In this document: positions 1-64,000 of the stretch, piece after piece
How the letters are laid out: each line of letters starts with the position of its first letter
How positions within the stretch are numbered: position 1 is the stretch's first letter
Source: a virus
Reading direction: 5' to 3' (one strand)
Virus record (IMG/VR): IMGVR_UViG_3300018080_003942
Coordinates: 1 to 64,000 of that record
Length of the DNA stretch: 64,000 nt
Position numbers and translations under genes: made by a program
Notes under the pieces: model-generated
The model's database searches: none
Told to the model about the DNA's origin: nothing
What the model saw: the letters and a program-made list of their open reading frames with translations, nothing else

Positions 1-1
1 G

Positions 2-2113
2 GCCGCCCGTCGTGCGCTCGAGGTGGAGGCTGAAGACCGCCCGGTGCTGATGAACCGCGCGCCCTCACTGCACAAGTTCAACATCCAGGCCCTCAAGCCC
101 CGGGTGATCGACGGTAAGGCGGTCGAGGTCAACCCGCTCATCGTGAGCGGCTACAACATGGACTTCGACGGGGATACGGCCGGTCTACACGTTCCGGTCT
201 CTGAAGAGGCCCGGCGCGAGGCTCGTGAGAAGCTGCTCCCGTCGCGCAACCTGTTCAGCCCTCGGGAGGAGTTCGTGGTCCATGCCCCGACCAAGGAGAC
301 GATCCTCGGGGTGTACCTGATGACTACGCCCAAGGGACTTGCCTCCAAGTCGTTCTCCTCCGACCAGGAGATGGTCAAGGCATACCAGGCCAAGGAGATC
401 AAGGTCAACGAAGCGGTGAAGGTCCAAGGCGCTGTGACCTGCGCCGGTCAGGCCATCTTCAACACGGCGCTTCCTATGGATCTGCGCGTGGGTCGTACGT
501 CGGTGACCGGTCCGCGTTTGAGCCAGCTCCTGGTTCGCATCGGTCGGCAGTTGGGCCCCGACCGGGCCGCTCAAGTGATCTCGAAGATCAAGGACCTAGG
601 CAACCACTACGTGACCGAGGTCGGGTTCTCCGTGAGTCTCCGGGACCTTGAGCTTGATACGAGCAAGCGGGATCAGATCGTCAACAAGCTCAAACGAGAC
701 GCCAAGACCAAGGGGTTCGATGAGGCGGCTGGCGAGGCGCTCGAAGACATCGCAGCGCTGCTGGCGTCGGCAGAGGATAACCGGTTCGTGGAGGCTGGCA
801 TCACATCCGGAGCCCTAGGCTCCAAAGGCATCCACCGGATGCTGGCGAGCACCGTGGCAGTGACGGATCACAAGGGCAAGACGGTCCCGATCCCGGTCGA
901 GAAGTCCTATGCCGAGGGCCACGATCTAGGTACCTACTTGGGTACGACCCCCGGCGCCCGGAAGGGCTTGATCGACAAAGGCCTGAGCGTGGCGGATACG
1001 GGCTACTTCAGCCGCATGCTCGTCAACAGCTCGATCGAGAACCAGGTGACCGTCGCGGACTGCGGAACCAAGTCGGGCCAGGATCTGCCGCTCAACTCCC
1101 AGGAGCTCGCGCACCGCTACGGCGCCGAGGGCCGCTACCGCAACGTCTTGATCACCTCGGACATCGCCCGCCGCCTGCGCTCCCTAGGCCAGAAAACGGT
1201 CAAGGTCCGTAGCCCTCTGACTTGTCAGGCGCAGAAGGGCGTCTGTCAGAAGTGCTTCGGCCTACTCGAGGATGGCAAACCGCCTCGCATCGGTTATCAC
1301 GTCGGTGCTCTGGCCGGCCAGACCCTGGGTGAGGTGGCTACCCAGCTGACCCTGCGCAGCTTCCACACTGGTGGCGCTGTTGGTGGGCCCGACCTGGGTT
1401 TTGAGCGCATCCGTCAGATCATGGAGATGCCTCAAAGCATCCAAGGCAAAGCCATCCTGAGCGAGGCCACCGGCCAGGTGACGCGCATCGACACAGCGCC
1501 GGCGGGCGGTAGTTACGTCTACGTCGGCTCCGAGAAGCACTTCATCCCCAAGGAGCTGGGGGTAGCGGTGAGTCGAGGCCAGCGCGTGAAGGCGGGGGAT
1601 CAGCTGAGCAAGTCGGGTGTGATCAAGCCTCAGGAGCTGCTAGATACGACAGGGGACATCAATCGTGTCCGTACCCATCTGATCAACGAGCTGGATGCTA
1701 ACTACAGAGCGGCCGGCAAGAAGGTCAACCGCCGGATCTTCGAGACGGTGGTCAAGCCTCTTACTGACCGTGCGACTGTGACGGACGTCGGAGACGCCGG
1801 CCGCCATTTCCCGGTACATGCCGGGGAGGTCATGCCTGTCAACCAGATCGAGGAGATGAACCGCAAGCTCAAGCAGCGCCGTCTTCGCCCGATCCAGTTC
1901 GAGCCTATGATCATGGGTATCAAGCAGGCCCCGTTCCAGAGCGAGGACTTCGTGGGAACGCTCACCCATGAGAAGCTCAAGCGGACCCTCACCGAGGCCC
2001 CTAGCCTGGGTAAAGCCACGGACCTTGTGCGCGGCCACCCGATGGCCCGCCTGGGTCTCACCAACCTCCGATCCATCGAAGCCATCAAACGACCTCAAGG
2101 GGTGAAGCGATGA
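2..2113 (+). CDS. rpoC: Phage-encoded bacterial-type RNA polymerase beta-prime subunit (5' truncated)
   Basis: This is the C-terminal two thirds of a multisubunit RNA polymerase beta-prime. The frame is open from base 2, so the N-terminus lies outside the window; the GTG at 23 is not a credible start. Visible landmarks in bacterial order are RPVLMNRAPSLH, the metal-binding motif NMDFDGD (Asp codons at 161, 167 and 173), a bridge-helix region ending in GARKGL...GY..R.LV, the second zinc site (Cys codons at 1061, 1223, 1244, 1253), the trigger-loop segment QLTLRSFHTGG (about 1350-1375) and a C-terminal block resembling bacterial RpoC. It is much closer to cellular RpoC than the split, divergent subunits of phiKZ-like phages, but shorter after the active site than E. 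coli beta-prime, so it lacks large inserts. It overlaps the next gene by 4 nt (ATGA) and leads into baseplate genes, so it belongs to the phage. The beta subunit was not seen in this window. Confidence 0.95.
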   Translation, partial: AARRALEVEAEDRPVLMNRAPSLHKFNIQALKPRVIDGKAVEVNPLIVSGYNMDFDGDTAGLHVPVSEEARREAREKLLPSRNLFSPREEFVVHAPTKETILGVYLMTTPKGLASKSFSSDQEMVKAYQAKEIKVNEAVKVQGAVTCAGQAIFNTALPMDLRVGRTSVTGPRLSQLLVRIGRQLGPDRAAQVISKIKDLGNHYVTEVGFSVSLRDLELDTSKRDQIVNKLKRDAKTKGFDEAAGEALEDIAALLASAEDNRFVEAGITSGALGSKGIHRMLASTVAVTDHKGKTVPIPVEKSYAEGHDLGTYLGTTPGARKGLIDKGLSVADTGYFSRMLVNSSIENQVTVADCGTKSGQDLPLNSQELAHRYGAEGRYRNVLITSDIARRLRSLGQKTVKVRSPLTCQAQKGVCQKCFGLLEDGKPPRIGYHVGALAGQTLGEVATQLTLRSFHTGGAVGGPDLGFERIRQIMEMPQSIQGKAILSEATGQVTRIDTAPAGGSYVYVGSEKHFIPKELGVAVSRGQRVKAGDQLSKSGVIKPQELLDTTGDINRVRTHLINELDANYRAAGKKVNRRIFETVVKPLTDRATVTDVGDAGRHFPVHAGEVMPVNQIEEMNRKLKQRRLRPIQFEPMIMGIKQAPFQSEDFVGTLTHEKLKRTLTEAPSLGKATDLVRGHPMARLGLTNLRSIEAIKRPQGVKR

Positions 2114-2472
2114 CCAAGCGCAGCGCAGCCTACATCGAGGGTCTCCTGAAGGAGGCCGCAGGTAAAAAGAAGAAGAAGGAGAAAGACAGCCAGCCTAAGA
2201 GCTTGACTCGCTCCGACATCGACAAGGCCCGACTGAACCCGGACCTGATGCGTCGTATGCGGATGCGTTCGAGCGTGGCTGTCCCCCTCAAAGGCGATGA
2301 GCTGCTTCAGGTGCGCCGGCTGGCGCGTCGGAACCTTCCCTTGATGCGTCAGCGCAACCCCAAGCTGACCGAGAAGGCCCTTTACGATCGCCTGGTGGCG
2401 CTGATCCAGAGCCGCCGGCCCGAGATGCGCAAGAAGCTCCTGGCAGCTGTAGCCACGGAGTACGGGACCTAG
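2110..2472 (+). CDS. Small basic protein with N-terminal virion-type tag
   Basis: A 120-residue basic protein that I do not recognise. Residues 7-18 (AYIEGLLKEAAG) match the N-terminal tag of the protein at 17761 (AFLEGFLKQAGI). A lysine run (KKKKKEK) follows, then an Arg-rich helical body. The start overlaps the end of the beta-prime gene by 4 nt, so the two are translationally coupled, and a baseplate spike gene follows 2 nt later. Location and tag suggest a virion or internal protein; a DNA- or RNAP-binding role is an alternative because of its charge and coupling to rpoC. Confidence 0.75.
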   Translation: MTKRSAAYIEGLLKEAAGKKKKKEKDSQPKSLTRSDIDKARLNPDLMRRMRMRSSVAVPLKGDELLQVRRLARRNLPLMRQRNPKLTEKALYDRLVALIQSRRPEMRKKLLAAVATEYGT

Positions 2473-2474
2473 GA

Positions 2475-3770
2475 ATGCAGCCGCAGTATGGCGCTACCTC
2501 GTGGGCCGGGTTCGCGGAGTTCGCTGATTCCAAGGCGGGCTCCGGTGTCCACCACGTGGGCGTCGTACGCTCCTATGATCCCAGCAAGAAGCTCTACCTA
2601 GTTTCGGTCGAAGGCATCGGGGATCGACAGTGCCGCAGGCTCCTGACCGGCCTGGACAAGCCCATCCCCGTAGGCGGGGGCTGCGTGGTCGTGGAGCTCA
2701 AGGCCCGGCCGTGGCTCATTGTGGGGGAGCTGGATCGGATCTCCCGGGCCCCGGACAAAGCCCTCCCCGGGGCTAGCGAACAAGCTGCGGCCTCTGAGGC
2801 TGCGGTTGGAGCGGCGCTGACCCAGAAGGACCCGGCTCAGGCACCCTCCTTCCGCCCTCTGGATTACCAGGGGATGGCCGAGGAGCCGCAGTTTGCGGGC
2901 GATGCCGGCCTGGAGAACCGCACGAAAGACCACCTGAGGCGGTCTCGAGTGAAGGTCTACAGCTTCGGCGATATCCTGCTGTGGGCCTCTGGCCTATGCC
3001 ACTCGCTGTATCACAAGGCCACCAACACCATCTACCGACGCTGCCGTAACGAGATCTTCCAGGCAGCCGGCGTACTCCTCCAGGTCCTGACCCCTGCGGA
3101 CGGGGATCAAGCGGGTAAGACGACCCGCCGATTGGTTCTACGAAGGAACGCGCTGGATACGACCGTGATCGACAAGATCCGCTCTGAGGGCCAGATCCTG
3201 GCCTCGGACGGCGGGTCGGGCGATGAGCTCCTGATTGCCCCGGTTGCAGATCGCGGGGAGCGAACGATCTGGGGCGACCACCGTGCGGAGGAGATCGACA
3301 ACGATCTGGGGACTTACCGGTTCCAGCAAGAGACGGGCGGTGAGCAGCGGATCACCGGTCAGGTGGGCTCCTTTGAGGCTGAGAACGCGGCGCACCCTGT
3401 TTCTGGCACTCAGAACCCCTCTACGCCCTCTGGCGTGGCGCATCCGGCCGCTAGTACGGCCTACGGGGACGCCGCAGAGGGGAACGTGGAGCGCGGTGTG
3501 CATCTCGATCTAGGGGGTCTCCGGGTAACCTACGACCAGGATCGGGGTGAGCTCGAGGTCCTGAATACAGCCTCTGAGGAGACTCAGCGGGTGATCATGA
3601 AGCCTGATCAGCTCCTCATGGAGCGGGCCGGGCAGTCCTTCTCGTTGGACAACAGCGGGCTTACGATCCGCGTGAGCTCCTACACCCTCGAGGTCGACGG
3701 AGCTATCACGCAGACAGCCGGCGGGAATATGACGATCAACGCCTCTGACATGGACGTGAACCTTGGCTGA
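2475..3770 (+). CDS. Baseplate spike protein, gpV/gp5-like OB-fold
   Basis: A 431-residue protein. Residues about 20-85 look like the OB-fold of baseplate assembly V or gp5/VgrG spikes (repeated short beta strands around GVVRSYDPSKKLYLVSVEG). A central region of about 150 residues is not recognised, and the C-terminus (about 345-431) is strand-rich with DNSGLTIRVSSYTLEVDG and ends GGNMTINASDMDVNLG, typical of a triple-stranded beta-helix needle. The PAAR-like gene begins 8 nt before its stop, the classical spike plus tip pairing. It probably forms the central baseplate spike that pierces the host envelope. The assignment rests on fold-like pattern and neighbour, not on a catalytic motif; no lysozyme domain was seen. 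Confidence 0.75.
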   Translation: MQPQYGATSWAGFAEFADSKAGSGVHHVGVVRSYDPSKKLYLVSVEGIGDRQCRRLLTGLDKPIPVGGGCVVVELKARPWLIVGELDRISRAPDKALPGASEQAAASEAAVGAALTQKDPAQAPSFRPLDYQGMAEEPQFAGDAGLENRTKDHLRRSRVKVYSFGDILLWASGLCHSLYHKATNTIYRRCRNEIFQAAGVLLQVLTPADGDQAGKTTRRLVLRRNALDTTVIDKIRSEGQILASDGGSGDELLIAPVADRGERTIWGDHRAEEIDNDLGTYRFQQETGGEQRITGQVGSFEAENAAHPVSGTQNPSTPSGVAHPAASTAYGDAAEGNVERGVHLDLGGLRVTYDQDRGELEVLNTASEETQRVIMKPDQLLMERAGQSFSLDNSGLTIRVSSYTLEVDGAITQTAGGNMTINASDMDVNLG

Positions 3771-4047
3771 GGTCCAGCGAGAGGGTGACCCCATCAGCTG
3801 TGGGGACAAGCACGGCAGCGCTGCGGGGTTCCGCCTCAACGGTAAGCGTGTGGCCCTCCTAGGGGAGCTCTCGGCCGGCCATGACGGCTTCCCACCTACC
3901 CCGGTCCTCACCGGTGAGAGCCGTTTTCGGGTAAATGGGGTCCCTATCGTACTGGAGGGGGCCGCCTATGCGCCGCATACCCGCGGGGACACCACACACG
4001 CCATCCGGTTGGCGCAAGGCAGTGGCGTCGGCCTAAACGTATACTAG
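3763..4047 (+). CDS. PAAR-like spike tip protein
   Basis: A 94-residue protein starting at TTG 3763, overlapping the spike gene by 8 nt. It shows PAAR-family features: an early GDPISCG, repeated short F-x-x-N-G-x-x-V units (GFRLNGKRVALLGE and SRFRVNGVPIVLEG) and His residues near GHD and HTRGD that could bind the tip metal. PAAR proteins form the sharp cone capping gp5/VgrG trimers in contractile injection machines. No better in-frame ATG is available and no strong ribosome site is visible, so expression probably relies on coupling to the spike gene. Confidence 0.8.
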   Translation: MAEVQREGDPISCGDKHGSAAGFRLNGKRVALLGELSAGHDGFPPTPVLTGESRFRVNGVPIVLEGAAYAPHTRGDTTHAIRLAQGSGVGLNVY

Positions 4048-4068
4048 ACTGGACCTTAGAGTCTTCCC

Positions 4069-4422
4069 ATGCCCGACTTCGCAACAGGAGTAATCCGAGT
4101 TCCTCCGGATAACGACAATGCGGCCTCGCCCCTAGCGGTCCGTCTAGGAGGGGTCTCGGCAGGCACAAACGCCAACATCGTAGTCGAGAACATCGGGTCT
4201 GCACGCGTCAAGGCTCGAACACGTACTACCGCCGAGACCGGTTCATTTGTCGACGTTGCCCCGGGCCGCCGAGCCCTTGTCGAGGTCAACGGCGTAGCCG
4301 GCCAAGCCATCACGTTGGACGTTTACGTCCCGCGTCAACCCCGTTTCATTCACACTCACCAAACCGGAGCGCCGGTATCCTACCTACCGGGTCGCTTGAC
4401 GGTCTATCGCGACGAAGCCTAG
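4069..4422 (+). CDS. Small beta-rich virion protein, tandem paralogue A
   Basis: A 117-residue protein, almost all short alternating hydrophobic strands. It is clearly related to the next gene, which has the same length: both share the order N-I/V-G ... V-x-x-R ... V-A/P-G-R/H-x-A-L ... D-G/N-x ... A-x-T-L-D-V/L-Y ... P-V-S-Y-L/I-G-R. No database family comes to mind. The position between the spike/tip genes and the terminase block suggests a virion surface, baseplate or decoration protein. Confidence 0.75.
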   Translation: MPDFATGVIRVPPDNDNAASPLAVRLGGVSAGTNANIVVENIGSARVKARTRTTAETGSFVDVAPGRRALVEVNGVAGQAITLDVYVPRQPRFIHTHQTGAPVSYLPGRLTVYRDEA

Positions 4423-4423
4423 C

Positions 4424-4777
4424 ATGAGTTCCATCGGAGTCCTCCAAGTCCGGCCTGAGCACACGCAGGCCTCGCCGCTCAATGTGGCCGCCGGTAACGT
4501 CTCGCTCGTGGGCGAGGCTACCTTCACGATCCAGAACGTCGGGCACAGTGATGTCTGGTGCCGCCTCAAGAACACCAACGCGGCTACCTCGACTACCTGG
4601 GCGCGTGCTGTTCCCGGGCATCACGCGCTGCTGTCGATCGACGGTACTGCCGACGACGCCCTGACTCTGGACCTGTACAGCGCGGGACAGAGCTACCGAT
4701 ACATCCCGATCCACAACACAACCGCTGAACCGGTCTCCTACATCGGCCGCGTGGAGGTCACTCGCCATGGCAACTGA
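4424..4777 (+). CDS. Small beta-rich virion protein, tandem paralogue B
   Basis: A 117-residue partner of the preceding gene, separated from it by 1 nt and likely produced by tandem duplication followed by strong divergence. The conserved C-terminal half includes ALTLDLYSAGQ and EPVSYIGRVEV, matching AITLDVYVPRQ and APVSYLPGRLT in the paralogue. The stop lies 11 nt inside the next gene. Probably a beta-sandwich virion component; whether the two products form a hetero-oligomer is open. Confidence 0.75.
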   Translation: MSSIGVLQVRPEHTQASPLNVAAGNVSLVGEATFTIQNVGHSDVWCRLKNTNAATSTTWARAVPGHHALLSIDGTADDALTLDLYSAGQSYRYIPIHNTTAEPVSYIGRVEVTRHGN

Positions 4778-6476
4778 TAACCCGAACCTCGGCGGCCAGC
4801 CGCTCTTCGTCTCGGCCCCCGACAACCTGCTTCAGAAGCTCGCCAGCTCCAAGCTCTCCAAGGACCCCAAGGAGTGGGAACAGGAGATCATGGACTACCT
4901 GCATGAGCAGCACCCGTACATCGCCGACCACAAGGTCGTGGTGGCCATGAACAAGACGGATACCGACGACGGCCATGGCGTGGGCCACGTCAAGATCGGC
5001 GACAAAGTCACCATGCCGGTGATCGTCGAGAGCAACCGTCTTCAGCCGCTGGACCTGTTCGTGGCTGACGACCGTCTCCAGCCGCTGACCAAGGAGGCCT
5101 TCACCGCCGCGGTGCAGAGCCACTCCTTCGGCAAAGCCGTGAAGCCGGGCAAGGGCGAGGCGTCTGACAGCTCGATCACCTACGCGACCCTGCCGCCCTT
5201 CGACGGTAAGTACGCCTATGGCTCCTTGGGCTTCACCCGGGACCAGCTGACCGAGGTCCTCGAGCCCCTGCACGAGGCCAATCAGATGGGCTTCTGCCTG
5301 GCCAACCCTTGGTTTGGGGAGGTCCTGGGCGAGTACATCAAGCACGCCCAGCTCGAGCAAGAAGAGGAGAAGGTGGCCGGCGTCGCGTACAGCGCGCGCA
5401 TGGTGACTACCCGACCCTTCGAGACCATCAAGACCGCGGGTTTTGCCCAGGTGTCGACGGATAAAGGCAACGTCCCCGCTCTAGTCTTCGATCACCATCT
5501 GACCTTTGGACGCGGTGAGGTGGCTACGCCGGGTCGGTTCTCGGTGCTCGGTCTGGATAAGGAAGCCACCTACGGTCGCGCCTGGCGAGGCTACCCCGCC
5601 GGGCGCCCTGTCCAGGAGTTCGACATCCCGGAGCGTGAGATCGGCGACCGGGCGGTGCTCGCCCTGATCAAGGAAGGATCGGCCGTGGCTAGTGAGCCCT
5701 TCACGGTCCTGGACCAGGATGATAAGCGCACGCTGGTTGAGGCCGATGACGGTCGGCGGTGGTCGCTGCGCTTTGATGCCGACAACCCACTGTACAAGCA
5801 GGCGGAGGATCAGATCTTCCTGTCTGACGAGTGGGCGATGTTCCCGGTGGGCCGCGAGGCGGATCTTCTGAACGTCGACGTGGCGAACCAGAAGACCCTG
5901 CCGGTAGGTATGACCTCGATTGAGAAGGTGGGCGGCCTGTTCAAGGTCCACCAGGCCGGGCGCCTCGAGAGTCTGAAGCGCGTGCCGGCCGAGGGCATGG
6001 CTCTGGATAAGCTGGCGAGCTACTTGACGGGCTTGGACGATGAGGTCCGCGGAGCGATCCTGGACCACATGGATAAGGTCGGCCGCGCCTTCTTCGTCAT
6101 CTATCCCGAGGTCGAGAAGACCGCTGGCGAGACCTACTCGTTCCCCGAGCCGGATCCGTCTGTTTTCGAGTCTTGCACGCTGGCTGCTGGCCTGATCACC
6201 CCCGACCTGTGCAAGCGCGCCAAGGTCGAAGAGGAGAAGGCCAAGAAGACCATCGATGCGATCCTGGGCTTGAACTTCCTCAATGAGGAGAACATGCACA
6301 AGTTCGTGGACCGCATCGACGCACTCGAGGAGGCCAAGGACTGCGTGGCCCAGCTGCTTCTGGCTAGTCGCCTTGGGCTATCCATCGACTCCCAGCCCCT
6401 GCGGACGGCGATGTTCTCTCTGGACTCGGTGTCTCGTGATCTCCGCGAGCTCCGCAACGCGGTGACCGCTAAGTAG
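4767..6476 (+). CDS. Large unrecognised probable virion protein
   Basis: A 569-residue soluble, mixed alpha/beta protein that I cannot assign. Residues about 70-110 contain VGHVKIGDKVTMPVIVE followed by PLDLFVADDRLQPLTKE, which reads like a conserved structural-protein block. Several K-x-A motifs occur (QKLAS near residue 25, EKVAG near 205, IKTAG near 222, EKTAG near 453), as in the head proteins downstream. The C-terminal about 100 residues are helical. It sits directly before the terminase genes, where a portal might be expected, but it does not look like a portal protein. Confidence 0.75.
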   Translation: MATDNPNLGGQPLFVSAPDNLLQKLASSKLSKDPKEWEQEIMDYLHEQHPYIADHKVVVAMNKTDTDDGHGVGHVKIGDKVTMPVIVESNRLQPLDLFVADDRLQPLTKEAFTAAVQSHSFGKAVKPGKGEASDSSITYATLPPFDGKYAYGSLGFTRDQLTEVLEPLHEANQMGFCLANPWFGEVLGEYIKHAQLEQEEEKVAGVAYSARMVTTRPFETIKTAGFAQVSTDKGNVPALVFDHHLTFGRGEVATPGRFSVLGLDKEATYGRAWRGYPAGRPVQEFDIPEREIGDRAVLALIKEGSAVASEPFTVLDQDDKRTLVEADDGRRWSLRFDADNPLYKQAEDQIFLSDEWAMFPVGREADLLNVDVANQKTLPVGMTSIEKVGGLFKVHQAGRLESLKRVPAEGMALDKLASYLTGLDDEVRGAILDHMDKVGRAFFVIYPEVEKTAGETYSFPEPDPSVFESCTLAAGLITPDLCKRAKVEEEKAKKTIDAILGLNFLNEENMHKFVDRIDALEEAKDCVAQLLLASRLGLSIDSQPLRTAMFSLDSVSRDLRELRNAVTAK

Positions 6477-6483
6477 GTCCGCG

Positions 6484-7566
6484 ATGGCCGGCTCCACGGG
6501 GCCGTACTCGCGTTCTCAACTCTGCCGCAAGTACGGGATCACTGACAGGACCCTGAGGGCCCTCGAGGATCGAGGGACTCTTGTGCTCACGTGGTACCCC
6601 CGCAACGGGCTCATGGTCACCGACCTTGAGTCGAATGACCAAAAGCGCATTCTGGCGATGGCGCGCAATCACGTCATGTCATTTGGGAGGGCGCAGGGGA
6701 TTCCCCGGCTGCCCTTCCTGCGCTTCCTGTTCCTTCGTTTTATCCAGGTCCCGGTGGAGGATCTGTACGCGGAGCTTCTGGACAGGAACATGATTGCGGC
6801 CCGTAGCTTCAAGCTCCCTCAGCTGAAGAAGATGCACAAGGCCTTTGTGGAGGCGGTCCCGCGCCCGCTTCAGAAGAAGGTACGGGCGCATGCCGAGGCC
6901 TCGACCGCCACGGAGAAGAAGCAGCTTGACGTGCTGCTCAAGGTCTGCGGCATCTACGAGGCCTACCACAACCCACAGCAGGAGCAGAGCTTCAAGTACC
7001 TGTCGGATCCTGAGATCAAACTAGGCATCGACATGGGTTTGAGCTCTCGCGCCAAACTGCCTGAGATTGCTGACTTCATCGCAGACGTGGCGGGCTTCTC
7101 GATCAACCTCGAGGCGCTCCTGTTCTACCACGTCCTCTACCACGACATCAGCTTCCTGGACAACGACGAGATCCAGGCCTACCTGAAGGGCCTGAAGCCG
7201 TCGCATCGGGACCTCCTAGGTAAAGCCGTCGGCTCCACGATCCCCGAGCTCCGCATGGCTCTCGGCTTCGTCGAGGACATGTCGATCGAGGACACCGTGG
7301 TCCAGCTTCGGAACGCGGTCCTAACCAAGACCTCGGCGACCCTGCTTGCCCCCGGCTCCCAAGAGAACACCCGAGAGTTCAGCGCTCTCTTGCGCAACTT
7401 CGCCTACTTGGTCGATCGCTCGAATATCGAGGGTACCGGCAAAGGAGGGGCCGCCGCGTCTATGCCCGACGTGTTCAGCCAGTTCGAGATGAAGATCTCG
7501 CAGATGGATGGGGCTGGCTTGTTTCGGCTCCCCTCCGCCGAAGGAGAAGAACTGAACCATGGATGA
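6484..7566 (+). CDS. Putative terminase small subunit with N-terminal HTH
   Basis: A 360-residue protein whose first 35 residues form a MerR-like helix-turn-helix (YSRSQLCRKYGITDRTLRAL), followed by a long mostly helical region. It ends 8 nt inside the large terminase gene, the usual place of a small terminase that recognises packaging DNA. The length is larger than the common 150-200 residues. The role is inferred from the HTH and gene order; a regulatory DNA-binding protein is the alternative. Confidence 0.6.
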   Translation: MAGSTGPYSRSQLCRKYGITDRTLRALEDRGTLVLTWYPRNGLMVTDLESNDQKRILAMARNHVMSFGRAQGIPRLPFLRFLFLRFIQVPVEDLYAELLDRNMIAARSFKLPQLKKMHKAFVEAVPRPLQKKVRAHAEASTATEKKQLDVLLKVCGIYEAYHNPQQEQSFKYLSDPEIKLGIDMGLSSRAKLPEIADFIADVAGFSINLEALLFYHVLYHDISFLDNDEIQAYLKGLKPSHRDLLGKAVGSTIPELRMALGFVEDMSIEDTVVQLRNAVLTKTSATLLAPGSQENTREFSALLRNFAYLVDRSNIEGTGKGGAAASMPDVFSQFEMKISQMDGAGLFRLPSAEGEELNHG

Positions 7567-9388
7567 TGCCACGTTCGGGGGTACGCCGCTCTCCTCGAGC
7601 AATGTGGAGCTCCTTGAGGATCTGCACGAGCTCTTCCGAGATAACGACGACATCACTGACGAGCAGTGGGAGGAGCTAGACTGGTTCGCCTACAACCAGG
7701 AAGCTGAAGAGGCCGCAGAGGAGTCTGCGGACCGGGCTGATCCGATCAACCCGCCTCCGGGCCTTGCTGAGGGCCTGGCTCACGGCGGCGTCATTATGGC
7801 CACCATCTCGGATATGGTGGAGAACCTCCTGACGGTCGACCAGGAGCCTTTCAGCTTCGTCGGACGGGAGTACCTGAAGGGGCTGTACGACCCGGTAGAA
7901 GAGTACCCGGAGGGGTGCCGTAACCAGATCTGGATCGCCGGCCGTCAGGTCGAGAAGTCAACCACCCAGAGCGCCAAGTCCGTGGCCTTGGGGGCGCTGA
8001 CCAAGAGCTACAAGACCCTGTACGTGGCGCCCCGCTTCGACCAGGTCCGGGTCTTCAGCCAGCAGCGCTTCAAGCCCATGTGCGAGGACAGCCCGAACCT
8101 CGCCCCGTGGATCAAGCCCAGCCGGACGCTGTGGCAGGTCTCCGCCCGAGAGTTCATGAACGGGGCGTTCTACAACTTCCGGAGCTGTTACCTGAGCGCC
8201 GACAACGCTCGAGGCATTACCTGCCACCACCTCAACGTCGACGAGATCCAGGACATCGTCTCTGATGCTATCCCTGTTCTGGAGGAGTGCCAAAGCCACG
8301 CTACGGCCGAACTGCGGTTCCGCTCCTATGCCGGGACGCCCAAGACGACCTCCAATGTCCTGAGCCGGCGGTACGAGAACAGCTGCCAGTTCGAGTGGTT
8401 GAGTCAGTGCGCGGCGTGCAACCACTGGAACTTCATGGACGAGCGGATCGTGGGCGACGACTTCTTCGCCTGCGTCCGGTGCGGCAAGGAGATCAACCCC
8501 AAGGTGGGGCAGTTCGTGCCTAAGCGCCCCGAGCTCCTCGACAAGTGCTGGGGGTTCCGAATCAGTCAGCTGATGGTCCCGTTCCAGAGTCACGCGGACA
8601 TCATCGCCAAGCGGGACGACCCTAACTACAGCCGCCAGAAGTACTTCAACGAGTGCTTGGGTCTGCCATACGACGAGGGCCAGCTGGTCCTGACCGAGGC
8701 TGTGATGCGGGACGCCTGCGACGCGGATCGAGGGATGTGGACGATCCAACAGTGCCGCGAGCTGGCCGACCGCGGCGTGCCGCTCTTCGGCGGGGTCGAT
8801 TACGGGCCGGGTGAGGGTGAGGATCCTTCTTACACAGTGCTGACTATCGGCTGGTGGGCGACCGCCGGCCACTTCGAAGTCCTCTGGATGCGCAGACTGG
8901 TTGGCGATGAGTCGAACCTGGCCCTCCAGACCAAGGTCATCAACCAGTACTTCACCGAGGCCCGTGTCCGCTGGATGGGGGCTGACTGGGGGTTCGGTGC
9001 TGCTATCAACAAGCAGCTGATCCACGAGCACGGCTGGCACCGCGTGGCTCATCAGCGTTGCCTGCTCGAGTTCCAGTACGGCGGCCAGAAGCAGATGGCT
9101 TCCTGGAACGCCAAGGCGGAGCGGTACATCATCGACCGCAACCAGGGCATGGAGAAGCTGATCGACTCGATCCGCACCAATCAGGTCCGATTCTTCCGAA
9201 TGGAGGAGATGTCCCAGTTCGTTGACGACTTCACGACTATCTACGTGGAGTTCGATGAGCGGCGGAACACCCGGAAGTACGACCACGACCTGCCGGACGA
9301 TGCTTTCCACTCGGTCAACTACGCCTACATGGCGGGCCTCCAGCACCGGAATAAGCTGGTCCCGAGCTGGCTGACTCCGCTGGATTGA
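7559..9388 (+). CDS. terL: Terminase large subunit (packaging ATPase/nuclease)
   Basis: A 609-residue packaging motor. The ATPase part has a Walker A variant GRQVEKST (residues about 128-135; the usual G before K is E, a form found in many phage terminases) and Walker B with catalytic glutamate in LNVDEIQDI (about 224-232). An inserted zinc ribbon CAAC...CVRC spans about 284-307. The RNase H-like nuclease shows metal-binding acids in GVDYG (about 413), GADWG (about 473) and PDDAFH (about 578). It cuts concatemeric DNA and pumps it into proheads through the portal. It overlaps the putative small subunit by 8 nt. Confidence 0.95.
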   Translation: MDDATFGGTPLSSSNVELLEDLHELFRDNDDITDEQWEELDWFAYNQEAEEAAEESADRADPINPPPGLAEGLAHGGVIMATISDMVENLLTVDQEPFSFVGREYLKGLYDPVEEYPEGCRNQIWIAGRQVEKSTTQSAKSVALGALTKSYKTLYVAPRFDQVRVFSQQRFKPMCEDSPNLAPWIKPSRTLWQVSAREFMNGAFYNFRSCYLSADNARGITCHHLNVDEIQDIVSDAIPVLEECQSHATAELRFRSYAGTPKTTSNVLSRRYENSCQFEWLSQCAACNHWNFMDERIVGDDFFACVRCGKEINPKVGQFVPKRPELLDKCWGFRISQLMVPFQSHADIIAKRDDPNYSRQKYFNECLGLPYDEGQLVLTEAVMRDACDADRGMWTIQQCRELADRGVPLFGGVDYGPGEGEDPSYTVLTIGWWATAGHFEVLWMRRLVGDESNLALQTKVINQYFTEARVRWMGADWGFGAAINKQLIHEHGWHRVAHQRCLLEFQYGGQKQMASWNAKAERYIIDRNQGMEKLIDSIRTNQVRFFRMEEMSQFVDDFTTIYVEFDERRNTRKYDHDLPDDAFHSVNYAYMAGLQHRNKLVPSWLTPLD

Positions 9389-9504
9389 GTTGCTCCTTGA
9401 CCGCAGCAACTTAGGATTGGCTAATAGGTTGCGCTCCTTGGACGCAGTCTCGTACCATTTCACTGGCACTGGCTCCCAGTGTCAGCTTCAGCTGAGCAAC
9501 ACGA
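9389..9504 (+). promoter_or_regulatory. Structured leader between terL and the head operon
   Basis: A 116-nt non-coding gap in an otherwise gapless operon. It holds a hairpin GTTGCT...AGCAAC right after the terL stop, an imperfect direct copy of that block about 35 nt later (GTTGC-TCCTTG-CGCAG pattern), and a perfect-with-wobble hairpin GGCACTGG-CTC-CCAGTGTC at 9465-9483. There is no U-tract, so it is not a standard terminator. It may be an RNA processing, attenuation or promoter region for the downstream head genes; no sigma-70 consensus was convincing. Confidence 0.5.
9464..9485. repeat. 22-nt palindromic element, copy 1
   Basis: Core GGCACTGG-CTC-CCAGTGTC: an 8-bp stem (one G-T wobble) with a 3-nt loop. 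All 22 bases are identical to 28101-28122. It lies 20 nt before the start codon of the 9505 gene. It could be an operator or an RNA structure; function unknown. Confidence 0.8.
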
Positions 9505-10641
9505 ATGAACTCCCTCGCCCTCTACTTCATGGCCCGGAGCGCGGCCCGTGATCTAGTGCGTAGTGATGTCCCCCTCAACGAGGGAATCGCCAAGCACGCC
9601 TCGGAGCACGGCCTGAGCCAGCTTCAGATCCAGCGCGTGGTGGAGGCCGCCAACCACGAAGCAAACGCCCTCCTCCAGAAAACAGCGGAGGACAAGACCT
9701 TCAGCTTCGACTTGGCCAGCCTGGACGGGGTCCTCTCGGCCCTGACGCCGGGCACGGCGGCCACTACGGTCAGCCTTGGGAAGCTAGCTGAGGCTGCTGA
9801 CGCCCTTCTGGAGCCTCGAACGCGGTTTGATGAGCGTGTCGAGGCTCTTCCGCGTGAGTCCGAGGACGCCAAGATTGCCCGCTTCCGCTCGACGATGCAC
9901 GCCCTGGACAAGGTGGCTGATCTGGCCGCTACCCAGATGCGGGTTGTCCAGATGGACCGCATGCGTCAGATGGAGAAATGCGCCAGCGGATTCGAGCGTC
10001 TGGTGACCCAGGCCGGGGAGTACATCCGCCGCGGCGGCGCCCTCGAGGACATGCGCAAGTACGCGCAGGCCGTCGAGCCGGGCTTCGACCGAGGCTGGGA
10101 CAAGATCTTCGGCCGGGTCCAAGAAGAGCTCCAGAAGCTCGGTCACCCCTTCACGGGCGAGCTGGCCTCGGCGACCGAGCTGATGGCTGACCGCAAGGAC
10201 CGGCCCGGAGGCCCGCTGCCCCACGCGGGCACCCTGAAGGTCACTAACGGCCGCCACGCCCTGGCCGGCGAGCTCAGCACCCTCCGGGACAATGTCTCGT
10301 TCCTGGATCGCCTGGCTGACCGTACCCGGGAGATCGACAACTTCAACAGAGCTGTCCGGGTCTCTCAGCGCATGATCATCGACAACCAGGACGTGGACAC
10401 CCTGTTCGCCAAGGAAGCTGAGAAACTGGCTGCCTTTACCGGGGAGGAGCTTGGGGAGCACATCGAGAAGCTCGCCAGGAAGGACTCGAACATCTCTACG
10501 GTGGAGAAGGGTCTGGTCGGCACTGCTGTTGACCATACCGGTAAAGCCTCGATCAAGGCCGTGATGAAGCGCGCCCTCTCTGATCACATCCCTGGGGCCT
10601 TTGTCGGTCCCGGTACCCCTGCTGCCTACCGCTCCAAATGA
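9505..10641 (+). CDS. Unrecognised helical protein of the head module
   Basis: A 378-residue, predominantly helical protein, Ala/Glu/Arg rich, without membrane segments. It carries K-x-A motifs (LQKTAED near residue 57, LDKVADL near 135, FAKEAEKL near 305). It lies first after the 116-nt leader and overlaps the next gene by 4 nt. The product is not recognised; the region between TerL and the protease often encodes portal or minor head proteins, but no portal signature is visible here. Confidence 0.7.
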   Translation: MNSLALYFMARSAARDLVRSDVPLNEGIAKHASEHGLSQLQIQRVVEAANHEANALLQKTAEDKTFSFDLASLDGVLSALTPGTAATTVSLGKLAEAADALLEPRTRFDERVEALPRESEDAKIARFRSTMHALDKVADLAATQMRVVQMDRMRQMEKCASGFERLVTQAGEYIRRGGALEDMRKYAQAVEPGFDRGWDKIFGRVQEELQKLGHPFTGELASATELMADRKDRPGGPLPHAGTLKVTNGRHALAGELSTLRDNVSFLDRLADRTREIDNFNRAVRVSQRMIIDNQDVDTLFAKEAEKLAAFTGEELGEHIEKLARKDSNISTVEKGLVGTAVDHTGKASIKAVMKRALSDHIPGAFVGPGTPAAYRSK

Positions 10642-11405
10642 ACGACATTCTGACGAAGTTCGCCGGCGTCTACGGGGGTCCCCTCGATGCAGACGAGAAG
10701 CGCGAGGTCGGTGAGTTCTCGGCCAAGCTCCTGAAGGCCGCTGCTGCGGGCGAGGGGGCTACGGTGGTTGAGATGCTGAAGGAGGCCGCTAGTCAGGTCT
10801 CCGATCCGGATGACTACGAGGCCTTGATGGGTATGCTCGAGCATCTGGAGAAAGAGGGCGCTGTCGGCTACAGGAAGGCCCTGGTCTACGGCCTACCCGC
10901 TATTGCGGCGGGCCTCAGCGCCGTACCCGCCCTAGCCTCCTTGACCCAGCACCTCGGCCGCAAGAAGCGAATCGAGCAGAGCCGGCATCAGATTCAGCGG
11001 GAGCATCCGATGCTCCGTGAGGATGTTGACTTCCACCGCTACTTCGACACTGTGAAGCGATTCGCTCCCGATGTCGCCGCTGATCCCCTGGTCGCCGGCA
11101 ACATCATGGTCGAGATGCACCGACTTGGGCCGGCGGCTATGACGCCTACCCGGATCAATGAGCTTCTCGGCCTCCAGGGTCGCATGAGTGAGCACCGAGG
11201 TACCATTCCTCGTCAGGTTGCTGACCTAGGTGCTGGTATCACCAGCGGCATCAAGACGCATAGCGAGTCCGCTGAGATCCTGGACCGGAACCCGCACACG
11301 GCTAAGGTTGAGCGCGCGAACCGCGCGATGTCGGCGCTCCAGAGGCGTGAGGAGCTGCTCGGGGACCAGAAGGTCCAGGACGCTATGGCCAAGCTAAAGC
11401 CCTGA
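10638..11405 (+). CDS. Probable minor virion protein with one hydrophobic helix
   Basis: A 255-residue protein coupled to the previous gene by a 4-nt overlap. The N-terminus MNDILTKFAG carries a K-x-A-G motif, with further examples at LLKAAAAG and LKEAAS. Residues about 80-103 form a single hydrophobic, Gly/Ala-rich segment (ALVYGLPAIAAGLSAVPALA) followed at once by KKR, the layout of a membrane-active helix with a cytoplasmic stop. The rest is helical and charged. Possible internal/ejection protein; no family recognised. Confidence 0.65.
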   Translation: MNDILTKFAGVYGGPLDADEKREVGEFSAKLLKAAAAGEGATVVEMLKEAASQVSDPDDYEALMGMLEHLEKEGAVGYRKALVYGLPAIAAGLSAVPALASLTQHLGRKKRIEQSRHQIQREHPMLREDVDFHRYFDTVKRFAPDVAADPLVAGNIMVEMHRLGPAAMTPTRINELLGLQGRMSEHRGTIPRQVADLGAGITSGIKTHSESAEILDRNPHTAKVERANRAMSALQRREELLGDQKVQDAMAKLKP

Positions 11406-11408
11406 ACT

Positions 11409-11621
11409 ATGCGCAACGGAGCGATTAGCCACGGGGACCAAACGCGCGCGTCCTTCATCCAGCCGAGCAAAGACGCCCGGCGGATGGGGACGACGCGTCG
11501 TAAGGAGACGACCCCGCAGCAAGATCGCGATCGAGGCCCTGATTCCTACCCTGAGCACGCCCACAACAAGTACGCAGCGATGCTTGAGGGCTTCTTGACC
11601 GTCATCAACCAGCGCATCTGA
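11409..11621 (+). CDS. Small polar protein ending in the AMLEGFL motif
   Basis: A 70-residue, basic, probably disordered protein; not recognised. Its C-terminal end contains AAMLEGFLTVINQ, resembling the tag seen at the N-termini of the proteins at 2110 and 17761. The stop and the next start overlap as TGATG, so it is coupled to the protease gene, which supports it being real. It could act as a protease partner or scaffold-like peptide. Confidence 0.6.
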   Translation: MRNGAISHGDQTRASFIQPSKDARRMGTTRRKETTPQQDRDRGPDSYPEHAHNKYAAMLEGFLTVINQRI

Positions 11622-13030
11622 TGGAATACGCTCTCGAGAAGCATCTAGCGGCCGGCGGCTACGACGCGCCGGGCTGGGGCCCTGACTATGTGGCGATCCA
11701 CAGCGCCCAGATGGAGAAGACGGCGGGATCGCTCTACACCCCGCCGGAGCTGACCACGGTCATCGAGAAGCTCCGCCCCCGGCCGGAGGGTCGCTACATC
11801 CTGCTCCACGCCATCGGGGCGTATGAGTACTGGGGCGCCAACCGCAACGGTGACGCCTTCCCGGAGTGGAGCCTACGCTCCATGCTCCCGCCGGAGGACG
11901 TCAAGCGCCTACTCGACGGTCCGGTCCGTAAGGCCTGCCCCAACTTCAGCCAGCCCCCAACGGCTCGATACGGCTGCAAGACCTTCGTCGAGTACGCCCA
12001 CGTCTACCGAGGCCACGCCAACAAGGACCCCCTCAAAGCCTGCGGCGATGTGGTTGCGGCGGCTTACAACGAGCGGATGCACCGGATCGAGCTCATCGTG
12101 TTCGTCTACACGGAGAGAGCCCCGGACATCATCGACCGGATCGACCGTGGAGCGCCTGTGGCCTGGTCCATGGGGGCCAAGCTGCCGTTCGACGTCTGCT
12201 CCATCTGCGCTAACGTGGCCCGAACGCGAGCTCACTACTGCTCGCACATGGCCAAAGAGCTGAATGTCGTCTATCCGGACGGCCGTAAGGTCTTCAGCTA
12301 CAACTACTTCCCGAGGTTCTTCGACATCAGTGAGGTAGGTGTCCCGGCCGATCGGAGCGCTTGGACCCTCGCCAAGGTGGCTGGGCTATCCCTCCCTGTT
12401 CCGCCGCTGCGGCCTACTTTCAAGATAGCTACGATCGAGAAGCGCCCCCCTGCCCAGTCATCGGAGTCCATGGGAAAGGCTCCGATCGACCCGAAGCTCC
12501 TGAGCTTTTTGAGCTCCGCAGTCTCTAGAGACTACTGCGAGACCCCGGACCTGCCGGATGCTCAGCTAATGGCCATGAAACGCCACGGAGTGGCTCAGAG
12601 CCTGGCTGCCAGCGCCCTGATGGGCATTCTCCTGCGCCCCCGGGAGGTCCAGAAAATCGCAGGGGATCCTTCACAACTCCCGGAACAGCTTGAGTTTGCG
12701 TCGGTAGACCGCAAACTGCTGTCGAGCTTTGATCCTTATCTAGCCTCTCGATCGCTGTTCGAGCCCTTCATCACGAAGCGCGCGGCCCGCCGAGAGCTGA
12801 GCAAGGTGGCAAGCTCGCTCTCTCCCAACATCCCCCGTTCACCGGTGTTCGACAAGTACGCAGGACTCATCCAGTCCATGGACCACGAGAAGTGGGCCGA
12901 GGCTATCGAGTCGGATCCGGCTGTCCGTTTCGCCCTTGACCCCGATGCGCTGGTTTCCGCAGTCACCGGGACTCGAGGGCCTCTCCCGCCGTGGCTGCCC
13001 TTCGCGGTCGGCTCGGTCAAACTCCTCTAG
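11621..13030 (+). CDS. Prohead maturation protease (HK97/S78-like)
   Basis: A 469-residue protein. Residues about 62-80 contain YEYWGANRNGDAFPE, a block common in large-phage prohead proteases; candidate catalytic residues are His in YRGHAN (about 130) and Ser in AWSMG (about 181), followed by a metal-binding-like C-x2-C-x11-C-x2-H cluster (about 193-211). After residue about 270 comes a helical tail with several K-x-A motifs (KVAGL, QKIAG, SKVAS, DKYAG), which may include self-processing sites. The location just before scaffold-like and capsid genes fits. It would cleave scaffold and N-terminal propeptides during head maturation. Confidence 0.8.
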   Translation: MEYALEKHLAAGGYDAPGWGPDYVAIHSAQMEKTAGSLYTPPELTTVIEKLRPRPEGRYILLHAIGAYEYWGANRNGDAFPEWSLRSMLPPEDVKRLLDGPVRKACPNFSQPPTARYGCKTFVEYAHVYRGHANKDPLKACGDVVAAAYNERMHRIELIVFVYTERAPDIIDRIDRGAPVAWSMGAKLPFDVCSICANVARTRAHYCSHMAKELNVVYPDGRKVFSYNYFPRFFDISEVGVPADRSAWTLAKVAGLSLPVPPLRPTFKIATIEKRPPAQSSESMGKAPIDPKLLSFLSSAVSRDYCETPDLPDAQLMAMKRHGVAQSLAASALMGILLRPREVQKIAGDPSQLPEQLEFASVDRKLLSSFDPYLASRSLFEPFITKRAARRELSKVASSLSPNIPRSPVFDKYAGLIQSMDHEKWAEAIESDPAVRFALDPDALVSAVTGTRGPLPPWLPFAVGSVKLL

Positions 13031-13050
13031 TCATCAACCCCAACGAACTC

Positions 13051-13434
13051 ATGGATCTCGATCTCGACCAGATCTTCCAGGCGGTCAAGGGCCAGGCCGA
13101 GGGCACCGATCTCGACAAGGTTGCCGCGGATCAGGGCTCCGAAGCCAACACCCCCACCGACGAGGTGGAGAAGCTCGCTGCTGAGCTTCGCGCCGGCGGC
13201 CAGCTCTTCGGCGACGCCGCTGCCGACACCATTCTTCAGAAGCTGGCCGAAGCGGTCCCCGCTGGCGGCGCCGGCAACGCCCCGCGCTCTGCTGCTGAGC
13301 AGATCGCCGAGCAGATCGCCGCTGCCAAGGGTAAGACTTCGGCCAAGCCGGGCGACGACACCTCGGTCCGTGCCGAGAAGGACCCGACCCCGGGCGCCCA
13401 GGGCGTGGTCAACCCCGCGACCCCGCTCGGCTAG
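13051..13434 (+). CDS. Acidic scaffold-like head protein
   Basis: A 127-residue acidic Ala/Glu-rich protein. I chose ATG 13051 (MDLDLDQIF) because upstream in-frame codons overlap the end of the protease gene. It contains LDKVAAD, VEKLAAE and LQKLAEA, three K-x-A motifs in 60 residues, and a disordered Pro/Gly/Lys C-terminal third. Its position between protease and capsid suggests an assembly or scaffold component. Confidence 0.7.
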   Translation: MDLDLDQIFQAVKGQAEGTDLDKVAADQGSEANTPTDEVEKLAAELRAGGQLFGDAAADTILQKLAEAVPAGGAGNAPRSAAEQIAEQIAAAKGKTSAKPGDDTSVRAEKDPTPGAQGVVNPATPLG

Positions 13435-13458
13435 AGCGCAGACCACGGAGATATCCAC

Positions 13459-13941
13459 GTGAAAACCCTTCAAGACATTCGCCAAGAGATGCTCGATCAG
13501 GAGTATCAGACCAAGCTGGCGGCCGTGTCCGAGGCCTATGAGGGCGACGAAGTGCGCCTTCAGCTGCTCGGTGAGGCCATCGACCTCGTCAAGCAGGCCG
13601 AGGCGGCTGGCGAGATCCCCGAGACCACGGAGTCTTCGATGCTGACCCTCGCGGTTCAGATGGTTGAGGATCATCTGGCCAAGGAGGCTTCCGCCGAGGA
13701 CGTCGAGGACGCCGAAGAAGCTCCGGAAGAGGAGGAGGCCGAAGAGGCTGACCTCGATAAGGAGGCCGCGGCCCACATCGCCACCCTGGCCGACGCTGCT
13801 GGCTATCTGCTGGCTGAGCGTGGGATCACCCAGGAAGACCTGGACAAGATCGCCTCCGCCGAGGAGGCCTACCAGGTCGGTGAGTACCTCGCCTGCGCCC
13901 TGCTCGACGGCCTGGGCGCCGAAGAGGCTGAGGAGGAGTAG
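13459..13941 (+). CDS. Acidic scaffold-like protein
   Basis: A 160-residue, strongly acidic protein beginning at GTG 13459 behind a GGAGAT ribosome site. The centre (about 80-100) is a Glu/Asp run and the C-terminus ends in AEEAEEE; the flanks are helical. K-x-A motifs include TKLAAV, LAKEASAE, LDKEAAAH and LDKIASAE. Composition and place in the head operon match phage scaffolds that are digested by the prohead protease. No specific family recognised. Confidence 0.7.
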   Translation: MKTLQDIRQEMLDQEYQTKLAAVSEAYEGDEVRLQLLGEAIDLVKQAEAAGEIPETTESSMLTLAVQMVEDHLAKEASAEDVEDAEEAPEEEEAEEADLDKEAAAHIATLADAAGYLLAERGITQEDLDKIASAEEAYQVGEYLACALLDGLGAEEAEEE

Positions 13942-13945
13942 ATCG

Positions 13946-14164
13946 ATGCTGAAAGCCTCGCTGTCTGAGCTGTTCATCGAAGCCGCGGTCGCTGACCGGG
14001 TTGACGAGGAGCACGTGAAGGAGGCCGCCGTTGACGGCGACCTTCTGGAGGACATCGATGAGGCCCTCGGCGAGTCCACTCCCCAGATCGAGAAGCGAGC
14101 GAGTCGCCTGGCGGTTGCCAAGGTGCTCGCTGCTCTCGACATCCTGTCCAACAACCGAAACTGA
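13946..14164 (+). CDS. Small helical head-module protein
   Basis: A 72-residue protein (ATG 13946) that begins with an amphipathic helix (LKASLSELFIEAAVADRV), followed by an acidic linker and a second helix ending in SNNRN. The frame extends further upstream but there overlaps the preceding gene in a low-quality composition, so the short form is preferred. Not recognised; probably an assembly cofactor or internal protein. Confidence 0.65.
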   Translation: MLKASLSELFIEAAVADRVDEEHVKEAAVDGDLLEDIDEALGESTPQIEKRASRLAVAKVLAALDILSNNRN

Positions 14165-14167
14165 CCC

Positions 14168-14536
14168 GTGACTTCCGAGAGGGACCTCAAGGATCTGCTC
14201 CGTAACGCGCGCGACGTCCTGATCAAACAGGCGGCTGAGCGTGATGCGGCCCTGTCCAAGACGGCCGAACTCGAGGCAGAGAACGACGTAATGCGCGGCG
14301 TGCTCGACCTCGTCGGTGCCGGTCTAATCGACCCCGATGATGTCACCACCAAGCTAGCGGAGTACATGCAGGACCCCGCCCAGCTTCAAGTCATCAAACA
14401 GGCGGCTGCTGCCGGCTTTGTCGTCTCTTCGGAGCTCGGCAAGCTGGCCGGCGAGAACCCGGAGATCGCTGGTGACACTAGCACTCCTGCCGGACGCCTG
14501 ATGACGAACCTCCGCAACATCGTTCTAAACCCCTGA
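14168..14536 (+). CDS. Small coiled-coil head-module protein
   Basis: A 122-residue protein starting at GTG 14168. Residues 5-45 form a probable coiled coil containing LIKQAAERDAALSKTAELEA; VIKQAAAAG and GKLAGE follow. The C-terminus has conserved-looking Gly/Pro turns and ends in RNIVLNP. It lies 15 nt before the decoration-like gene. Not recognised; a capsid assembly role is inferred from context only. Confidence 0.65.
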   Translation: MTSERDLKDLLRNARDVLIKQAAERDAALSKTAELEAENDVMRGVLDLVGAGLIDPDDVTTKLAEYMQDPAQLQVIKQAAAAGFVVSSELGKLAGENPEIAGDTSTPAGRLMTNLRNIVLNP

Positions 14537-14551
14537 TCTCAACTACGAATC

Positions 14552-15049
14552 ATGGCACGTAAAACTCAATCCACGGTCGCGGTCAACGCCAAGATGTCCT
14601 CGATCAACCTGATGACCATCCCGTGGGATGGCTCTACCGCCTTCACCGACGGCGACGCCGTCGCGCGGGACACCACCACCTACAAGGCCATCGAGCCGAC
14701 CGGTGGTGACACCTTCCAGGCGGTCTACATCAACTGGGTCGACTCCGGTCGCTCCGACGTCGACCACTCCCAGACCGATCCGACCGACTCGACCGCGCCC
14801 ACGCGTTCGATCGCCGGCGGCGGCCTGTCCTGCATCGTCGGTTCCGGCGGCTTCGAGGTCGGCATGCCCGCTTCCGCGTGGCATGGCGGTGCCCTGCCGA
14901 CCGTGGGCCAGATGGTCCAGGTCGACGGTACGAGCAAGAAGTTCAAGGGCCTCACCGCCGCGGCCACCATGAACCACGGTGTCGTGACTCGCGTCGAGGA
15001 GGGCTACGCCTTCTTCCTCTTCCGTTCGGTCCCCGCCAACGGCGCCTGA
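14552..15049 (+). CDS. Putative capsid decoration/stabilisation protein
   Basis: A 165-residue, Gly/Thr/Asp-rich, strand-dominated protein lacking long helices. It lies immediately before the major capsid gene and is followed by its own strong terminator, so it is probably produced at high level. Lambda-D- or SHP-like decoration proteins commonly occupy this slot, but the sequence shows no diagnostic motif; a minor capsid protein is the alternative. Confidence 0.6.
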   Translation: MARKTQSTVAVNAKMSSINLMTIPWDGSTAFTDGDAVARDTTTYKAIEPTGGDTFQAVYINWVDSGRSDVDHSQTDPTDSTAPTRSIAGGGLSCIVGSGGFEVGMPASAWHGGALPTVGQMVQVDGTSKKFKGLTAAATMNHGVVTRVEEGYAFFLFRSVPANGA

Positions 15050-15061
15050 TCACCTCCTGTT

Positions 15062-15105
15062 CCCTAGGCCCTTCGGGGCCTGGGGATCCCCCCTTCCCCT
15101 TTCTC
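15062..15105 (+). terminator. Intrinsic terminator before the major capsid gene
   Basis: A 10-bp stem CCCTAGGCCC / GGGCCTGGGG (one G-T pair) with a TTCG tetraloop at 15062-15085, followed by a pyrimidine-rich tract. The uridine content is modest, so partial read-through into the capsid gene is likely. Confidence 0.7.
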
Positions 15106-15148
15106 ACCTACTTCACTCAACACCAAACCTCATAGAGGTGCACTGAAC

Positions 15149-16411
15149 ATGGAAACTGTCAACGCAGCCGAGTTCAACGCGCTCTTCGGGGAGGCTCTGA
15201 GTCGAGGCGGTGAGGCCATGGACAAGGTGGCGGCTGCCACCGGCCTGTACATTCAGGACAAGCTCCGTGAAGCCTCGTTCGCCCGCAAGATCCTCCCGCC
15301 GGAGACCGTCACCGAGAAGGAACTGACTCGGAACACGTCCGACGAAGGCCTGTCGTACATCGACGACATCGAGCCGGACTCCCTGGCCATGCAGGTCAAC
15401 TGGCGCGGCGAGCCCAGCAAGACCTACATCGAGGGCAAGCGCTACTCGATCGACATCAGCACCGTGTCCTCGGACCGGTTCCAGAAGTCGATCCAGGAGC
15501 TTCGCTCCTACCGGATGCCCATCATCCGCGTCATCGAGCAGAACACGGTCAAGGACATCCACGAGATCCAGGACCGTTCCTTCATGCGTCACGTGCGCGT
15601 TGCCCTCATGCTGGGCACCCGCCGCCGCATGAACGAGCTCGTCGACCGCAGCATCGTCACCCACACCGGTGACGACGGCGCGTCGACCGACGGCAAGAAC
15701 TTCTACACGAAGTACGCCTTCGCGTCCTACCTGTTCACCCGCAACATCGCCGACACCGTCGGCGGCGGTGGTCTGTCGGACGTCAGCCCGGCCGTCGAGT
15801 CTCCGAGCAACCACGCTTGGGGTCTGACCTCGACCTCGGACGCTACCTACAACCCGGCCAACGGTCAGTTCTCGAACATCGTGCTCTCCGAGGAGACCGA
15901 GTTCGGCCGAGCTGTCCTGCGTGATGCCATCCGCATCCAGTCGGCGCGTGAGATGAAGGCTCGCTGCTTCCTGCTGCACGAGTTCGACTGGAACGCGACC
16001 GTGGGCTGGCTCGACAGCGAGGCCGGTCTGGAGGTCACCTCGGAGATCGTCCGTGACGGGTACAAGTACTCGACCGTGGGCGGCTACACCTTCGTGACCA
16101 CCGTCCGCGACAACCCGGACATCCTCCAGCCGGGTCAGATCTTCACCTTCCCGAGCCCCGAGTTCATGGGCCGCTTCCTCCTTCTTGACGGGACCCAGTT
16201 CTACGTCAACAAGGAAGGCCGCTTCCTGAACATGGAGGCCTGGGAAGACGCCGGCATGGGCTTCGGTAACATCAAGGGCATCGGCCTCGTGCTGCTGTCT
16301 GGTGCCGAGATCACCCTGCCGACGATCTGGCAAACCGAGGGCGGCACCGACGTCGACGTGGCCAGCACCTTCCGTCTCGTCAACGACGTCTCGGACCCGG
16401 TCCCCGCCTAG
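15149..16411 (+). CDS. Major capsid protein (HK97-fold type)
   Basis: A 420-residue protein flanked by two terminators and preceded by AGAGGTG at good spacing, the organisation expected for the most abundant virion protein. The N-terminal about 45 residues are helical (including AMDKVAAATGLY) and may be a processed propeptide. The body is mixed alpha/beta with a long spine-helix-like region (about 115-170) and a Gly-rich loop (about 205-215), then beta-rich P- and A-domain-like segments. No residue-level family signature was identified; assignment rests on size, composition, operon position (protease, scaffold, decoration, capsid) and flanking terminators. Confidence 0.85.
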   Translation: METVNAAEFNALFGEALSRGGEAMDKVAAATGLYIQDKLREASFARKILPPETVTEKELTRNTSDEGLSYIDDIEPDSLAMQVNWRGEPSKTYIEGKRYSIDISTVSSDRFQKSIQELRSYRMPIIRVIEQNTVKDIHEIQDRSFMRHVRVALMLGTRRRMNELVDRSIVTHTGDDGASTDGKNFYTKYAFASYLFTRNIADTVGGGGLSDVSPAVESPSNHAWGLTSTSDATYNPANGQFSNIVLSEETEFGRAVLRDAIRIQSAREMKARCFLLHEFDWNATVGWLDSEAGLEVTSEIVRDGYKYSTVGGYTFVTTVRDNPDILQPGQIFTFPSPEFMGRFLLLDGTQFYVNKEGRFLNMEAWEDAGMGFGNIKGIGLVLLSGAEITLPTIWQTEGGTDVDVASTFRLVNDVSDPVPA

Positions 16412-16449
16412 GACTGATCGCCTAGCCGGTAACCCCGGCTGATCCAACG

Positions 16450-16486
16450 GGGGCTCCGGTAGAGGAAACTCTCCCGGGGCCCCTTT
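16450..16486 (+). terminator. Intrinsic terminator after the major capsid gene
   Basis: Stem GGGGCTCCGG / CCGGGGCCCC (10 bp, one G-T pair) with a 14-nt loop, followed by TTT and a pyrimidine tract. It lies 39 nt after the capsid stop codon. Confidence 0.75.
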
Positions 16487-16506
16487 CACCTCCCATCCGA
16501 TTCATC

Positions 16507-17178
16507 ATGGTCGTCAAGAAAGTCACCTGGTTCGGCCGCGGCACGATGCGCGCGCTGGCCCTCCCCATGGGCCGTACGAAGGCCGTTCAACAATCCCTCC
16601 TGACTGGGGCGGTCCTCCGTCGCCACGGCCATCAGATGGTCATTCAGGATGCCCGCACCGGTCTCGTCGAGCACCAAGGCTCCGAGATCCGTGACGCGCA
16701 AGTCCAGAGAATCCCCGGCTTCCGCGGATGGGCGGCCGGCGTCGAGCACGGCGTCGCCCCTACTCCGAAGCCGGTACCTAAGCCGCGGCCTAAGCCCGCG
16801 CGTGTCCCTGATCCCGCCCCTGCTCCTGTGGCGGAGCCTGAGCCCGCCCCCGTGGTCGAGCCCGACCTGGTCGACGAGCGCGCTGAGGCGTTGCGTGAGA
16901 TGGGCTACAACGATCTCCGAGCCAAAGCCAAGCGTCACGACGTCTCGGCCGGCGGAGGCCGCGATGCCATCATCGAGCGCCTTCTGGCTCTCGAGGGTGT
17001 CGACATCTTCTCCGAGACGGAGCCTGAGCCCGTCGAGCCCGAGCCGACTCCCGAGGCTGAGGAGGAGGAAGAGCTCGAAGGCCTCGAGGAACCCGAAGAA
17101 GAGGCTGCTGACGAGGATGAAGACGACGAGGAAGAGGAAGACCTAGAAGGCATCCTCGACCCCCTCAACGATCTGTAG
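16507..17178 (+). CDS. Acidic-tailed protein with SAP-like motif
   Basis: A 223-residue modular protein: a basic N-terminal domain (1-85), a Pro-rich linker of alternating K/P and E/P-A units (about 88-120), a SAP-like helix-turn-helix (about 127-162: LREMGYNDLRAKAKRHDV then RDAIIERLLALEG), and a highly acidic C-terminus (about 165-215, nearly all Glu/Asp). SAP motifs commonly bind nucleic acid, and some phages use them in head-completion proteins. Placed between capsid and neck genes; a head completion or DNA-facing role is inferred. Confidence 0.65.
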   Translation: MVVKKVTWFGRGTMRALALPMGRTKAVQQSLLTGAVLRRHGHQMVIQDARTGLVEHQGSEIRDAQVQRIPGFRGWAAGVEHGVAPTPKPVPKPRPKPARVPDPAPAPVAEPEPAPVVEPDLVDERAEALREMGYNDLRAKAKRHDVSAGGGRDAIIERLLALEGVDIFSETEPEPVEPEPTPEAEEEEELEGLEEPEEEAADEDEDDEEEEDLEGILDPLNDL

Positions 17179-17188
17179 GAGGCCCTAG

Positions 17189-17761
17189 GTGCCGGAAGAT
17201 CCCACAAAGCTCCCAGGGGCGCCGAAGCAGGATGTCGGAGTCAACTCGGGCCGCCGAGTACTCGTGCCGAACTCCCTGATTCGGCAGCTCCGGTCGATGC
17301 TTGCGGACTACCCGGAGACTAACGAGGTCTTTGTAGGCGAGGAGAACTCCGATGAGAAGCTGGCGCGCTACATCGTGCTGGCCTTCGACGACTGGAACTC
17401 CATGCCCCCGCTCCTGCGCTACCAGCTGTCGCCCATCGACGTGGTAGCGGTCGAGAAGTTCTGGCCCTTCCGGCCCCTGCTCCTGACAGCCTCTCTTCTA
17501 CACGTCCTTCAGAGCGTGATCATCAAGCTGGCGCGTAACGATGTCCCCTATCAGGCGGGCAACGTTACGCTCCAACGCAACGCCGTCTGGCGTGGGCTCA
17601 CTGAGCTCCGCAATCAGATGGAGGCCAAGTATCAGCAGCAGGCACAGGCCGCTAAGGTCGGCCTCAATGTCAGTGGCTTCTACGGGGACGGCGGCTACCG
17701 CGCTTCCCTGACTGAGATGTACGAAGGCCTGGACGTAGACGCTATCACGGTGGTTCTCTGA
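17189..17761 (+). CDS. Putative head-tail connector/neck protein
   Basis: A 190-residue protein starting at GTG 17189, seven bases after a GGAGG site. Mixed alpha/beta, with aromatic/Pro-rich block NSMPPLLRYQLSPIDVV and a helix-rich C-terminal half. The next gene starts at the last base of its stop (TGATG). The position directly after the head genes and before other neck genes fits a connector, but no family motif is visible. Confidence 0.6.
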   Translation: MPEDPTKLPGAPKQDVGVNSGRRVLVPNSLIRQLRSMLADYPETNEVFVGEENSDEKLARYIVLAFDDWNSMPPLLRYQLSPIDVVAVEKFWPFRPLLLTASLLHVLQSVIIKLARNDVPYQAGNVTLQRNAVWRGLTELRNQMEAKYQQQAQAAKVGLNVSGFYGDGGYRASLTEMYEGLDVDAITVVL

Positions 17762-18231
17762 TGAAGCACTTCGACGCCTTCCTCGAGGGGTTCCTCAAGC
17801 AAGCAGGCATCCAGGAGATCCTTCAGGATCAGCTGGCTGCCTCCAAGGCCGTCTCGGCCGGCTCAGGCCCCAAGAGACTCTTGGCTAGTCGGGAGCACGT
17901 CGACGACCGGTTGAGTCACGGGCTGTCCGGCGCGGCTAGTGTCGGTATCCCGGCAACGGCTGCCGGCGCCTTGATCGGCGCAGGCCTCGCCATGCTCATG
18001 GACGGTGATCCCATGGCCGGCGCTGGTCTTGGTGCTGTCCTTCTCGGCTCGAGCGGCGCAGCGGTAGGCCAGGCGGCCGGCCAGCTGAAGGCTGACGAGC
18101 AGGCTCTCGAGCGCGCGGGGCTCGAGTCCAAGGTTCCGAACCCCGCACGCTTCGCACTCCCTTATCCTGTAGCCAGCGTCTTGGCCGATCCGGGCCATGT
18201 CGCGGTGACCAAACGACCCCTCCCGGAATAG
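17761..18231 (+). CDS. Tagged glycine-zipper membrane-active virion protein
   Basis: A 156-residue protein. Residues 6-17 (AFLEGFLKQAGI) repeat the tag of the protein at 2110. Residues about 60-110 hold two hydrophobic Gly/Ala-zipper helices (TAAGALIGAGLAML and GAGLGAVLLGSSGAAVG) with a short DGDPM turn between them, a helical hairpin able to enter membranes. The C-terminus is soluble. First of a set of such small proteins; likely an internal/ejection protein, by analogy with virion proteins that form DNA channels. Family not recognised. Confidence 0.65.
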   Translation: MKHFDAFLEGFLKQAGIQEILQDQLAASKAVSAGSGPKRLLASREHVDDRLSHGLSGAASVGIPATAAGALIGAGLAMLMDGDPMAGAGLGAVLLGSSGAAVGQAAGQLKADEQALERAGLESKVPNPARFALPYPVASVLADPGHVAVTKRPLPE

Positions 18232-18235
18232 CCCA

Positions 18236-18667
18236 ATGAACGACAACATCTACGACGCCCTGTACGGGGCCATCTGTGAGAGCCTGGCCAAGCACGCCGA
18301 GGCCATGGAAGCCGCTCCCGCTCCGAAGAAGCAGAAGGACGAGCAGCGCGCCGCGGTCAAGACCCTAGCGGCTGGCGGTGCGGGTGTCGGTACGTACATG
18401 GCCAGCCGCTCTGGTAATCTCAAGCAGACCCAGACCCTGGGCTCTCGACTCAGCCGCGGCAGCGCCAAGATTCGCCGCGGGGCTGAGACCCTGAAGGCGG
18501 GTTACGAAGGCCGTGCTCCCCAGCTCAAGACAGTGCCGCGTAAGCGGATGAAGGCCGTTGGTCGCATGCGGGCGGGTGCTCGCGGCGTCGGCGCCGGTCT
18601 CGCCGCTGGCTACCTGGTCGGCAAAGGCTACGACGCCGTCAAGGGCGGTAAGAAGCAAGAGAGCTAG
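18236..18667 (+). CDS. Small basic protein with tagged N-terminus and Gly-zipper helix
   Basis: A 143-residue, very basic protein. The N-terminal helix (IYDALYGAICESLAKHAEA) resembles the tags of neighbouring proteins. A short Gly/Ala segment (about 43-55) and a C-terminal one (ARGVGAGLAAGYLVGKGYDA) flank a Lys/Arg-rich centre, and the tail is GGKKQES. Spaced 4 nt from both neighbours. Not recognised; candidate DNA-associated internal virion protein. Confidence 0.65.
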   Translation: MNDNIYDALYGAICESLAKHAEAMEAAPAPKKQKDEQRAAVKTLAAGGAGVGTYMASRSGNLKQTQTLGSRLSRGSAKIRRGAETLKAGYEGRAPQLKTVPRKRMKAVGRMRAGARGVGAGLAAGYLVGKGYDAVKGGKKQES

Positions 18668-18670
18668 CGA

Positions 18671-19129
18671 ATGCGCGAGGCCCTCATCCAGGGCCTGGTC
18701 GAGAAGCTGGCCAAGCTGACACGCGAGCAAGACCGGGCACTCCGACGAGCAGAGCAGGGTGAACAGACCCTCGCTCTGCGCGCCGGTCAGGCCGTGGGCG
18801 CTGCCGGCGGTGTAAGAGCTGCTAAGCCCATGGCCCAGAAGGCTGAGGTCTTGCTGAGGGCCAAGGGGCCGAAGACGGGTCGGACAAAGCTCAAAGGGGC
18901 TTACCACGCCGCCAAGGCCCTGGGTCTTGTGGCGGGTACCACCACGGGCTCGGGCATCGCCGCTAAGCGCGCAACAAAGAAGATTCAGGAATACAAGCGG
19001 CGCAAGCTGCAAGGGGTCAAAGGCCCGACGGTCGGTGAGCGGGCGCACGCGGTCGCGGAGCAGGCCAAGAAGGAGACGGGTGAGGTCGCCCGGATCCCCG
19101 TCGAGTACAAGAACGTTCGGGGGAGCTGA
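18671..19129 (+). CDS. Small basic protein with tagged N-terminus and Gly-rich helix
   Basis: A 152-residue basic protein. The N-terminus (REALIQGLVEKLAKL) matches the tag pattern of nearby proteins; a weak hydrophobic Gly/Thr helix (KALGLVAGTTTGSGIAA, about 92-108) is followed by a Lys/Arg-rich stretch. It ends in TGATG with the following neck gene. Same architecture as 18236 and 20064 although the sequences differ. Function unknown, internal virion protein inferred. Confidence 0.65.
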   Translation: MREALIQGLVEKLAKLTREQDRALRRAEQGEQTLALRAGQAVGAAGGVRAAKPMAQKAEVLLRAKGPKTGRTKLKGAYHAAKALGLVAGTTTGSGIAAKRATKKIQEYKRRKLQGVKGPTVGERAHAVAEQAKKETGEVARIPVEYKNVRGS

Positions 19130-20022
19130 TGGCTGAGACGCCGGCGAGACTCGTCGAAGTCCACGTCTTCCAGCAGACCTCCGATGCACAGGTGGTCGGC
19201 TGGACTTACGTGCCGGTAGGGGGCGCGCCTACCAGCGGAGCCACGGTCAAGGTCGAGCGCTCCTATGTGGAGCACGAGGGCTTCGAGGTCTTGGACGCGG
19301 CTGTGACGGCTTCCCAAGGGTTCTACAAGGACACCTCGGTCAACCTCCACGACCAGTGGCGGCGGGTCTACTACAGGCTGACACTGGACGACGGTGTCAA
19401 TGATCCGAAGGTCATTGGCACCTACTGGATGGAGAACGAACTACCGGGCCCGGCTCGGGGGTTCATTCGCAACACCGAAACCCTCCTCCGGCTCGGCGGT
19501 GTGCCCATCCTGATCATGCAGCGGGTCTTCGATACGAGCTCCCGCTGTACGAGCTGCTGGGATCCGGTCATGGGGATGACGACGAGCTCGAGCTGCACCG
19601 AATGCTTCAACACCGGCTACACGGGCGGCTACCACTCGGCGATCCTGACCCTAGGCCAGCTCCAGCCGGCTGCCAAGCAATCCGACCCCTCGGACACACT
19701 GCGCCAATCCCGGAACACGGCCATCCTGATCGCCAACTACCCGATCCTGCGGCCCCGGGACCTGATCATCGAGCTCAACAAGGGCCGGCGGTACCGTGTA
19801 GGGGGTATCTCCACGGCCGAGTATGGCCGGGCCCTGATCAACCAGACCGCGGCTCTGGTGGCCCTGAACCCCTCCGACGTAGAGCATCAGGTCGACCATC
19901 CCGACCCTTCGACGCTTGAGCCGCTCTTCCACCGGGTGGGTCCCGTGGAGCATAGGTTGATCCTGACCGACAACATCCAGAGCCCTGCGGTGGATCCGAC
20001 CATCACTTCCAACGTTGTCTGA
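19129..20022 (+). CDS. Neck/tail-completion-like virion protein with zinc cluster
   Basis: A 297-residue protein. The first 125 residues are beta-rich (two fibronectin-like strand sets). Residues about 137-170 hold C-x2-C-W-D ... C-x2-C-F-x-T-G-x-x-G-G-Y, a zinc-binding block I associate with minor structural proteins of several phages. The C-terminal third is beta-rich. It sits in the middle of the small internal-protein genes between capsid and sheath, which fits a neck or adaptor protein. Exact role unassigned. Confidence 0.65.
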   Translation: MAETPARLVEVHVFQQTSDAQVVGWTYVPVGGAPTSGATVKVERSYVEHEGFEVLDAAVTASQGFYKDTSVNLHDQWRRVYYRLTLDDGVNDPKVIGTYWMENELPGPARGFIRNTETLLRLGGVPILIMQRVFDTSSRCTSCWDPVMGMTTSSSCTECFNTGYTGGYHSAILTLGQLQPAAKQSDPSDTLRQSRNTAILIANYPILRPRDLIIELNKGRRYRVGGISTAEYGRALINQTAALVALNPSDVEHQVDHPDPSTLEPLFHRVGPVEHRLILTDNIQSPAVDPTITSNVV

Positions 20023-20063
20023 TGCTGGTAGCCGACGCTCCTAACCGTAAGCTATAGCTGAAC

Positions 20064-20960
20064 ATGGGTCCATCCGAACACCGGCTGCTTGAGGGCATGC
20101 GCCAGGCACTCTGCCAGGAGGGGCGGGGTCTGGTCGAGCCTATGGAGAAGGACGCGGGGACGGAGCTCTCCTTCGGCCGACGCCAGGGGTTCCTGGATGA
20201 GGAGCAACCAACACTTCGGGCGGCTACTCGAGGTGCCGCGATTGGCGGGTCCATCGGGGCCTTGGCCTCGACCGCGGCGACGCTGAGCAAGAAAAACCCG
20301 TACAAGCCTAAAACACAACAGGCTCGGGCTACGGGCGCCATGTTGGGCGCGCCTGTGGGTGCCTTGATCGGCGGGAGTATGGGCTCGGCGGCCCAGCGTC
20401 GCAAGAAGATGACGGCTAGAGATAAGCGGATCTTCGATCAAGCCACGATAGCTGGAGCGGTGCTAGGTGCCGGGGGCATGATCAAGCGCACAGGCTCCCC
20501 GACCAAGGCCCTGCTAGGCGCGGGCCTAGGCGCCGCTGCCGGCGCGTCTCTATCAGCCACAGGCATGCACGCGGCCCGTATGGGCGGCCGAGCGGCAACG
20601 AAGCGACCTAAGGAGTCGGGCCCGTCGCTGGGCCCTGTGGGTAAGACTCTCGGCCTGGCCGCCACGGGCGCCGGCGCGGGTACTTACCTGGCTGGCCGGC
20701 TGGCAGCCCGTAAGGTCCCCGGCGCGGGTGCCACCCAGCAGGGGGCGATCAACCAGCTGTTCTCGCGTAAGCAGATGCAGCTGGCCAAGCAGCAGATCCG
20801 AGGCGCGCGCCTCAAGGTAAAAGCACAAGCTCCCAAGCACTTTCGCTCTATGGAGCGCAAGGGCGGGGGTATCGGAGCAGCGGTTGGCGCGGGCTTGGCG
20901 TTGGGCCTGCTAGCCGCGGAATCACGGCGACGCAAGAACCGGAAACAGACTTCCCAATGA
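20064..20960 (+). CDS. Large glycine-zipper internal-protein candidate
   Basis: A 298-residue, highly basic Gly/Ala-rich protein. The N-terminus RLLEGMRQALCQEG is a loose version of the shared tag. At least four Gly/Ala hydrophobic segments are seen (about 53-75, 90-115, 130-165, 265-285), each flanked by Lys/Arg; the last ends AGLALGLLAAESRRRKNRK. Such repeated zipper hairpins fit membrane insertion or oligomeric pore formation. It overlaps the next gene by 4 nt. Not recognised. Confidence 0.65.
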   Translation: MGPSEHRLLEGMRQALCQEGRGLVEPMEKDAGTELSFGRRQGFLDEEQPTLRAATRGAAIGGSIGALASTAATLSKKNPYKPKTQQARATGAMLGAPVGALIGGSMGSAAQRRKKMTARDKRIFDQATIAGAVLGAGGMIKRTGSPTKALLGAGLGAAAGASLSATGMHAARMGGRAATKRPKESGPSLGPVGKTLGLAATGAGAGTYLAGRLAARKVPGAGATQQGAINQLFSRKQMQLAKQQIRGARLKVKAQAPKHFRSMERKGGGIGAAVGAGLALGLLAAESRRRKNRKQTSQ

Positions 20961-21460
20961 ACACGAACGAGACGACCCAGAGCCTGGAGCTCGACCTCAT
21001 GCAGAAGATCGCCACGATCATGCACGAGGACGACGCTGTGACGGTGGCTGATCATGACCCCTTCCTGTCCCTGAGCGATGGTCTCGGCGCCCACGTCGAG
21101 CCTGAGGAGGAGACCAAGGAAGCCGAGGCCCAAGAGGAGCTCGAGGACGTGGAGGAGCCTAAGACGGCTCTGGCCAGTATGTCCATGGCTCAGGTCTTCC
21201 ACGCGCCTGAGTTCCGCGAGGGCGTCCAAGAGGCCCTGGCGGCTCGCGCTGAGGAGATCAGCGAGGCTGTGACCAAGGTGGCGAAGACGAGCTGGTACTC
21301 GAAGCACGTCACCGGTCTCGGCAAGAAGTCGAAGACCATGCGGGAGCGTGCGAGCGACTGGGTCGGCAAGAACAAGGGCAAAGCCCTGGCTGGCGCTGCC
21401 GTCGGTGGCGGCATCGTCGGTGCCGGCGTCGCCAAGGGCTCGAAGGATCCCTACGCCTGA
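20957..21460 (+). CDS. Acidic/Gly-zipper small virion protein
   Basis: A 167-residue protein. The N-terminal helix holds LDLMQKIATIM, then an acidic run (about 48-62), a helical centre with VTKVAKTSW, and a C-terminal Gly zipper (ALAGAAVGGGIVGAGVA) ending KGSKDPYA. Last of the tagged set before the tail terminator gene. Likely internal or membrane-interacting; function unknown. Confidence 0.65.
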   Translation: MNTNETTQSLELDLMQKIATIMHEDDAVTVADHDPFLSLSDGLGAHVEPEEETKEAEAQEELEDVEEPKTALASMSMAQVFHAPEFREGVQEALAARAEEISEAVTKVAKTSWYSKHVTGLGKKSKTMRERASDWVGKNKGKALAGAAVGGGIVGAGVAKGSKDPYA

Positions 21461-21473
21461 GACTAGGTGACCG

Positions 21474-22295
21474 GTGACTTCGCTAGGCGCTCCCGACTTC
21501 GGGGACCTGGATACCCAGGTCTTCAACCCGATGATCTACCCCAGGCGGGTGATCATCGAGGTACTTCGGAACGTCTTCGCGCAAGCCATCTTCACCGAGT
21601 TTCCCGGTCAGACGACCAACCCGTTCCTCTTCGTCACCGACGGAGATGGGGCGATCGACACGTCCAGCAAGCTGGTTATCGCCGACACGTTCAGCGACGA
21701 GCTCAGCCGCACGGACATGAGGCCCACGATCCTCGTGGGTCGAGGAGCCTTCCGGTTCAACGATCTAGCTGTCGACGGGCAGGGGTTTGGCGGGGCAGCG
21801 CCCAGCCTACTCCACGCCCCCGACGGCGAGACCGCGGTCAAGCACCTCGGTCTTGGTGGTTCGACCAAGAAGGTATTTCAGGACATGACCACCATGTCCA
21901 TCGCCATCAACTGCTACGCACGTCGCAGCCAGGAGGCGGAGTCGTTGGCCTGGCACACAGCCGGGTTCATCCGCTTCTACGAGTACGAGCTCAAGCAAGG
22001 TTCGATGATCAGCAAGATCGAGAGCCCGCTTGTCGGCGACGTAGCCCCCGCCAACACCGACTCCCAGCACGATCTGTACCTGGTGCCCATTACACTGGAA
22101 GTGCACCAGTCCATCACCTGGGTCAAATCCAACGCAGCCACGGTTGCCCAGATCCTTGCCGGACTGAACCGCCCCTCGGGCAGTCAGTTCCCGCAGTACT
22201 ACGGATCGCCAGCGACAGTGACCGCCAAGCCCGCGCCGATCTTCGACAGCCCCAGTCTGTTGGATCGCTGGTTCAACCTATCCCCGTCGCCCTGA
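21474..22295 (+). CDS. Putative tail terminator / sheath-adjacent protein
   Basis: A 273-residue mixed alpha/beta protein starting at GTG 21474 behind AGGTGA. It lies 9 nt before the sheath gene, where T4 gp15-like terminator proteins often sit. The block RRVIIEVLRNVFAQAI and later YLVPITLEVHQSITW fit an alpha/beta completion protein. A longer overlapping frame on the same strand is Arg/Pro-rich and was discarded. Role inferred from position. Confidence 0.6.
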   Translation: MTSLGAPDFGDLDTQVFNPMIYPRRVIIEVLRNVFAQAIFTEFPGQTTNPFLFVTDGDGAIDTSSKLVIADTFSDELSRTDMRPTILVGRGAFRFNDLAVDGQGFGGAAPSLLHAPDGETAVKHLGLGGSTKKVFQDMTTMSIAINCYARRSQEAESLAWHTAGFIRFYEYELKQGSMISKIESPLVGDVAPANTDSQHDLYLVPITLEVHQSITWVKSNAATVAQILAGLNRPSGSQFPQYYGSPATVTAKPAPIFDSPSLLDRWFNLSPSP

Positions 22296-22304
22296 TCTAA
22301 GACC

Positions 22305-25300
22305 ATGGCCCTCGAAAATCTCCGTCCCGATCTCAAGATCGAGCAGAAGTTCGTGACGGCGGCGCCGCTGGTGCCCGCGTCCTCGCTGCCCGTGGTGCTA
22401 GTCGGGCTCAACCGCGACCTTCGCTATCGGCAGCTGACCGACATTAGCGCCTGGAACGGCGGCGCCTCGGTCTCTGATGTTGACTTCCCCGGTTGGCTTG
22501 GCGGTGCCGTTGAGGACACGGACCAGACCGATACGTACCTGCGGCCTGTCGTCGAGGTCTACCACGACACCTACGGGTGGGCGGCCATCACGGACGACGT
22601 GACCTTCAAGAACATGGCGACCGCCCCGGCGATGGACATCGCCTCGGGTGTCGACGCGGTGTTCGAGGTCGCATCTGGCACGACCGGAGCCTTCGCTGTG
22701 GACACCAGCGCCCCGGCGGCTAGTGCCTTTACCGACGCCAACGCGGACTTCATCGATGACCAGGTGGCAGCTGGGGACGTCATCAAGGTCGATGGGATCG
22801 CCACCTACGAGGTCAACTCTCTAGGCCTTGTGAGCGACACCGAGCTCGAGGTGCGCCGCATGGACAAGGGTCCCGGCACGGCGGGGGCGGCCGAAGCGGC
22901 CAAGATCTTCGTCAGCGCGGAGGACACCAACGACGTTCGCACCCTCTACAACACCTCGACGGGGTTCACCGCTGCGGGCGGCTTCACCTCCTCGGGTGTG
23001 GCTGTGGGCGATCTGGTCCGCCTAGATCACTGGAACATCGTCAGCCAGGGCTCAGGCATCACCTTCGAGGCGGTGGGCGCGGATACCACGACTGCGAACA
23101 ACGCCGGCGACACCGCGAGCGCGACCGAGCGCGTCGTGACGCTGCCGACCGCTGACGCGCTTACGGCCTGGGACAACACCACTTACACCGGTGGTGTCTT
23201 CTTCACGGCCAACGCAGACGGCGACCTGATGCCGGCTTTCTACCTGAGCCACGCTGTGGCGGGCCCTGAGACTGTGGCCATCGCCACCGACTACGGCTCC
23301 AACCACCTGGTGGATACTGAAGACGCGGACTTCGGTGTGAAGTTCCAGTTGTTCGACTACGTCTATCGCACGGCCAGCGCCAGCACCACGGGTGCTTTCA
23401 CCGCTGAGAACGCTGACGGCTATCGGACCTTCACCGACTCCTCGGTCACGACCTTCAACGGCAGCCCGACTACTGTTCAGCTCGGCGATCACATCGCTAT
23501 CAAGGACGAGGATGGGATCTACCGCCCGGTCTTCCAGGTCATCGGCTTTGGTGACGCGGGTAGCCCGGCCAGCGAGAGCCCGGATACGGACGCCACTCTG
23601 GCGGTCCAGCAGTTCGGTGACATCCTCGGCTCGGCGGTCTTTGCCTCCAACGTCGACTATGTGATCCTCGGAGCCGAGGTCGAGCAGGAGTACCTGGGCG
23701 CGACCATCTCGGCCGAGAACGCCGACGCCTACGGTGCTACGACCCGCCTGCTTGAGGCGACCGGTGAGGACTTCAACGCCGATGGCGTGACCGCTGGCGA
23801 TCTGGTCTTCAGCGACTCTGGCACCCTGATGTTCATCGTGGTGCAGGTGGGTGACACCGTGAGCCCGCTGACCTACGACACCCTCGTGGTCGTGGATCAC
23901 CCCAACGCCGGTACTACTCTCGGGACGACCGATACGATCGCTGAGTTCGGCTACAGCGTCCGCACCTCGGCTCGCTCTGACTTCCAAGTCAAGCGAGTGG
24001 TCGACGCGGACACGCTCGAGATCACCGCGCTCTCGACGACCCCGAACGTGATTCCGGGGACTCGCTCGATCCGCGGCGCTATCTACTTCCAGACGGCTCC
24101 CAGCATTGCGGCCAGCCCCGACGAGCTAGGTACCAACCCCGTGCTGGTGACTGCTGGCGACTCCGACAGCGCCATCAACTACACCATCGAGAAGACCCTG
24201 AGCGGGGCCTCTCTCGAGGGCGATGTCTATGTCACCTACGCGGAGATCCTGAACACGAACAGCGCTTCGCTGCTCAGCTTCAACTCCTCGACCGTCACGG
24301 ACGTTCTGGGCGACGCGGTCCCGGGTAACCCGCTGGGTCTGGCTGGCGCCATCGCTGCCCAGAACACCGATGCGACCATGTACGCGATCCAGGTGACCGC
24401 GGACACCTCGGCTGCGTGGCAGACGGCTCTCGAGGTCGCCAAGACCGACACGGTCTACAGCCTCGTGCCGCTGACCCAGAACGACACGTACCTGACGCTC
24501 TTCCAGAGCCACGTGACCACGCAGAGCCTGCCCGACAACAAGCGTGAGCGGATCCTCTGGCAGTCCAAGTGGTTCAAGACCCAAGTCGACCGCACGTCCT
24601 ATGACTCCTCGGTGGACACGTCCAACGCCACGGTCAGCCGATCGGCGCTCGGTGTTCAGACCCTGACGGTCTACAAGGACGTCGTGGCCCTTGGGGTCAT
24701 CATCGGTGACGAGGTCACCATGACGACCTTCAACGGCACTTCCGAGGTCTCGGTCTCCGGCCGGATCACGGACATCGACAACACGACGCCGGCCCAACCG
24801 GTCCTGACGATGGTGGCGGACGGCAACGTCCCGCTCTCGACCACGGATCTGACGGTTCTGACCTACGACATCAAGTCGAAGAGTCTGTCTCAGACGGAGC
24901 TGGCCACGTCGGTCACGACCTACCTCACGGCCCTCAGCGAGCGCCGCGTCCGCAACATCTTCCCCAGCCGCTATCAGGTGACCTTCACCGACACGACGGG
25001 GATCTACGACTCGGGCCTCGGCGATGTCGAGGATTACGAGGTCGGTGGTGAGTACGTCGGAGCCATCATGGCAGCGCTGCGTCAGGCTCGCGGGCCGGCC
25101 CAGCCGCTGACCAAGGTTGCCGGCTCGGGTATCCAGCTCGTGATCGACCCCTTCAGCGACTCGGTGACTCTGCAAGACCAGATCATCGATGGCGGCGGCT
25201 TCTACATCGAGCAGCCGGCTGGTGAAGGCGGTTCGGTCCAGGCGATCCGCGCCCTGACCACGGACGTTACGACCCTGACCTTCGCCGAAGAGTCGGTGAC

Positions 25301-25562
25301 GAGCCAGGCTGACAACTTCGCCCGGAAGCTCCGCGGCGCTTTGAAGCCTATCCTCGGTCCCTACATCCTGGATGAGGGCTTCTACACGCTGGTCAGCACC
25401 ATCGCCTCCGGCGTGGTCAACAGCGTGGTTCCCGACGAACTGAAGGACGCCCTGCTCCTCTCGATCACCGAAGACGAGACCGCGGCCGACAGCTTCATCA
25501 TGGAGTACAAGATCGACGTCTGGTTCTCCGGTGCCCGCGGCACGATCACCATCTACATCTAG
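22305..25562 (+). CDS. Tail sheath protein, unusually large
   Basis: A 1085-residue protein. The C-terminal about 200 residues look like the conserved sheath core: GEYVGAIMAALRQA, a hinge block, a helix ADNFARKLRGALKPIL, and a final beta strand MEYKIDVWFSGARGTITIYI that would donate to the neighbouring subunit. Residues about 90-600 hold several related beta domains (motif F-x5-8-V-x2-G-D-x-V) inserted before the core. T4 gp18 is about 660 residues, so roughly 400 extra residues decorate the tail surface. It is followed by the tube gene, as usual. Confidence 0.85.
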   Translation: MALENLRPDLKIEQKFVTAAPLVPASSLPVVLVGLNRDLRYRQLTDISAWNGGASVSDVDFPGWLGGAVEDTDQTDTYLRPVVEVYHDTYGWAAITDDVTFKNMATAPAMDIASGVDAVFEVASGTTGAFAVDTSAPAASAFTDANADFIDDQVAAGDVIKVDGIATYEVNSLGLVSDTELEVRRMDKGPGTAGAAEAAKIFVSAEDTNDVRTLYNTSTGFTAAGGFTSSGVAVGDLVRLDHWNIVSQGSGITFEAVGADTTTANNAGDTASATERVVTLPTADALTAWDNTTYTGGVFFTANADGDLMPAFYLSHAVAGPETVAIATDYGSNHLVDTEDADFGVKFQLFDYVYRTASASTTGAFTAENADGYRTFTDSSVTTFNGSPTTVQLGDHIAIKDEDGIYRPVFQVIGFGDAGSPASESPDTDATLAVQQFGDILGSAVFASNVDYVILGAEVEQEYLGATISAENADAYGATTRLLEATGEDFNADGVTAGDLVFSDSGTLMFIVVQVGDTVSPLTYDTLVVVDHPNAGTTLGTTDTIAEFGYSVRTSARSDFQVKRVVDADTLEITALSTTPNVIPGTRSIRGAIYFQTAPSIAASPDELGTNPVLVTAGDSDSAINYTIEKTLSGASLEGDVYVTYAEILNTNSASLLSFNSSTVTDVLGDAVPGNPLGLAGAIAAQNTDATMYAIQVTADTSAAWQTALEVAKTDTVYSLVPLTQNDTYLTLFQSHVTTQSLPDNKRERILWQSKWFKTQVDRTSYDSSVDTSNATVSRSALGVQTLTVYKDVVALGVIIGDEVTMTTFNGTSEVSVSGRITDIDNTTPAQPVLTMVADGNVPLSTTDLTVLTYDIKSKSLSQTELATSVTTYLTALSERRVRNIFPSRYQVTFTDTTGIYDSGLGDVEDYEVGGEYVGAIMAALRQARGPAQPLTKVAGSGIQLVIDPFSDSVTLQDQIIDGGGFYIEQPAGEGGSVQAIRALTTDVTTLTFAEESVTSQADNFARKLRGALKPILGPYILDEGFYTLVSTIASGVVNSVVPDELKDALLLSITEDETAADSFIMEYKIDVWFSGARGTITIYI

Positions 25563-25580
25563 TCCCGACGGACCTGAAAC

Positions 25581-26333
25581 ATGAGTAGCTACGTCAACTG
25601 GAGCTGGGCCTCCGAGCACGTTCAAACCGAGATCACTAACGGCGAGTACGTCAGCTCGGAGAGCACCCTCGTGCTCGCCGGCCCGTCCCGGCTGTCGATG
25701 CTCTCGGGTGATGCTTCCGGCAACCTCTCCACCACGAACTCGGTCATCCCCTTGGGTCTGATCCAGAACATCGGCATCACGCAGCAGCGCCAGCTGAGCC
25801 GCCTGTTCGAGATCGGCTCCAAGCGCGCGTACTTCGTGCCCGGCCGCCTGTTCTCGAACTTCACCATCGGCCGGATCCTGTTCTACGGTCCCAGCCTCCT
25901 GCGCTTGCTCTACGCGCTGGCGCCGCTGAACGACTCGCAGCTGGGTACGGTGGGTACGGACCTGAACGTCGACCCGGACAGTCAGGGCGATCCGATCTCG
26001 ATCCCCACGGACTACGCGGATCTCTTCCAGAGCGGGCAGCTTCAACTGAAGCCGGGCTACGGTGGTACGATCGGCGAGGCCCAGAACCGGGACTTCTTCA
26101 TCAACCTAGCCAGTGAGCTCTTCAACGTGCCCTTCGGCATGATCCTGGTGTTCAAGGACACCCGGAACCGCCCGTATGGCGCGGCCTTCCTCGAGGACTG
26201 CTACATCGAGACCCACCAGATGGGTGTCGACGCCAACGCCGTGGTGATCGGTGAGTCGGCGACGGGTCAGTTCGACAGTGTGGCCCCGATCCAGCTGGCT
26301 ACCCAGAGCTCGATCTACGGGCCGACCCCGTGA
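25581..26333 (+). CDS. Tail tube protein
   Basis: A 250-residue protein 18 nt after the sheath gene. Residues about 52-115 show the pattern GLIQNIGITQQRQLSRLFEI, then GSKRAYFVPGRLFSNFTIGR and GPSLLRLLYAL, matching tube-like proteins of large contractile phages (beta-barrel with a strand carrying the E-x-G-S turn). The remainder alternates strands and short loops. It would polymerise inside the sheath to form the DNA conduit. Last large gene of this transcript. Confidence 0.75.
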   Translation: MSSYVNWSWASEHVQTEITNGEYVSSESTLVLAGPSRLSMLSGDASGNLSTTNSVIPLGLIQNIGITQQRQLSRLFEIGSKRAYFVPGRLFSNFTIGRILFYGPSLLRLLYALAPLNDSQLGTVGTDLNVDPDSQGDPISIPTDYADLFQSGQLQLKPGYGGTIGEAQNRDFFINLASELFNVPFGMILVFKDTRNRPYGAAFLEDCYIETHQMGVDANAVVIGESATGQFDSVAPIQLATQSSIYGPTP

Positions 26334-26339
26334 GCTGAG

Positions 26340-26456
26340 ATGAACCTAACAGCGGCGCTGATGCTCGGTGCCCTAGTGCTGGGGGTGGCTATCGTTCTCT
26401 TGGACGATCGCCGCTCCCAGCGGCGTAAACGGGCCAAAAGGAATAGGCGGAGCTAA
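26340..26456 (+). CDS. 38-residue single-span membrane peptide
   Basis: A very short ORF starting 6 nt after the tube gene. Residues 4-21 are a hydrophobic helix (TAALMLGALVLGVAIVLL), followed by DDRRSQRRKRAKRNRRS, an extremely basic cytoplasmic-type tail. Codon use resembles its neighbours and it fits between the tube stop and the terminator. It could be a small holin-like or regulatory membrane peptide; no homologue is recognised. The ribosome site (GAG) is weak. Confidence 0.5.
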   Translation: MNLTAALMLGALVLGVAIVLLDDRRSQRRKRAKRNRRS

Positions 26457-26490
26457 AAAGAAGGAGAAGGGGGCTGCCGCTCCCTTCTCC
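26455..26490 (-). terminator. Minus-strand terminator at the convergent tail/early junction
   Basis: Stem GGAGAAGGG / CCCTTCTCC around a 10-nt loop at 26463-26490. Read on the minus strand it is followed by TTCTTTTT (26455-26462), a proper uridine tract. It ends the minus-strand operon whose last gene stops at 26523 and may also block plus-strand read-through. Confidence 0.85.
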
Positions 26491-26522
26491 GTGCTCACCG
26501 AGGGCTTCTCGATAAGGGGCCG

Positions 26523-26864
26523 CTAGTCCCGGAGCAGTGCGACGCTCGCGAGGGCGTCGCGATGCCTGACCAGCTCACCGGTCGTAGGGAACCGCGTGAT
26601 GCCGAGGAGTTTCAGGGCTTCCGTTGCGCTGTCCGCAATGGCCCAGAACTGCTTACCATACGGGTCCGTGTACTGGTACAGGTTCACCACGGTCTCAGCG
26701 CGCTCGAACTCGTCCCAGGCATCTACACTCCCGATCCACTTGAGCGTGGACCAGTCGAGCTCGAAGGCAACATCCCGGTTCAGGAATTGATAGGGCCCTT
26801 GGGCCGCATCGGCCAGATTGAGGGCCACAACCAGATGCTGGTCTAGTTGATAGATCTGCATCAT
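26523..26864 (-). CDS. Hypothetical protein
   Basis: A 113-residue acidic soluble protein, rich in aromatic residues (YQLDQHLVVALNLADAA, WSTLKWIGSVDAWDEFE). Last gene of the minus-strand operon; its start overlaps the upstream gene by 4 nt (ATGA). Compact alpha/beta appearance; no family recognised. Confidence 0.65.
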   Translation of the reverse strand: MMQIYQLDQHLVVALNLADAAQGPYQFLNRDVAFELDWSTLKWIGSVDAWDEFERAETVVNLYQYTDPYGKQFWAIADSATEALKLLGITRFPTTGELVRHRDALASVALLRD

Positions 26865-27256
26865 AGGTGGATCCTCCGCTTCGGCTCCTCAGCCTGCTTA
26901 CCCCGCGCCTCTCGGCAGGAGGTGCACAGGGCGACCTCGCCGGCCCAGGAGCCGGCGTCGTCGATCCACTGATCGATGATCTGACAGCCGCAGATCAGCG
27001 TCAGTGGCTCCGGCTTAGACTCGAAGAGCGGCTCCTCCTCGTCCTCCTTCGGAGGTGCGAAGAAGTTGCGGGGCCTGAAGGTGCCGCACACCTGCCCAGA
27101 GAGCAGGATGTGGTGCAGCAGCTCGTAGGAGCCGAGCCCTCGCCGGGATCCACACGCGTCGCAGAAGTGAGCACGGGCCGGGTAGTGGTCCGGATCCATC
27201 TTCAACATCTGCTTGAGATACGCGAGATCGTCGGCCCTGCTGTCAGTCCGCGTCAT
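26861..27256 (-). CDS. Cys-rich zinc-ribbon-like protein
   Basis: A 131-residue protein with CDACG (about residue 32-36), a lone Cys in GQVCG, CGC (about 89-91) and CTSC (about 112-115), a likely pair of zinc knuckles. The end is basic (KRRIHL). It overlaps both neighbours by 4 nt. Similar in style to the zinc-ribbon set at 43.7-51.6 kb. Function unknown. Confidence 0.65.
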   Translation of the reverse strand: MTRTDSRADDLAYLKQMLKMDPDHYPARAHFCDACGSRRGLGSYELLHHILLSGQVCGTFRPRNFFAPPKEDEEEPLFESKPEPLTLICGCQIIDQWIDDAGSWAGEVALCTSCREARGKQAEEPKRRIHL

Positions 27257-27480
27257 TGCGCCCTCCTGGGCCAGTGCTGGCGGCAGAGCCGCTCAGCGTA
27301 GGCCTCAAGGGCCGCGGCCCGGTTGGCCTCGGCCGTGGCGATGCCCTCGGCCAGCTCCTCGCTGAGACCCTTGGCGGTCTCGACGTCGAGCTGGTCCTGC
27401 CGGGCCAGGAACGCCGTCACCGAGGTGACGTGTTCCTGAACGGAGGGGTGCTGGACCACACCGAGGCGTGGCACCCTCAC
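27253..27480 (-). CDS. Small helical hypothetical protein
   Basis: A 75-residue protein with GTG start at 27480. This start overlaps the upstream stop as GTGA and has GAGGTG 5 nt before it, so the longer in-frame extension, which overlaps the membrane gene, is rejected. The body is an Ala/Glu helix (SEELAEGIATAEANRAAALEAYAERL). No function assigned. Confidence 0.6.
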   Translation of the reverse strand: MRVPRLGVVQHPSVQEHVTSVTAFLARQDQLDVETAKGLSEELAEGIATAEANRAAALEAYAERLCRQHWPRRAQ

Positions 27481-27902
27481 CGGGTCACCTCGTCGATGTA
27501 GTCCTTGATGGGCTTGTCCATCTCGATGGCGGCCTTCATGGCCGCCCAGATTTTGTCCGCATCCGCAAGCCGAAGGACCACACAGGTCCCGTAGATCGCG
27601 ATGACGCTGAGCATCAGCGCGGCGGAGCCGACCACGGCGCTCGTAGTCCACCACATCCACGTGGGAAGCGGCAGGATCGTCAGGTCGTACACGCCGGCGA
27701 CGACCACGATCGTGTAGACCGCGACCAGGGTCGCCACGATGGCGTACGCGGAGCGGTTGAGGTCCTTGAGGACCCCGGCGTGCATCAGCACGATGCTGAT
27801 CACGCAGGTCGCCGACACGACCAGACCCGTGTTGGGGCCCAGTCCGAAGAAGGCGACGACGGCCCAGAACAGGCCGTACAGGGTGTTGAAGGTGCGCGAC
27901 AT
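27477..27902 (-). CDS. Four-helix membrane protein
   Basis: A 141-residue membrane protein; ATG 27902 has GGAGG about 7 nt upstream and is preferred to ATG 27968. Four hydrophobic segments can be seen (about 8-24, 27-44, 53-75, 85-112), then a charged C-terminal tail. Size and topology fit a holin, but no lysin gene is adjacent, so a general inner-membrane takeover protein is equally possible. Confidence 0.65.
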   Translation of the reverse strand: MSRTFNTLYGLFWAVVAFFGLGPNTGLVVSATCVISIVLMHAGVLKDLNRSAYAIVATLVAVYTIVVVAGVYDLTILPLPTWMWWTTSAVVGSAALMLSVIAIYGTCVVLRLADADKIWAAMKAAIEMDKPIKDYIDEVTR

Positions 27903-28118
27903 GGTCGGCCTCCAGTGTTGGGGTGATGATGGTGCCGGGGTAGACATTCCCCGGATCACTAAACTCATGCCCGAACCCTCGCTTGTTCTGGCGCTTTTGG
28001 GTACCTACACTTCTTGTCGATGATGAGTCGGCGCCTCTGCGGGGCGGCTTCTTTCATGGGCAGGGCCTCGACGCAGCGGCAGCGTCGGGGCCCTATTTTG
28101 TGGCACTGGCTCCCAGTG
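27903..28118. other. 216-nt intergenic interval downstream of the sigma gene
   Basis: The longest gap in the minus-strand module. It contains the second copy of the 22-nt palindrome and the ribosome site of the membrane gene. A possible 30-codon minus-strand ORF (start 28057) is not convincing. A promoter for the 26.5-27.9 kb genes is expected here, but no clear -35/-10 pair was found; a phage-specific promoter is possible. Confidence 0.5.
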
Positions 28119-28122
28119 TCAG
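28101..28122. repeat. 22-nt palindromic element, copy 2
   Basis: Identical in all 22 bases to 9464-9485; core GGCACTGG-CTC-CCAGTGTC. Here it overlaps the stop codon of the sigma factor gene (minus strand) and begins a 216-nt gene-free interval. No uridine tract follows on either strand. Confidence 0.8.
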
Positions 28123-28967
28123 AGATTGGGATCGATGTCCTCGAGCAGCACCCACAGCTCTCGAAGCCCCTCGTTCTCGATCTGCCTCACACGCTCCCGA
28201 GTCCGCCGGTAGAAGCGTGCGAGCTCCCCATAGGGGGTCGGGTTCTCGTGCCCGAACCCGTAGTGCCGGCGGATGATGTCCTCAGCCTCCGGCTTCAGCT
28301 GCGCCAGGGCCCAGTTCAAGAGGTCCCGGTTCTCCTGATTGATGACCCGATCGAGCATCGCCGGGGCCGGTCCTAGCTGAACCCCCTGCGCTGTGTCCTG
28401 GGTGAGCCGGCCGCACGCCTCGGTGATCTCGGTGTCCAGGGTCACCAACCGACTATCCCGAGCGTGCCTGTACTTCCGGATCTTGTCCGGGTCCCAGCCG
28501 AGCTCCTCGAAGATCTCCTCCTCGTCCGGGTAGTAGCCGTTGGTCTTCAACATCCGGTACGCCTTGGTCTGGTAGTCGGTGACCAGGGACCGGTGGCGAA
28601 TAGGCTTGGCTGAGAGGTTGCGGTACTCCCGACGGACCTCGGCGTCGATCCACCAGACGGCGTAGGTACTGAACTTGACGTGGCTCTTCGTGCCCTTGAC
28701 GACCCGGTCAAGGTCGAAATCCCTGAGCGCCTTCATAAGCCCCACGAACCCCGCGGAGATCATGTCGTGATAGCGCGCGTCCTTGGCCTCGACGAAGCGC
28801 TGCACTCGTCGGATTACCAGGCGGACATTGTGTTCGACCAGCCGCTGAGCTGCGGCATCATCCCCCTCGCGTAGCGCTTTGACGAGCAGCTCGCGTTCTT
28901 CCTCCTTCGACAGGACTGGGTGATCAGCTGCCTTGTGTAGGGCGATCTCGTCGAAGGACCAGTCCAC
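28119..28967 (-). CDS. Phage sigma-70 family factor
   Basis: A 282-residue sigma factor. Region 2 is clear: LVEHNVRLVIRRVQRF, DMISAGFVGLMKALRDFD and KFSTYAVWWIDAEVRREYRN (core binding, -10 melting and recognition). Region 3 follows (about 140-190). Region 4.2 has an HTH ending RRTRERVRQIENEGLRELW, as in -35-binding sigma factors. It lacks a large region 1.1, resembling group 3 / RpoH-sized factors. With the beta-prime at the left edge it suggests that the phage redirects transcription, with host or phage polymerase. The stop lies within the 22-nt palindrome. Confidence 0.92.
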   Translation of the reverse strand: MDWSFDEIALHKAADHPVLSKEEERELLVKALREGDDAAAQRLVEHNVRLVIRRVQRFVEAKDARYHDMISAGFVGLMKALRDFDLDRVVKGTKSHVKFSTYAVWWIDAEVRREYRNLSAKPIRHRSLVTDYQTKAYRMLKTNGYYPDEEEIFEELGWDPDKIRKYRHARDSRLVTLDTEITEACGRLTQDTAQGVQLGPAPAMLDRVINQENRDLLNWALAQLKPEAEDIIRRHYGFGHENPTPYGELARFYRRTRERVRQIENEGLRELWVLLEDIDPNL

Positions 28968-28968
28968 G

Positions 28969-29415
28969 TCAACAGCCGAACGTGTCGAGGAGAGCCTTTG
29001 CGATGCGGCGCAAAGTCTCCTTCTCGCGTAGGCGTGGTACCCCGAGAAGGACGAAGTCGTACTGGTTACGGAAGAGGGGACTCACGCCAGCCTCGGCTTG
29101 GGTCCCCTGGATATTCAGCTTGCGAGCCACGAGATCATAGAGGTATGCACTGAGCTCCTCTAGATCCGCAGACACGATCTGCTTGAAGTGGATGAACACC
29201 TTGGATTGATCGCCCAAGGCCTGTGTTCCAATGTGAGCCTGGTAGCGCCGGCCGCCGCTGCTCTGAAGCTCCAGAACATCGGGGACGACTGCCACGCCTT
29301 TAGCCCCCTCGTAGAGGCTGGCGTCTTCAAGAGCCTTGGCGTCTTCAAGAGCGTTTTTCCACTCCTTAGATCCGGGCTTGATGACGGAGAAGGACGGGTC
29401 AGGTGTCGAGGACAT
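28969..29415 (-). CDS. Hypothetical protein
   Basis: A 148-residue alpha/beta protein with one nucleotide between its stop and the sigma start. The pattern KVFIHFKQIVSADLEELSAYLYDLVARKL suggests a compact two-layer fold. It overlaps the upstream gene by 17 nt. Not recognised. Confidence 0.6.
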   Translation of the reverse strand: MSSTPDPSFSVIKPGSKEWKNALEDAKALEDASLYEGAKGVAVVPDVLELQSSGGRRYQAHIGTQALGDQSKVFIHFKQIVSADLEELSAYLYDLVARKLNIQGTQAEAGVSPLFRNQYDFVLLGVPRLREKETLRRIAKALLDTFGC

Positions 29416-29947
29416 CGTTGTGCCTCAGGATGCGGGCGATGATGTCTTCGCCCTGGTAGAAGAGCTCAACCCAGTAATCGTCGGGTTTTCGAGCCAACTG
29501 GCGCTCAATCCCTAGACCGAGGAGATGAGATGCACTATTGCAGTAGACCTCAAGCTCCCAGGCTTTGTCAACAAACTGTTGCAACCACCTAGGGGGAGCG
29601 TAGAAGGTAACCACCGGGCCTTTCTTTCGGCTAGCCCCAGGGACGCGTGCTTGTGGGAGGAGGCTGTCGAGCGTACCGTCTAGGTAAGCCTCCTCAGCGA
29701 GCCACATGATAGGCCCGCTCGCGGCCCGGTCCGCCTTCTTCAGGATGCGTAGAAGGCGTTTCTTGGTCGGGGCGGTCAAAAACGCCCGACAGTCTTGACC
29801 AGTGCTTCGGTAGCTAGTGCCGAATGGCCTGGAAACCGTGCCCGCAGGAGGCGCAGCAGTAGGACTCTCGGACATGGGTCCCGAGCCTAGCTGCCTCAGC
29901 CATCTTCTGTAGGTCTCGATCTCCCTGTTCCTCGAGCTGTCCGACAT
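29399..29947 (-). CDS. Hypothetical protein
   Basis: A 182-residue basic protein; ATG 29947 has GAGG 6 nt upstream, while ATG 29875 would reduce overlap with the zinc-ribbon gene from 134 to 62 nt, so the start is uncertain. The body (TAPTKKRLLRILKKADRAAS, PPRWLQQFVDKAWELEVYC) is helical. No family recognised. Confidence 0.55.
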   Translation of the reverse strand: MSDSSRNREIETYRRWLRQLGSGPMSESPTAAPPAGTVSRPFGTSYRSTGQDCRAFLTAPTKKRLLRILKKADRAASGPIMWLAEEAYLDGTLDSLLPQARVPGASRKKGPVVTFYAPPRWLQQFVDKAWELEVYCNSASHLLGLGIERQLARKPDDYWVELFYQGEDIIARILRHNDVLDT

Positions 29948-30026
29948 CCGTAGCCTCGCGGCTGGGGGCAGGCGTGCAGTCTGCGCTGTTGCATTCAGGG
30001 CAGGAAACGACTCCGTACTTCTCCAT
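29814..30026 (-). CDS. Small zinc-ribbon protein
   Basis: A 70-residue protein with a C-x2-C at each end (CPEC at 9-12; CASC near 58-61) bracketing a charged helical centre, the pattern of a zinc ribbon with an insert. It overlaps the downstream gene in another frame by up to 134 nt, which lowers confidence, but the paired Cys motifs argue that it is real. Confidence 0.5.
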   Translation of the reverse strand: MEKYGVVSCPECNSADCTPAPSREATDVGQLEEQGDRDLQKMAEAARLGTHVRESYCCASCGHGFQAIRH

Positions 30027-30028
30027 GT

Positions 30029-30556
30029 TCAGTCTTCGCTAGCAGCTTGTTGTCGACGGACCTCCGCAGATGCAGCGTAGCAGAGCACCATCGCATCCGA
30101 GATGTCCTCGTGGGCTTTGGGCACACCATCAGGATAGCCCAAATCGGCCAAGTCATCGGAAAACCGTTCATTCATTCGAGCCCGCGCCCCGTCCTTATCC
30201 TTGGCCTTGACGCGACTGCGGGCCGTCTTAGCTGTGATCAGGACCGGCTCGTAACCCGCTCGGGCGACCTCCGACATCACGGCCCCGATAGCCATGGCGA
30301 CCTTGCCCATGGATGATAGGTTCCTGGCGTGCTTGTTGAACTTCAAGTCCTCGATGATCACGTGATCCGGGTTCCACTTGGCGAGCACCTCCCGCACCCG
30401 CTTCCCTAGCTGCCCGATCCGAGCAGCGAAGGTGTCCTTGGCGCGCAACCGAAGGAGCTCGACATGCAGCATCTCCCACTCATCGCTCTCATCCATCCGC
30501 ATCAAGGCCACCCCTGTTTTGAGGCTGCCGCAGTCGAATCCCATTACAACGGTCAT
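30029..30556 (-). CDS. ruvC: RuvC-like Holliday junction resolvase
   Basis: A 175-residue RNase H-fold endonuclease. MGFDCGSLKTGVA (Asp8) is the first catalytic strand, VIIEDLKF (Glu69) the second, and HEDISDAMVL near residue 155 gives the final acidic pair, matching RuvC layout and length (E. coli 173). The segment NKHARNLSSMGKVAMAIGAV matches the RuvC helix after the second acid. It would cleave recombination junctions and branched replication DNA before packaging. Overlaps the upstream gene by 4 nt. Confidence 0.88.
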   Translation of the reverse strand: MTVVMGFDCGSLKTGVALMRMDESDEWEMLHVELLRLRAKDTFAARIGQLGKRVREVLAKWNPDHVIIEDLKFNKHARNLSSMGKVAMAIGAVMSEVARAGYEPVLITAKTARSRVKAKDKDGARARMNERFSDDLADLGYPDGVPKAHEDISDAMVLCYAASAEVRRQQAASED

Positions 30557-30957
30557 TCACGCCCCCCGGCTCCTCGGCCGCGGTTACGGATGGCCCGCTG
30601 AATGGCCTCTCGCCGGCTCGGCGGGATCTTGTGCAGGGGGAGCTCGACCGGAGCTTCGGGGACCTTCTGGAAGGGCAGGTCACCGAAGATCTTGATCAGG
30701 GATCCAAGAACGTCTTGAGCATTCATCGTGTCGAGACGCCCATCGACCATGGAGATCGGCAGCTCGAAGGTCATCGGCTGATCGAACGGGGTCAAGTAGT
30801 GCATTCGGAGCCCCATGTGCTCCTCATCACCTTCGGGGGCGATGTTCGTCACGTGACACCAGATGAACCAGCCGGTCACGTGGATACCGGAGGCGCCGAA
30901 TCGAATGTCCTTGGAGCTGAAGGTCCAGAAAGGCTTAGGAGCGTTGGGGTTATCCAT
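30553..30957 (-). CDS. Hypothetical protein
   Basis: A 134-residue protein with a beta-rich N-terminal domain (GIHVTGWFIWCHVTNI, HYLTPFDQPMTFELPISM) and a basic C-terminal tail (RRAIRNRGRGAGGRE-like). It precedes the resolvase with a 4-nt overlap. No family recognised; an OB-like nucleic-acid binder is possible. Confidence 0.6.
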   Translation of the reverse strand: MDNPNAPKPFWTFSSKDIRFGASGIHVTGWFIWCHVTNIAPEGDEEHMGLRMHYLTPFDQPMTFELPISMVDGRLDTMNAQDVLGSLIKIFGDLPFQKVPEAPVELPLHKIPPSRREAIQRAIRNRGRGAGGRE

Positions 30958-30961
30958 AGCT

Positions 30962-31008
30962 AAAAGAGAGGAAGGGGCGAGGCCGGCACCCCGAAGGGCG
31001 CCGACCTC
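30962..31008 (-). terminator. Minus-strand terminator between the 31017 and 30957 genes
   Basis: Imperfect stem GAGG-c-CGGC / GCCG-a-CCTC (30979-31008) followed on the minus strand by GCCCCTTCCTCTCTTTT. It lies right after the stop of the acidic-tract protein. Confidence 0.6.
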
Positions 31009-31016
31009 TGGGGGAC

Positions 31017-32735
31017 TCAGATGATCGCGTTCCAGTCGACGATGACACCGGCCTCGTCGAGCAAGTCGTAGAACCAGGTCACGACGTGGACGTAAGCACC
31101 TAGCGGGTCCTTGGGGTGGCGCTTCTGGGCCTCCTCGCGCTTGGCACCGAACTCGTCGGTCTTGGCCAGCTTGTGCTTCTTGCAGGTCTGGCCGAGCAGG
31201 CTGAGCAGGGCACGCTGCTGAGTGGAGTTGAGCTTCGAGTAGTCAGGGCGCACGTTCTCGTCGAACGGCTCCTCTTCTTCCTCTTCTTCCTCTTCCTCCT
31301 CCTCGCCAGGCTCCTCCTCGTCCTCCTCCTCAAGATCGTCGAGCTCCTCATCGCTGGGCTCTTCTTCGTCGAGGTCCTCCTCGTCGAGCTCCTCGTCTTC
31401 TTCCTCGTCAGGCTCCTCCTCGTCGAGGTCCTCGTCTTCTTCCTCCTCCTCGTCGAGGTCCTCCTCGTCGTCTAGCTCCTCCTCGAGCTCTTCTTCTTCG
31501 AGCTCCTCGAGCTCCTCGAGCTCCTCCTCTTCTTCCTCCACATCAGGGGCGGAGGCAGCAACCGGAGCCTCCCGCTTGCCGATCATGTCGTCAGGCGGGA
31601 TAGGGGTGTGAAGAGGGCCGGAGACAGCGATAGGGAACGCGCGGATCGTGTCCTCGGGAACGCCGAGCGTATCCGCGGCCTCCGCGAGGCTGGTGGCCAG
31701 CACGTAGCGCAGCGTGTCGGAGCCGTCCTCGTCTTGGCTGTAGGCCTGGTACACGGCATGGACCGACGGGAGCCCGATATGCTCTTGCATGTAGTTGGGG
31801 TCACCATCGGGCGCGACGAAGACAGCGCTGACGCCCGGGCAGCAACGCTCAGCCGCTTCTTTGAGGCGCATCAGGCCCACGGCCCGCCACGCATCGTCAG
31901 CGCCTTCGGTCAGGTGCGAGGACGCGGCCACGAGGGCCTCGATCATCACATCACCGTCGGTCGGCCAGCGGTCAGAGTCGTCAGTACCGGACGCGGCCCG
32001 CTTGAGCAGCTCCTGGTAGGAGTAGTAGAGGTCCAGCTGCGGCTGGGTGAGTCGGAGCTTGAGCTCGCGGTACTTGGCCTCGCCGGGCTCGAGCCCCTCG
32101 TCCTCCTCGTCGTTCATGTCCTGGATCGCCTGCTGCACCCGGCGCTTGAGGTCTGCGGAGCGCAGCGCGTGCGGGTGACCCAGGGGCTCGCAGAAGGGCA
32201 GCCACTCGGAGATGTTGTCCTCGTGGATAGCGCCGGCGCGGACGCCCGGGCTCAGCTCGACAAGCCGGTCCCAGACCACGTGGCGCAGGACGGCGGGGTT
32301 CAGGCTCAGCGACAGCAGCATGGCCCACTGGCCTGCTAGCTGGTTGGCCTTGGCCGGGTTCATGTTGAGCCGCATGTCCGCGACCTGCTCGAAGCTCTCG
32401 GCGGCCGGCAGATCACCGACAGGAGCCGCGACCTCGATCCACGCACCTTCTCGCAGGTTGAACAGGTGGCAGGCCAGCTCAGCAGTCTGAGCGCCTCGGG
32501 CCTGCTGGAGCTCGACACACCGGTCCAGACGCTTGATCGCCGGGAGCTTGCCGGTGCCGGCGAAGGGGGCTCGCTGCCCCTGTAGGAGGTTCTGGGTTGC
32601 GTACTCGGCGCGCTCTTGAGCCTCTTCGAGGGCCACCAGTGCGGCGTTCTCGGAGCCCGGCTGCGGTTGGGTAGTCGGCGCAGCAGCCGCTTTCTTCTTC
32701 GTGGCCTTCTTGGCGGCCTTCTTTTTCTTAGCCAT
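31017..32735 (-). CDS. Lysine-tailed protein with a long acidic tract
   Basis: About 572 residues from ATG 32735 (MAKKKKAAKKATKKKAAAAP), which overlaps the previous gene by 8 nt; an upstream in-frame ATG is less likely. Three parts: an H1-like Lys/Ala N-terminus, a helical central domain (about 40-400; e.g. LNPAVLRHVVWDRLVELSPG) and an almost pure Glu/Asp stretch of over 100 residues (about 405-515), then a short alpha/beta C-terminal domain ending DEAGVIVDWNAII. Not recognised. Opposite-charge ends could contact DNA and basic proteins; DNA mimicry or a chaperone for DNA-binding proteins are possibilities only. Confidence 0.7.
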   Translation of the reverse strand: MAKKKKAAKKATKKKAAAAPTTQPQPGSENAALVALEEAQERAEYATQNLLQGQRAPFAGTGKLPAIKRLDRCVELQQARGAQTAELACHLFNLREGAWIEVAAPVGDLPAAESFEQVADMRLNMNPAKANQLAGQWAMLLSLSLNPAVLRHVVWDRLVELSPGVRAGAIHEDNISEWLPFCEPLGHPHALRSADLKRRVQQAIQDMNDEEDEGLEPGEAKYRELKLRLTQPQLDLYYSYQELLKRAASGTDDSDRWPTDGDVMIEALVAASSHLTEGADDAWRAVGLMRLKEAAERCCPGVSAVFVAPDGDPNYMQEHIGLPSVHAVYQAYSQDEDGSDTLRYVLATSLAEAADTLGVPEDTIRAFPIAVSGPLHTPIPPDDMIGKREAPVAASAPDVEEEEEELEELEELEEEELEEELDDEEDLDEEEEEDEDLDEEEPDEEEDEELDEEDLDEEEPSDEELDDLEEEDEEEPGEEEEEEEEEEEEPFDENVRPDYSKLNSTQQRALLSLLGQTCKKHKLAKTDEFGAKREEAQKRHPKDPLGAYVHVVTWFYDLLDEAGVIVDWNAII

Positions 32736-33777
32736 GGGCGGGGGTCTTCTTCTTCTTGGTTCTTTTGTAGGGGAAGCAGTCAAGGCGGTTGCGGCATCGC
32801 TTGGCCTTGGCGGTGTTGCGGCTAGAGCAGGCCTTCGGGCCAGCTAGGGGCTGTCCAAGCTCTACGAGGCGATGGACAGAGTCGATGTAGGGGTCGACGA
32901 CCATGGGCAGGAAGTCGGGGTCATAGGCGATCTCGTAGGCCCGGTCGGCAAGTCGGTCCCTGTCAAGATATAGCAACGAAGTGCCCTCACAGAGGTCAGG
33001 ATCTAGCGGAAAGATTCCTTGACGCCCCTGCTCGACCAAGATGGCCGGGTAGAGCTTGCCTTGGTAGGTGTCCTTCTCCAGAGGGAGCGGGCCCTGCCGG
33101 GGCTTGAGCACGAAGGTTCCGGGCTCTTTGCCCCGGACGCGCGACATACTGTCGAACTGGTCCCGCTCCTTGCTCTTCATCTCCAGCACTCGCCAGTGCC
33201 CGGTGGGCTTGATCCAGATACCGTCAGCACGGCCGCGGATCATCCACGCGTCACCGCGATTCTTGGGGTCGGGCCGACGAATGCGGATCTCCTCGTAGCG
33301 CCATCTGACACGCTCCCGGGCTAGGACCCGATCGCAGTTGTTCTCGTGGACTACCCCATCCGCATCACGGTAGGCGACGGTGTTGGTGCACACCTCCTCG
33401 GGCCTGAACCCTTCGACGACCTGGTGACAGCTCATACACCTCCACAGGCCCCAGAGGCGCCCGACGTCGCCTGTGATCTCAGGTAGGATCACGGACTGGA
33501 AGTGGTCATGAACAGCGTGCCCAGCTGCGAACAAGCGTAGCGCCTGGGGACTAAAGCCCTGAGCGTCGCCCCACATATCGTGGAGGCGCTTGAAAGCGTC
33601 TTGGACCATACACCCGTTGCAGAGGCTGCTTGGGTTGAAGGCTCTGGAGACATACCCCTCACGCTCTTCTCGACGGAGAAGCGCCTGGTCGATGGCCGGC
33701 GTCCAAGACTGATCGGCCTCGACCCTCGTCGTCATCTTGCAGATGAAGTCGACGATGTCTTGTGTGAAGGTGTTCAC
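32728..33777 (-). CDS. Cas4/RecB-like PD-(D/E)XK nuclease with Cys cluster
   Basis: A 349-residue protein. FNPSSLCNGCMVQDAFKRL (residues 48-66) is the typical N-terminal block of Cas4/AddB-like nucleases; catalytic Asp is in RGRADGIW (about 190) and the E-x-K in LEMKSKE (about 205). Cys53 and/or Cys56 together with the C-terminal Cys residues (CSSRNTAKAKRCRNRLDC) could form an Fe-S cluster. A second Cys set (CMSC...C...C, about 114-148) may bind zinc. Likely an exonuclease for end resection in recombination, as its neighbours are RecA and helicases. Overlaps the lysine-tailed protein by 8 nt. Confidence 0.8.
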   Translation of the reverse strand: MNTFTQDIVDFICKMTTRVEADQSWTPAIDQALLRREEREGYVSRAFNPSSLCNGCMVQDAFKRLHDMWGDAQGFSPQALRLFAAGHAVHDHFQSVILPEITGDVGRLWGLWRCMSCHQVVEGFRPEEVCTNTVAYRDADGVVHENNCDRVLARERVRWRYEEIRIRRPDPKNRGDAWMIRGRADGIWIKPTGHWRVLEMKSKERDQFDSMSRVRGKEPGTFVLKPRQGPLPLEKDTYQGKLYPAILVEQGRQGIFPLDPDLCEGTSLLYLDRDRLADRAYEIAYDPDFLPMVVDPYIDSVHRLVELGQPLAGPKACSSRNTAKAKRCRNRLDCFPYKRTKKKKTPAHG

Positions 33778-33778
33778 G

Positions 33779-34015
33779 CTACTCCTCGTTGAGTCCCTCA
33801 GGTGCCCAACTGAACGCGCCTCGGATCTCCCGAGGGGTTGCAGCTTCTTTCAAGTTGCCGATCTCGGCTACACCCACACGGTCCTCCTCAGGCTGCTCCT
33901 TGCCCGGGTCGGCGAGGAGGACTACGTTACCTGAGGGCGATACGAAGATGTGGTACGGCTGCTCCGGTTGATCGGCGTAGGCGGCCGCGACCTTGGCGAT
34001 TAGCTCTTGTTCCAT
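33779..34015 (-). CDS. Small acidic hypothetical protein
   Basis: A 78-residue acidic protein beginning MEQELIAKVAAAY, with a beta segment YHIFVSPSGNVVLLADPG. One nt before the nuclease start; overlaps the kinase gene by 16 nt. Function unknown. Confidence 0.6.
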   Translation of the reverse strand: MEQELIAKVAAAYADQPEQPYHIFVSPSGNVVLLADPGKEQPEEDRVGVAEIGNLKEAATPREIRGAFSWAPEGLNEE

Positions 34016-34743
34016 GCGTAGTGTCTCTGTAGGTGGATGAAGGCGAGGGCTGCGGCTTCGGCAGCGTCGTACTCTTTGTCGATGTACAACCAGTTCTTGA
34101 AGCGGTTGTTGAAGGCTTGTCGATCCGGGTTTGACATGGCCCGCGCCATCTCGGCCTCAAGCCTCGGGTCCCGAGCGGTCGGATCTAGGTTGTCGCGGCC
34201 AGGGCCTAGTAGCCCCTCCAAAGCTATGTAGAGGTGCCTCACGTGCCGGTGCTGCCCTAGGTCTGTGAAGTGGTCCTCAGGGCCTTGGTGCCCGTGAGAT
34301 CCGGTCATCACGATCACCTGATCGAAGGACTCGTCTACCAAGGATCTGTAGGCCGTCCAGATGGCGCGAACCATGGTAGGGCCTCCTTTCATGAACCCTT
34401 GATAGATCAACGTGGTCAAGATTGATCGGTCGCGCAGAGCAACAGGGATCTCACCTCCAGCTGATACAAACCCGGCCCACTCCTGCACCTGCACCGCTGT
34501 CTGTGCCATCCCTGCGATGAACAGAGCGGCGCTGGCCTGAGTACAAGGGATCTGCGACTCACCCGTACCCCCCGTCGCCTGGCCGTGGAGCACTAGCTCC
34601 CGGAGGCCTTGGATGCTATCCCCCGGTTCCCGGAAGACTCGAGCCTTCCACCCCCCGACGTTGTTGTTGATGTCGTCGCAGAGGGATTGAGCTAGGGTGC
34701 TCTTCCCGCTGCCGTCAGGGCCTTCGAGGATGATCTGGTGCAT
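34000..34743 (-). CDS. tmk: Thymidylate-kinase-like nucleotide kinase
   Basis: A 247-residue P-loop kinase: EGPDGSGKST (residues 7-16), REPGDSIQGLRELVL (the TMK dTMP-site R-E-P-G motif) and LRDRSILTTLIYQG (DR-S motif that binds substrate phosphate). The C-terminal 100 residues are less conserved. TMK phosphorylates dTMP to dTDP; in phages it supports DNA precursor supply. Start and the previous stop share TGATG. Substrate not proved by sequence. Confidence 0.82.
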   Translation of the reverse strand: MHQIILEGPDGSGKSTLAQSLCDDINNNVGGWKARVFREPGDSIQGLRELVLHGQATGGTGESQIPCTQASAALFIAGMAQTAVQVQEWAGFVSAGGEIPVALRDRSILTTLIYQGFMKGGPTMVRAIWTAYRSLVDESFDQVIVMTGSHGHQGPEDHFTDLGQHRHVRHLYIALEGLLGPGRDNLDPTARDPRLEAEMARAMSNPDRQAFNNRFKNWLYIDKEYDAAEAAALAFIHLQRHYAWNKS

Positions 34744-35300
34744 CAGGTGGTCTGGGCGATTACGCGTTGGAGAAGGGAGCCATGAGTCACGACCAGCTCG
34801 TGCTTGGCGGTCAGGGGATCCAGCTTGGCCTTGAAGGTCAAGCCAAGGGACCCGAGCATCCCAGTGCGCTGTCGCTCCAAGTCCTCTTGGATGACCTCTA
34901 CGGGGATGCGGGTCTCCTTGGTGGTGATGTCGAAGTACCGAAACGGCCCGTCAACGAACTGCTCGAGCTCCTCAGTCATGGGCATGATCAGGAGATCAGC
35001 GGGGAAACCCTCAAACACGCGATACGTGTTGTGGTCCGTGAAGTGGTAGGCGAGGGCGATGTTCGGGCGCGCTAGCTTGCGCGCGTCTTGCACCGCCTTC
35101 TCCCACCACCGAGGCTGGAACCGGAAGTCGGTCCCTGTTCTCGACTTGGCCTCGACAAACCACCCGTAAGGGGTGCCGAGGTCTCCTCGGAAGAACGAGC
35201 CGCAGCCAGATCCGGGGACCCGCTGCAAGCCGGTCTCTCGCATCAGGCGAAGCTCGTGCGCGTCACCCGTCCTCTTGTTCGAGGCCGGCCTCGAGCGCAT
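34743..35300 (-). CDS. PD-(D/E)XK endonuclease, Hjc-like
   Basis: A 185-residue protein from ATG 35300, chosen because GGAGGTGA lies 8 nt upstream; in-frame ATGs further upstream overlap recA deeply. The nuclease signature is GSGCGSFFRGDLG...FVEAKSRTG: Asp and Glu-x-Lys spaced as in archaeal Hjc and phage VRR/Hjc-like enzymes, followed by WWEKAVQDARK. It probably cleaves branched DNA. It overlaps the recA end by 38 nt, so it is made together with RecA. Confidence 0.75.
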   Translation of the reverse strand: MRSRPASNKRTGDAHELRLMRETGLQRVPGSGCGSFFRGDLGTPYGWFVEAKSRTGTDFRFQPRWWEKAVQDARKLARPNIALAYHFTDHNTYRVFEGFPADLLIMPMTEELEQFVDGPFRYFDITTKETRIPVEVIQEDLERQRTGMLGSLGLTFKAKLDPLTAKHELVVTHGSLLQRVIAQTT

Positions 35301-36873
35301 CGAGGGGGTCACCTCCCTCTGCTTCTTCTGAATCTTCGGCAGCCCCAGCGGCTGGCTGATGTCCTTTGAGTCGGTCATGGGCTTCGTGAATGAGATCCTG
35401 GAGAGGGTCGTCGAAAGGCCCATAGAGATGGGCCTCTGCGTCGAGGTGGCCTCGGAAGGTCCGCGGCATGATTGCGGCAGCCAGCGGATAGCGCAGGCGA
35501 TAACCGATGTCGGGCCGGCTCAGGAAGGCCTTGATGTCCGCGATCTTGGTGAAGGTGCGGCCGAGGATCTCATACCCCCGCGAGGTCTTCTTGAACCACC
35601 TGTCATCAGGCGGCAGCTCCCAAGCGCCCTCAGATAGGGCTTTCAGGAGCTCAAACACGCGCGCACCCTCGTCGGTCTCGCCGGCTTCGTAGTGGACACG
35701 GTCAAACAGACGATCCTTGAGGAACAGCCGAGCCTGGGCGCTAGCGTTGGTGCCGCCCCCGGACGCCTTGTCCTTCTTCATCGTCATCGTCATCTCCGCC
35801 ATGGCGGCGGGCTCACGGTAGCCGCCGTCCCACGGGTTGTAGCGGGTGCGGATCTCCATGTTCTGCATGAGCGCGTACTTGAGGGCGTTACCGCCCGACG
35901 CGATCTTGGAGGGACCGCCGTAGCCCCCGGGGCCCGACTGGATGTTGGCGCGCCACTGGTTGGTCTGGATGAACGTGGGCATCACGCCCGACTGGTTCCA
36001 GGCCTCGTTTTGCGCGCTGATCAGCTTCGGGTACAGGCGGGACAGCTCACGAGCCCGGGACGCGGTCTGCTTACGACCCGCCAGGTCCTCGTCAATCGCA
36101 GCCATGGCCACACTGTCGAGGATGATCAGATCGGCAGCGCCGTTCTTGATCAGGTGGGAAGAGAGGATCTCGACCTGGTTCAAGGACGTGATGCGGGCCA
36201 CAGCTACTGTCGAATCCGGGCTGATGAGTAGGCCCTCTTCGACCTCCTCGTACTCAGCCATCGGATCGCTCATGTCCACACGATCCGCGATCTTGAACCC
36301 CCAGGACTGTGCCCATAGCGGGTCGAAGTCACCCTCGACATCGATGAAGAGGACGGTCGACACATCGTTGGCACCGCAGCCGCAGCGGATCACGTTATCC
36401 CGCTCACCCAGGTCATCATGGAAGGTGAGGATCGGAGTCATGCAGCGCCGGCAAGTGCGCTGGAAGGAGCCGGCCAGTAGGTAGCACATGAGCGACTTGC
36501 CCACATGCTCCGGGCCAATGATCTGCGTCCGGGTGCCGATGGCCATGCGGATGTTCATGTCCATCTCGACCAGTCCCGTGAACAGGAGCCGGCGGCGGAA
36601 CTCAGCTGCGGCCTGCGTCGCTCGCCAAGAACCCGTGGGCTGCTTGTTGAGCTCGACTGTCGCAGACTTCATCCCGTCGCTGAACCGAGCGCTGGTGCGT
36701 GTGTCGCGCGGGCTCTTCACTCCGGCCGTCAGCGCCCGCTTCGGAGCGTCGTCCTTGGCTGCGGCCTTCTTGGTCCGCTTCTTGGCCTTCTTCTTGGTCG
36801 CCTTCTTCTTGGTGGCCTTCTTGGTCACCTTCTTTGTGGCTTTTTTGGCGACCTTCTTCTTCTTGGCCGCCAT
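35263..36873 (-). CDS. recA: RecA-type recombinase with H1-like tail and zinc insert
   Basis: A 536-residue RecA homologue. Residues 1-40 are a Lys/Ala/Thr repeat tail (units such as KKATKK). Walker A is GPEHVGKS (120-127); a four-Cys insert (C141, C144, C164, C166) follows it; Walker B DLIILDSVAMA is at about 250, and RecA-like L2/C-terminal core blocks include QTNQWRANI and GGNALKYALMQNMEIRTRY. The C-terminus is acidic. It would form filaments on ssDNA for strand exchange and replication restart. Neither the zinc insert nor the H1-like tail is normal for bacterial RecA (about 350 residues) or T4 UvsX. Confidence 0.9.
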   Translation of the reverse strand: MAAKKKKVAKKATKKVTKKATKKKATKKKAKKRTKKAAAKDDAPKRALTAGVKSPRDTRTSARFSDGMKSATVELNKQPTGSWRATQAAAEFRRRLLFTGLVEMDMNIRMAIGTRTQIIGPEHVGKSLMCYLLAGSFQRTCRRCMTPILTFHDDLGERDNVIRCGCGANDVSTVLFIDVEGDFDPLWAQSWGFKIADRVDMSDPMAEYEEVEEGLLISPDSTVAVARITSLNQVEILSSHLIKNGAADLIILDSVAMAAIDEDLAGRKQTASRARELSRLYPKLISAQNEAWNQSGVMPTFIQTNQWRANIQSGPGGYGGPSKIASGGNALKYALMQNMEIRTRYNPWDGGYREPAAMAEMTMTMKKDKASGGGTNASAQARLFLKDRLFDRVHYEAGETDEGARVFELLKALSEGAWELPPDDRWFKKTSRGYEILGRTFTKIADIKAFLSRPDIGYRLRYPLAAAIMPRTFRGHLDAEAHLYGPFDDPLQDLIHEAHDRLKGHQPAAGAAEDSEEAEGGDPLDALEAGLEQEDG

Positions 36874-37289
36874 CAGGCTCCTTCGTCAGCCCCCTCAGTG
36901 AGCTGCTCGGTGTGGAACAGCGGGTCCTTGCCGACCGACTGTAGGACGCGGTTGAAGATGTCGCGGTTGGCCACGACGCAGCGGTGCTGGAACTCCTCGA
37001 CGATGCCCTCCATGTTCTCGGCAATCTCTTCCCGGGAAGCAGGCACGTTCACGGTGACGTGAACCTCATGGCTCGAGTAGGCGCCGTAGACCTCGGAGAT
37101 GCGGGCGTGGTGGCCGACCGAGATCGATCCGACATTAGCGGGGTTGGTCATGATGTGGCGGGTGTCGATGATGTGGGTGTTGCTATAGCGGAGGACGTAC
37201 TTGGTGCGTCCTCGCGGGATGGCTCGAATCGTCACCTCGAGGGTGACCGGGCGGGCTGTGATCTCACAGCCCTGGATAGTCGATGACAT
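36873..37289 (-). CDS. Hypothetical protein of the recombination operon
   Basis: A 138-residue protein (ATG 37289, or 37301). Beta-rich N-terminal part (VTLEVTIRAIPRGRTKYVLR) and a helical C-terminal part. Its stop shares bases with the recA start (TGATG) and its start lies inside the helicase gene end. No family recognised; a RecA or helicase accessory role is inferred from coupling only. Confidence 0.6.
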   Translation of the reverse strand: MSSTIQGCEITARPVTLEVTIRAIPRGRTKYVLRYSNTHIIDTRHIMTNPANVGSISVGHHARISEVYGAYSSHEVHVTVNVPASREEIAENMEGIVEEFQHRCVVANRDIFNRVLQSVGKDPLFHTEQLTEGADEGA

Positions 37290-38727
37290 GGCAGCGGGCA
37301 TCCTTGTAGGAGGCTAGCCGGCGGCGCCCGAGCGCGGCCAGAACGGGGGAGTTGGTGTGGACCGGGTCCACCACGATCGGGACCGGCTTCCCGTCGACCT
37401 CTCGCTCGATACGCCCTCGGGTCTGGCGAACATCACGACGGGGAGAGGCGAGTACAGCGGCATCCTTCCATGGTACATCAAGGGCCTTGTCAGCAATGCC
37501 GTAAGTGCAGAAGGTGACCGGCTTGTCGAGGGAGGCGTCCCGGCCGACGCGCCCAACCTTGGCATGCTTACCGAAGAACAACCCGCTCGAGCCCGGATGC
37601 CGGGCTTCCCATAGCTCGTGCAGGTGGATGAGCTGCTTCTGGAACTGGCCGAATACCATGACCTGACGCCCCTTTTGGAACAGGTGGCCGACGATGTTAA
37701 CCAACCAGGCTGAGTACGCAGGGTCAGCGATGACCGTCTGAATGTAGGCCGTGTAGTTGTGCTTGTCCTTCCAGGCGACGTCCGGGGGAGTCACCATCGG
37801 GTTGAGCGGGGGCCGGCCCGGGCAGCTAGTGGGAAAGCCGGCGAAGTCCGGGCACTCACGGCATCCTGCGAGTGTTGTCATCCCGACCTTCGCCTTGCAC
37901 CACGCCATCCGGTAGTCGTCGTACTCGACGAGGGTCGTAACTGGGTAGCGGTAGATCGTGGCAGGGACCAGCTTGGCCGCGGCTTCGACCACGTGGTTAC
38001 CCAGCGCCGCCTTGAACACCCACTCGAGCCCATCCCGGCGATCCGGGGTGGCGGTCAGGGCGATGCTCCAGGTGAAGGCTAGGTTCGTGAGGCTGCCGAA
38101 AAAGCAAGGTGCTGAGAACACATGCGCCTCGTCGACGAGGAGCATGTCGAGTTCCATCGGGTCTTCGGCCCACTCTTGTCGCCAGAGGCTCTGACCGACC
38201 ATGATCGTGAACCGAGCTCGCGTGTCTCGACGCATCTGCCCGTGGCCTCCGCCGAGGATCTCGACGGTGGCCTCGGGCAGGAAGCGCTCGATCGCACCTT
38301 TCCACTGCTCGGCGATGTCGACCTGATCGACCAGCACGCCGACCCGCGCCGCTTGCAACGCGTCAGCGCAGTAGAGGCCCATGACTGTCTTGCCAGTGCC
38401 GCAATCAGCCCGCAGAAGCAGCCCCTCCTTGCGAGGCAGCTCATGTAGGATCTCACTGACCGGCGTCTTCTGGTTGTCTCTCAGCTCGCCCTTGAACTGC
38501 CGCTGTGGGTGCTCTTGGATCGGAGCCCGAGCCGGCAGCGCTCGGGTGAAGTTCTCTAGCCAGAAGCGAGGTACAAGCAGGGAGCCGTCACTGAACTCAT
38601 GCCACAACGGGAAGGGCTCTCGATCTCCTTCAGGGCGCGCGATAAGGTCTTGGTCCCGATCAAAGGGCCACAAGGCAGGATCGCCGAGGATCTCGGCAGG
38701 GACGTGGACGAGGCCGCGTAGTTTCAT
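37264..38727 (-). CDS. SF2 helicase, UvsW-like
   Basis: A 487-residue DNA helicase: motif I ADCGTGKT (107-114), motif II LLVDEAHVF (DEAH), motif III LTATPDRRDG, and motif VI near QTRGRIERE, with a GQFQKQL region for motif IV. Between the RecA-like halves lies a Cys-bearing loop (CRECPDF...SCPG). T4 UvsW-type enzymes unwind R-loops and branched DNA and switch replication from origin- to recombination-dependent mode. Located just upstream of recA in the operon. Confidence 0.85.
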   Translation of the reverse strand: MKLRGLVHVPAEILGDPALWPFDRDQDLIARPEGDREPFPLWHEFSDGSLLVPRFWLENFTRALPARAPIQEHPQRQFKGELRDNQKTPVSEILHELPRKEGLLLRADCGTGKTVMGLYCADALQAARVGVLVDQVDIAEQWKGAIERFLPEATVEILGGGHGQMRRDTRARFTIMVGQSLWRQEWAEDPMELDMLLVDEAHVFSAPCFFGSLTNLAFTWSIALTATPDRRDGLEWVFKAALGNHVVEAAAKLVPATIYRYPVTTLVEYDDYRMAWCKAKVGMTTLAGCRECPDFAGFPTSCPGRPPLNPMVTPPDVAWKDKHNYTAYIQTVIADPAYSAWLVNIVGHLFQKGRQVMVFGQFQKQLIHLHELWEARHPGSSGLFFGKHAKVGRVGRDASLDKPVTFCTYGIADKALDVPWKDAAVLASPRRDVRQTRGRIEREVDGKPVPIVVDPVHTNSPVLAALGRRRLASYKDARCHVIDYPGL

Positions 38728-38744
38728 GGCATTGGTAGGGGGTG

Positions 38745-39152
38745 TCAGTAAACAGTGGTCAGGATCGGGGTAGCCATCGACAAGTCAAAGACCCAGGTCA
38801 TCTCCAGGTACCGGTGCTTGGCCATAGGTCTTCCGTGATGGTTGTGCTGCGCAGGCTTGGTCTGTTCAACAGCCTCCAGAGCCGTTCGGCAAAGCCAGGT
38901 ATGGAGCCCCTCATTCGTCTCTTCGTCGCGGTGCTTGAGGAACACGTCAAGGCAGCGGATCGATGCTCGATCCACCGCGTGGGCGGTGACTTCAAGGCTT
39001 GTGGCCTGCATCAACATGCCGCGCCGCTTCAGTTCTTCAGCAGCGTCTTTCGCTTGATCGTGCTCTACACGCACCATCCAGCGCAGGTACCCAGGCGGTA
39101 CACGTGTGATCGGCTCACCTGTATGTTTTCCGCGTTGCATCACAACCGCCAT
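38745..39152 (-). CDS. DUF3820-like small protein
   Basis: A 135-residue protein whose first 45 residues (GKHTGEPITRVPPGYLRWM) match the G-K-x-x-G-x-P-hydrophobic-x-x-V-P-x-x-Y-L-x-W pattern I associate with DUF3820, frequently seen beside replication genes. The C-terminal half contains HTWLCRTALEAV and is helical. ATG 39140 is an alternative start. Function unknown. Confidence 0.55.
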   Translation of the reverse strand: MAVVMQRGKHTGEPITRVPPGYLRWMVRVEHDQAKDAAEELKRRGMLMQATSLEVTAHAVDRASIRCLDVFLKHRDEETNEGLHTWLCRTALEAVEQTKPAQHNHHGRPMAKHRYLEMTWVFDLSMATPILTTVY

Positions 39153-39394
39153 GGCTCACAGCCCTCCTCGTCGGCCAGGAGACGCGCTAGCGCCTCGTCC
39201 TTGGTGTAATCCTTTGGCCACTCTCTGACTTCCACTGTAGGGTTGCGGAGACCGGCGCTAAGGCTTTGAAGATCCTTCCCCAGCCGGCGGAGGACCCCAT
39301 CGAAGAGGTCCTCCTCTGGCTCGAGGAAGATGCGGGGAAGTTCGATGTAGGAGTCGAACCCCTCTGCACAGACTCGGACGTCAATACCCCTCAC
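39140..39394 (-). CDS. Small acidic hypothetical protein
   Basis: An 84-residue protein with GTG start overlapping the upstream stop as GTGA. Strand YIELPRIFLEPEEDLFD and a helical end. No recognised family. The coupling supports translation of the unusual upstream ORF. Confidence 0.6.
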   Translation of the reverse strand: MRGIDVRVCAEGFDSYIELPRIFLEPEEDLFDGVLRRLGKDLQSLSAGLRNPTVEVREWPKDYTKDEALARLLADEEGCEPWRL

Positions 39395-40470
39395 AGCCCT
39401 ACTGGGAGGACAGTAAGCGGGTGATCGACGCGGAATCTAGCCGGTATCCCCCTAGTGGTGTCCTCCGTAGGGGTAGTCCGGGTCGGGGTGCGCCAGCGTC
39501 TGGTAGCGTATCTACTCACCATATGATGGTGTTCCAGTAGGCAGATCCCCGAGCTACCTCGGGTATTGGCAAGTTGGGCCATCCGCGTACTGATGCTCCG
39601 GGCCCACTGTCTGGCGTAGTACGCATTGGTAGTGTGGCCTAGAGGAGCATACGCACTCGGCCACTCCCACCCGATCCAGGAAGCTGCATGGTTGGGCAGC
39701 TTGATGCTCACTCGAGGAATATTGCGGGCCTCCTCAGACCAGCGGCGTCGGTGATAGGAGAGGTCCGTAACACCAATACTCCCATCAGGTACCAACGCGT
39801 TCATGAGCTCTCTTGGAGAGTACCACGCAGCGTTGGTTGCATACGCCCAGGCCGCGTACGGGTGGGCGGCGTAACGAAAGTACCTCCGCAACGCCATCCG
39901 CACCCCCTGCTTCGACGCCAGATCACCTGCCCGCACATTTGGTACTCGAATAGCTGGGATCAACCCGCGAACTTGATCGAGCGGAAATAGCGTGTCAGGC
40001 CGGAACAGTACCGGGATTGCCACGCACCACACGCTCAAAGACTTGCATGACACTGAGCTGCGCTTGGAGTAGAAGGCATAGATGACGCGCCACTGGAAGT
40101 TGGGAAATGTCATCTCCCACGACAGCTTCCCATAGCGCCCGGGAGGGGATGTGGGGTCGATGTGAGGCCGCTGCGTGCGGCCTCGGCAGCGGTAGCGTGC
40201 GTACATGAGCGACCGATCGTTTGGGCCTGACCACAGCATCTGCATCGCCGCAGCACGCCGCGCCTCCCACGTCATGCCGGCTGGGTTGTTGTTCAAGAAG
40301 CGCGACGCGGCTTCGGTCAGTCGATGATCTGCGACGTCGAAAGGAAAGCGGTCGGTGAGTGGGTCGAAGTCCCTAGCCGTGGCCGACTTCGTCGCCTGGA
40401 ACCCGTAGACCGCCGCCCTTAGTCGCCAGGTCTCCGGGGGTCCGATCCTTGTCTTGAGTGATTTCGGCAT
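39391..40470 (-). CDS. Unrecognised aromatic- and Arg-rich protein, atypical composition
   Basis: A 359-residue ORF from ATG 40470 (GGAG 7 nt upstream), overlapping the UvrD-type helicase end by 98 nt; ATG 40275 is the conservative alternative. It is rich in Trp, Tyr, Arg and Ser (HPYAAWAYATNAAWYS, WIGWEWPSAYAPLGH), and its third codon positions are visibly less GC-biased than neighbours. The stop couples by GTGA to the next gene, supporting reality. No domain recognised. It may be a recently acquired gene. Confidence 0.5.
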   Translation of the reverse strand: MPKSLKTRIGPPETWRLRAAVYGFQATKSATARDFDPLTDRFPFDVADHRLTEAASRFLNNNPAGMTWEARRAAAMQMLWSGPNDRSLMYARYRCRGRTQRPHIDPTSPPGRYGKLSWEMTFPNFQWRVIYAFYSKRSSVSCKSLSVWCVAIPVLFRPDTLFPLDQVRGLIPAIRVPNVRAGDLASKQGVRMALRRYFRYAAHPYAAWAYATNAAWYSPRELMNALVPDGSIGVTDLSYHRRRWSEEARNIPRVSIKLPNHAASWIGWEWPSAYAPLGHTTNAYYARQWARSISTRMAQLANTRGSSGICLLEHHHMVSRYATRRWRTPTRTTPTEDTTRGIPARFRVDHPLTVLPVGL

Positions 40471-42319
40471 CCTCGTTCTCCATATTGATGGCTTGAGGTT
40501 CAACACCCATCTCCTTGAGGAAAGGGCTGTCGATGTCGTATGTGGTGGTGTAGAGGTGGTTGATGGCGCGGGTAATCGCCACATAGGCGAGTCTCCGCTC
40601 CTCATCCTCACGGCCGTTCTTGTGTGGAATGAGCCCATCACAGAACCCGGCGATGAAGACAGTGGGGAACTCGAGTCCCTTGGCCCGGTGAATCGTGAGC
40701 AGCTGCACACGGGACCGGCCATCTTGGCGAGACTTGCTCTCCTGCTCGACGAGATTGACGTGGGTCAGGAACTCCTTGATCGTGCGGAAGCGCGGCAAGG
40801 TCTGCATTAGTACCCGAGACACGGCATCCATCATCTCGTCAGGATCCTTGCGCTGGTTGCGGGCAGCCAGTTCACGAATGAACCCAGCAAAGCCGAGGCT
40901 CTGCCAGATGTGGTGGCCGATGTTGGCCGGCGTGTGACCCTCCTTGACCAACATGTCCAGGTCCTGGAGGAGCGTACACAGAGATCCCGCGGCCTGCTGT
41001 TGCCGGAACCCTCCCCGCGTAGCTGCCATGACTTGCATGACAGATGCGGCAGAGCCGTCCGACTTGCCCATGCACTCAGCCACCCAGTCCCGACGCAGAA
41101 ACCGGTTGGGCTTGTTGAGCACCCACCGCAGCGACGTGATGTCGTTCGGGCGGGCTGCTAGCCGAAGGTAGCTGACCAGGGTGCGGATCTCGGTACGACC
41201 GTAGAACCCGCCTTGATCATCGATGACCTCATAGGGGATCTTCCGCATGCTGAGCTCATCCTCGAATGCGCCTGACTGGGCGTTCGTTCGATAGAGCACC
41301 GCGATGTCAGAGGCCATACCTCCGGCATCAAGGATCTCCTCGATCCGATCGGCCGTGTACTGCGCCTCCTCGACAGGATGCTTCACACGGACCGAGGTGA
41401 TAGCGCCCTCGCCTGTGAGCGTCGGTCGGAGGACCTTGTCCACTCGCAGGTCGTTGCACTTGATCAGCTGGTTAGCCGCGTCAAGGATCGGCGCCTGAGA
41501 CCGGAAGTTCTCTTCCATCGAGATGGCAACCCCTCCGTAGATCTCAGGGAACTCGATGATGAAACGCGGGGAGCATCCCCGGAACCCATACACCGACTGA
41601 TCATCGTCACCGACGACCACGAGGTTGCCTTTCTCGAGCTTCTTCAGGATCTCGGCCTGCGCCGGGTCAGTGTCCTGGAACTCATCGACCAGGATGTGAT
41701 CCAGTCGATTCTTGAGCACGTCGACCAGTTCCGGGTCATCTCGGAAGAGCTGCAAGCAGTCGATGATCATGTCATCGAACAGGTACTTCCCGTTCTTCAC
41801 GATCGACTGATGGAGCGCATGCAGGAGCTCGACATACCCCGGGCCTAGGTTCATATGCGCGTGAATGCGGTCAGTCATCGCAAGCCACGCGTCGGGGTGA
41901 AACCCGTTGAGCTTGAGCAGGCTGATGTCCCGCAGCATGTCGGCAGGGACGCCAACGGCGTTCGGGGTTTCTCTGAGCAGCTCCTCGGCCCACTTGATGA
42001 GCAACCACTCCTCCCGACCCTCCACGACTTCGCGGTTTTGGTACTGGTTCGGGCAGCGGCGATTGAGAACCTTGAAGCAGAAGCTGTGGAAGGTGCCAAT
42101 GAAGCTGCTGGGGGTGAGGGGCACCCCCACACGCTTGTTGAGACTCTCTGCCGCCTTCTTACTGAAGGTCAGCACCAACTGGCTCTCGCCAGCCTCGGCA
42201 TGCTTACGAATGCGCTCGACCAGGACGGTCGTCTTGCCGCTGCCGGCCACGGCGAAGATAACGAGGTTCGAGCCCTCGTGATCAATCGCCTTCTTCTGCG
42301 CCGCTGTGAAGGAGGTCAA
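40373..42319 (-). CDS. UvrD/PcrA-type SF1 helicase
   Basis: A 648-residue SF1A helicase with all core motifs: Walker A AVAGSGKTT (23-31), Ia FSKKAAESL, TFHSFCF, motif II DEFQDTD, III VVVGDDDQSVYGFRG, IV ENFRSQ, V TIHRAKGLEFPTVF and VI LAYVAITRA. Length fits UvrD/Rep (about 720) minus the C-terminal tail, which here is acidic and polar. It likely serves as replicative or recombination helicase; no DnaB-like helicase was found in this window. The start overlaps the upstream gene by 38 nt. Confidence 0.92.
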   Translation of the reverse strand: MTSFTAAQKKAIDHEGSNLVIFAVAGSGKTTVLVERIRKHAEAGESQLVLTFSKKAAESLNKRVGVPLTPSSFIGTFHSFCFKVLNRRCPNQYQNREVVEGREEWLLIKWAEELLRETPNAVGVPADMLRDISLLKLNGFHPDAWLAMTDRIHAHMNLGPGYVELLHALHQSIVKNGKYLFDDMIIDCLQLFRDDPELVDVLKNRLDHILVDEFQDTDPAQAEILKKLEKGNLVVVGDDDQSVYGFRGCSPRFIIEFPEIYGGVAISMEENFRSQAPILDAANQLIKCNDLRVDKVLRPTLTGEGAITSVRVKHPVEEAQYTADRIEEILDAGGMASDIAVLYRTNAQSGAFEDELSMRKIPYEVIDDQGGFYGRTEIRTLVSYLRLAARPNDITSLRWVLNKPNRFLRRDWVAECMGKSDGSAASVMQVMAATRGGFRQQQAAGSLCTLLQDLDMLVKEGHTPANIGHHIWQSLGFAGFIRELAARNQRKDPDEMMDAVSRVLMQTLPRFRTIKEFLTHVNLVEQESKSRQDGRSRVQLLTIHRAKGLEFPTVFIAGFCDGLIPHKNGREDEERRLAYVAITRAINHLYTTTYDIDSPFLKEMGVEPQAINMENEDAEITQDKDRTPGDLATKGGGLRVPGDEVGHG

Positions 42320-42833
42320 AGTCGGACTCCGCGCTCGGGGGGTGAATGAAGGACTCGAAGTCCACGTTCTCCGGCTCGATGAGCGCTCGGAAGGCGTGGA
42401 TCTGGCGGATGCGACGCCACGAGACTCCGCCCATCTCGGGGTCGATCGAGAGGATGAACTCGTCGGGGTCGAACGTCGTCTCGGCCACGAGGCCGTCGAC
42501 GAAGAGATTGACTGCGTCCTCGATCCGGTTGGGATCGATCTCGATCACGTCGGCAGGCTCGGTCGGGCGGGCGATCTGGATGCAGTCGTTGAAGTGGTAC
42601 ATCTCGATCTTGCCTCGATAGACCACACGACCTCCGCTCTGCATGCAGTTGCGGATGCAGAGCTTGAGCAGGGCCATCGAGACCTCGTGCGCCTGCGTGA
42701 TACAGGCTCTGGGCTTCTGGGCGAAGTAGGGATTGCGCTTCATGGAAGGAAACCGAAAGGGGTAGAAGCCGAGGAAATCATCAATGTCCCTAGACACCTC
42801 TGCCCAGGCTCGAGTGATTGGATCAACGTCCAT
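42282..42833 (-). CDS. Hypothetical protein
   Basis: A 183-residue acidic protein from ATG 42833 (MDVDPITRAW), which overlaps the HAD gene end by 11 nt. It includes CITQAHEVSMALLKLCIRNC and a helical acidic C-terminus. Not recognised; placed between the helicase and HAD genes. Confidence 0.6.
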   Translation of the reverse strand: MDVDPITRAWAEVSRDIDDFLGFYPFRFPSMKRNPYFAQKPRACITQAHEVSMALLKLCIRNCMQSGGRVVYRGKIEMYHFNDCIQIARPTEPADVIEIDPNRIEDAVNLFVDGLVAETTFDPDEFILSIDPEMGGVSWRRIRQIHAFRALIEPENVDFESFIHPPSAESDFDLLHSGAEEGD

Positions 42834-43545
42834 AGTCAGGACGTACACGCACGATGGTGTTGGCCCCGGTATCGCTGTAGTACAGCATTCCATCCAGACC
42901 GTCGCGGTCTGTGAACGGCGGGCCTAGGGACTCGCGCAGCTTGTTGAAACAGTCGAGTACCTGCTGATCGACGGGTACGTCGGGCTGCTCATTGACACAG
43001 CAGATGACGCGGATGCAGAAGTCCAGCTCGCGACGACGTGGCATGGGCCCGGCTGCATCTAGGAGCTCTTGGAAGACTGACTGGACCTGCTCGGTAGATA
43101 CTTGAACGTGTTCTTCACCAGACTTATGACGCATTGAGCTCTCAGGACGGGGGTCGGTCCAAGAGTGCGCGCCCTCGATCTGGGCCTTGGTAGGGAAGTC
43201 CTGTGGCCCTTCGAAGCGCCAGGCCCGGTCATCGATGTAGAGACGGGCGATGGGCTTGTGCTTGGGGAAGGTGATGCACTTGAGGCCGCGCGTATGTTCG
43301 AGCCCGTACCACATCGGGGGGTTGGCGTGCTTCTTGAGCCAGCGGCGCATGGCTCGACGAGCCCGCCAACTCCGGCTGCGCGCCGAGACGATGGCGATGT
43401 CGTAGTCTTGGATCATCTTCCAGAGCCACGCGAGAGCGTGATTGATCGGCTCCCCCTGGACGTCGTGAGCCTTACCCGCAGTGGGGATGTAGCGGTGGAT
43501 GACGCCGTCGAAGTCGACGCAGAGGTGTTGACGGAACTTCTTCAT
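42823..43545 (-). CDS. HAD-superfamily phosphatase
   Basis: A 240-residue protein. CVDFDGVI (Asp11, Asp13 as nucleophile/acid pair), IAIVSARS (motif II with Ser) and LYIDDRAWRF (acidic metal site) are HAD motifs; a motif III Lys is plausible within KHKPIARL. These occupy residues 1-110; the remaining 130 residues form a second unrecognised domain with Cys residues (CIRVICCV). In phages similar HAD proteins dephosphorylate nucleotides or 5'/3' nucleic-acid ends. Substrate unknown. Confidence 0.78.
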   Translation of the reverse strand: MKKFRQHLCVDFDGVIHRYIPTAGKAHDVQGEPINHALAWLWKMIQDYDIAIVSARSRSWRARRAMRRWLKKHANPPMWYGLEHTRGLKCITFPKHKPIARLYIDDRAWRFEGPQDFPTKAQIEGAHSWTDPRPESSMRHKSGEEHVQVSTEQVQSVFQELLDAAGPMPRRRELDFCIRVICCVNEQPDVPVDQQVLDCFNKLRESLGPPFTDRDGLDGMLYYSDTGANTIVRVRPDYGR

Positions 43546-43775
43546 CGGCGATGTCTGGTATCCCGCTTGATCTCGCGGAAGTTGGTAGTGACGGCCTTGC
43601 CCTGACGGCGGTCAAAGATGTAGGCCAGCGTGCGGTTATCGGTGAAGACAGCGAGCGCCCGAGCGGCGCTCACCTGTCTTTTGAAGCTCTCGTGGTACTG
43701 GTACCGGTCGTGGGTGCCGTAGAACCAGACCTCGAAGCGGGGGACGCCCTTTTCAGGGTTCGGGATCCTCGTCAT
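43542..43775 (-). CDS. Small basic hypothetical protein
   Basis: A 77-residue protein from ATG 43775 (MTRIPNPEKGV); the frame extends upstream but overlaps the next gene. Beta/helix mixture with FEVWFYGTHDRYQYH. Start overlaps the upstream gene by 23 nt; 4-nt overlap downstream. No family recognised. Confidence 0.6.
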   Translation of the reverse strand: MTRIPNPEKGVPRFEVWFYGTHDRYQYHESFKRQVSAARALAVFTDNRTLAYIFDRRQGKAVTTNFREIKRDTRHRR

Positions 43776-44301
43776 GATCAGGGGGATGGCAACAGCCGTC
43801 ACAGCCGTGGATGCCGAAGATGTCAGAGACGTGACCCTGCGCAGCGAAGAACGCGAGAGCATCGGGATCGGGGTGACCGACGCCGTGCTCGCAGTGCCTC
43901 TCGGTCATGCCCGAGGCACGAATGCTCTTGGGCCAGTCCTTCATGTGGTGATCCGACGGGTTGTGGAAGGGGCAGTGGTGCCCCGCACAAGCGTCCGGCG
44001 GGTGTGCCGGGATCGGCTCGGGGTTGTTGGCTAGCCCCAAGGCGGCCAGATCATCAGCCACGGCGGCGCTGATTACAGCCTCGTGGGCAATCGCGGACCA
44101 GTGGCCGATCACGGCTCCGGTGCGGATGTTCGCCCACATTTTCGAGGTGTATGGCGGGTCAAGATCCTCGATACGTATCCACGTACCCGCTAGACGGCCG
44201 GTTGGGATCGTGACCTTATAGCCGGGCTCTGCGTGTTCGATCCGCTTGACGATCGGGAGGCCTTCGATCTTCTTCCAGCTGTGCTCTTCTTGATCAGCCA
44301 T
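43753..44301 (-). CDS. Cys/His-rich protein with HPDPD motif
   Basis: A 182-residue protein. The C-terminal half has CAGHHCPFHNPSDHH, then HCEHGVGHPDPDALAF and CDGCCHPPDHDEDPEP. The HG-x-GHPDPD block is familiar from small proteins of phages of actinobacteria, a weak host clue. The N-terminal half is beta-rich (YKVTIPTGRLAGTWIRI). Likely metal-binding; function unknown. Overlaps the upstream gene by 8 nt. Confidence 0.65.
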   Translation of the reverse strand: MADQEEHSWKKIEGLPIVKRIEHAEPGYKVTIPTGRLAGTWIRIEDLDPPYTSKMWANIRTGAVIGHWSAIAHEAVISAAVADDLAALGLANNPEPIPAHPPDACAGHHCPFHNPSDHHMKDWPKSIRASGMTERHCEHGVGHPDPDALAFFAAQGHVSDIFGIHGCDGCCHPPDHDEDPEP

Positions 44302-44527
44302 CGGCTACATCTCCTTCGACCGTGGGGGTTGTCCAGGCAGCCGCTAGGTGGTCGCCGGGGATCTCGAGTGTGATGAGCTTCATGTGGCTGCTAGATAGCT
44401 CCGCCTCCTCAAGGGCTTGCGCCCAGCCTGTGGGGTTCTCGTCAATCGTGTACTCATCCCACGCGTCTTTGAGCCAGGCTTCGGACCAGTTGCCGCTGTC
44501 CGACAGCCAGATGGTGTGGATCTTCAC
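44294..44527 (-). CDS. Small acidic hypothetical protein
   Basis: A 77-residue acidic protein with Trp-rich N-terminus (IWLSDSGNWSEAWLKDAW). 8-nt and 4-nt overlaps with its neighbours. Function unknown. Confidence 0.6.
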   Translation of the reverse strand: MKIHTIWLSDSGNWSEAWLKDAWDEYTIDENPTGWAQALEEAELSSSHMKLITLEIPGDHLAAAWTTPTVEGDVADG

Positions 44528-44757
44528 TTGTCGATCTTCTCCAGTAGCCAGGTAAGCAGCCGACCCAGATCAGGCCTGACTAGGTCGTTGCCGGGGTTCG
44601 CCGCGCGCCAGCGCTTGACCGCCTCGGTCATGCGCGTTTCCTGGAGCTCGAACAACCCCTCGTACTCGCGGACCTCGTTTTTGAGCTTCTTGTTCTCCTC
44701 CTCGAGCGCAGCGATCCGCTTGCGAAGCTCGAGAGTATCTCTCCAGGGTGCTTTCAT
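44524..44757 (-). CDS. Small coiled-coil protein
   Basis: A 77-residue protein from ATG 44757 (MKAPWRDTLEL). Residues 8-40 are a heptad coiled coil (LRKRIAALEEENKKLKNEV). The start lies 15 nt after a strong minus-strand terminator, so expression may depend on read-through or antitermination. Function unknown. Confidence 0.6.
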   Translation of the reverse strand: MKAPWRDTLELRKRIAALEEENKKLKNEVREYEGLFELQETRMTEAVKRWRAANPGNDLVRPDLGRLLTWLLEKIDK

Positions 44758-44771
44758 AATCGGTGTGGGGC

Positions 44772-44821
44772 AAAAAGCGGCGCGGGTCACCAAGTCTACA
44801 AACTGATGACACCGCGCCGCT
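44772..44821 (-). terminator. Strong intrinsic terminator inside the minus-strand operon
   Basis: A perfect 10-bp GC stem (AGCGGCGCGG / CCGCGCCGCT), extended by GTCA/TGAC with a bulge, then TTTTT on the minus strand. It lies between the stop at 44836 and the start at 44757. Confidence 0.88.
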
Positions 44822-44835
44822 AGGCTTCTCAGGGA

Positions 44836-45030
44836 CTACCTCGGGCCTCTACGCAAAGCTCTTGTCTTTGAAGGACTTAGACTCGTGGTCGAGTGCGCTT
44901 GGATAGCATCAGCGAGTAGATCTGCTAGATGATCCGCACGCTCCTCAGGGGTAGGTGCTTTACGGGCGCGTAGCTCGCGCTTACGTATCCATCTTTGGCG
45001 GCGCCTGTGTCGGCGCTTGCTACTGGTCAT
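44836..45030 (-). CDS. Small very basic protein
   Basis: A 64-residue protein with an Arg/Lys N-terminus (SSKRRHRRRQRWIRKRELRARK), a helical centre (ADHLADLLADAIQA) and a basic tail. Possibly nucleic-acid binding. Last gene before the strong terminator; overlaps the upstream gene by 4 nt. Not recognised. Confidence 0.55.
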   Translation of the reverse strand: MTSSKRRHRRRQRWIRKRELRARKAPTPEERADHLADLLADAIQAHSTTSLSPSKTRALRRGPR

Positions 45031-45431
45031 AGGTATGCGATCTGGAAGAGGCCTTGAGTACCGCCGTCGATCGGGTTCACGGCTTGCACGCCGATCTCGT
45101 CGTCATCCGCTAGATCACGCGTACCCATGAACACACCCGTTGGGGGATCAATACTATTCACGGAGAGGCCGACGACCTCGCCCGCCGCTAGGTCCCGATG
45201 AGCCTCCAGCTGGTACAGAACGCCCCATCGTTTCGCTCGCCAGATCGGCCCGGTACGTCGAACGACGGGTTCTGGCTCCTCTTCTTGAAGGTGCTCCTGA
45301 AAGTGCTCCCGGATGCGATTCTCGATCTTGCGTACCTGCTTCGAGGTCCCGAGCTCGCTAGCAGCTGAAAGAGCCTCGAGAAGATCATCCAGACGCTGCA
45401 TCGGCGTGGGCTCGTCGAGGGGTCTACGCAT
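45027..45431 (-). CDS. Hypothetical protein
   Basis: A 134-residue protein: a helical N-terminal half (RKIENRIREHFQEHLQEEE) and a beta-rich C-terminal half (KRWGVLYQLEAHRDLAAGEVV). Overlaps neighbours by 8 and 4 nt. Function unknown. Confidence 0.6.
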   Translation of the reverse strand: MRRPLDEPTPMQRLDDLLEALSAASELGTSKQVRKIENRIREHFQEHLQEEEPEPVVRRTGPIWRAKRWGVLYQLEAHRDLAAGEVVGLSVNSIDPPTGVFMGTRDLADDDEIGVQAVNPIDGGTQGLFQIAYL

Positions 45432-45783
45432 GACTGGCTAGGAGCTCTCGCAAGACCTCGTAGTCCTCCCTCCTCATCTGGAGCGATACGTAGCCGCGAG
45501 GCCACGGACCACCGCTGGGGCGGGCCAGGGAGTCCAGGAGTTCCCGGATTTGCTGGCACTCCTTCGCAGTGTCACGGTGACGAAGCGTGACCGGGACGAT
45601 CTTGTAGCCCCGCCGAGACGCAGACTGGCGAGACTCTCCCCACTTCTTCCAGAAGCGGTCCGCCCACTCGCTGCCTAGGTGGTAGGCCACATGCTCGAAG
45701 GACTCGCCCCAGGCAGCGTCTTGGCTGTCGGAGACAGTGTCTGGCTCGATGGTGCCGTCGGGTAGTTGTAGTGCGTACAGCAT
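45424..45783 (-). CDS. Hypothetical protein
   Basis: A 119-residue protein from ATG 45783. A compact alpha/beta sequence (MLYALQLPDGTIEPDTVS ... WGESFEHVAYHLGSEWADRF), with basic and helical C-terminal segments. A TTG at 45789 is an alternative start. No family recognised. Confidence 0.6.
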   Translation of the reverse strand: MLYALQLPDGTIEPDTVSDSQDAAWGESFEHVAYHLGSEWADRFWKKWGESRQSASRRGYKIVPVTLRHRDTAKECQQIRELLDSLARPSGGPWPRGYVSLQMRREDYEVLRELLASHA

Positions 45784-45785
45784 GA

Positions 45786-45902
45786 TCAATCCTCGCAGTT
45801 GCCCGCGGGTCTGGGGTAGTTGCAGTAGGGGCAGGGGTCGTCATGGCAGGTCTCCGCCGGCCGATCCAACTCGGCCCCGCACATGTCACAGGTCGGTTTC
45901 AA
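45786..45902 (-). CDS. Tiny zinc-ribbon protein
   Basis: A 32-38-residue ORF: TTG 45902 would give both Cys pairs (CDMC and CPYC, 15 residues apart), whereas ATG 45884 would lose the first Cys. The pairing strongly suggests a zinc ribbon, so the TTG start is preferred although its ribosome site is weak. It overlaps the 45886 gene by 17 nt in another frame. Confidence 0.5.
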   Translation of the reverse strand: MKPTCDMCGAELDRPAETCHDDPCPYCNYPRPAGNCED

Positions 45903-46380
45903 GTGACTGATCCAGCTCCGCGAGCTGATCAAGGACCTCGGCGCGGTCTCGCCACTCATCAGGATGAGGCAGGATGCTCTGGTACGTTTCTAGTAGGCGC
46001 TCACCGCGACAGAGCCAGCACCAGTCCTTCTCGCTTTGATGACGCTCAGGACAGGGGCATGGGAGCTCATCCGGGTCGGCGTAGGCGTTCACACGCTCTT
46101 TGATGAACTCGATAAGAGGGGCCACCTCCTCAACACGCACAAGATTGTGCATCTGCTGATTATCGATCACCGTATGCCAGACCCCGCTCATTCGGGCTCG
46201 CTCAGCTTTGAGTCGAACAGCGGCATGAAACTCTTCCCAGGCCGCCGGATCCCACCACCACGCAGCATAGACCGGACAGCTGGAGCTGTCGCATCGGACC
46301 TTGTGCGGGGTTGATGGGGTTAGCGGCACCTCAGTCGGCGGCTGCTCACACAGGGAACAGGAGCACAGCTCTTTAGTCAT
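45886..46380 (-). CDS. Cys-rich metal-binding protein
   Basis: A 164-residue protein (ATG 46380; upstream in-frame ATGs at 46392, 46386 and 46383 are alternatives). Cys sites: CSCSLC near the N-terminus, CDSSSC (about 30), and CPCPERHQSEKDWCWLC (about 107-123). The latter resembles a zinc ribbon. Start overlaps the upstream gene by 8 nt. Function unknown. Confidence 0.62.
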   Translation of the reverse strand: MTKELCSCSLCEQPPTEVPLTPSTPHKVRCDSSSCPVYAAWWWDPAAWEEFHAAVRLKAERARMSGVWHTVIDNQQMHNLVRVEEVAPLIEFIKERVNAYADPDELPCPCPERHQSEKDWCWLCRGERLLETYQSILPHPDEWRDRAEVLDQLAELDQSLETDL

Positions 46381-46723
46381 CATCATCACCATCTAGATCG
46401 AGGCCGCACTTCCAGCAGATACGAGCGAGCGGATCTTCGGGCGTACCGATCGGATCATGGCGTCCAGCAGCGCAGCCGCGGGCTCCGCACTCGGTGCAGA
46501 TCCACTCACCAAAATCGTCGTCGAACCTCATCGACTCATGAGGGCAGTTCTCATCCCCACCGCGGGCCTCGTCGATGGCATCAACGATAGCCTCTTGGAG
46601 GTCCTCAATAGCAGACACAGTGTGCGCAACCAGGAGTAGATCCGACTTTACGACGTTGATCAGGTGCTCGATCTTCTTGGTAATCAAGTCCGGGCACTTA
46701 CGCGCTTTAGAGGTATCACTCAT
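46373..46723 (-). CDS. Zinc-ribbon protein with acidic tail
   Basis: A 116-residue protein: an N-terminal helix pair and a C-terminal domain with CPHE, CTECG, CAAG and CWKCG, giving two probable zinc sites, ending DLDGDDDD. Overlaps both neighbours by 8 nt. Function unknown. Confidence 0.65.
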   Translation of the reverse strand: MSDTSKARKCPDLITKKIEHLINVVKSDLLLVAHTVSAIEDLQEAIVDAIDEARGGDENCPHESMRFDDDFGEWICTECGARGCAAGRHDPIGTPEDPLARICWKCGLDLDGDDDD

Positions 46724-47162
46724 CGCAGTGGTAGGGATTGAGGCGGGCTAGGGACTCAGCATCGTGCCCGCGTGGGCAGAACTCGAGAGCCCCCGCCAAC
46801 CAGACATCCGAGAGGTACCCCCGGACCGCGTGCTGGGCCTGCACCAGATCGAACTCGATTGTGGTCTCGGGGCACAGCAGGCATGCCGGATCGCCGCATA
46901 CGCCGGGGTCGGTGAGTAGGCCCGTGCAGATGACACAGCGCTTATCAACCGCCGAATCGGCCTCGATGAGCGGAGGGATCTGACCAAGCAGCTCTTCAAG
47001 CTCGACGAACCGATCGCCGTCGGAGACATAGGCCTCCCAGTTTTCGGCATCATCGCAGAGCCCGGCCTCGGCCTTGGCCTCTTCAACCATGTAGTCGTAG
47101 GTGAGCTGCAACTGCTCACGCACGGTTGCAAGATCTAGCTCGTGATGATTCTTAGTACTCAT
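46716..47162 (-). CDS. Cys-rich hypothetical protein
   Basis: A 148-residue acidic protein from ATG 47162 (MSTKNHHELDL). Helical first half; then CVIC, CGDPACLLC and FCPRGH form probable metal sites. ATGA overlap of 4 nt with the upstream gene. Function unknown. Confidence 0.62.
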   Translation of the reverse strand: MSTKNHHELDLATVREQLQLTYDYMVEEAKAEAGLCDDAENWEAYVSDGDRFVELEELLGQIPPLIEADSAVDKRCVICTGLLTDPGVCGDPACLLCPETTIEFDLVQAQHAVRGYLSDVWLAGALEFCPRGHDAESLARLNPYHCDE

Positions 47163-47650
47163 GCGAACGCCTCCTGGCAGTTGACGCATCTGTTGGTGTT
47201 CGGGGGGTTGATGTTGTCACACTGCTCACAGGTCCAGGTGGCGCCGGCAGGTACTTCCCCCTCAGCCTTGCGGATCTCTTCGATCTCCTTGCGGAAGGCC
47301 TCCTCGTCAGCGGCCCACCACTGGCCGGGCGCCTGCCCGTCGAGCTGGAGGTATCCCATGATCTGGACGCCCTCGCTCAGGTAGCGCTTGATCACCGCCC
47401 GCCGGGCCTTGGATTGCATCTCACCCGGGACCAGGATTCCGAAGGTCAGAAGCGCCCGGTAAGCCTCGTTGAGATGATCGTAGAGCGCTGCCCTGATATT
47501 GCTGTGCTCGGTTCGAGCGGCATCACCTAGCCGCTGATTGCGGCTGACATGGGCGAGGGCGTAGTCCAGCGCTACGATGCGAGACTCGCAGTCCTTGATG
47601 CGCTCGAGGCAGGTGCTGAAAGCCTGCTCGATGATTGGTGTGTCGGTCAT
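47159..47650 (-). CDS. Protein with RanBP2-type zinc finger
   Basis: A 163-residue protein from ATG 47650 (MTDTPIIEQAF). Mostly helical, with a C-terminal finger W-x-C-x2-C-x3-N-x6-C-x2-C (TWTCEQCDNINPPNTNRC), matching the RanBP2/NZF pattern that binds ssRNA or protein partners. Such fingers are uncommon in phages. 4-nt overlap with the upstream gene. Confidence 0.65.
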   Translation of the reverse strand: MTDTPIIEQAFSTCLERIKDCESRIVALDYALAHVSRNQRLGDAARTEHSNIRAALYDHLNEAYRALLTFGILVPGEMQSKARRAVIKRYLSEGVQIMGYLQLDGQAPGQWWAADEEAFRKEIEEIRKAEGEVPAGATWTCEQCDNINPPNTNRCVNCQEAFA

Positions 47651-47976
47651 GGCTTGTCGGGGGTTATCGCCAGGAGACGGCCTCGGGGGCAGTCGGTTTC
47701 GTGACCACCGTCGGGGAGGTGGGCGTGACAGGTCGGGCACGCATGGCCCTGGCTTTTGCGGTAATCGTCCTCCTGACGAATGATGTCGATGGCTTCGTAG
47801 AGCGCCTCGATGATCTCGGGGATGTCACGCACCATGGCGACTGCCTCAACACCCGAAAGCGGGACTCGGCCAACGTTCAGGTAGTGGCCGATACGGGCCA
47901 GGTTCTCCGGGACATCCCAGGTCTGGGCGATCTCGGAATACATGTCGAGCGGTAGATAGTGCCAGCGGTCGGTCAT
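47647..47976 (-). CDS. Small protein with CPTC knuckle
   Basis: A 109-residue protein: a helical acidic N-terminal two thirds (PEIIEALYEAIDIIRQEDDY), then CPTCHAHLPDGGHETDCPRG, one zinc knuckle with a C/H/C set. 4-nt overlaps with both neighbours. Function unknown. Confidence 0.63.
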   Translation of the reverse strand: MTDRWHYLPLDMYSEIAQTWDVPENLARIGHYLNVGRVPLSGVEAVAMVRDIPEIIEALYEAIDIIRQEDDYRKSQGHACPTCHAHLPDGGHETDCPRGRLLAITPDKP

Positions 47977-48497
47977 GCTTTGTCTCGTAGGAATGGAGCT
48001 AGCGCTTTGATCAAGGAGTCACGCTGCTCAGGTGTGAGGTCTTCTAGTACGGCCTTGGCGTTATCCACCAGGTCCTCGACAGCCGTCGGTTGAATCACAT
48101 GGCCGTGGAGGACCATCGAGCCTTGCAGGCGGAACGCGCTCGTCTTGCTCGGCATCATGGCAGCCATCCTGAACACACCACGACATCCGCTTCCAGCGTC
48201 GCAAAGATGTCCGAGCTTGTAGCTAGAGCCGAAGCCGCAGCCGGTGCAGTAGCAGAGCCACGGGACATCGCCGTCAGGGTCGCTTCCCTCACGCCATTGA
48301 TTCGCGCGCCGAAGCTCCTTGATCCGCTTTACCGTATGCAGCGGCGTCTCCGGATCACGGTAGCCGTTCAGCATCCGATTGACCCAGTCGCGCACGGACT
48401 CGCCGTGATCACGCTGCCATCCGGCGGCGCCGTGGGTGATCGAAGAGCCCTCAAGGGAGATGCGGAGCTCGGTCCACCAGTCGTGGTCGTCAGTCAT
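47973..48497 (-). CDS. Cys-rich hypothetical protein
   Basis: A 174-residue protein. Centre holds CYCTGCGFGSSYKLGHLC then GSGC, a possible zinc ribbon; the C-terminal part is a helix ending PEQRDSLIKALAPFLRDKA. 4-nt overlap downstream and 8-nt overlap upstream. Function unknown. Confidence 0.63.
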   Translation of the reverse strand: MTDDHDWWTELRISLEGSSITHGAAGWQRDHGESVRDWVNRMLNGYRDPETPLHTVKRIKELRRANQWREGSDPDGDVPWLCYCTGCGFGSSYKLGHLCDAGSGCRGVFRMAAMMPSKTSAFRLQGSMVLHGHVIQPTAVEDLVDNAKAVLEDLTPEQRDSLIKALAPFLRDKA

Positions 48498-48927
48498 TTT
48501 GATAGAAGGTGTCAGAGCCTAGACCAGCGCGGTGAAGCTCGAAGACGAGCTCCTCGTGTAGAGGCTCGAGAGCCCGCCACGCTACAGCGTGAACGAGGTC
48601 GTTCAGGGCTTGGTGTTGATGCTGGGGGGTGGATCCAGCTGGGACAGAACTCATCACCCTGAGAGGGTCAAGACGTGCCTCGAGCGTGCGCGTTTCAGTG
48701 TTGACCTGGATCAGCACCTCGACATACGCCGGCTCTAGGCGATCCCTGCACCCCGGGACTCGAGTGACCTGTAGGACGCGGATCAGGTTGCTCTGGATCT
48801 GGGAGAAGGCGTACTCTCGAGCAACCCGCTGAGCGATGTTTTCACGGGCCTCGACCTGCTTGATCAGGTCAAGCCGATGCTTGGAGACGAGGCGCTTCAG
48901 CTCTCGGCGATCTGGCTCAGTCATCAT
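48490..48927 (-). CDS. Hypothetical helical protein
   Basis: A 145-residue protein from ATG 48927 (or 48924). Basic helical N-terminus (DRRELKRLVSKHRLDLIKQ) and a beta-rich centre (AYVEVLIQVNTETRTLEARL). No Cys pairs. Start overlaps the small upstream gene by 11 nt. Function unknown. Confidence 0.6.
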   Translation of the reverse strand: MMTEPDRRELKRLVSKHRLDLIKQVEARENIAQRVAREYAFSQIQSNLIRVLQVTRVPGCRDRLEPAYVEVLIQVNTETRTLEARLDPLRVMSSVPAGSTPQHQHQALNDLVHAVAWRALEPLHEELVFELHRAGLGSDTFYQND

Positions 48928-49090
48928 AGCGCTCCTCTTGCCACTTCTTGTGGAGCCACTCAGCCAGCTCCTCCATGTCGCGCTCAGCCGCAGCTCTGCG
49001 GACATCGGAGTCGATGTAGGGATCTACGTGGTCGTCGTCGCACAGCTGGAGCAGGCGCTCCAAGAAGGCCGTCATGCGGGGGTTAGTCAT
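48917..49090 (-). CDS. Small acidic helical protein
   Basis: A 57-residue ORF (MTNPRMTAFLERLLQLCDDD) with an all-helical, Glu/Asp-rich sequence. Start overlaps the upstream stop by 8 nt; stop overlaps the next start. It exactly fills the gap between two genes of the operon, which supports it. Confidence 0.6.
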   Translation of the reverse strand: MTNPRMTAFLERLLQLCDDDHVDPYIDSDVRRAAAERDMEELAEWLHKKWQEERYDD

Positions 49091-49388
49091 CGGTCTTGTT
49101 CTCCATCATCCAGTGCCAGACGGAGTAGGCCCACTTGGAGCCGTAATCCACGTGGCCGGCAGCGGACTGCTCGGCCTCTTTGATGAGCTCGAGGGGCGGC
49201 CGGGGGAGGCCGTGAGCCTCCGCCTGGTCTCGAGCTTCTCGCCAGACGGCCATGACCTCAGCGTTGTGCCACTCCCGGAACCCGCGTTCTTCTCGATGAG
49301 CCGCCTCCTTCTGGAAGGCGTCGTAGAGAGCGCGCGGGATCTCGTGGGTCGGGCGGAACCAGTCCCTGCCGCCGCTCATGTCTGGCAC
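49083..49388 (-). CDS. Hypothetical protein
   Basis: A 101-residue protein, helical, with conserved-looking Trp and His (REWHNAEVMAVWREARDQ, YGSKWAYSVWHWMMENK). Overlaps the upstream gene by 13 nt. Function unknown. Confidence 0.62.
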   Translation of the reverse strand: MPDMSGGRDWFRPTHEIPRALYDAFQKEAAHREERGFREWHNAEVMAVWREARDQAEAHGLPRPPLELIKEAEQSAAGHVDYGSKWAYSVWHWMMENKTDD

Positions 49389-49873
49389 TCCTCGGGAGTG
49401 TCAGCGAGTTGGTCGGGCTTGATGACCGTGGTCTTCACATCAGCCGTGCCAGTCAGCGCAGCCATTTCGAGCGCATGTCGAATAGCACTGTTGACCTGGT
49501 TCCAGCGCGCGCGGAGTACACCGGCCGTAGAGCCGAAGACGCAGTGGGGGTTGTGGTGCTTGACTAGCTCTTCACCGAACAGGGTCGTGATGGTAATGGA
49601 GCCATCACAAAGGGCGCAGGACTCGGTCGGGGCGCTTATGTCTTCCCCCTCGAGGCTCTCTGCGCAGTTGTTGCAGAGGCACATCCAGAGCCCGTCCGCG
49701 TACTTGAGCTGCGAGCACTTCTTGCAGGAGAACTCCCCGCAGGAGTCGCAGGTATCCGTGATCTGGCCTTCGGGATCACCAGGGGCCCAGCCCCCGCTAC
49801 CACCCCACCCAGGTGGGGCAAGGCAGTCGTAGTCGGCTACGCGGCAGTAGCCCTTAGTGGCATCGTTTGTCAT
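49376..49873 (-). CDS. Multi-zinc-ribbon protein
   Basis: A 165-residue protein with the most Cys residues in the cluster: CDSCGEFSCKKC, CLCNNC and CALC within residues 40-90, likely two or three zinc sites. The C-terminal half (WNQVNSAIRHALEMAAL) is helical. Function unknown; a regulator or host-factor mimic is conceivable. Confidence 0.65.
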   Translation of the reverse strand: MTNDATKGYCRVADYDCLAPPGWGGSGGWAPGDPEGQITDTCDSCGEFSCKKCSQLKYADGLWMCLCNNCAESLEGEDISAPTESCALCDGSITITTLFGEELVKHHNPHCVFGSTAGVLRARWNQVNSAIRHALEMAALTGTADVKTTVIKPDQLADTPEECQT

Positions 49874-50078
49874 GGGCGCATGTTTGGCAGTAGCGATCGT
49901 CGGGAGTCTCTATCGGTTTGAAGCTGTCGCAGACGTCGGGGACGTCGGTGATGTTGCCCCAATCGCGAGGATCACACTTACACGTCAGAGGGATGAGTAC
50001 CGGTTTGAAGTGGTGATGATCGTCCTCGGGTTGGAGGCAGTACTGGCACATGTCGATGCGGCGTCTAGCCTTCGTCAT
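49854..50078 (-). CDS. Small Cys-rich protein
   Basis: A 74-residue protein from ATG 50078 (MTKARRRIDMC) with CQYC, CKC, a lone Cys and CQTCAHDKRC: likely two zinc knuckles. Overlaps the upstream small membrane gene by 14 nt. Function unknown. Confidence 0.62.
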   Translation of the reverse strand: MTKARRRIDMCQYCLQPEDDHHHFKPVLIPLTCKCDPRDWGNITDVPDVCDSFKPIETPDDRYCQTCAHDKRCH

Positions 50079-50241
50079 TGATCGTCTCCATATAGATGCG
50101 GGTGGTGTCACCCTGCCGGTCGATTACAAGAGCTCGCCGCCCATCCACCCAGTACAGGACGAATATGGCGGCGATGATGATGAGGATGGATGCGAGGTCT
50201 CCGCCGCAACCGCGGGGGGCCTGGACCTTGATCTCACTCAC
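50065..50241 (-). CDS. Small single-span membrane protein
   Basis: A 58-residue ORF with GTG start 50241 overlapping the upstream stop as GTGA. Residues 16-32 are a transmembrane helix (LASILIIIAAIFVLYWV) with a short N-terminal CGG segment and a polar C-terminus (DGRRALVIDRQGDTTRIY). It fills the gap between two genes of the operon. Function unknown. Confidence 0.62.
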   Translation of the reverse strand: MSEIKVQAPRGCGGDLASILIIIAAIFVLYWVDGRRALVIDRQGDTTRIYMETINDEG

Positions 50242-50654
50242 CCGCGTCTCCGGTTACCGCGGGACTCACCCCGCTCCCAGAGGGTCTCGCACGCGTCGCA
50301 TCGGCACTTGGTCCAAGGCCCGTCACGTAGCTTGCCGACGGCTCCGCAGAACTCACACTCCTGGCTACTACGCTCCTCTGCACGCTCAATGATGGGCGTG
50401 AAGACGTCCATGACTCCACTGGTATAGATGCGGAGCGTGCCGAACTTCTCCTTGATCTGGACAACTCGGCAGTCGTCTTGGATCACAGCCCGCCGACGCG
50501 GACTCATGTGCAGGGATAGCCGGGCAGCTTCCTCCATATCCTCGAGGGCCTCGAACAGGATGTTGAACCAACCGTCGTGGCAGGAGATGACGTCGGGGTC
50601 TGGGAGGGTTAGCGGGGCATGCGCCCCGAGGCATGTCCTAAGTGCTTTTAGCAT
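50238..50654 (-). CDS. Zinc-ribbon protein with KEKFGxLR block
   Basis: A 138-residue protein. VVQIKEKFGTLRIYTSG followed by CEFCGAVGKLRDG and KCRCDAC is a family pattern seen in phage and bacterial small proteins: a beta domain plus C-terminal zinc ribbon. The tail is basic (RGESRGNRRRG). Coupled to the membrane protein by GTGA. Function unknown. Confidence 0.68.
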   Translation of the reverse strand: MLKALRTCLGAHAPLTLPDPDVISCHDGWFNILFEALEDMEEAARLSLHMSPRRRAVIQDDCRVVQIKEKFGTLRIYTSGVMDVFTPIIERAEERSSQECEFCGAVGKLRDGPWTKCRCDACETLWERGESRGNRRRG

Positions 50655-50943
50655 GCTTCAAGGCGCGGCTGCGCTGGAGGTAGGTGAGCCGGATACTAGA
50701 GGCGCGGGCCCTCGAGGATGCCATCTCCGCTTTCCACAACTCGTGGTCATGGATGGCTTTGAGGCAGTTCAAACAGGTTGTGCCCTCGATGTCCGGGTGC
50801 GCGTCCTGGCTGTAAGCCGGTTTGACAGTGTTGGGTACTTTTCGGCCGCACCATGTGCGCCAAGTCCCGTCATGTCGGTAGCTACCGCCGACGTAGTGAC
50901 GCCAGGCGTGGTTAGCGCGTGCCACGAGCCTCGGCGACCTCAT
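50638..50943 (-). CDS. Small Cys-bearing hypothetical protein
   Basis: A 101-residue protein from ATG 50943 (MRSPRLVARAN). A knuckle-like WCGRK...CLNC spans the middle, and the C-terminus is basic. Overlaps the upstream gene by 32 nt; a GTG at 50925 would shorten it. Function unknown. Confidence 0.55.
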   Translation of the reverse strand: MRSPRLVARANHAWRHYVGGSYRHDGTWRTWCGRKVPNTVKPAYSQDAHPDIEGTTCLNCLKAIHDHELWKAEMASSRARASSIRLTYLQRSRALKHAKST

Positions 50944-51145
50944 TCCACCAACCCGGGCCAACCTGCCGACCCGTGCAGCCGGCGGTGCTGCAATCTTCGT
51001 TGAGCCGTTCCTCGGTACCCAGTACCCCACACGCGGTGCAGTAGATACGAGTGTAGGGCGGGTCCTTACGCTTGGAGCAGATCCGGCGGTTCTCGCGTCG
51101 GACGGAGATAATGAGACGGCACGCCTCAGGAGTGAGCTCTTCCAT
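50912..51145 (-). CDS. Small zinc-ribbon protein
   Basis: A 77-residue protein with an N-terminal helix containing one Cys, YCTACG, and CSTAGC: probably one zinc site. It ends 2 nt after the start of the next gene region and lies 2 nt from the upstream stop. Function unknown. Confidence 0.62.
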   Translation of the reverse strand: MEELTPEACRLIISVRRENRRICSKRKDPPYTRIYCTACGVLGTEERLNEDCSTAGCTGRQVGPGWWNEVAEARGTR

Positions 51146-51147
51146 GA

Positions 51148-51597
51148 TCAGGGGATGAGGAGGTTGTGGCAGGGGACGCAGAGACTGGCGGACTCGCCGG
51201 CGTTACCCGAGTCGAACTCGACGGGCATCTCGCCGATCGACACGAGCTCGTGCTCCATGTGGATCGTCTCGCCGCAGTGGTCGCAGAAGACGGGCTCCTT
51301 GAGCTCCTCGTCGATGAAGACGATCTCAGCACGGGTCACGCGGCCCTCGTCGTTGGTGGTGACGATCACACGGTAGGCGCCGTCGCCGTATCCGCTGGGG
51401 ATGGCCAAGCCGATGCCGGATCCGAGAGGTTCCTGCACACCCGAGCCGTCAGCCTTTTCGCTTCGGTCCAGGTCTTTGCAGAAGTCGGCCCAGGTCAAGG
51501 GCCCGTGGGAGGAGTCCGCGCCGATGATGTAGCAGGGGTCGCCTAGCCAGATCATGCCGGCGTCGACGCCGATGGTGTGGTAAGTGCGTTTAGGCAT
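51148..51597 (-). CDS. Zinc-ribbon protein with GDPCY motif
   Basis: A 149-residue protein from ATG 51597 (MPKRTYHTIGVDAG), 8-nt overlap upstream. IWLGDPCYII and the SGYGDGAYRVIV block match a beta domain common in small phage/bacterial proteins; the C-terminus has CDHCG and CVPCH (one zinc site). Function unknown. Confidence 0.65.
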   Translation of the reverse strand: MPKRTYHTIGVDAGMIWLGDPCYIIGADSSHGPLTWADFCKDLDRSEKADGSGVQEPLGSGIGLAIPSGYGDGAYRVIVTTNDEGRVTRAEIVFIDEELKEPVFCDHCGETIHMEHELVSIGEMPVEFDSGNAGESASLCVPCHNLLIP

Positions 51598-51775
51598 CAG
51601 GGGTCTCCTCGATGTGGGCAGCGGGATCGGGGCACGTGTTCGCAGCAAGCCTCGCCCGGTAGTCGACCGAGGTGAAGTAGACGACAGCGACAAGGAAGGC
51701 GCCTAGAGCGAGGCTGAGGGAGATGACAACAGCAGCGCTCGGCCAGTCGAGGCTTGTGGGTTTTTGGCTATTCAT
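51590..51775 (-). CDS. Small single-span membrane protein
   Basis: A 61-residue protein. Residues 13-33 form a transmembrane helix (AAVVISLSLALGAFLVAVVY), followed by a periplasm-like segment with one Cys and an acidic end. First gene after the DNA polymerase terminator. Function unknown. Confidence 0.6.
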   Translation of the reverse strand: MNSQKPTSLDWPSAAVVISLSLALGAFLVAVVYFTSVDYRARLAANTCPDPAAHIEETPDA

Positions 51776-51790
51776 GAATCAGATAGGAGC

Positions 51791-51830
51791 AGGGCCTGGT
51801 GTACATGAGACTCATGCCACACCAGGCCCT
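51791..51830 (-). terminator. Terminator after the DNA polymerase gene
   Basis: A perfect 12-bp stem AGGGCCTGGTGT / ACACCAGGCCCT with a 16-nt loop, 5 nt downstream of the polymerase stop. The following sequence is only moderately uridine-rich, so termination may be partial. Confidence 0.75.
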
Positions 51831-51834
51831 CGCG

Positions 51835-54375
51835 TCAGTTGCGCATAGCTAGCTCTTCTTCCCGCGTCATGACTCGGGAGGTGCTGGGCTGGGTGATCAG
51901 CGGACCACGATCGGGGATCAAGGTCTTGCACCACTCCTGCTCCTCCGGGAGCAGACGCGCACAGCTGGAGGCCAGCTCAACATCGCCGTTCTCGTCGGCT
52001 TCGACGAAGTCGGCCCAGTTCTCTGCGGTGAACAACCGATCCTCGCCCTTGATCCGAGCGAAGAAGGTGCCGACGGGCGGGACGTTGTCATCGCCCTCTT
52101 CAGCCCAGTTGTTGTAGCAGATAGAGGTGTCGGCCAGGATCGGGACAGACAGCCCGAACCAGTCGTACTCCATGACGTACTTGATGAGCATGGCCGCCTC
52201 TTTGGCGAAGCGGATCGGGCACGCATAGATCAGCTCGTCGTGGACCTGCCCGATCACCCGTAGGCCTGGGTATCGAGGCAGCACGTACTTGCGGATGATG
52301 AACATGTTGGCCTTGATCATGTCCGCCGAGGAGCCTTGCACCTTGGCGTTCAGGATCTTGCCGGGCATGACGTCGTTGTCGTTGAAGTGACGGTGACGTC
52401 CGCTGATCATCAGGAAGCTGCGTTGACCTTTCTGCCACTTACCCTGTAGCGCCTGCATGTAAGCAGGGATGCCGCTGTAGGTCTGGAAGAAGCCATCACG
52501 CCAGAGCGCTGCCTTTTCGATGTCGTACTCGCCCTTAGGCGTGAGTAGCGGCACCATACGGGCGAACTTCTCCGGCCCCATCCCGTAGTTGAAGCCGAAG
52601 TTGACGTTCTTGGCCGGCTTCCGCGGGATCCCGAGGCTCTGCGAGGTCTTGGCGTGAACATCGCCCGTGTGAAACACGAGCCCGTGGCTCGTGATCGTCT
52701 CGTGGTAGACGTTGCGTAGGTTGAAGTCGCCAGTGAAGTGAGAGATCACTCGAAGCTCGACCTGGCTCTGGTCGCTGACGATCAGGCAGTAGCCCTCAGG
52801 TGCCCACTCATCAGGGGGCGGGCACACGAAGACTTCACGTAGCGCCGGGCCCAGGCCCTGGATCCTCTCGTCGAAGTGCGCGGGCTTTTTGCGGGAAGGG
52901 ATGTTCTGGAGGTTGGGTCCAGAACTGCTGAACCGGCCAGTATCCGTACCGAAGGAGTTGAAGCGACCGTGCACTTGACCATCCCCGGAGTCTTCAACCT
53001 TCTCGCCCATGCTTTCGACATAGGTGCTGAGGAGCTTCGAGACAGTTCGGAAGTTCAGGATGGCCTGCCCGATCGGATGATCGAGCATGCTCAGCGTGGT
53101 GGTGTCCGTGCTGATGTACTGCTCCCGGATCTCGTCCGGGATACGGTCCGGGTTGCGTAGGTCGACTACGCAGTCTTCCCAGAAGATCCGACCGTTGGCA
53201 GGGTTGCGCTTCATGTACCCCTGCTCGAGGCACCACTTGACGCCGTCCTTGGTCAGCTTCGGTAGCGGGATACGCTCCCCGTTGATCCAAGCCCACCGGA
53301 ACGTGGGAGGCGTCAGGTACAGCGTCTGGAACAGGAGGGTGCAGAGCTGCTTCGGGCTGTTGGGGTTGAACTCCTGCTTGGCCAGCTCGTAGCAGTGGGA
53401 GCGGAACTCCTCGACTAGCGGACGCATGATATTGCCGCGCTTCTTGAGCTCCTCGAGATCGATCGTCATACCGGCGATCTCCATGCCGATGGTCTGCCAC
53501 CGGACATCCATCTCGATCTCCATCCACGTACCTGCGCCATCCTTGCGGACCTCGGCGAGGAGCTTACGCAGGAGGGGGAACAGGTAGCGGGCGTCGTCGC
53601 GGGCGTAGTCTTTGAGGAGCTTCAGAGCCTGCGCGCGCAGGTTGGCGATCTTGGTCTCCGCTCGGGCTGTGTGGGCTCGGACGTAGTCCTCGTACTTCCA
53701 CCGCTCGAGCTCATCAAAGAGTTCATCCCGCCAGGCCAAGAGAGCGCCATTCTCCTCTTTCGACAGGTCCTTGCCGGTGATGCCGCGCTCGTCCAACACT
53801 TTCTTGCGGATGGCGTTCCAGGACATGGCAGGGTCGTCGAAGGACGGGTACGGCCGCCACCAGGTCCCAGGCTGGGACCACTTCTCCAGGTTGTCCTTGT
53901 GCATGGCCAGTCGCGCGTTAGTCAGATCGATCTCACGCAGGAGCGGATTGTCGAGCGCCGCCTCCTCGTAGGTTGTCATCTGCTTACGCAGCCATTTCTG
54001 GACCAGCAGCTTGAGGCCCTTGGGACGCTCCTCGTCAACTGCCCAGGCGTAGCCGAGCGTGTCGAGGCAGCGGGCCTGCCACTCCTCGTACAGCACCATG
54101 CCGGCTCGATGGCCGACGATCACGTCGTAGGGGGCGTTGTGCGCCATCCCGAACAGCTTCGGGTTCGTAGCTAGGCGCTTGAATGTCTCGCACAGCTCAG
54201 GCGTGATCTCGAAAGCCCCGGCGCGGTTAGGTGTCGCCAAAGCTAGGACGGTGGGTCGCGCCGTCCACGCGTTCTTCGCGTCCTCAGAGCGTCCGGTCTC
54301 CGACTCCGTCTCGAAGTCGAACGCAAAGTAGCCCGTCTCGAGGGCGTCGGCTTCAATCAGATGTAGAGGATCCAT
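51835..54375 (-). CDS. polA: Family A DNA polymerase
   Basis: An 846-residue polymerase with 3'-5' exonuclease and polymerase domains and no 5' nuclease. Exo I: FAFDFETES (Asp20, Glu22). Polymerase motif A is SDQSQVELRV (usual DYSQIELR; Tyr is replaced by Gln), motif B RKPAKNVNFGFNYGMG retains Arg, Lys and Phe of the O-helix, and motif C is GQVHDELIY. It replicates the phage genome. Adjacent to SSB-like and primase genes, it forms the core replisome locus. A terminator separates it from the zinc-ribbon operon. Confidence 0.95.
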   Translation of the reverse strand: MDPLHLIEADALETGYFAFDFETESETGRSEDAKNAWTARPTVLALATPNRAGAFEITPELCETFKRLATNPKLFGMAHNAPYDVIVGHRAGMVLYEEWQARCLDTLGYAWAVDEERPKGLKLLVQKWLRKQMTTYEEAALDNPLLREIDLTNARLAMHKDNLEKWSQPGTWWRPYPSFDDPAMSWNAIRKKVLDERGITGKDLSKEENGALLAWRDELFDELERWKYEDYVRAHTARAETKIANLRAQALKLLKDYARDDARYLFPLLRKLLAEVRKDGAGTWMEIEMDVRWQTIGMEIAGMTIDLEELKKRGNIMRPLVEEFRSHCYELAKQEFNPNSPKQLCTLLFQTLYLTPPTFRWAWINGERIPLPKLTKDGVKWCLEQGYMKRNPANGRIFWEDCVVDLRNPDRIPDEIREQYISTDTTTLSMLDHPIGQAILNFRTVSKLLSTYVESMGEKVEDSGDGQVHGRFNSFGTDTGRFSSSGPNLQNIPSRKKPAHFDERIQGLGPALREVFVCPPPDEWAPEGYCLIVSDQSQVELRVISHFTGDFNLRNVYHETITSHGLVFHTGDVHAKTSQSLGIPRKPAKNVNFGFNYGMGPEKFARMVPLLTPKGEYDIEKAALWRDGFFQTYSGIPAYMQALQGKWQKGQRSFLMISGRHRHFNDNDVMPGKILNAKVQGSSADMIKANMFIIRKYVLPRYPGLRVIGQVHDELIYACPIRFAKEAAMLIKYVMEYDWFGLSVPILADTSICYNNWAEEGDDNVPPVGTFFARIKGEDRLFTAENWADFVEADENGDVELASSCARLLPEEQEWCKTLIPDRGPLITQPSTSRVMTREEELAMRN

Positions 54376-54496
54376 TCAACTCCGGTGGTTAGTTGTAAGC
54401 GGGGCTCGGCCACCCGCACCCTCCAGCCCGTGCTAGAGCCAGGACCGACACGTCCAAAGCACGTGGAGATTCGCCGAGGCGCAAAGAAGCCCGGAC

Positions 54497-54523
54497 CCCG
54501 CGCGGGGATCCGAGCTCCTCAGT
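54497..54523 (-). terminator. Candidate terminator after the SSB-like gene
   Basis: On the minus strand a bulged GGA-CCCC / GGGG-TCC stem just after the stop, followed by a CTTCTTT run. The 150-nt gap (54376-54525) holds nothing else obvious. Confidence 0.5.
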
Positions 54524-54525
54524 CA

Positions 54526-55887
54526 TCAGCCCGAGAAGGGGTCGCCGGCCAAGGGGTCCTGCCCCTCAGCCGGCTCCTTACCGTCACCGGCCTGCTGAGC
54601 CCCCGCATCCGGGAGATCCTGGAGCGCGCCCAGGGCCGATCCCGACGTCTGAACCGGCTGAGTCGCCGGAGCTTGCGTCACTTCGGGCTGGGCCGGCGGG
54701 GCAAGGGGCCCTCCAAGAGGAGGAGCGGCGGGGGCAGCGGGCGCGGGGGCTGCGGCAGGTGCGGAGCCGGGAAAGGGCAGGCCGCCACCCTGCGGGGCCG
54801 GCTGCGGCGCCGGGGCCTGCTGCGGGAAGAGGCCGCTACCCTGCGCCGGCTGCTGGAACAGCGGGGTCGGAGCAGGCTGAGGCTGAGCACCGGATTGCTG
54901 CATCGGCTGCTGCATCGGCTGCTGCATCGGCTGCTGCATCGGCTGAGGCGCCGCCCCGGCCGGCGGCATTTGACCATAACCCGCGCCGCCGGGGACCGTG
55001 CCGGTTGCTTGGGAGCCAGGACAGATCTGATCCATGACCCCCGCGTTGTAGGAGAGGCCTCGAACACCCGGGTGCTCGTCGCAGATCTGCCGGTGCAGAC
55101 GCAGGATTTCACGAGCCTCCGCCTCGGAGTAGGCCGGGTAGATCTTGTTGAAGTCCACCGAGCCGGCCAGAGCCGCGAAGTCGCCCTCAGGGTTGGGGGC
55201 CATGTAGGCCGCTAGGGCTGTGACTAGCTCCTCGGTCGTGCCGAACGTCTGTCCCTGGTTCTCGCCCAAGTAGTACATCGGCATCCAGTTACCCAGCTTC
55301 GGGGCCTGCTTCTCGTGGGTGCGGTTCACGTTCCACACCGAGCCAAGGATCGAGCGGTTCTTCATCTGACTGAAGGCCAGGAACTGATCGAGCATGGACT
55401 GGTTAGAGAACATGACCCAGCGGATGCTCCACGGGATCGTCTGCTGCTGCTTGTTGACCCAAGGGGTCATGTTGAGGACGGCCGCGGCCATTCCCAGCAT
55501 CGGTTTCGGCTTACCGAGAGCGGGTCCGAACAGGTCCGGCTGACCGTTCTCGACCGGGTTACCCGCGTTATCGACGCCGGTGATGTGGGCAGCACGAACG
55601 ATCTCCCACGTGGGGAAGCTAGCGTTCGGCGTGTTTTTCCACCCAGTAGCCACCCGGTAGTGCGGGATGAGGGTGACGTCGGAAAGGAAGGCGACCTGGA
55701 TCTGCTGGCCGCGGGGCGCGAAGAACTCGCGATGAGGCTTGCGCTCGTCCCAGGTCTTGGACCACGGTCCGCTGCCGGCACCGATGGAGACGTTCTCGTT
55801 CTGGGCGATGGCCTGGTACTGCTGAAGGCCGCCCTGGGCTTGACCGCCTTGAGCGAAGGGGGTCGCGGGGTTCGTGGGGTCTGTCAT
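54526..55887 (-). CDS. Probable ssDNA-binding protein with Pro/Gln-rich tail
   Basis: A 453-residue protein. The first about 275 residues are folded (HREFFAPRGQQIQVAFLSD, then Trp/Tyr-rich strands such as IPWSIRWVMFSNQ), then a disordered tail with four tandem PMQQ units, many P/A/Q blocks and a final acidic end DPLAGDPFSG, resembling the acidic tip of ssDNA-binding proteins that recruits partners. It lies between DNA polymerase and primase. Assignment is inferred from tail design and context; no OB motif is provable. Confidence 0.6.
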   Translation of the reverse strand: MTDPTNPATPFAQGGQAQGGLQQYQAIAQNENVSIGAGSGPWSKTWDERKPHREFFAPRGQQIQVAFLSDVTLIPHYRVATGWKNTPNASFPTWEIVRAAHITGVDNAGNPVENGQPDLFGPALGKPKPMLGMAAAVLNMTPWVNKQQQTIPWSIRWVMFSNQSMLDQFLAFSQMKNRSILGSVWNVNRTHEKQAPKLGNWMPMYYLGENQGQTFGTTEELVTALAAYMAPNPEGDFAALAGSVDFNKIYPAYSEAEAREILRLHRQICDEHPGVRGLSYNAGVMDQICPGSQATGTVPGGAGYGQMPPAGAAPQPMQQPMQQPMQQPMQQSGAQPQPAPTPLFQQPAQGSGLFPQQAPAPQPAPQGGGLPFPGSAPAAAPAPAAPAAPPLGGPLAPPAQPEVTQAPATQPVQTSGSALGALQDLPDAGAQQAGDGKEPAEGQDPLAGDPFSG

Positions 55888-55902
55888 GATTCGTTGCGTC
55901 TG

Positions 55903-56844
55903 CTAGAGGAGGGAGGAGTATCGATCTGAGAGGTCTTGTTGCGTCAGGTACTTCGGGTCCTGATCGAGGTGGTACAGCATGCTAGGCACGCCGTGCTTCG
56001 TCAATACTTTGTTGACATTTTTGGCGGCATTCTGACCCTCGACATCGGGGTCCAGGAGGATGCCCACCAGGGACGGTTCGGAGGCTCGAATCAGCTTGGC
56101 CTTCTCCGCTGAGAAGGCGAGCCCGTTGATACCCGCGGCACGAGCCCCAAGCTGGACCAGGTGCATCGCATCAAAGGGGCCTTCAACCAAGGACAGGGGC
56201 TTACCGGCCCCATAGGGCAGTAGATGCTCGCCGAACAGGTGACGGCCGCTCACGAAAGGCCAGATCGTCCAGTACTTGAGGCCGTTTCCTGCTAGGGGCC
56301 GAACCTGTGCTCCGACGCAGCGAACGATGCCGACGTCTGGAGACACCAGGATGGGGAATACGAGGCAGGGCGCCTTGGTCGTTTTCGGGTTGTCGTATCG
56401 GTCGGTCCCCATGCCGTCGTCGGTGTAACCGGCGGGGACGGTGGTGCAGTAGAACTGCTCGATGGCAAAATCGGGATCGACCCCCTTAGCGGCCAGCACA
56501 TCCCGTCCGAGGGGGAGCATCGGCACACGTAGCAGGTCAGCTAGGAACACGGTGTAGTCCGTGTCCGGGGTCGTACGGGTCTGTCGAGTGACGCCGGCAG
56601 CGGAGAAGTCCAGGCTTTCTAGCGCCAACTCCCGCTCTCGGGCCTTCATCTGGAGGGCCAATCCCGCATACTGACCACCACTGAGGCGGTTCAGCTCGAG
56701 GAGCGTATCCCCCAGTGATGACAGGTGTTTACACGCGTGGCACTTCAGGAGGGTCACTCCAGGACCCACCGTCGCGGTCATCGACGGCCTTCGATCAGAT
56801 CCTTTCCCATGAGTCCACGGAGCCAGCAGGCAGGAAAACTTCAC
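55903..56844 (-). CDS. TOPRIM DNA primase
   Basis: A 313-residue primase from GTG 56844 (GGGGGA 8 nt upstream). N-terminal zinc site: C-x6-H ... C-x2-C (CLLAPWTH; CHAC). The TOPRIM domain shows LVEGPFDAM (catalytic Glu), an LGARAAGINGL turn and LLDPDVEG (D-x-D metal pair). It would make RNA primers for the family A polymerase. Shorter than DnaG (about 580), with no helicase-binding domain. First gene of the minus-strand block, divergent from the fibre genes. Confidence 0.85.
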   Translation of the reverse strand: MKFSCLLAPWTHGKGSDRRPSMTATVGPGVTLLKCHACKHLSSLGDTLLELNRLSGGQYAGLALQMKARERELALESLDFSAAGVTRQTRTTPDTDYTVFLADLLRVPMLPLGRDVLAAKGVDPDFAIEQFYCTTVPAGYTDDGMGTDRYDNPKTTKAPCLVFPILVSPDVGIVRCVGAQVRPLAGNGLKYWTIWPFVSGRHLFGEHLLPYGAGKPLSLVEGPFDAMHLVQLGARAAGINGLAFSAEKAKLIRASEPSLVGILLDPDVEGQNAAKNVNKVLTKHGVPSMLYHLDQDPKYLTQQDLSDRYSSLL

Positions 56845-56979
56845 ATGGCGGTCCCCCGCGGGTCGAAGCTCCCCCGCTTGGGGCAGCTGGCGAGGACGGT
56901 TCGGAGCTCTACCTCTTGCATCTTTTCGGGTTCTCGGGGTTGGACTTCATAAGCTAAGACAGGGGAGGACCCCACACAC
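56845..56979. promoter_or_regulatory. Divergent promoter region
   Basis: A 135-nt gap between the divergently read primase and tail-fibre genes, so it must carry promoters for both. A -35-like TTGGAC occurs at about 56939, but no well-spaced -10 could be identified. The plus-strand ribosome site is GGGGAGGA before the ATG at 56980. Confidence 0.5.
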
Positions 56980-59900
56980 ATGGCCGATAACGTCCAGCTC
57001 TACGACGCGCATCTAAACCTCTGGACCCTCAGGACATCCGAGGACACAGAAATCCACACGCCGCACCACGTGTCGCGGCTGGCGGACGGGGAGGGGCGCT
57101 TCTACAGGCCCGGACGGCCGGTACCTGTGTCGATCTACGGGACGGACGGGGTCGAGATCAACATCGAGGCCGGCTCGATCGCTGTCAGCACAGACCACAA
57201 CGAGGACTCAGTAGCGGTCTTCGGGTCGTCGACCCCTGAGGGGCTGGAAAACTTCAGGTCGCTGGTGGTGGACCCCCAGGGGCACCTCCAGACCACAGTG
57301 GTCTCAGCGCCTGGGGTGGAGCCCGTCGGGGACTCGCCCGACGCGGGGCAGCTAGGTACGGTCATCCTAGGGGTCCAGGTAGGGGCAACGCCAGCTAGTC
57401 AGGTCACGGGGGACGGTCGGACAGCCCCTCTGATCATGGACGATCGGGGCCGGCTCTTCGTCTCTTTCGGCAACTCCGTCGCGGTTCTGCCCTTCACGCA
57501 AAAGGGTGACCTACTTACTTATGACGGATCTGACGAAGTTGTCCTGGGCCCGACGGTCGACGACGCGCTTCTGACACTGGACTCCAGTACCAGTACCGGC
57601 CTCAGGTGGGTGAGCCCGGTGACGAGCTCCCCCAGCCCCGTGCTCTTCCTACGCGAGGATCTAACATGGGCTCTGCCCTCAGCAGGGGCACCGGGCGGGG
57701 CTGCGGGCGGAGACTTGGGCGGGACCTATCCGAACCCGTCTGTGGTCGCTATCCAAGGGATTTCCACTTCTGCGGCTGCGCCAACGCCTGGGCAGACCTG
57801 GGTGTACACCGGCAGCGCTTGGAGTCCGGGAAGCCCGGCTACCGGAGCTGCTACGGACCACGGGACGCTCACAGGGCTCCTCGACGATGATCACACCCAG
57901 TACATCCTGGCTGATGGCTCTCGAGACTTCTCAGGCTCAATCGGCATGGGTGGGAATGAGATCACGGATGTGGCCTCTCCTATCCTCGTATCCTGGGCAG
58001 CTAACAAGGGTTACGTTGATGATCAGATCACCGCGTCCGTCATCACGGACCACGGCGGGCTAGGCGGGCTCGGGGATGACGACCATACCCAGTACGTGTT
58101 GGTGGCTGGCACTCGTGCGTTCACGGGCGATCAGAGCCTAGGCGGTAACAAGATCACGAGTCTGGGGTCCCCGACCACCGCAAGCGATGGAGCCAACAAA
58201 GGTTACGTCGACGCTAACGTGGTCACGGACCACGGCGCTTTGATCGGGCTGGGGGATGATGACCACACCCAGTACATCCTGACTGCGGGGACTCGAGCCT
58301 TCAGTGGTAACCAGAGCCTAGGCGGCAACCTGATCACAAGCCTAGGCTCGCCTACTACCGCAAGTGGTGGTGCTAACAAGGGTTACGTTGACGCGGCTAT
58401 CACGTCGGCAGTGATCACGGATCACGGAGGGCTTGGCGGCCTGACGGACGACGACCATACGCAGTACGTCCTGGTCGCAGGTACTCGAGCGTTCACAGGC
58501 AGCCAGAGCCTGGGCGGTAACCTGATCACGTCGCTAGGGTCTCCTACTGTTGTAAGTGACGCAGCTAACAAAGGTTACGTTGATGCGCAGATCCCGACGA
58601 GCCTACCCCCTAGCGGGGCTGCTAGTGGTGATCTAGGCGGCACGTACCCCGGGCCTACTGTGGTGGCCATTCAAGGCACCGGAGTCAGTGCAAACGCTCC
58701 AAGTACTGGTGATGGCCTGGTTTACACCGGAGCGGCTTGGAGTCCGACCGCGGTCTATCGACCTGGCGGGACGGATGTGGCTGTGGCAGACGGGGGCACC
58801 GGGGCGTCGGACGCGTCCACGGCGCGTAGCAATCTAGGCCTGACCATCGGGCTCGACGTCCAAGCCCACTCCGCAGTTCTTGACGCTACAACGGCCAGTT
58901 ACACAACCGCGGCCGAGGGTAAGCTCTCGGGCATCGAGACCAACGCTGATGTCACGGACACAGCCAACGTGACGGCCGCTGGCGCTGTCATGATCGGCAC
59001 AACGGCCGCGGCCGGGGACCTGAGCGGTACCTACCCGAGCCCGACGGTCGTGGCCATTCAGGGGACTGGCGTCTCGAGCACTGCGCCGAGCTCTGGGCAG
59101 GCCCTGATCTACTCCGGCACTGTCTGGAGCCCCAGCACGCTCCCCAGCGGGGTGACGGACCACGGGGCCCTGACCGGACTCGGAGACGACGACCATACCC
59201 AGTACATCCTGGTTGGTGGCACTCGCGCCTTCACGGGCAACCAGTCGATGGGCGGCAACCTGCTCACGTCGTTGGGGAGCCCGGTGGCGGTAACAGACGC
59301 AGCTAACAAGGGTTACGTCAATGCCTCGATCACCGCGGCCGTCGTCACGGACCACGGGGCCCTTGACGGGCTGGCCGATGACGACCACACCCAGTACCAC
59401 AACGACGCTCGGGCGCTGACGTGGTTGGGGACGCGCGACACAGATGACCTGGACCCGAGCGCCACCCGTCTCTACATGAGCCCGGGTGAGCGCACCAAGC
59501 TCGCCGGGATCGAAGCGCTTGCCGATGTGACCGATGCGGCCAACGTGGCCGCGGCCGGCGCTGTCATGGTCGGTGACGCTGCGGGCGGTGATCTTAGCGG
59601 TACCTACGCAAACCCGTCCGTGGTCGCGATCCAGGGTACGGGTTGCTCTTCAGCAACGCCGACCGCCGGCCAGACCTGGGTCTACTCCGGGTCCCAGTGG
59701 AGTCCTGGCTCACCCGCTGTTGGTGGCGCGTCAGATCACGGAACCCTGACCGGGCTGGGCGACGACGACCACACTCAGTACATTCTTGTTGACGGTACAC
59801 GGGCCTTCACAGGCGCAGTTAGTCTCGGTGGGAGCCAGATCAACAGCCTGGCTTCGCCCACGCTCCCAGCAGATGCAGCCAACAAGGGCTACGTCGACGA

Positions 59901-60756
59901 CCAGATCCCGACGAGTCTACCCCCTAGCGGGGCAGCGTCTGGCGACCTTGGTGGGACCTACCCGGGCCCAGACGTGGTGGCTATCCAGGGGACCGCGGTC
60001 AACTCGGCGACGCCGACGACGGGTGAGGCCCTGCTCTACTCGGGAACGCAGTGGAGCCCTGGGCCGATCAACTTCCTCGAGCTCAACGACGTCGATCCCA
60101 CAGGCCTGACCAACCTCGACCTGTTCTACTACAGCTCGGCGTCGGGGACTATCGTCCGGTCTAGCGGCCTCACGACCTACGCGTTCTACACGCACAGCGG
60201 ATCGCACATCCACGGACAGTACGACGCAATCGACGGGGATCAGCTATCGATCACCCAGCCGGGCGTCAACTACTCCCCGACGACCGACGCGACATACGGC
60301 ACCAACACGGCGCACCTCGCTGCCCATCTGCGGGGTATCGGTCTGGTCCTGGAGGATGTCAGTCCCGCGGTCACCAAGCTCGCCGGGATCGAGGCGGGCG
60401 CTGAAGCCAACGACGTTCAGACCAAGAGCATCACGATCGAGGCGCCGACCACGACGGAAGACATCTCGTTCTTCTACGCTCCGGTAGCGATGACGATCTC
60501 AGAGATGGTCACGGTCCTGGTGGGCTCTCCTACGCCGTCCCTAGCGTGGACGCTCCGGCACAGCACCGACAGGAGCGCTGTGGGCAACGAGGTCATCACC
60601 GGGGGATCCACGGCGAATAGTACGACGACCGGTAACGTGCTGACCTCCTTCAACGACGCAACGGTCCCAGCCAACTCCTTCCTGTGGGTTGAAACGGCGA
60701 GCCCCAGCACGAACGTGACGAGCTTCCAGCTCAGCGTTGAGTACACCGACGACTGA
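56980..60756 (+). CDS. Long tail fibre with tandem adhesin repeats
   Basis: A 1258-residue fibre. Residues 1-165 form an N-terminal attachment domain also present in the protein at 61892 (HTPHHVSRLADG...PVPVSIY). Then come seven repeats of D-H-G-x-L...DDDHTQY, most of which end with ANKGYVD, interspersed with five units of GDLGGTYPNPSVVAIQG type and one GGTGASDASTARSNLG fibre motif. The C-terminus (about 1010-1258) is a distinct beta-rich tip. It is a trimeric receptor-binding fibre. The last codon abuts the next ATG (TGATG). Confidence 0.88.
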   Translation: MADNVQLYDAHLNLWTLRTSEDTEIHTPHHVSRLADGEGRFYRPGRPVPVSIYGTDGVEINIEAGSIAVSTDHNEDSVAVFGSSTPEGLENFRSLVVDPQGHLQTTVVSAPGVEPVGDSPDAGQLGTVILGVQVGATPASQVTGDGRTAPLIMDDRGRLFVSFGNSVAVLPFTQKGDLLTYDGSDEVVLGPTVDDALLTLDSSTSTGLRWVSPVTSSPSPVLFLREDLTWALPSAGAPGGAAGGDLGGTYPNPSVVAIQGISTSAAAPTPGQTWVYTGSAWSPGSPATGAATDHGTLTGLLDDDHTQYILADGSRDFSGSIGMGGNEITDVASPILVSWAANKGYVDDQITASVITDHGGLGGLGDDDHTQYVLVAGTRAFTGDQSLGGNKITSLGSPTTASDGANKGYVDANVVTDHGALIGLGDDDHTQYILTAGTRAFSGNQSLGGNLITSLGSPTTASGGANKGYVDAAITSAVITDHGGLGGLTDDDHTQYVLVAGTRAFTGSQSLGGNLITSLGSPTVVSDAANKGYVDAQIPTSLPPSGAASGDLGGTYPGPTVVAIQGTGVSANAPSTGDGLVYTGAAWSPTAVYRPGGTDVAVADGGTGASDASTARSNLGLTIGLDVQAHSAVLDATTASYTTAAEGKLSGIETNADVTDTANVTAAGAVMIGTTAAAGDLSGTYPSPTVVAIQGTGVSSTAPSSGQALIYSGTVWSPSTLPSGVTDHGALTGLGDDDHTQYILVGGTRAFTGNQSMGGNLLTSLGSPVAVTDAANKGYVNASITAAVVTDHGALDGLADDDHTQYHNDARALTWLGTRDTDDLDPSATRLYMSPGERTKLAGIEALADVTDAANVAAAGAVMVGDAAGGDLSGTYANPSVVAIQGTGCSSATPTAGQTWVYSGSQWSPGSPAVGGASDHGTLTGLGDDDHTQYILVDGTRAFTGAVSLGGSQINSLASPTLPADAANKGYVDDQIPTSLPPSGAASGDLGGTYPGPDVVAIQGTAVNSATPTTGEALLYSGTQWSPGPINFLELNDVDPTGLTNLDLFYYSSASGTIVRSSGLTTYAFYTHSGSHIHGQYDAIDGDQLSITQPGVNYSPTTDATYGTNTAHLAAHLRGIGLVLEDVSPAVTKLAGIEAGAEANDVQTKSITIEAPTTTEDISFFYAPVAMTISEMVTVLVGSPTPSLAWTLRHSTDRSAVGNEVITGGSTANSTTTGNVLTSFNDATVPANSFLWVETASPSTNVTSFQLSVEYTDD

Positions 60757-61892
60757 TGAGTGACTTCCTAGTCCAGCGCGATCAGACCGACGTGCCCACC
60801 GCCGGCACGACTGCGTCGATCACCGCCGTCTCGAGCCTGAACTCTGCATTCGAGATGATGAGCAGCAACCGCCGGATGTCTGGCGGCCCCTCTGCGGTTA
60901 CGACCAACCAGGAGGCTGATGACCTCTCCGCGGCCGGCGTGCTCACAGACACGAGCACGATCACCTACTCGCGAGTCTCCGGGTCGAGCTCGAACACGAT
61001 GCGCTGCGCCATGGAGGTGGTGGAGTACACGGGCCCAGCGGGCGGCCCCAACGAGTTCATCGTGCGGGGGCGGTACACAGGTCTACTGACCGGCGGCACC
61101 AACTCAGTAAGTGTCACCGTGTCCGGTGTCTCTGACAAGGACAGGTGTATCCCGATCATCACCGGCATCTTGTGCGAGGACACAACGGACGGGGGTGCCC
61201 GGGCTACCGGTCTGGTCCTGCTCACAAACGCGACTACCGCAGTGGTCTATGCAGGCGGGTCCGCCTCTCGTGTGACTGTGCACTTCACGCTAGTTGAGTT
61301 CACTGGATCGGCGTGGACTGTCGGGCACGCTGCGGCTGGTCCTGTCTCGGCTGACTCGGGGTCCGCTACGATCGTCACGGGATCAAACGGCTCGAGCGGA
61401 ACGACCGTGGATGTCGGGGACTGGGGTACCGCTTGCATCTTCGCGCATCATGCGGGCGATCTGGGCTCGGACGCCAATCAGGCCATCGCAGATAACTGGC
61501 CCAACATCACACCCACCTCCGGGAGCACGACCTCAGTCGACTACACCTTCAACTCCCAGCACGACGGGGTCAACAACCTACACCTGGCTCACGTTCTCCA
61601 GCACGACGATATGGTCGTGCAGCGGATCACAGACACTGGCAGCCATACCGGGGCACGGAACGTGTCGATCCCGTCCACGCTCTCGTCTATTAGCGAGGCT
61701 TTCGTGCGAGTGTGCCGAACCTCGAGCGGTGCGGGTACGGCCTACGGCCGTGGTTGGGTCAACGCCCGGCTGACTACGACCAGCAACGTAGAGCTCTGGG
61801 TCCACCGAAACGGCAACTCGATCGATACCCGCATCGAGGTTGTTGACCTCTCTAGCATCTCCTCGGCTACCAGGAGGATCTTCGTCGTCTGA
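60756..61892 (+). CDS. Beta-rich tail-fibre/adhesin protein
   Basis: A 378-residue Ser/Thr/Gly-rich protein with only beta character and few charged residues; VSVTVSGVSDKDRC and the C-terminal SISEAFVRVCRTSSG blocks suggest jelly-roll-like modules. Coupled by TGATG on both sides within the fibre operon. A virion surface adhesin or fibre tip is inferred; not recognised. Confidence 0.65.
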   Translation: MSDFLVQRDQTDVPTAGTTASITAVSSLNSAFEMMSSNRRMSGGPSAVTTNQEADDLSAAGVLTDTSTITYSRVSGSSSNTMRCAMEVVEYTGPAGGPNEFIVRGRYTGLLTGGTNSVSVTVSGVSDKDRCIPIITGILCEDTTDGGARATGLVLLTNATTAVVYAGGSASRVTVHFTLVEFTGSAWTVGHAAAGPVSADSGSATIVTGSNGSSGTTVDVGDWGTACIFAHHAGDLGSDANQAIADNWPNITPTSGSTTSVDYTFNSQHDGVNNLHLAHVLQHDDMVVQRITDTGSHTGARNVSIPSTLSSISEAFVRVCRTSSGAGTAYGRGWVNARLTTTSNVELWVHRNGNSIDTRIEVVDLSSISSATRRIFVV

Positions 61893-62701
61893 TGACTGAC
61901 AACATCCGAATCCAGACGGTCGACGGAGAGCGGTGGATCCGCACCTCCGAGATCGGCGGGGTCCACCACCCACACCACATCGCGCGCCTGTCCGACGGCT
62001 TGGGCGTGGTGTACAGTCCGGGCTATCCCGTCCCGGTCTCGATCTTTTCCGCAGATGGGTCGGCAACCATTACGCTTAGCGGCGGCGACCTAGCTGTTGG
62101 TCTGGACCATACCGAGGACTCGATCACGATCTGGGCGCACACCAACGCGGCGGGCTCCGGCAGCCCTGTCGCTGTCGTGGTCGACACCGATGGCCACCTC
62201 CAGGTCGACGTGCTCTCGAGCGATTGGCCGCAGCAACCTTTCGACGAACCGGTACCAGCTGAGTACTCCGGCATGGTTATGCTCGGGGTCCAGACGGGTA
62301 GCCCTGAAGCACAAGCCACGGATGGCGCCTTCGCGCCCTTCCAGTTTGACAAGCAGGGTCGCCTGATCGTATCGATCGACCAGTCCTACCAAGGCGGGGC
62401 CTTGAAGCTGGTATCGGCCACCAAGACGAGCCCGTTCGTCGTGTGGGAGGATGATGTGCCCGCCTCTCTCCACTATGTCGACGTCTATCGTTGTTCTGGA
62501 ACGTACACAATTGGCCTCCCTTCTCCCGCTGATCCCGCGGCAGCGGATGGCCGAGTAGTCTGGATCAAGAACATAGGCACAGGCATGCTTACACTGAGTC
62601 CTGAAGGCGGGACCCTTGAGCTCAAAGCGGGGCTACTGCTAGCTAGCCGATCCTCTATCACCTTGCGCTCCAACACTGTAGACGACTGGGAGATTCTCTA
62701 A
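61892..62701 (+). CDS. Short tail-fibre protein sharing the N-terminal domain
   Basis: A 269-residue protein. Residues 1-165 are homologous to the N-terminus of the 1258-residue fibre (HHPHHIARLSDG, then PVPVSIFSADG, GHLQVDV, GRLIVSI blocks in the same order). After that it has a short beta-rich C-terminal domain. Likely both fibres attach to the same baseplate site; this one may be an alternative or short fibre. Coupled by TGATG. Confidence 0.75.
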   Translation: MTDNIRIQTVDGERWIRTSEIGGVHHPHHIARLSDGLGVVYSPGYPVPVSIFSADGSATITLSGGDLAVGLDHTEDSITIWAHTNAAGSGSPVAVVVDTDGHLQVDVLSSDWPQQPFDEPVPAEYSGMVMLGVQTGSPEAQATDGAFAPFQFDKQGRLIVSIDQSYQGGALKLVSATKTSPFVVWEDDVPASLHYVDVYRCSGTYTIGLPSPADPAAADGRVVWIKNIGTGMLTLSPEGGTLELKAGLLLASRSSITLRSNTVDDWEIL

Positions 62702-63474
62702 TGACGTTCCTACCGCTCGACACAGACTATTACGCCGCCGTCGAGGCAGGCGAGGTTCCAGGTGCGACCCTGCTCAACAAGTTTGGCAGGGCGGAGATCG
62801 GGACATCGTTGACGCCTATCAGTCGGGAGCTGGTCTACCAGACCCCTACAACGGCCACAGTGCTGGAGTTTGTATCGGATGATGCCAACGATACGAGCGC
62901 AGGGACTGGGGCTCGGGAGATCTCGATCATTGGCCTGAACTCCTCGTGGGAGGAGGTGATGCAGACCGTCACAACAAACGGGACAACAGCGGTAGCCCTC
63001 TCGACCCCGCTAATCAGGATGTATCGGTGGTACGTGACGAAGTCCGGAACCTACGCCACGTCATCAACGGGATCACATGCCGGGACGCTGACTATCCAAG
63101 AATCTGGTGGCGGCACGGTGTGGTCGTCAATCGGCGTAACACCCTTCCCCACCGGGCAGTCCCAAATCGGGATCACGACCATCCCCATCGGTAAAAGAGG
63201 CGTCCTGCTGTCTACTCACGTGTTCGTTGACACGTCTAAGAGTGTTGATCTGTACCTGTTTCAGCGGCCTAACGCGGACGTCGTTACAGCGCCCTACACA
63301 GGAGCGATGCGCGTTGTTCGAGAGTTCCAGGGTGTCACAGGCCCGATTACCTACGTTCCCCGCGGAGGGGCCGGCGCATTCGTCGGGCCTTGTGATATCG
63401 GGTTTATGGGCCAGGTAACAGTTGGCACGGCCGCTGTGTCCTGCGACTTCGAGCTGCTTCTGCTAGATCTTTAG
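62701..63474 (+). CDS. Fibre/virion structural protein, cyanophage-like N-terminus
   Basis: A 257-residue beta-rich protein. The block LLNKFGRAEIGT, followed by a G-x-G-A-R-E-I-S-I-I-G-L-N motif, resembles virion proteins of marine myoviruses (V-N-K-F-G-x, then GARxxxIxGL). The C-terminal half is beta-rich. Last gene of the fibre operon and placed before a minus-strand terminator. Possibly a fibre-associated or receptor-binding protein. Confidence 0.7.
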   Translation: MTFLPLDTDYYAAVEAGEVPGATLLNKFGRAEIGTSLTPISRELVYQTPTTATVLEFVSDDANDTSAGTGAREISIIGLNSSWEEVMQTVTTNGTTAVALSTPLIRMYRWYVTKSGTYATSSTGSHAGTLTIQESGGGTVWSSIGVTPFPTGQSQIGITTIPIGKRGVLLSTHVFVDTSKSVDLYLFQRPNADVVTAPYTGAMRVVREFQGVTGPITYVPRGGAGAFVGPCDIGFMGQVTVGTAAVSCDFELLLLDL

Positions 63475-63476
63475 GT

Positions 63477-63511
63477 AAAAAAGAGGAGAGTAGCGAGCCG
63501 CTGCCCTCCTC
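63477..63511 (-). terminator. Minus-strand terminator at the fibre/DHH junction
   Basis: Stem GAGGAG / CTCCTC with an inner AGCG/CGCT stem; on the minus strand it is followed by TTTTTT. The design resembles the 26455 terminator. It ends the minus-strand gene that stops at 63556. Confidence 0.8.
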
Positions 63512-63555
63512 CACACCGTGGGTCATCACCCCCTAGGATCCTCCCCGCAGTGTCG

Positions 63556-64000
63556 CTAGATCTGGTACGCGTCCAGCGGCGTGCCGCGGGTCATCCCCAG
63601 CCTGAAGCCAGCCGCCTTCGCGTGACCGCCACCGGAGATGGCGATGCCGCGGTCGAACAAGTCGCGCGCGACGGCCGAGACGTCGATGTCGTTGTCTGCG
63701 TGAGTGCGGAGACTGACGATAAGCTGATTGGTATCTCGATCAATGCGCCAGTTGCCCACAATCGCATCGCCCATCTTGTTGTAGAGAAGCTCAGCAGCCT
63801 CAGAGATGTAACGATCCTCAGGAGCCAACCACATCTGGTACCCGCCGATCTCGTACAGCGAGACGTTGTAGTTGCTCTCGGCTGCTTGCTTGTAGATGTG
63901 CCGGCGGATGCCTCGACCCTCGGCCACAAGCCGGTCCCGGCCATCCGGGCAATCAAGACTTTGGTTGAGCATGTCCCAGTTCTCCCAGTGCCGGGGATAG
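63556..64000 (-). CDS. DHH/DHHA1 phosphoesterase, 5' truncated by the window end
   Basis: The visible 147 residues are the C-terminal part of a DHH-DHHA1 phosphoesterase. The frame stays open to base 64000, so the start and the DHH catalytic half lie outside. The DHHA1 signature is GGGHAKAAGFRLG, preceded by LIVSLRTHADNDIDVSAVA, as in NrnA/RecJ-like enzymes that hydrolyse short RNAs, pAp or cyclic dinucleotides. Phages could use it for nucleotide salvage or to remove signalling nucleotides; the substrate is unknown. Confidence 0.8.
   Translation of the reverse strand, partial: YPRHWENWDMLNQSLDCPDGRDRLVAEGRGIRRHIYKQAAESNYNVSLYEIGGYQMWLAPEDRYISEAAELLYNKMGDAIVGNWRIDRDTNQLIVSLRTHADNDIDVSAVARDLFDRGIAISGGGHAKAAGFRLGMTRGTPLDAYQI

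Follow-up and report, generated by a model that had tools for sequence, protein, structure and literature searches.

The window analysed here, a 64,000-nucleotide stretch (bases 1-64000) of a 91,577-base IMG/VR virus record, opens within the C-terminal third of a gene that appears to encode a fused beta-beta-prime RNA polymerase (RNAP), and we consider it probable that the phage employs a single-chain, alpha-less and sigma-dependent RNAP that would be packaged for early transcription. This reading is supported by the fusion seen in relatives, the retained catalytic residues, the grouping of the protein within a phage clan, the presence of sigma genes and the lack of a detectable alpha, the conserved position next to the portal gene, and the virion proteome of the distantly related phage Arash.

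The RNA polymerase gene at the start of the record

The ORF at positions 2-2113 of the plus strand has an open 5' end, specifies 703 aa and terminates at a TGA codon. The start of the contig truncates the gene at its 5' end, the window holding approximately its C-terminal third. The following features were assigned to it:

2-2113 (+): last 703 aa of a fused beta-beta-prime RNAP, all within its beta-prime half (ORF, Pfam and alignment; the fusion is deduced from the nearest relative, L003, and 109 of 146 viral loci)
155-175 (+): NMDFDGD catalytic triad motif, corresponding to E. coli D460/D462/D464 (alignment, residue table)
935-1027 (+): bridge helix YLGTTPGARKGLIDKGLSVADTGYFSRMLVN (alignment, residue table, helix in the model)
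1061-1255 (+): second zinc site, with Cys codons at 1061, 1223, 1244 and 1253, corresponding to E. coli C814, C888, C895 and C898 (alignment, residue table)
1328-1375 (+): trigger loop GEVATQLTLRSFHTGG (alignment, residue table)

Pfam analysis of this ORF identified Rpb1 domains 2 (3.5e-21), 3 (2.3e-12) and 5 (2.1e-27), and its best match among phage families was phrog_25354, a 1216-aa family with no assigned function. The original prediction had held that the DFDGD metal site, the bridge helix, the trigger loop and all four cysteines of the second zinc site are retained, and each of these was found upon alignment with E. coli RpoC, to which the ORF displays 30% identity. Specifically, the three aspartates of NMDFDGD were identified both in the alignment and in a per-residue table, R425 (E. 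coli RpoC numbering), bridge-helix residues R780, K781 and G794, and all four zinc-2 cysteines are present, and the trigger loop maintains R933, F935 and H936, with M932 being replaced by leucine. An AlphaFold model of the ORF (mean pLDDT 82, pTM 0.54) matches bacterial beta-prime chains with a best E-value of 1.5e-45.

Among the phage sequences, beta-prime residues D460, D462, D464, R425, R780, G794 and H936 are near-invariant, as are beta residues E813, D814, K1065, K1073, R1106 and R678 (residue table), the latter being read in L003 and other relatives. Of the catalytic residues of the bacterial core, the beta-prime set is present in the window and the beta set in L003 and relatives. The residues that form the rifampicin pocket and those that contact sigma have established roles in E. 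coli. The former are altered in the phage enzymes (in L003, H526 is replaced by V, S531 by T and R529 by L), from which rifampicin resistance is predicted. The suggestion that the protein might replace the host beta-prime is unlikely to hold, as the relatives have beta covalently joined to beta-prime, the latter lacks its N-terminal zinc ribbon in the phages inspected (residue table), and the sigma-contact residues R275 and E295 of the E. coli clamp helix are altered in the phage sequences.

Fusion of beta and beta-prime and descent of the enzyme

A scan of IMG/VR identified nine relatives of the window RNAP (31-78% identical), and in eight of these the beta-prime match constitutes the C-terminal half of a single ORF of 2011-2565 aa, while the contig of the ninth (L004) begins within the ORF, with part of beta still covered. 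In the nearest relative, L003 (78% identity), a 2041-aa ORF carries Rpb2 domains 3 and 6, followed by Rpb1 domains 1, 2, 3 and 5. Wider scans yielded 146 viral loci, which were classed by means of home-made beta and beta-prime profiles; as these loci were picked for their resemblance to the window, with near-duplicates among them, the fractions of each architecture are biased. Beta and beta-prime lie in one frame in 109 loci (approximately 2,000-2,150 aa, or longer where insertions are present), beta is fused to only the first half of beta-prime in 31, and six display neither architecture. In the 31 split loci the remainder of beta-prime, where seen, is a separate ORF of mostly around 610 aa. 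All 80 bacterial loci carry separate beta and beta-prime genes. The junction in the fused relatives is without a linker, and a model of L003 residues 590-1789, which spans the junction and both barrels (mean pLDDT 87.4, pTM 0.82), matches bacterial beta-prime chains with a best E-value of 5e-54 and a TM-score of approximately 0.57 of the query.

Since beta and beta-prime form one ORF in L003 and in most relatives, the missing part of the window's gene would almost certainly be beta. Neither a separate rpoB, a full rpoC nor any other beta or N-terminal beta-prime sequence was detected elsewhere in the 91,577-base record, as would be expected if the remainder of the gene lies past the contig start. 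The expectation that a beta subunit lies outside the window was correct in substance and not in form, given that beta represents the N-terminal half of the same ORF in relatives, and the stand-alone rpoC that it implied is at odds with the single ORF of L003 and the 109 fused loci. The search for rpoB and rpoA in flanking sequence, which had been put forward as a check, located beta in fused form in the upstream sequence of relatives, with no separate rpoB in the record and no alpha subunit above the cut-off in sets of 16 and 54 records. The absence of alpha may reflect incomplete records or the use of host alpha.

Large in-frame insertions were observed in several fused RNAP genes (L011:4226-11923, L047, L048/L049, L053, L066/L068, L125 and L175). 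L011 contains an intein with a LAGLIDADG domain directly 3' of the DFDGD motif, and in G010 (L049) the beta barrel domain is split by an insertion.

A beta-prime tree of 204 sequences placed 122 phage sequences, including that of the window, in one clan with support of 1.0, in which the window is the sister of L003. In a tree built from beta and beta-prime concatenated (64 rows, 1,894 columns) the bacteria and the phage clan each received support of 100, the latter on a branch of 0.47, as did the pairing of the window with L003. The model was LG+G4 and no root was inferred; the placement of the long branches L042 and L046 is unsure, and reference sequences of the multi-subunit-RNAP-encoding Caudovirales (mReC) are absent from the tree. 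Members with the split architecture, which include phage Arash and Vibrio phage D69, form one group (support 88) nested among full fusions, and this topology agrees with the fusion having arisen at the base of the clan or close to it, followed by a split of beta-prime, although counts of changes alone do not separate gain from loss of the fusion. The tree that had been proposed as a check positions the window within a phage clan apart from bacteria and not inside one bacterial clade, and the closest bacterial RpoC is just 33% identical. Of the two origins initially offered, an old phage lineage of a bacterial-type enzyme is supported, whereas a recently captured host rpoC is rejected. Two loci filed as phages, L043 (OR844998) and L044 (MT838503), carry RpoC sequences that group inside bacteria and probably represent bacterial contamination of phage collections.

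Genome neighbourhood, sigma factors and proposed role

The original prediction that the RNAP gene runs by a 4-nt overlap into virion genes was also confirmed, as the next ORF begins at 2110 within the RNAP stop (GCGATGACC) and ORFs for terminase, protease-like and capsid-like proteins follow downstream. The relevant features of the record are as follows:

2110-2472 (+): next gene, 120 aa, overlapping the RNAP stop by 4 nt (ATGA); conserved in the sister record G001 (ORF list, synteny)
2475-4047 (+): ORFs of 431 aa and 94 aa, the second PAAR-like (Pfam 3.4e-5, just below the cut-off); order kept in relatives (Pfam, synteny)
7559-9388 (+): terminase large subunit, homologue of Arash gp1 (Pfam, PHROG, Arash comparison)
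11621-13030 (+): head-maturation-protease-like protein, 41% identical to Arash gp222 over 215 aa (PHROG, Arash comparison)
15149-16411 (+): probable major capsid protein (weak PHROG match; position that of the Arash-capsid homologues of G001, G004 and G007)
28119-28967 (-): member of the sigma-70 family containing regions 2, 3 and 4; homologue of Arash gp196 (7e-11; domain and homology searches)
88285-89058 of the record (+), outside the window: second sigma-70-family factor, homologous to Arash gp10 (1e-18)

The gene order 3' of the RNAP gene is common to three related phage records (G001, G004 and G007), and nothing therefore points to an assembly join. In L003, the ORF that precedes the RNAP gene encodes a homologue of the Arash portal protein (28%, 1e-78), and the Arash portal gene, gp204, is likewise located directly upstream of the RNAP gene. 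The terminase, protease-like and capsid proteins of the window's group are homologous to their Arash counterparts. Elsewhere in the window, a replication and recombination block at 35263-56844 (-) encodes a RecA-like protein, two helicases of the ResIII and UvrD types, a family A DNA polymerase and a Toprim primase-like protein, followed by a 1258-aa repetitive tail-fibre-like protein at 56980-60756 (+). A reverse transcriptase (Pfam RVT_1, 4.4e-14) is encoded outside the window at positions 77999-79102 (-) of the record (L002:1000-2103). Its counterpart in G004 is diverged (24%), and the surroundings of the gene yielded no pair of template/variable repeats indicative of a diversity-generating retroelement.

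A profile of the first sigma factor, constructed from the sequences of the window, G004 and G007, matched all long records of the window's clade, that of G020 weakly, and gave no match in the shorter records G001 and G044. The second sigma gene sits among the tail genes of the record and, like Arash gp10, comes after a gene for a protein of approximately 1,160 aa, the two long proteins being weakly similar. In G004 and G007, the RNAPs of which are 47 and 55% identical to that of the window, a common motif, CAAAWW-N14-18-KCATAAGA, was found in mostly intergenic and strand-coherent positions, and it looks like a sigma-dependent -35/-10 pair. Exact matches to CAAA-N14-18-KCATAAGA (forward/reverse) numbered 9/0 in G004, 0/5 in G007, 3/0 in G018, 0/3 in G042 and 2/2 in G021, while the same pattern read backwards produced 0 or 1 matches. 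Neither the window's record nor G001 contains the motif, and a de novo motif search of the window's record returned nothing convincing.

Phage Arash, a cultured Salmonella phage (OQ632216, PMC10585845), belongs to the same clan, and resembles the relatives of the window in having beta and beta-prime joined in gp206 with the portal upstream, two sigma genes, and a homologous terminase, protease and capsid; it differs in that its beta-prime is split after the first half, which is not the case in the window's clade, and identity is approximately 31%. Its gp206 is annotated as 'beta' (OQ632216; L289, L292 and L293), and the name 'beta' is also that used in the portions of the Arash paper covered, where a fusion is not described (PMC10585845). 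That gp206 comprises beta and the first half of beta-prime is shown by its length of 1525 aa and by the way it aligns with the fused protein of G001/L003 (31% over 1,544 aa). In the published virion proteome of Arash, gp206 ranks first in detection, with 3,516 spectra and 128 unique peptides; the C-terminal half of beta-prime, gp216, yielded 1,210 spectra and sigma factor gp10 yielded 467, and gp196 was not seen in the portions of the table covered (PMC10585845). The authors suggest a role in early transcription or carry-over of abundant enzymes (PMC10585845). The gp10 protein is the ortholog of the second sigma factor of the present record. The window phage and Arash have their portal, terminase, protease, capsid and RNAP in common, along with both sigma genes, so they may be members of a single higher taxon.

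Based on these observations, we propose that the ORF at 2-2113 specifies the final third of a single chain in which RpoC follows directly on RpoB, and that this chain would fold into a two-barrel catalytic core for which alpha would not be needed to unite beta and beta-prime. The phage sigma-70-family factors, one encoded within the window and the other in the tail-gene region, would guide the core to phage promoters, and the RNAP would probably enter the virion together with the second sigma factor, be injected, and transcribe early genes, as suggested by the Arash orthologs. What is inferred for this particular phage is that the fusion is full-length, that the enzyme is active and pairs with the sigma factors, and that it is packaged and injected. 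Counting against the proposal are that just one third of the gene lies in the window, that Arash is distant and has a split beta-prime, that its virion RNAP is possibly carry-over, and that the promoter-like motif is absent from the record.

The main rival is that the same fused RNAP acts as a non-virion enzyme for middle or late genes, in the manner of the phiKZ/AR9 nvRNAP, its place in a structural operon being a matter of history. The location of the first sigma gene outside the tail region, and the absence of its Arash ortholog gp196 from the virion-table portions covered, are in keeping with this, and a virion role for this phage rests on orthology to Arash gp206, gp216 and gp10; however, the late-operon position beside the portal in relatives and the strong detection of those three proteins in Arash virions (PMC10585845) render it rather unlikely. 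Whether beta-prime might instead be a separate protein or fragment in this phage is a further consideration, as splits do occur in other branches (of beta-prime in L147-L176 and Arash, and of beta in L134 and L142). The fragment in the window nevertheless starts 5' of DFDGD and reads through the usual, Arash-type split point of beta-prime, and L003 and the other members of the window's 17-member clade with upstream sequence visible are full fusions, making such a split improbable.

A non-functional relic would agree with the truncation of the gene, yet this truncation coincides with the contig end, the catalytic residues are all kept in an open frame and the gene is maintained in more than 100 relatives, so that a relic is very improbable. 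Recent capture of a host rpoC, or a phage contig with contaminating bacterial sequence attached, can practically be dismissed: while the motifs are of bacterial type and certain 'phage' RpoC records (L043 and L044) do group with bacteria, the phage clan has support of 100, the top identity to a bacterial RpoC is that mentioned above (33%), and identical gene neighbours are shared by three related phage records.

The packaged, single-chain enzyme remains our preferred reading. A broader scenario, which is held tentatively and at somewhat short of an even chance, is that of an old and widespread tailed-phage lineage with a compact transcription machine, consisting of one beta-beta-prime chain that lacks alpha and the N-terminal zinc ribbon and uses its own sigma-70 factors. 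The fusion would be basal and beta-prime re-split in the Arash branch, and the holoenzyme would be packed with one sigma factor for early genes, with a second, non-packaged sigma factor reprogramming the same core later.

Comparison with known RNA polymerases

Cellular beta-beta-prime fusions exist in Helicobacter and Wolbachia, in the same order and together with alpha and omega. As far as trees from which both genera are absent can tell, these are not related to the phage fusions by recent descent. In phages, deep-branching beta and beta-prime were already established by the description of mReC (Weinheimer and Aylward 2020, PMC7481178). Like the proteins described here, the mReC subunits are alignable with cellular RNAP and form a clade apart from cells, the same separation being found in the present trees (support 1.0 and 100). 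In contrast, beta and beta-prime are presented in that paper as two subunits, with no beta-beta-prime fusion in mReC and no sigma mentioned (PMC7481178). Inclusion as mReC called for beta and beta-prime each of at least 800 aa on a contig, whereas L003 carries both in one 2041-aa ORF and the window gene is truncated; additionally, the NADxDGD filter (PMC7481178) would leave out the NMDFDGD of the window and its nearest relatives. As most of the wider fused clan carries NADFDGD, mReC probably overlaps with it; none of the named mReC contigs was recognised among the loci. The terminase family reported for mReC (PF03237) differs from that seen here: the window's record has no PF03237, its terminase belonging to PF05876, while 12 of the 54 records, more distant ones, pass the PF03237 cut-off. 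The reported capsid family may differ as well, the gp23-type PF07068 having matched none of 54 records and none of the control genomes either.

The virion and non-virion RNAPs of the phiKZ/AR9 jumbo phages are likewise two-barrel multisubunit enzymes, the former being packaged, but in those phages two or three separate proteins make up beta, and likewise beta-prime, and no sigma-70 is encoded (PMC7598289, PMC7824862), whereas the window's relatives have the two subunits fused and the present record has two sigma genes. The RNAPs of crAss-like phages (gp66) and Thermus phage P23-45 are single-chain two-barrel enzymes, some of which are virion-borne, a single chain being seen here in relatives; they constitute a highly diverged clade (PMC10770324), whereas Pfam Rpb1 and Rpb2 domains are recognised directly in the present proteins. 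A literature search that covered the main text of openly accessible papers identified no described beta-beta-prime fusion in phages near cellular RNAP; one paper names 'derivatives with fused DPBB domains' within the cellular clade but gives no details of them (PMC10770324).

If confirmed, this would be an unusually compact sigma-dependent RNAP of bacterial type, composed of one catalytic chain and sigma, permitting a direct test of whether alpha matters beyond assembly and regulation and providing a tractable enzyme for studies of RNAP evolution. While mReC, jumbo-phage and crAss RNAPs represent known kinds, the comparison suggests that the single-chain fusion near cellular RNAP with a phage sigma factor may be new. 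A published jumbo-phage survey described one group with a split, sigma-less RNAP and a second that has sigma factors but lacks RNAP; the lineage described here, as opposed to either, has both RNAP and sigma, with a core that forms one chain alignable with bacterial enzymes.

Follow-up and report, generated by a model that had tools for sequence, protein, structure and literature searches.

A Lys-x-Ala motif in the head proteins of a mostly uncultured phage clade as a candidate prohead-protease site and removable capsid-targeting tag

Analysis of a 64,000-base window, part of the 91,577-base IMG/VR record IMGVR_UViG_3300018080_003942, identified a short motif consisting of a hydrophobic residue, any residue, lysine, any residue and alanine (Φ-x-K-x-A) that recurs in the proteins of the phage head module. 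With a probability of about 0.8, this motif is the cleavage site of a prohead protease, and the N-terminal tags that carry it are removable capsid-targeting propeptides; cleavage, the scissile bond, packaging and ejection are all features that we infer from patterns in the sequence. A previous, sequence-only reading of this DNA had described a recurring tag on small virion-module proteins. The recurrence is real, and that framing of it was too narrow.

The head module occupies the left third of the window and includes genes for the terminase (7559), the head-maturation protease (11621) and the major capsid protein (15149). In a tally of all spaced residue pairs, K-x-A was one of the most strongly enriched within the virion module and was not one of the top pairs in the rest of the genome. 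Scored as [ILVMF]xKxA[ASGE], the core motif Φ-x-K-x-A-[A/S/G/E] was found 35 times in the 24 head-module genes, against 3.3 expected from within-protein shuffles that preserve composition and a maximum of 10 across 2,000 of them. The 63% GC content of the genome and the location of many sites within predicted helices would fit an artefact of composition, or of amphipathic helices, in proteins rich in lysine and alanine. Composition-keeping shuffles, however, yield only one tenth of the observed count, and patterns that suit the same helices are not enriched: in the head module the control with arginine in place of lysine was observed 2 times against 3.8 expected, that with glutamate 5 times against 4.5, and reversed and shifted patterns, A-x-K included, at or near expectation. 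The arginine control and the split between head and tail genes in isolated relatives, whose tail genes show no excess, contradict an artefact, to which we assign next to no probability.

Motif-bearing N-termini are likewise concentrated in the head module, where they occur in 11 of the 24 genes, as compared to 4 of the 82 other genes (Fisher p = 7e-6). Genes outside the virion modules present a smaller excess (12 sites against 4.4 expected), made up of single sites scattered across many genes, replication genes included. In the early region, a minus-strand gene (33779-34015) encodes a 78-residue protein whose N-terminus, MEQELIAKVAAAYAD, matches the K-x-A motif; the match may be due to chance, or the gene may specify an internal protein from a position beyond the head module. 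When all sites are pooled, the logo reads [LFMI]-[E]-K-[LTVI]-A-[ASEG] and holds little information beyond positions -2 to +3, a restriction that resembles a protease subsite pattern. The near-absence of information upstream of -2 would also suit another explanation, in which propeptides are cut at K-x-A and carry no separate packaging information, the proteins entering the head through other contacts.

The peptides named in the sequence-only reading are all present where it placed them, in the products of genes 2110 (MTKRSAAYIEGLLKEAAG), 17761 (MKHFDAFLEGFLKQAG), 18236 (..CESLAKHAEA), 18671 (MREALIQGLVEKLAKL) and 20064 (..VEPMEKDAG), and close to the C-terminus of the 11409 product (..HNKYAAMLEGFL). 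The resemblance between 2110 and 17761 does not suffice as evidence by itself: its 12-residue score of 33 ranks third among 5,565 N-terminal pairs and lies within chance, since shuffled N-termini, sampled 1,200 pairs at a time, give maxima of 24-35. The highest-scoring N-terminal match in the genome is a Lys/Ala-rich N-terminus shared by two different proteins encoded on the minus strand, 31017-32735 (KKKKAAKKATKK) and 35263-36873 (KKKKVAKKATKK), and a further pair, 27253-27420 on the minus strand (FLARQDQLDVET) and 60756-61892 on the plus strand (FLVQRDQTDVPT), reaches a score of 36, above that of 2110 and 17761, and may be due to chance. As for the looser versions proposed at 18236, 18671, 20064 and 11409, all of them contain the K-x-A core; in 20064 and 11409 it is this core, and not the "LEG" stretch, that is shared. 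The 18671 sequence, VEKLAK, fits K-x-A and fails the strict pattern because the next residue is lysine. In a related locus (L007), the relative of the 11409 product reads SKYAALLEAIV, retaining K-x-A and not EGFL. The small proteins do carry the motif, but they are not alone in this: most of the resemblance within the window stems from a protease-site-like motif that the major capsid protein, the protease and the scaffold-like proteins also contain.

Positions in the window define a set of candidate N-terminal tags or propeptides, all on the plus strand. The 120-residue protein encoded from 2110 has the candidate tag MTKRSAAYIEGLLKEA (2110..2157), with a predicted cut after EA; the L007 relative has KTG at the corresponding place and MKKQAS at its extreme N-terminus. 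Immediately before this gene, the contig opens with a reading frame (23-2113) for the C-terminal portion of the beta' subunit of a multisubunit RNA polymerase, and RNA polymerase genes likewise precede the head module in the isolates Salmonella phage Arash and Vibrio phage D69. The predicted tag MKHFDAFLEGFLKQA of a 156-residue glycine-zipper protein (17761..17805) conforms to the tag of the clade, F..[EG][LMIFV].K.[AG], and its relative in L007 and L004 reads MNINAFIDGMLKHA. Two basic proteins follow, one of 143 residues with the putative tag MNDNIYDALYGAICESLAKHA (18236..18298), represented by MSTIYTTFYDAFVTELAKHA in a relative, and one of 152 residues with MREALIQGLVEKLA (18671..18712), a weaker fit to the motif in which the next residue is K. 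A 298-residue protein with many glycine zippers has an N-terminal region ending at a VEPMEKDA/G site, with the predicted cut after A (20064..20156); the start codon at 20064 is favoured because the L007 relative reads MGLSEQRYF..VEPLDKVA. N-terminal sites were also found in a 167-residue protein with three more K-x-A sites (MQKIAT, 20957..21013) and in a 255-residue protein (MNDILTKFA/G, predicted cut after A, 10638..10664) that has two further sites, LLKAAA and MLKEAA, and whose N-terminal site is conserved in L007 as MNNILTKFAG. The site near the C-terminus of the 11409 product lies at 11568..11576, and the L007 relative keeps SKYAAL there. Pfam and PHROGs yielded no name for the tagged proteins. 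Glycine-zipper patterns are repeated in the tagged bodies encoded at 17761-18231, 18236-18667 and 20064-20960, and the 12 present in the last of these suggest several membrane-inserting helices in the 20064 product.

Profile searches of IMG/VR returned 192 related stretches for the protease and 318 for the capsid protein, and 80 of each were kept. The motif was enriched in 134 of 134 usable related loci, each above every shuffle, with 2,712 sites against 368 expected over a set that is partly non-independent, because it includes duplicates of some contigs as well as some closely related ones. The arginine control over the same 134 loci gave 290 matches against 263 expected, and five further loci from genome bins presented the same enrichment. 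Arash and D69 share a gene order similar to that of the window, and in both the motif is a feature of head genes (35 against 2.6 expected in Arash, 24 against 2.0 in D69) and not of tail genes (2 against 1.7 and 0 against 0.5, respectively). As a positive control, the T4 pattern (L/I)xE[AGS] behaved in the same manner in T4, with 20 matches against 6.2 expected in head genes and 5 against 5.0 in tail genes; T4 head genes showed no K-x-A excess. Bacillus phage G also has an excess of K-x-A (11 against 2.1 expected) and a related protease, gp19, which is 35% identical along part of its length, but its capsid protein, gp27, lacks an N-terminal K-x-A. Within the phage G stretch (L166, 4754-17742), sites are found in the portal gp14 (MAKQAA) and in gp19 (LVKTAA, LEKVAS and LLKIAS), and their presence in portal and protease suggests that the code may extend beyond the clade. 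Mycobacteriophage Myrna, a distant protease-like match, was considered as a carrier of the code and rejected, having no K-x-A excess. One locus (L010, 70-2889) encodes a protein with an array of ten-residue repeats in which K-[IL]-A (TAKIADG) recurs at intervals of ten or twenty residues, unlike the head sites; this protein is probably a fibre.

The gene at 11621..13030 on the plus strand (phrog_18299) encodes the predicted head-maturation protease. Its K-x-A sites are located at residues 31-35 (MEKTA/G, K33), at residues 250-254 (LAKVA/G, K252) and further on, and the predicted mature core comprises residues 36-254, between the K33 and K252 sites. The structural model has an ordered core at approximately 35-258 and low confidence at 1-34 and 259-285. 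VIA-align placed T4 gp21 (5jbl) first, with a Z of 9.3, a moderate score, and 2.8 A over 129 residues, followed by herpesvirus assemblins/proteases (Z 6-8.8). Plain Foldseek of the model against PDB gave no significant match, and a sequence search of solved structures with the capsid and protease profiles gave no clear relative, with 'Gp27 major capsid protein' appearing only at E 0.7; matches in BFVD included annotated prohead proteases and phage G gp19 (E 3e-14). The gene adjoins scaffold-like and major capsid genes, as gp21/assemblin-type proteases would, and the model points to a fold of this type. Residues H132, S183 and D191, invariant across 43 protease sequences, are the putative Ser/His/acid catalytic residues and the ones to be set beside those of assemblins. 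Herpesvirus assemblins prefer alanine at P1 and a small residue after it, and to our knowledge they have no requirement for lysine two residues before that alanine. Upstream of the NxNGD motif, K-x-A is present in 42 of the 43 proteases, nearly always 37-44 residues away, and most of the proteases in which FFDIS was located carry K-x-A 19 residues downstream of it. The interior is mostly free of the motif, with sites within the catalytic domain in some proteases. Sites flanking the catalytic core are the arrangement that self-processing would need.

In the major capsid protein (15149-16411, plus strand, phrog_2522), which has an HK97 fold in its model (Z 13-16), the predicted propeptide (15149..15232) ends at MDKVA/A, residues 24-28, with the cut placed after A. 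The site is inside a long N-terminal helix, predicted with moderate confidence. N10, F13 and K26 are shared by all of 25 sequences, and the lysine lies 12-13 residues ahead of KLRE in those with the full motif. In many capsid relatives K-x-G takes the place of K-x-A, and in a large group position -2 is not hydrophobic. The phages with a K-x-G capsid protein show no enrichment of K-x-G in the rest of their proteins, and K-x-G and K-x-S were ruled out as general alternative sites, neither being enriched.

Between the protease and capsid genes, four small plus-strand genes encode scaffold-like proteins with 3 (13051..13434), 5 (13459..13941), 2 (13946..14164) and 5 (14168..14536) K-x-A sites; for the first, position and site content are the same in relatives. 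Two longer plus-strand genes carry 11 sites each: one encodes a 569-residue protein with no family name (4767..6476), its first site at residue 24 (LQKLAS), and the other a 378-residue protein (9505..10641), a possible core or internal protein; Arash gp220, in the same place, has 10. The amphipathic helical context of the sites, the long capsid helix and the loose residue after A in N-terminal tags could alternatively be explained by a binding motif that is not cut, with K-x-A helices that anchor head proteins on the scaffold or the capsid lattice and persist in the mature virion. We find this improbable, as the sites flank the protease core and mostly spare its interior, accumulate at 2-5 per scaffold-like gene, as do gp21 sites in T4, and prefer a small residue after A, which is typical of a scissile bond.

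Small single-site proteins show a 7-fold enrichment of F at -6 and a 4-fold enrichment of E at -3, with D/E also at -4. The resulting long tag, F.[DEN]E[LMIF].K.[AG], summarised as F-x-[DE]-E-[LM]-x-K-x-[AG], was present at 33 N-termini against 0.1 in shuffles, and the arginine control of the broader tag pattern found none. Similar tags precede unrelated bodies within single genomes, on four proteins in L033, three in L058 and two in L056, as well as in the pair FEDELEKIA/FEDELQKIA of L026 and in L100, where FADEMQKLG occurs twice; across these five loci 7-11 of 13 tag residues are identical and the bodies lack significant similarity. The property generally expected of a capsid-targeting sequence, a shared N-terminal tag on unrelated proteins, is hence found in the relatives at the level of sequence. 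The modular tag that had been proposed is real, the long form being significant only across relatives; in the window only 17761 fits it. This last observation would favour the explanation in which K-x-A is a protease site and nothing more; the enrichments at -6 and -3 and the sharing of whole 13-residue tags, beyond what a cleavage site needs, argue against it, and we consider it unlikely, though less so than an uncut binding motif. In the strongest N-terminal tags, the residue following A/G is under little constraint, and 12 of 55 have G where the others have A, so that these sites may be cut poorly or elsewhere. Tagged bodies have a higher median net charge per residue (+0.07 versus -0.02) and more often contain glycine zippers (28 of 52 versus 364 of 1,615 others), a composition that would fit internal proteins that associate with DNA or insert into membranes.

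Taken as a targeting propeptide joined to a protease site, the system would operate as follows. The protease encoded at 11621-13030 would recognise hydrophobic-any-Lys-any-Ala and cut most likely just after Ala, with A/S/G/E next. In the small proteins, the site would end a short amphipathic propeptide, [AG]-F-x-[DE]-E-[LM]-x-K-x-[AG] in the clade and AFLEGFLKQA here, acting as a capsid-targeting sequence that carries basic glycine-zipper cargo into the assembling prohead, probably by binding to the scaffold core. The protease would then cut the tags, the capsid propeptide, its own two flanks and the scaffold, all at the same motif, clearing room for DNA and leaving mature internal proteins that are perhaps ejected with it. 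The aromatic residue six before K, the acidic residue three before K and the K-x-A site would divide the labour in parallel to T4 IPIII.

In T4, the internal proteins IPI-III carry a capsid targeting sequence and are processed by gp21 at (L/I)-x-E; the first ten residues of IPIII target it, with positions 4 and 7 mattering for targeting and 8 and 10 for processing (PMC9026906). The candidate system resembles that of T4 in its short N-terminal propeptide on small internal proteins, in which the protease motif comes after a hydrophobic targeting part, and in having the motif at the N-terminus of proteins that stay, many times in the scaffold and at the ends of the protease (PMC9026906). It differs in the site, K-x-A and not (L/I)-x-E, and in the tag sequence, being T4-like in its working and outside the T4 code. 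The analogy with the T4 capsid targeting sequence, already drawn from the sequence, is well supported by the gp21-like protease in the module, the concentration in head genes, the modular tag in relatives and the basic glycine-zipper bodies. The proteases phiKZ gp175 and SPN3US gp245 likewise belong to large phages with many processed head proteins and several sites per propeptide (PMC9026906, PMC10052503), but theirs is (S/A)-x-E, cut after Glu, whereas the site predicted here has Lys at P3 and Ala at P1. In P1, the N-terminal 30 residues of DarB suffice to carry a reporter into the head, and no shared consensus is reported among Dar N-termini (PMC9024508), unlike the one tag common to many proteins in this clade.

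This kind of system is hence already known from T4, phiKZ/SPN3US and P1. Searches for a K-x-A head-protease motif, phage Arash and phage G processing returned no description of the K-x-A code, the clade-wide tag or the cargo class in the literature covered, which was chiefly open-access; the sequence-only reading likewise knew of no description of the motif. Beyond the window, it appears fairly probable that a large, mostly uncultured clade shares one K-x-A maturation code and a portable head-address tag that loads changing sets of basic glycine-zipper proteins for delivery to the host, making internal and ejected proteins predictable from sequence. If this is right, it would provide a readable head-assembly code for a clade known almost only from metagenomes, from which one could predict which proteins form the scaffold, where the mature capsid protein and protease begin and end and, most importantly, which small proteins of no known function get packaged, and perhaps injected. 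Running T4 logic, a targeting propeptide plus a protease motif, on a different code would also help trace how specificity changes jointly in gp21/assemblin-type proteases and their substrates.
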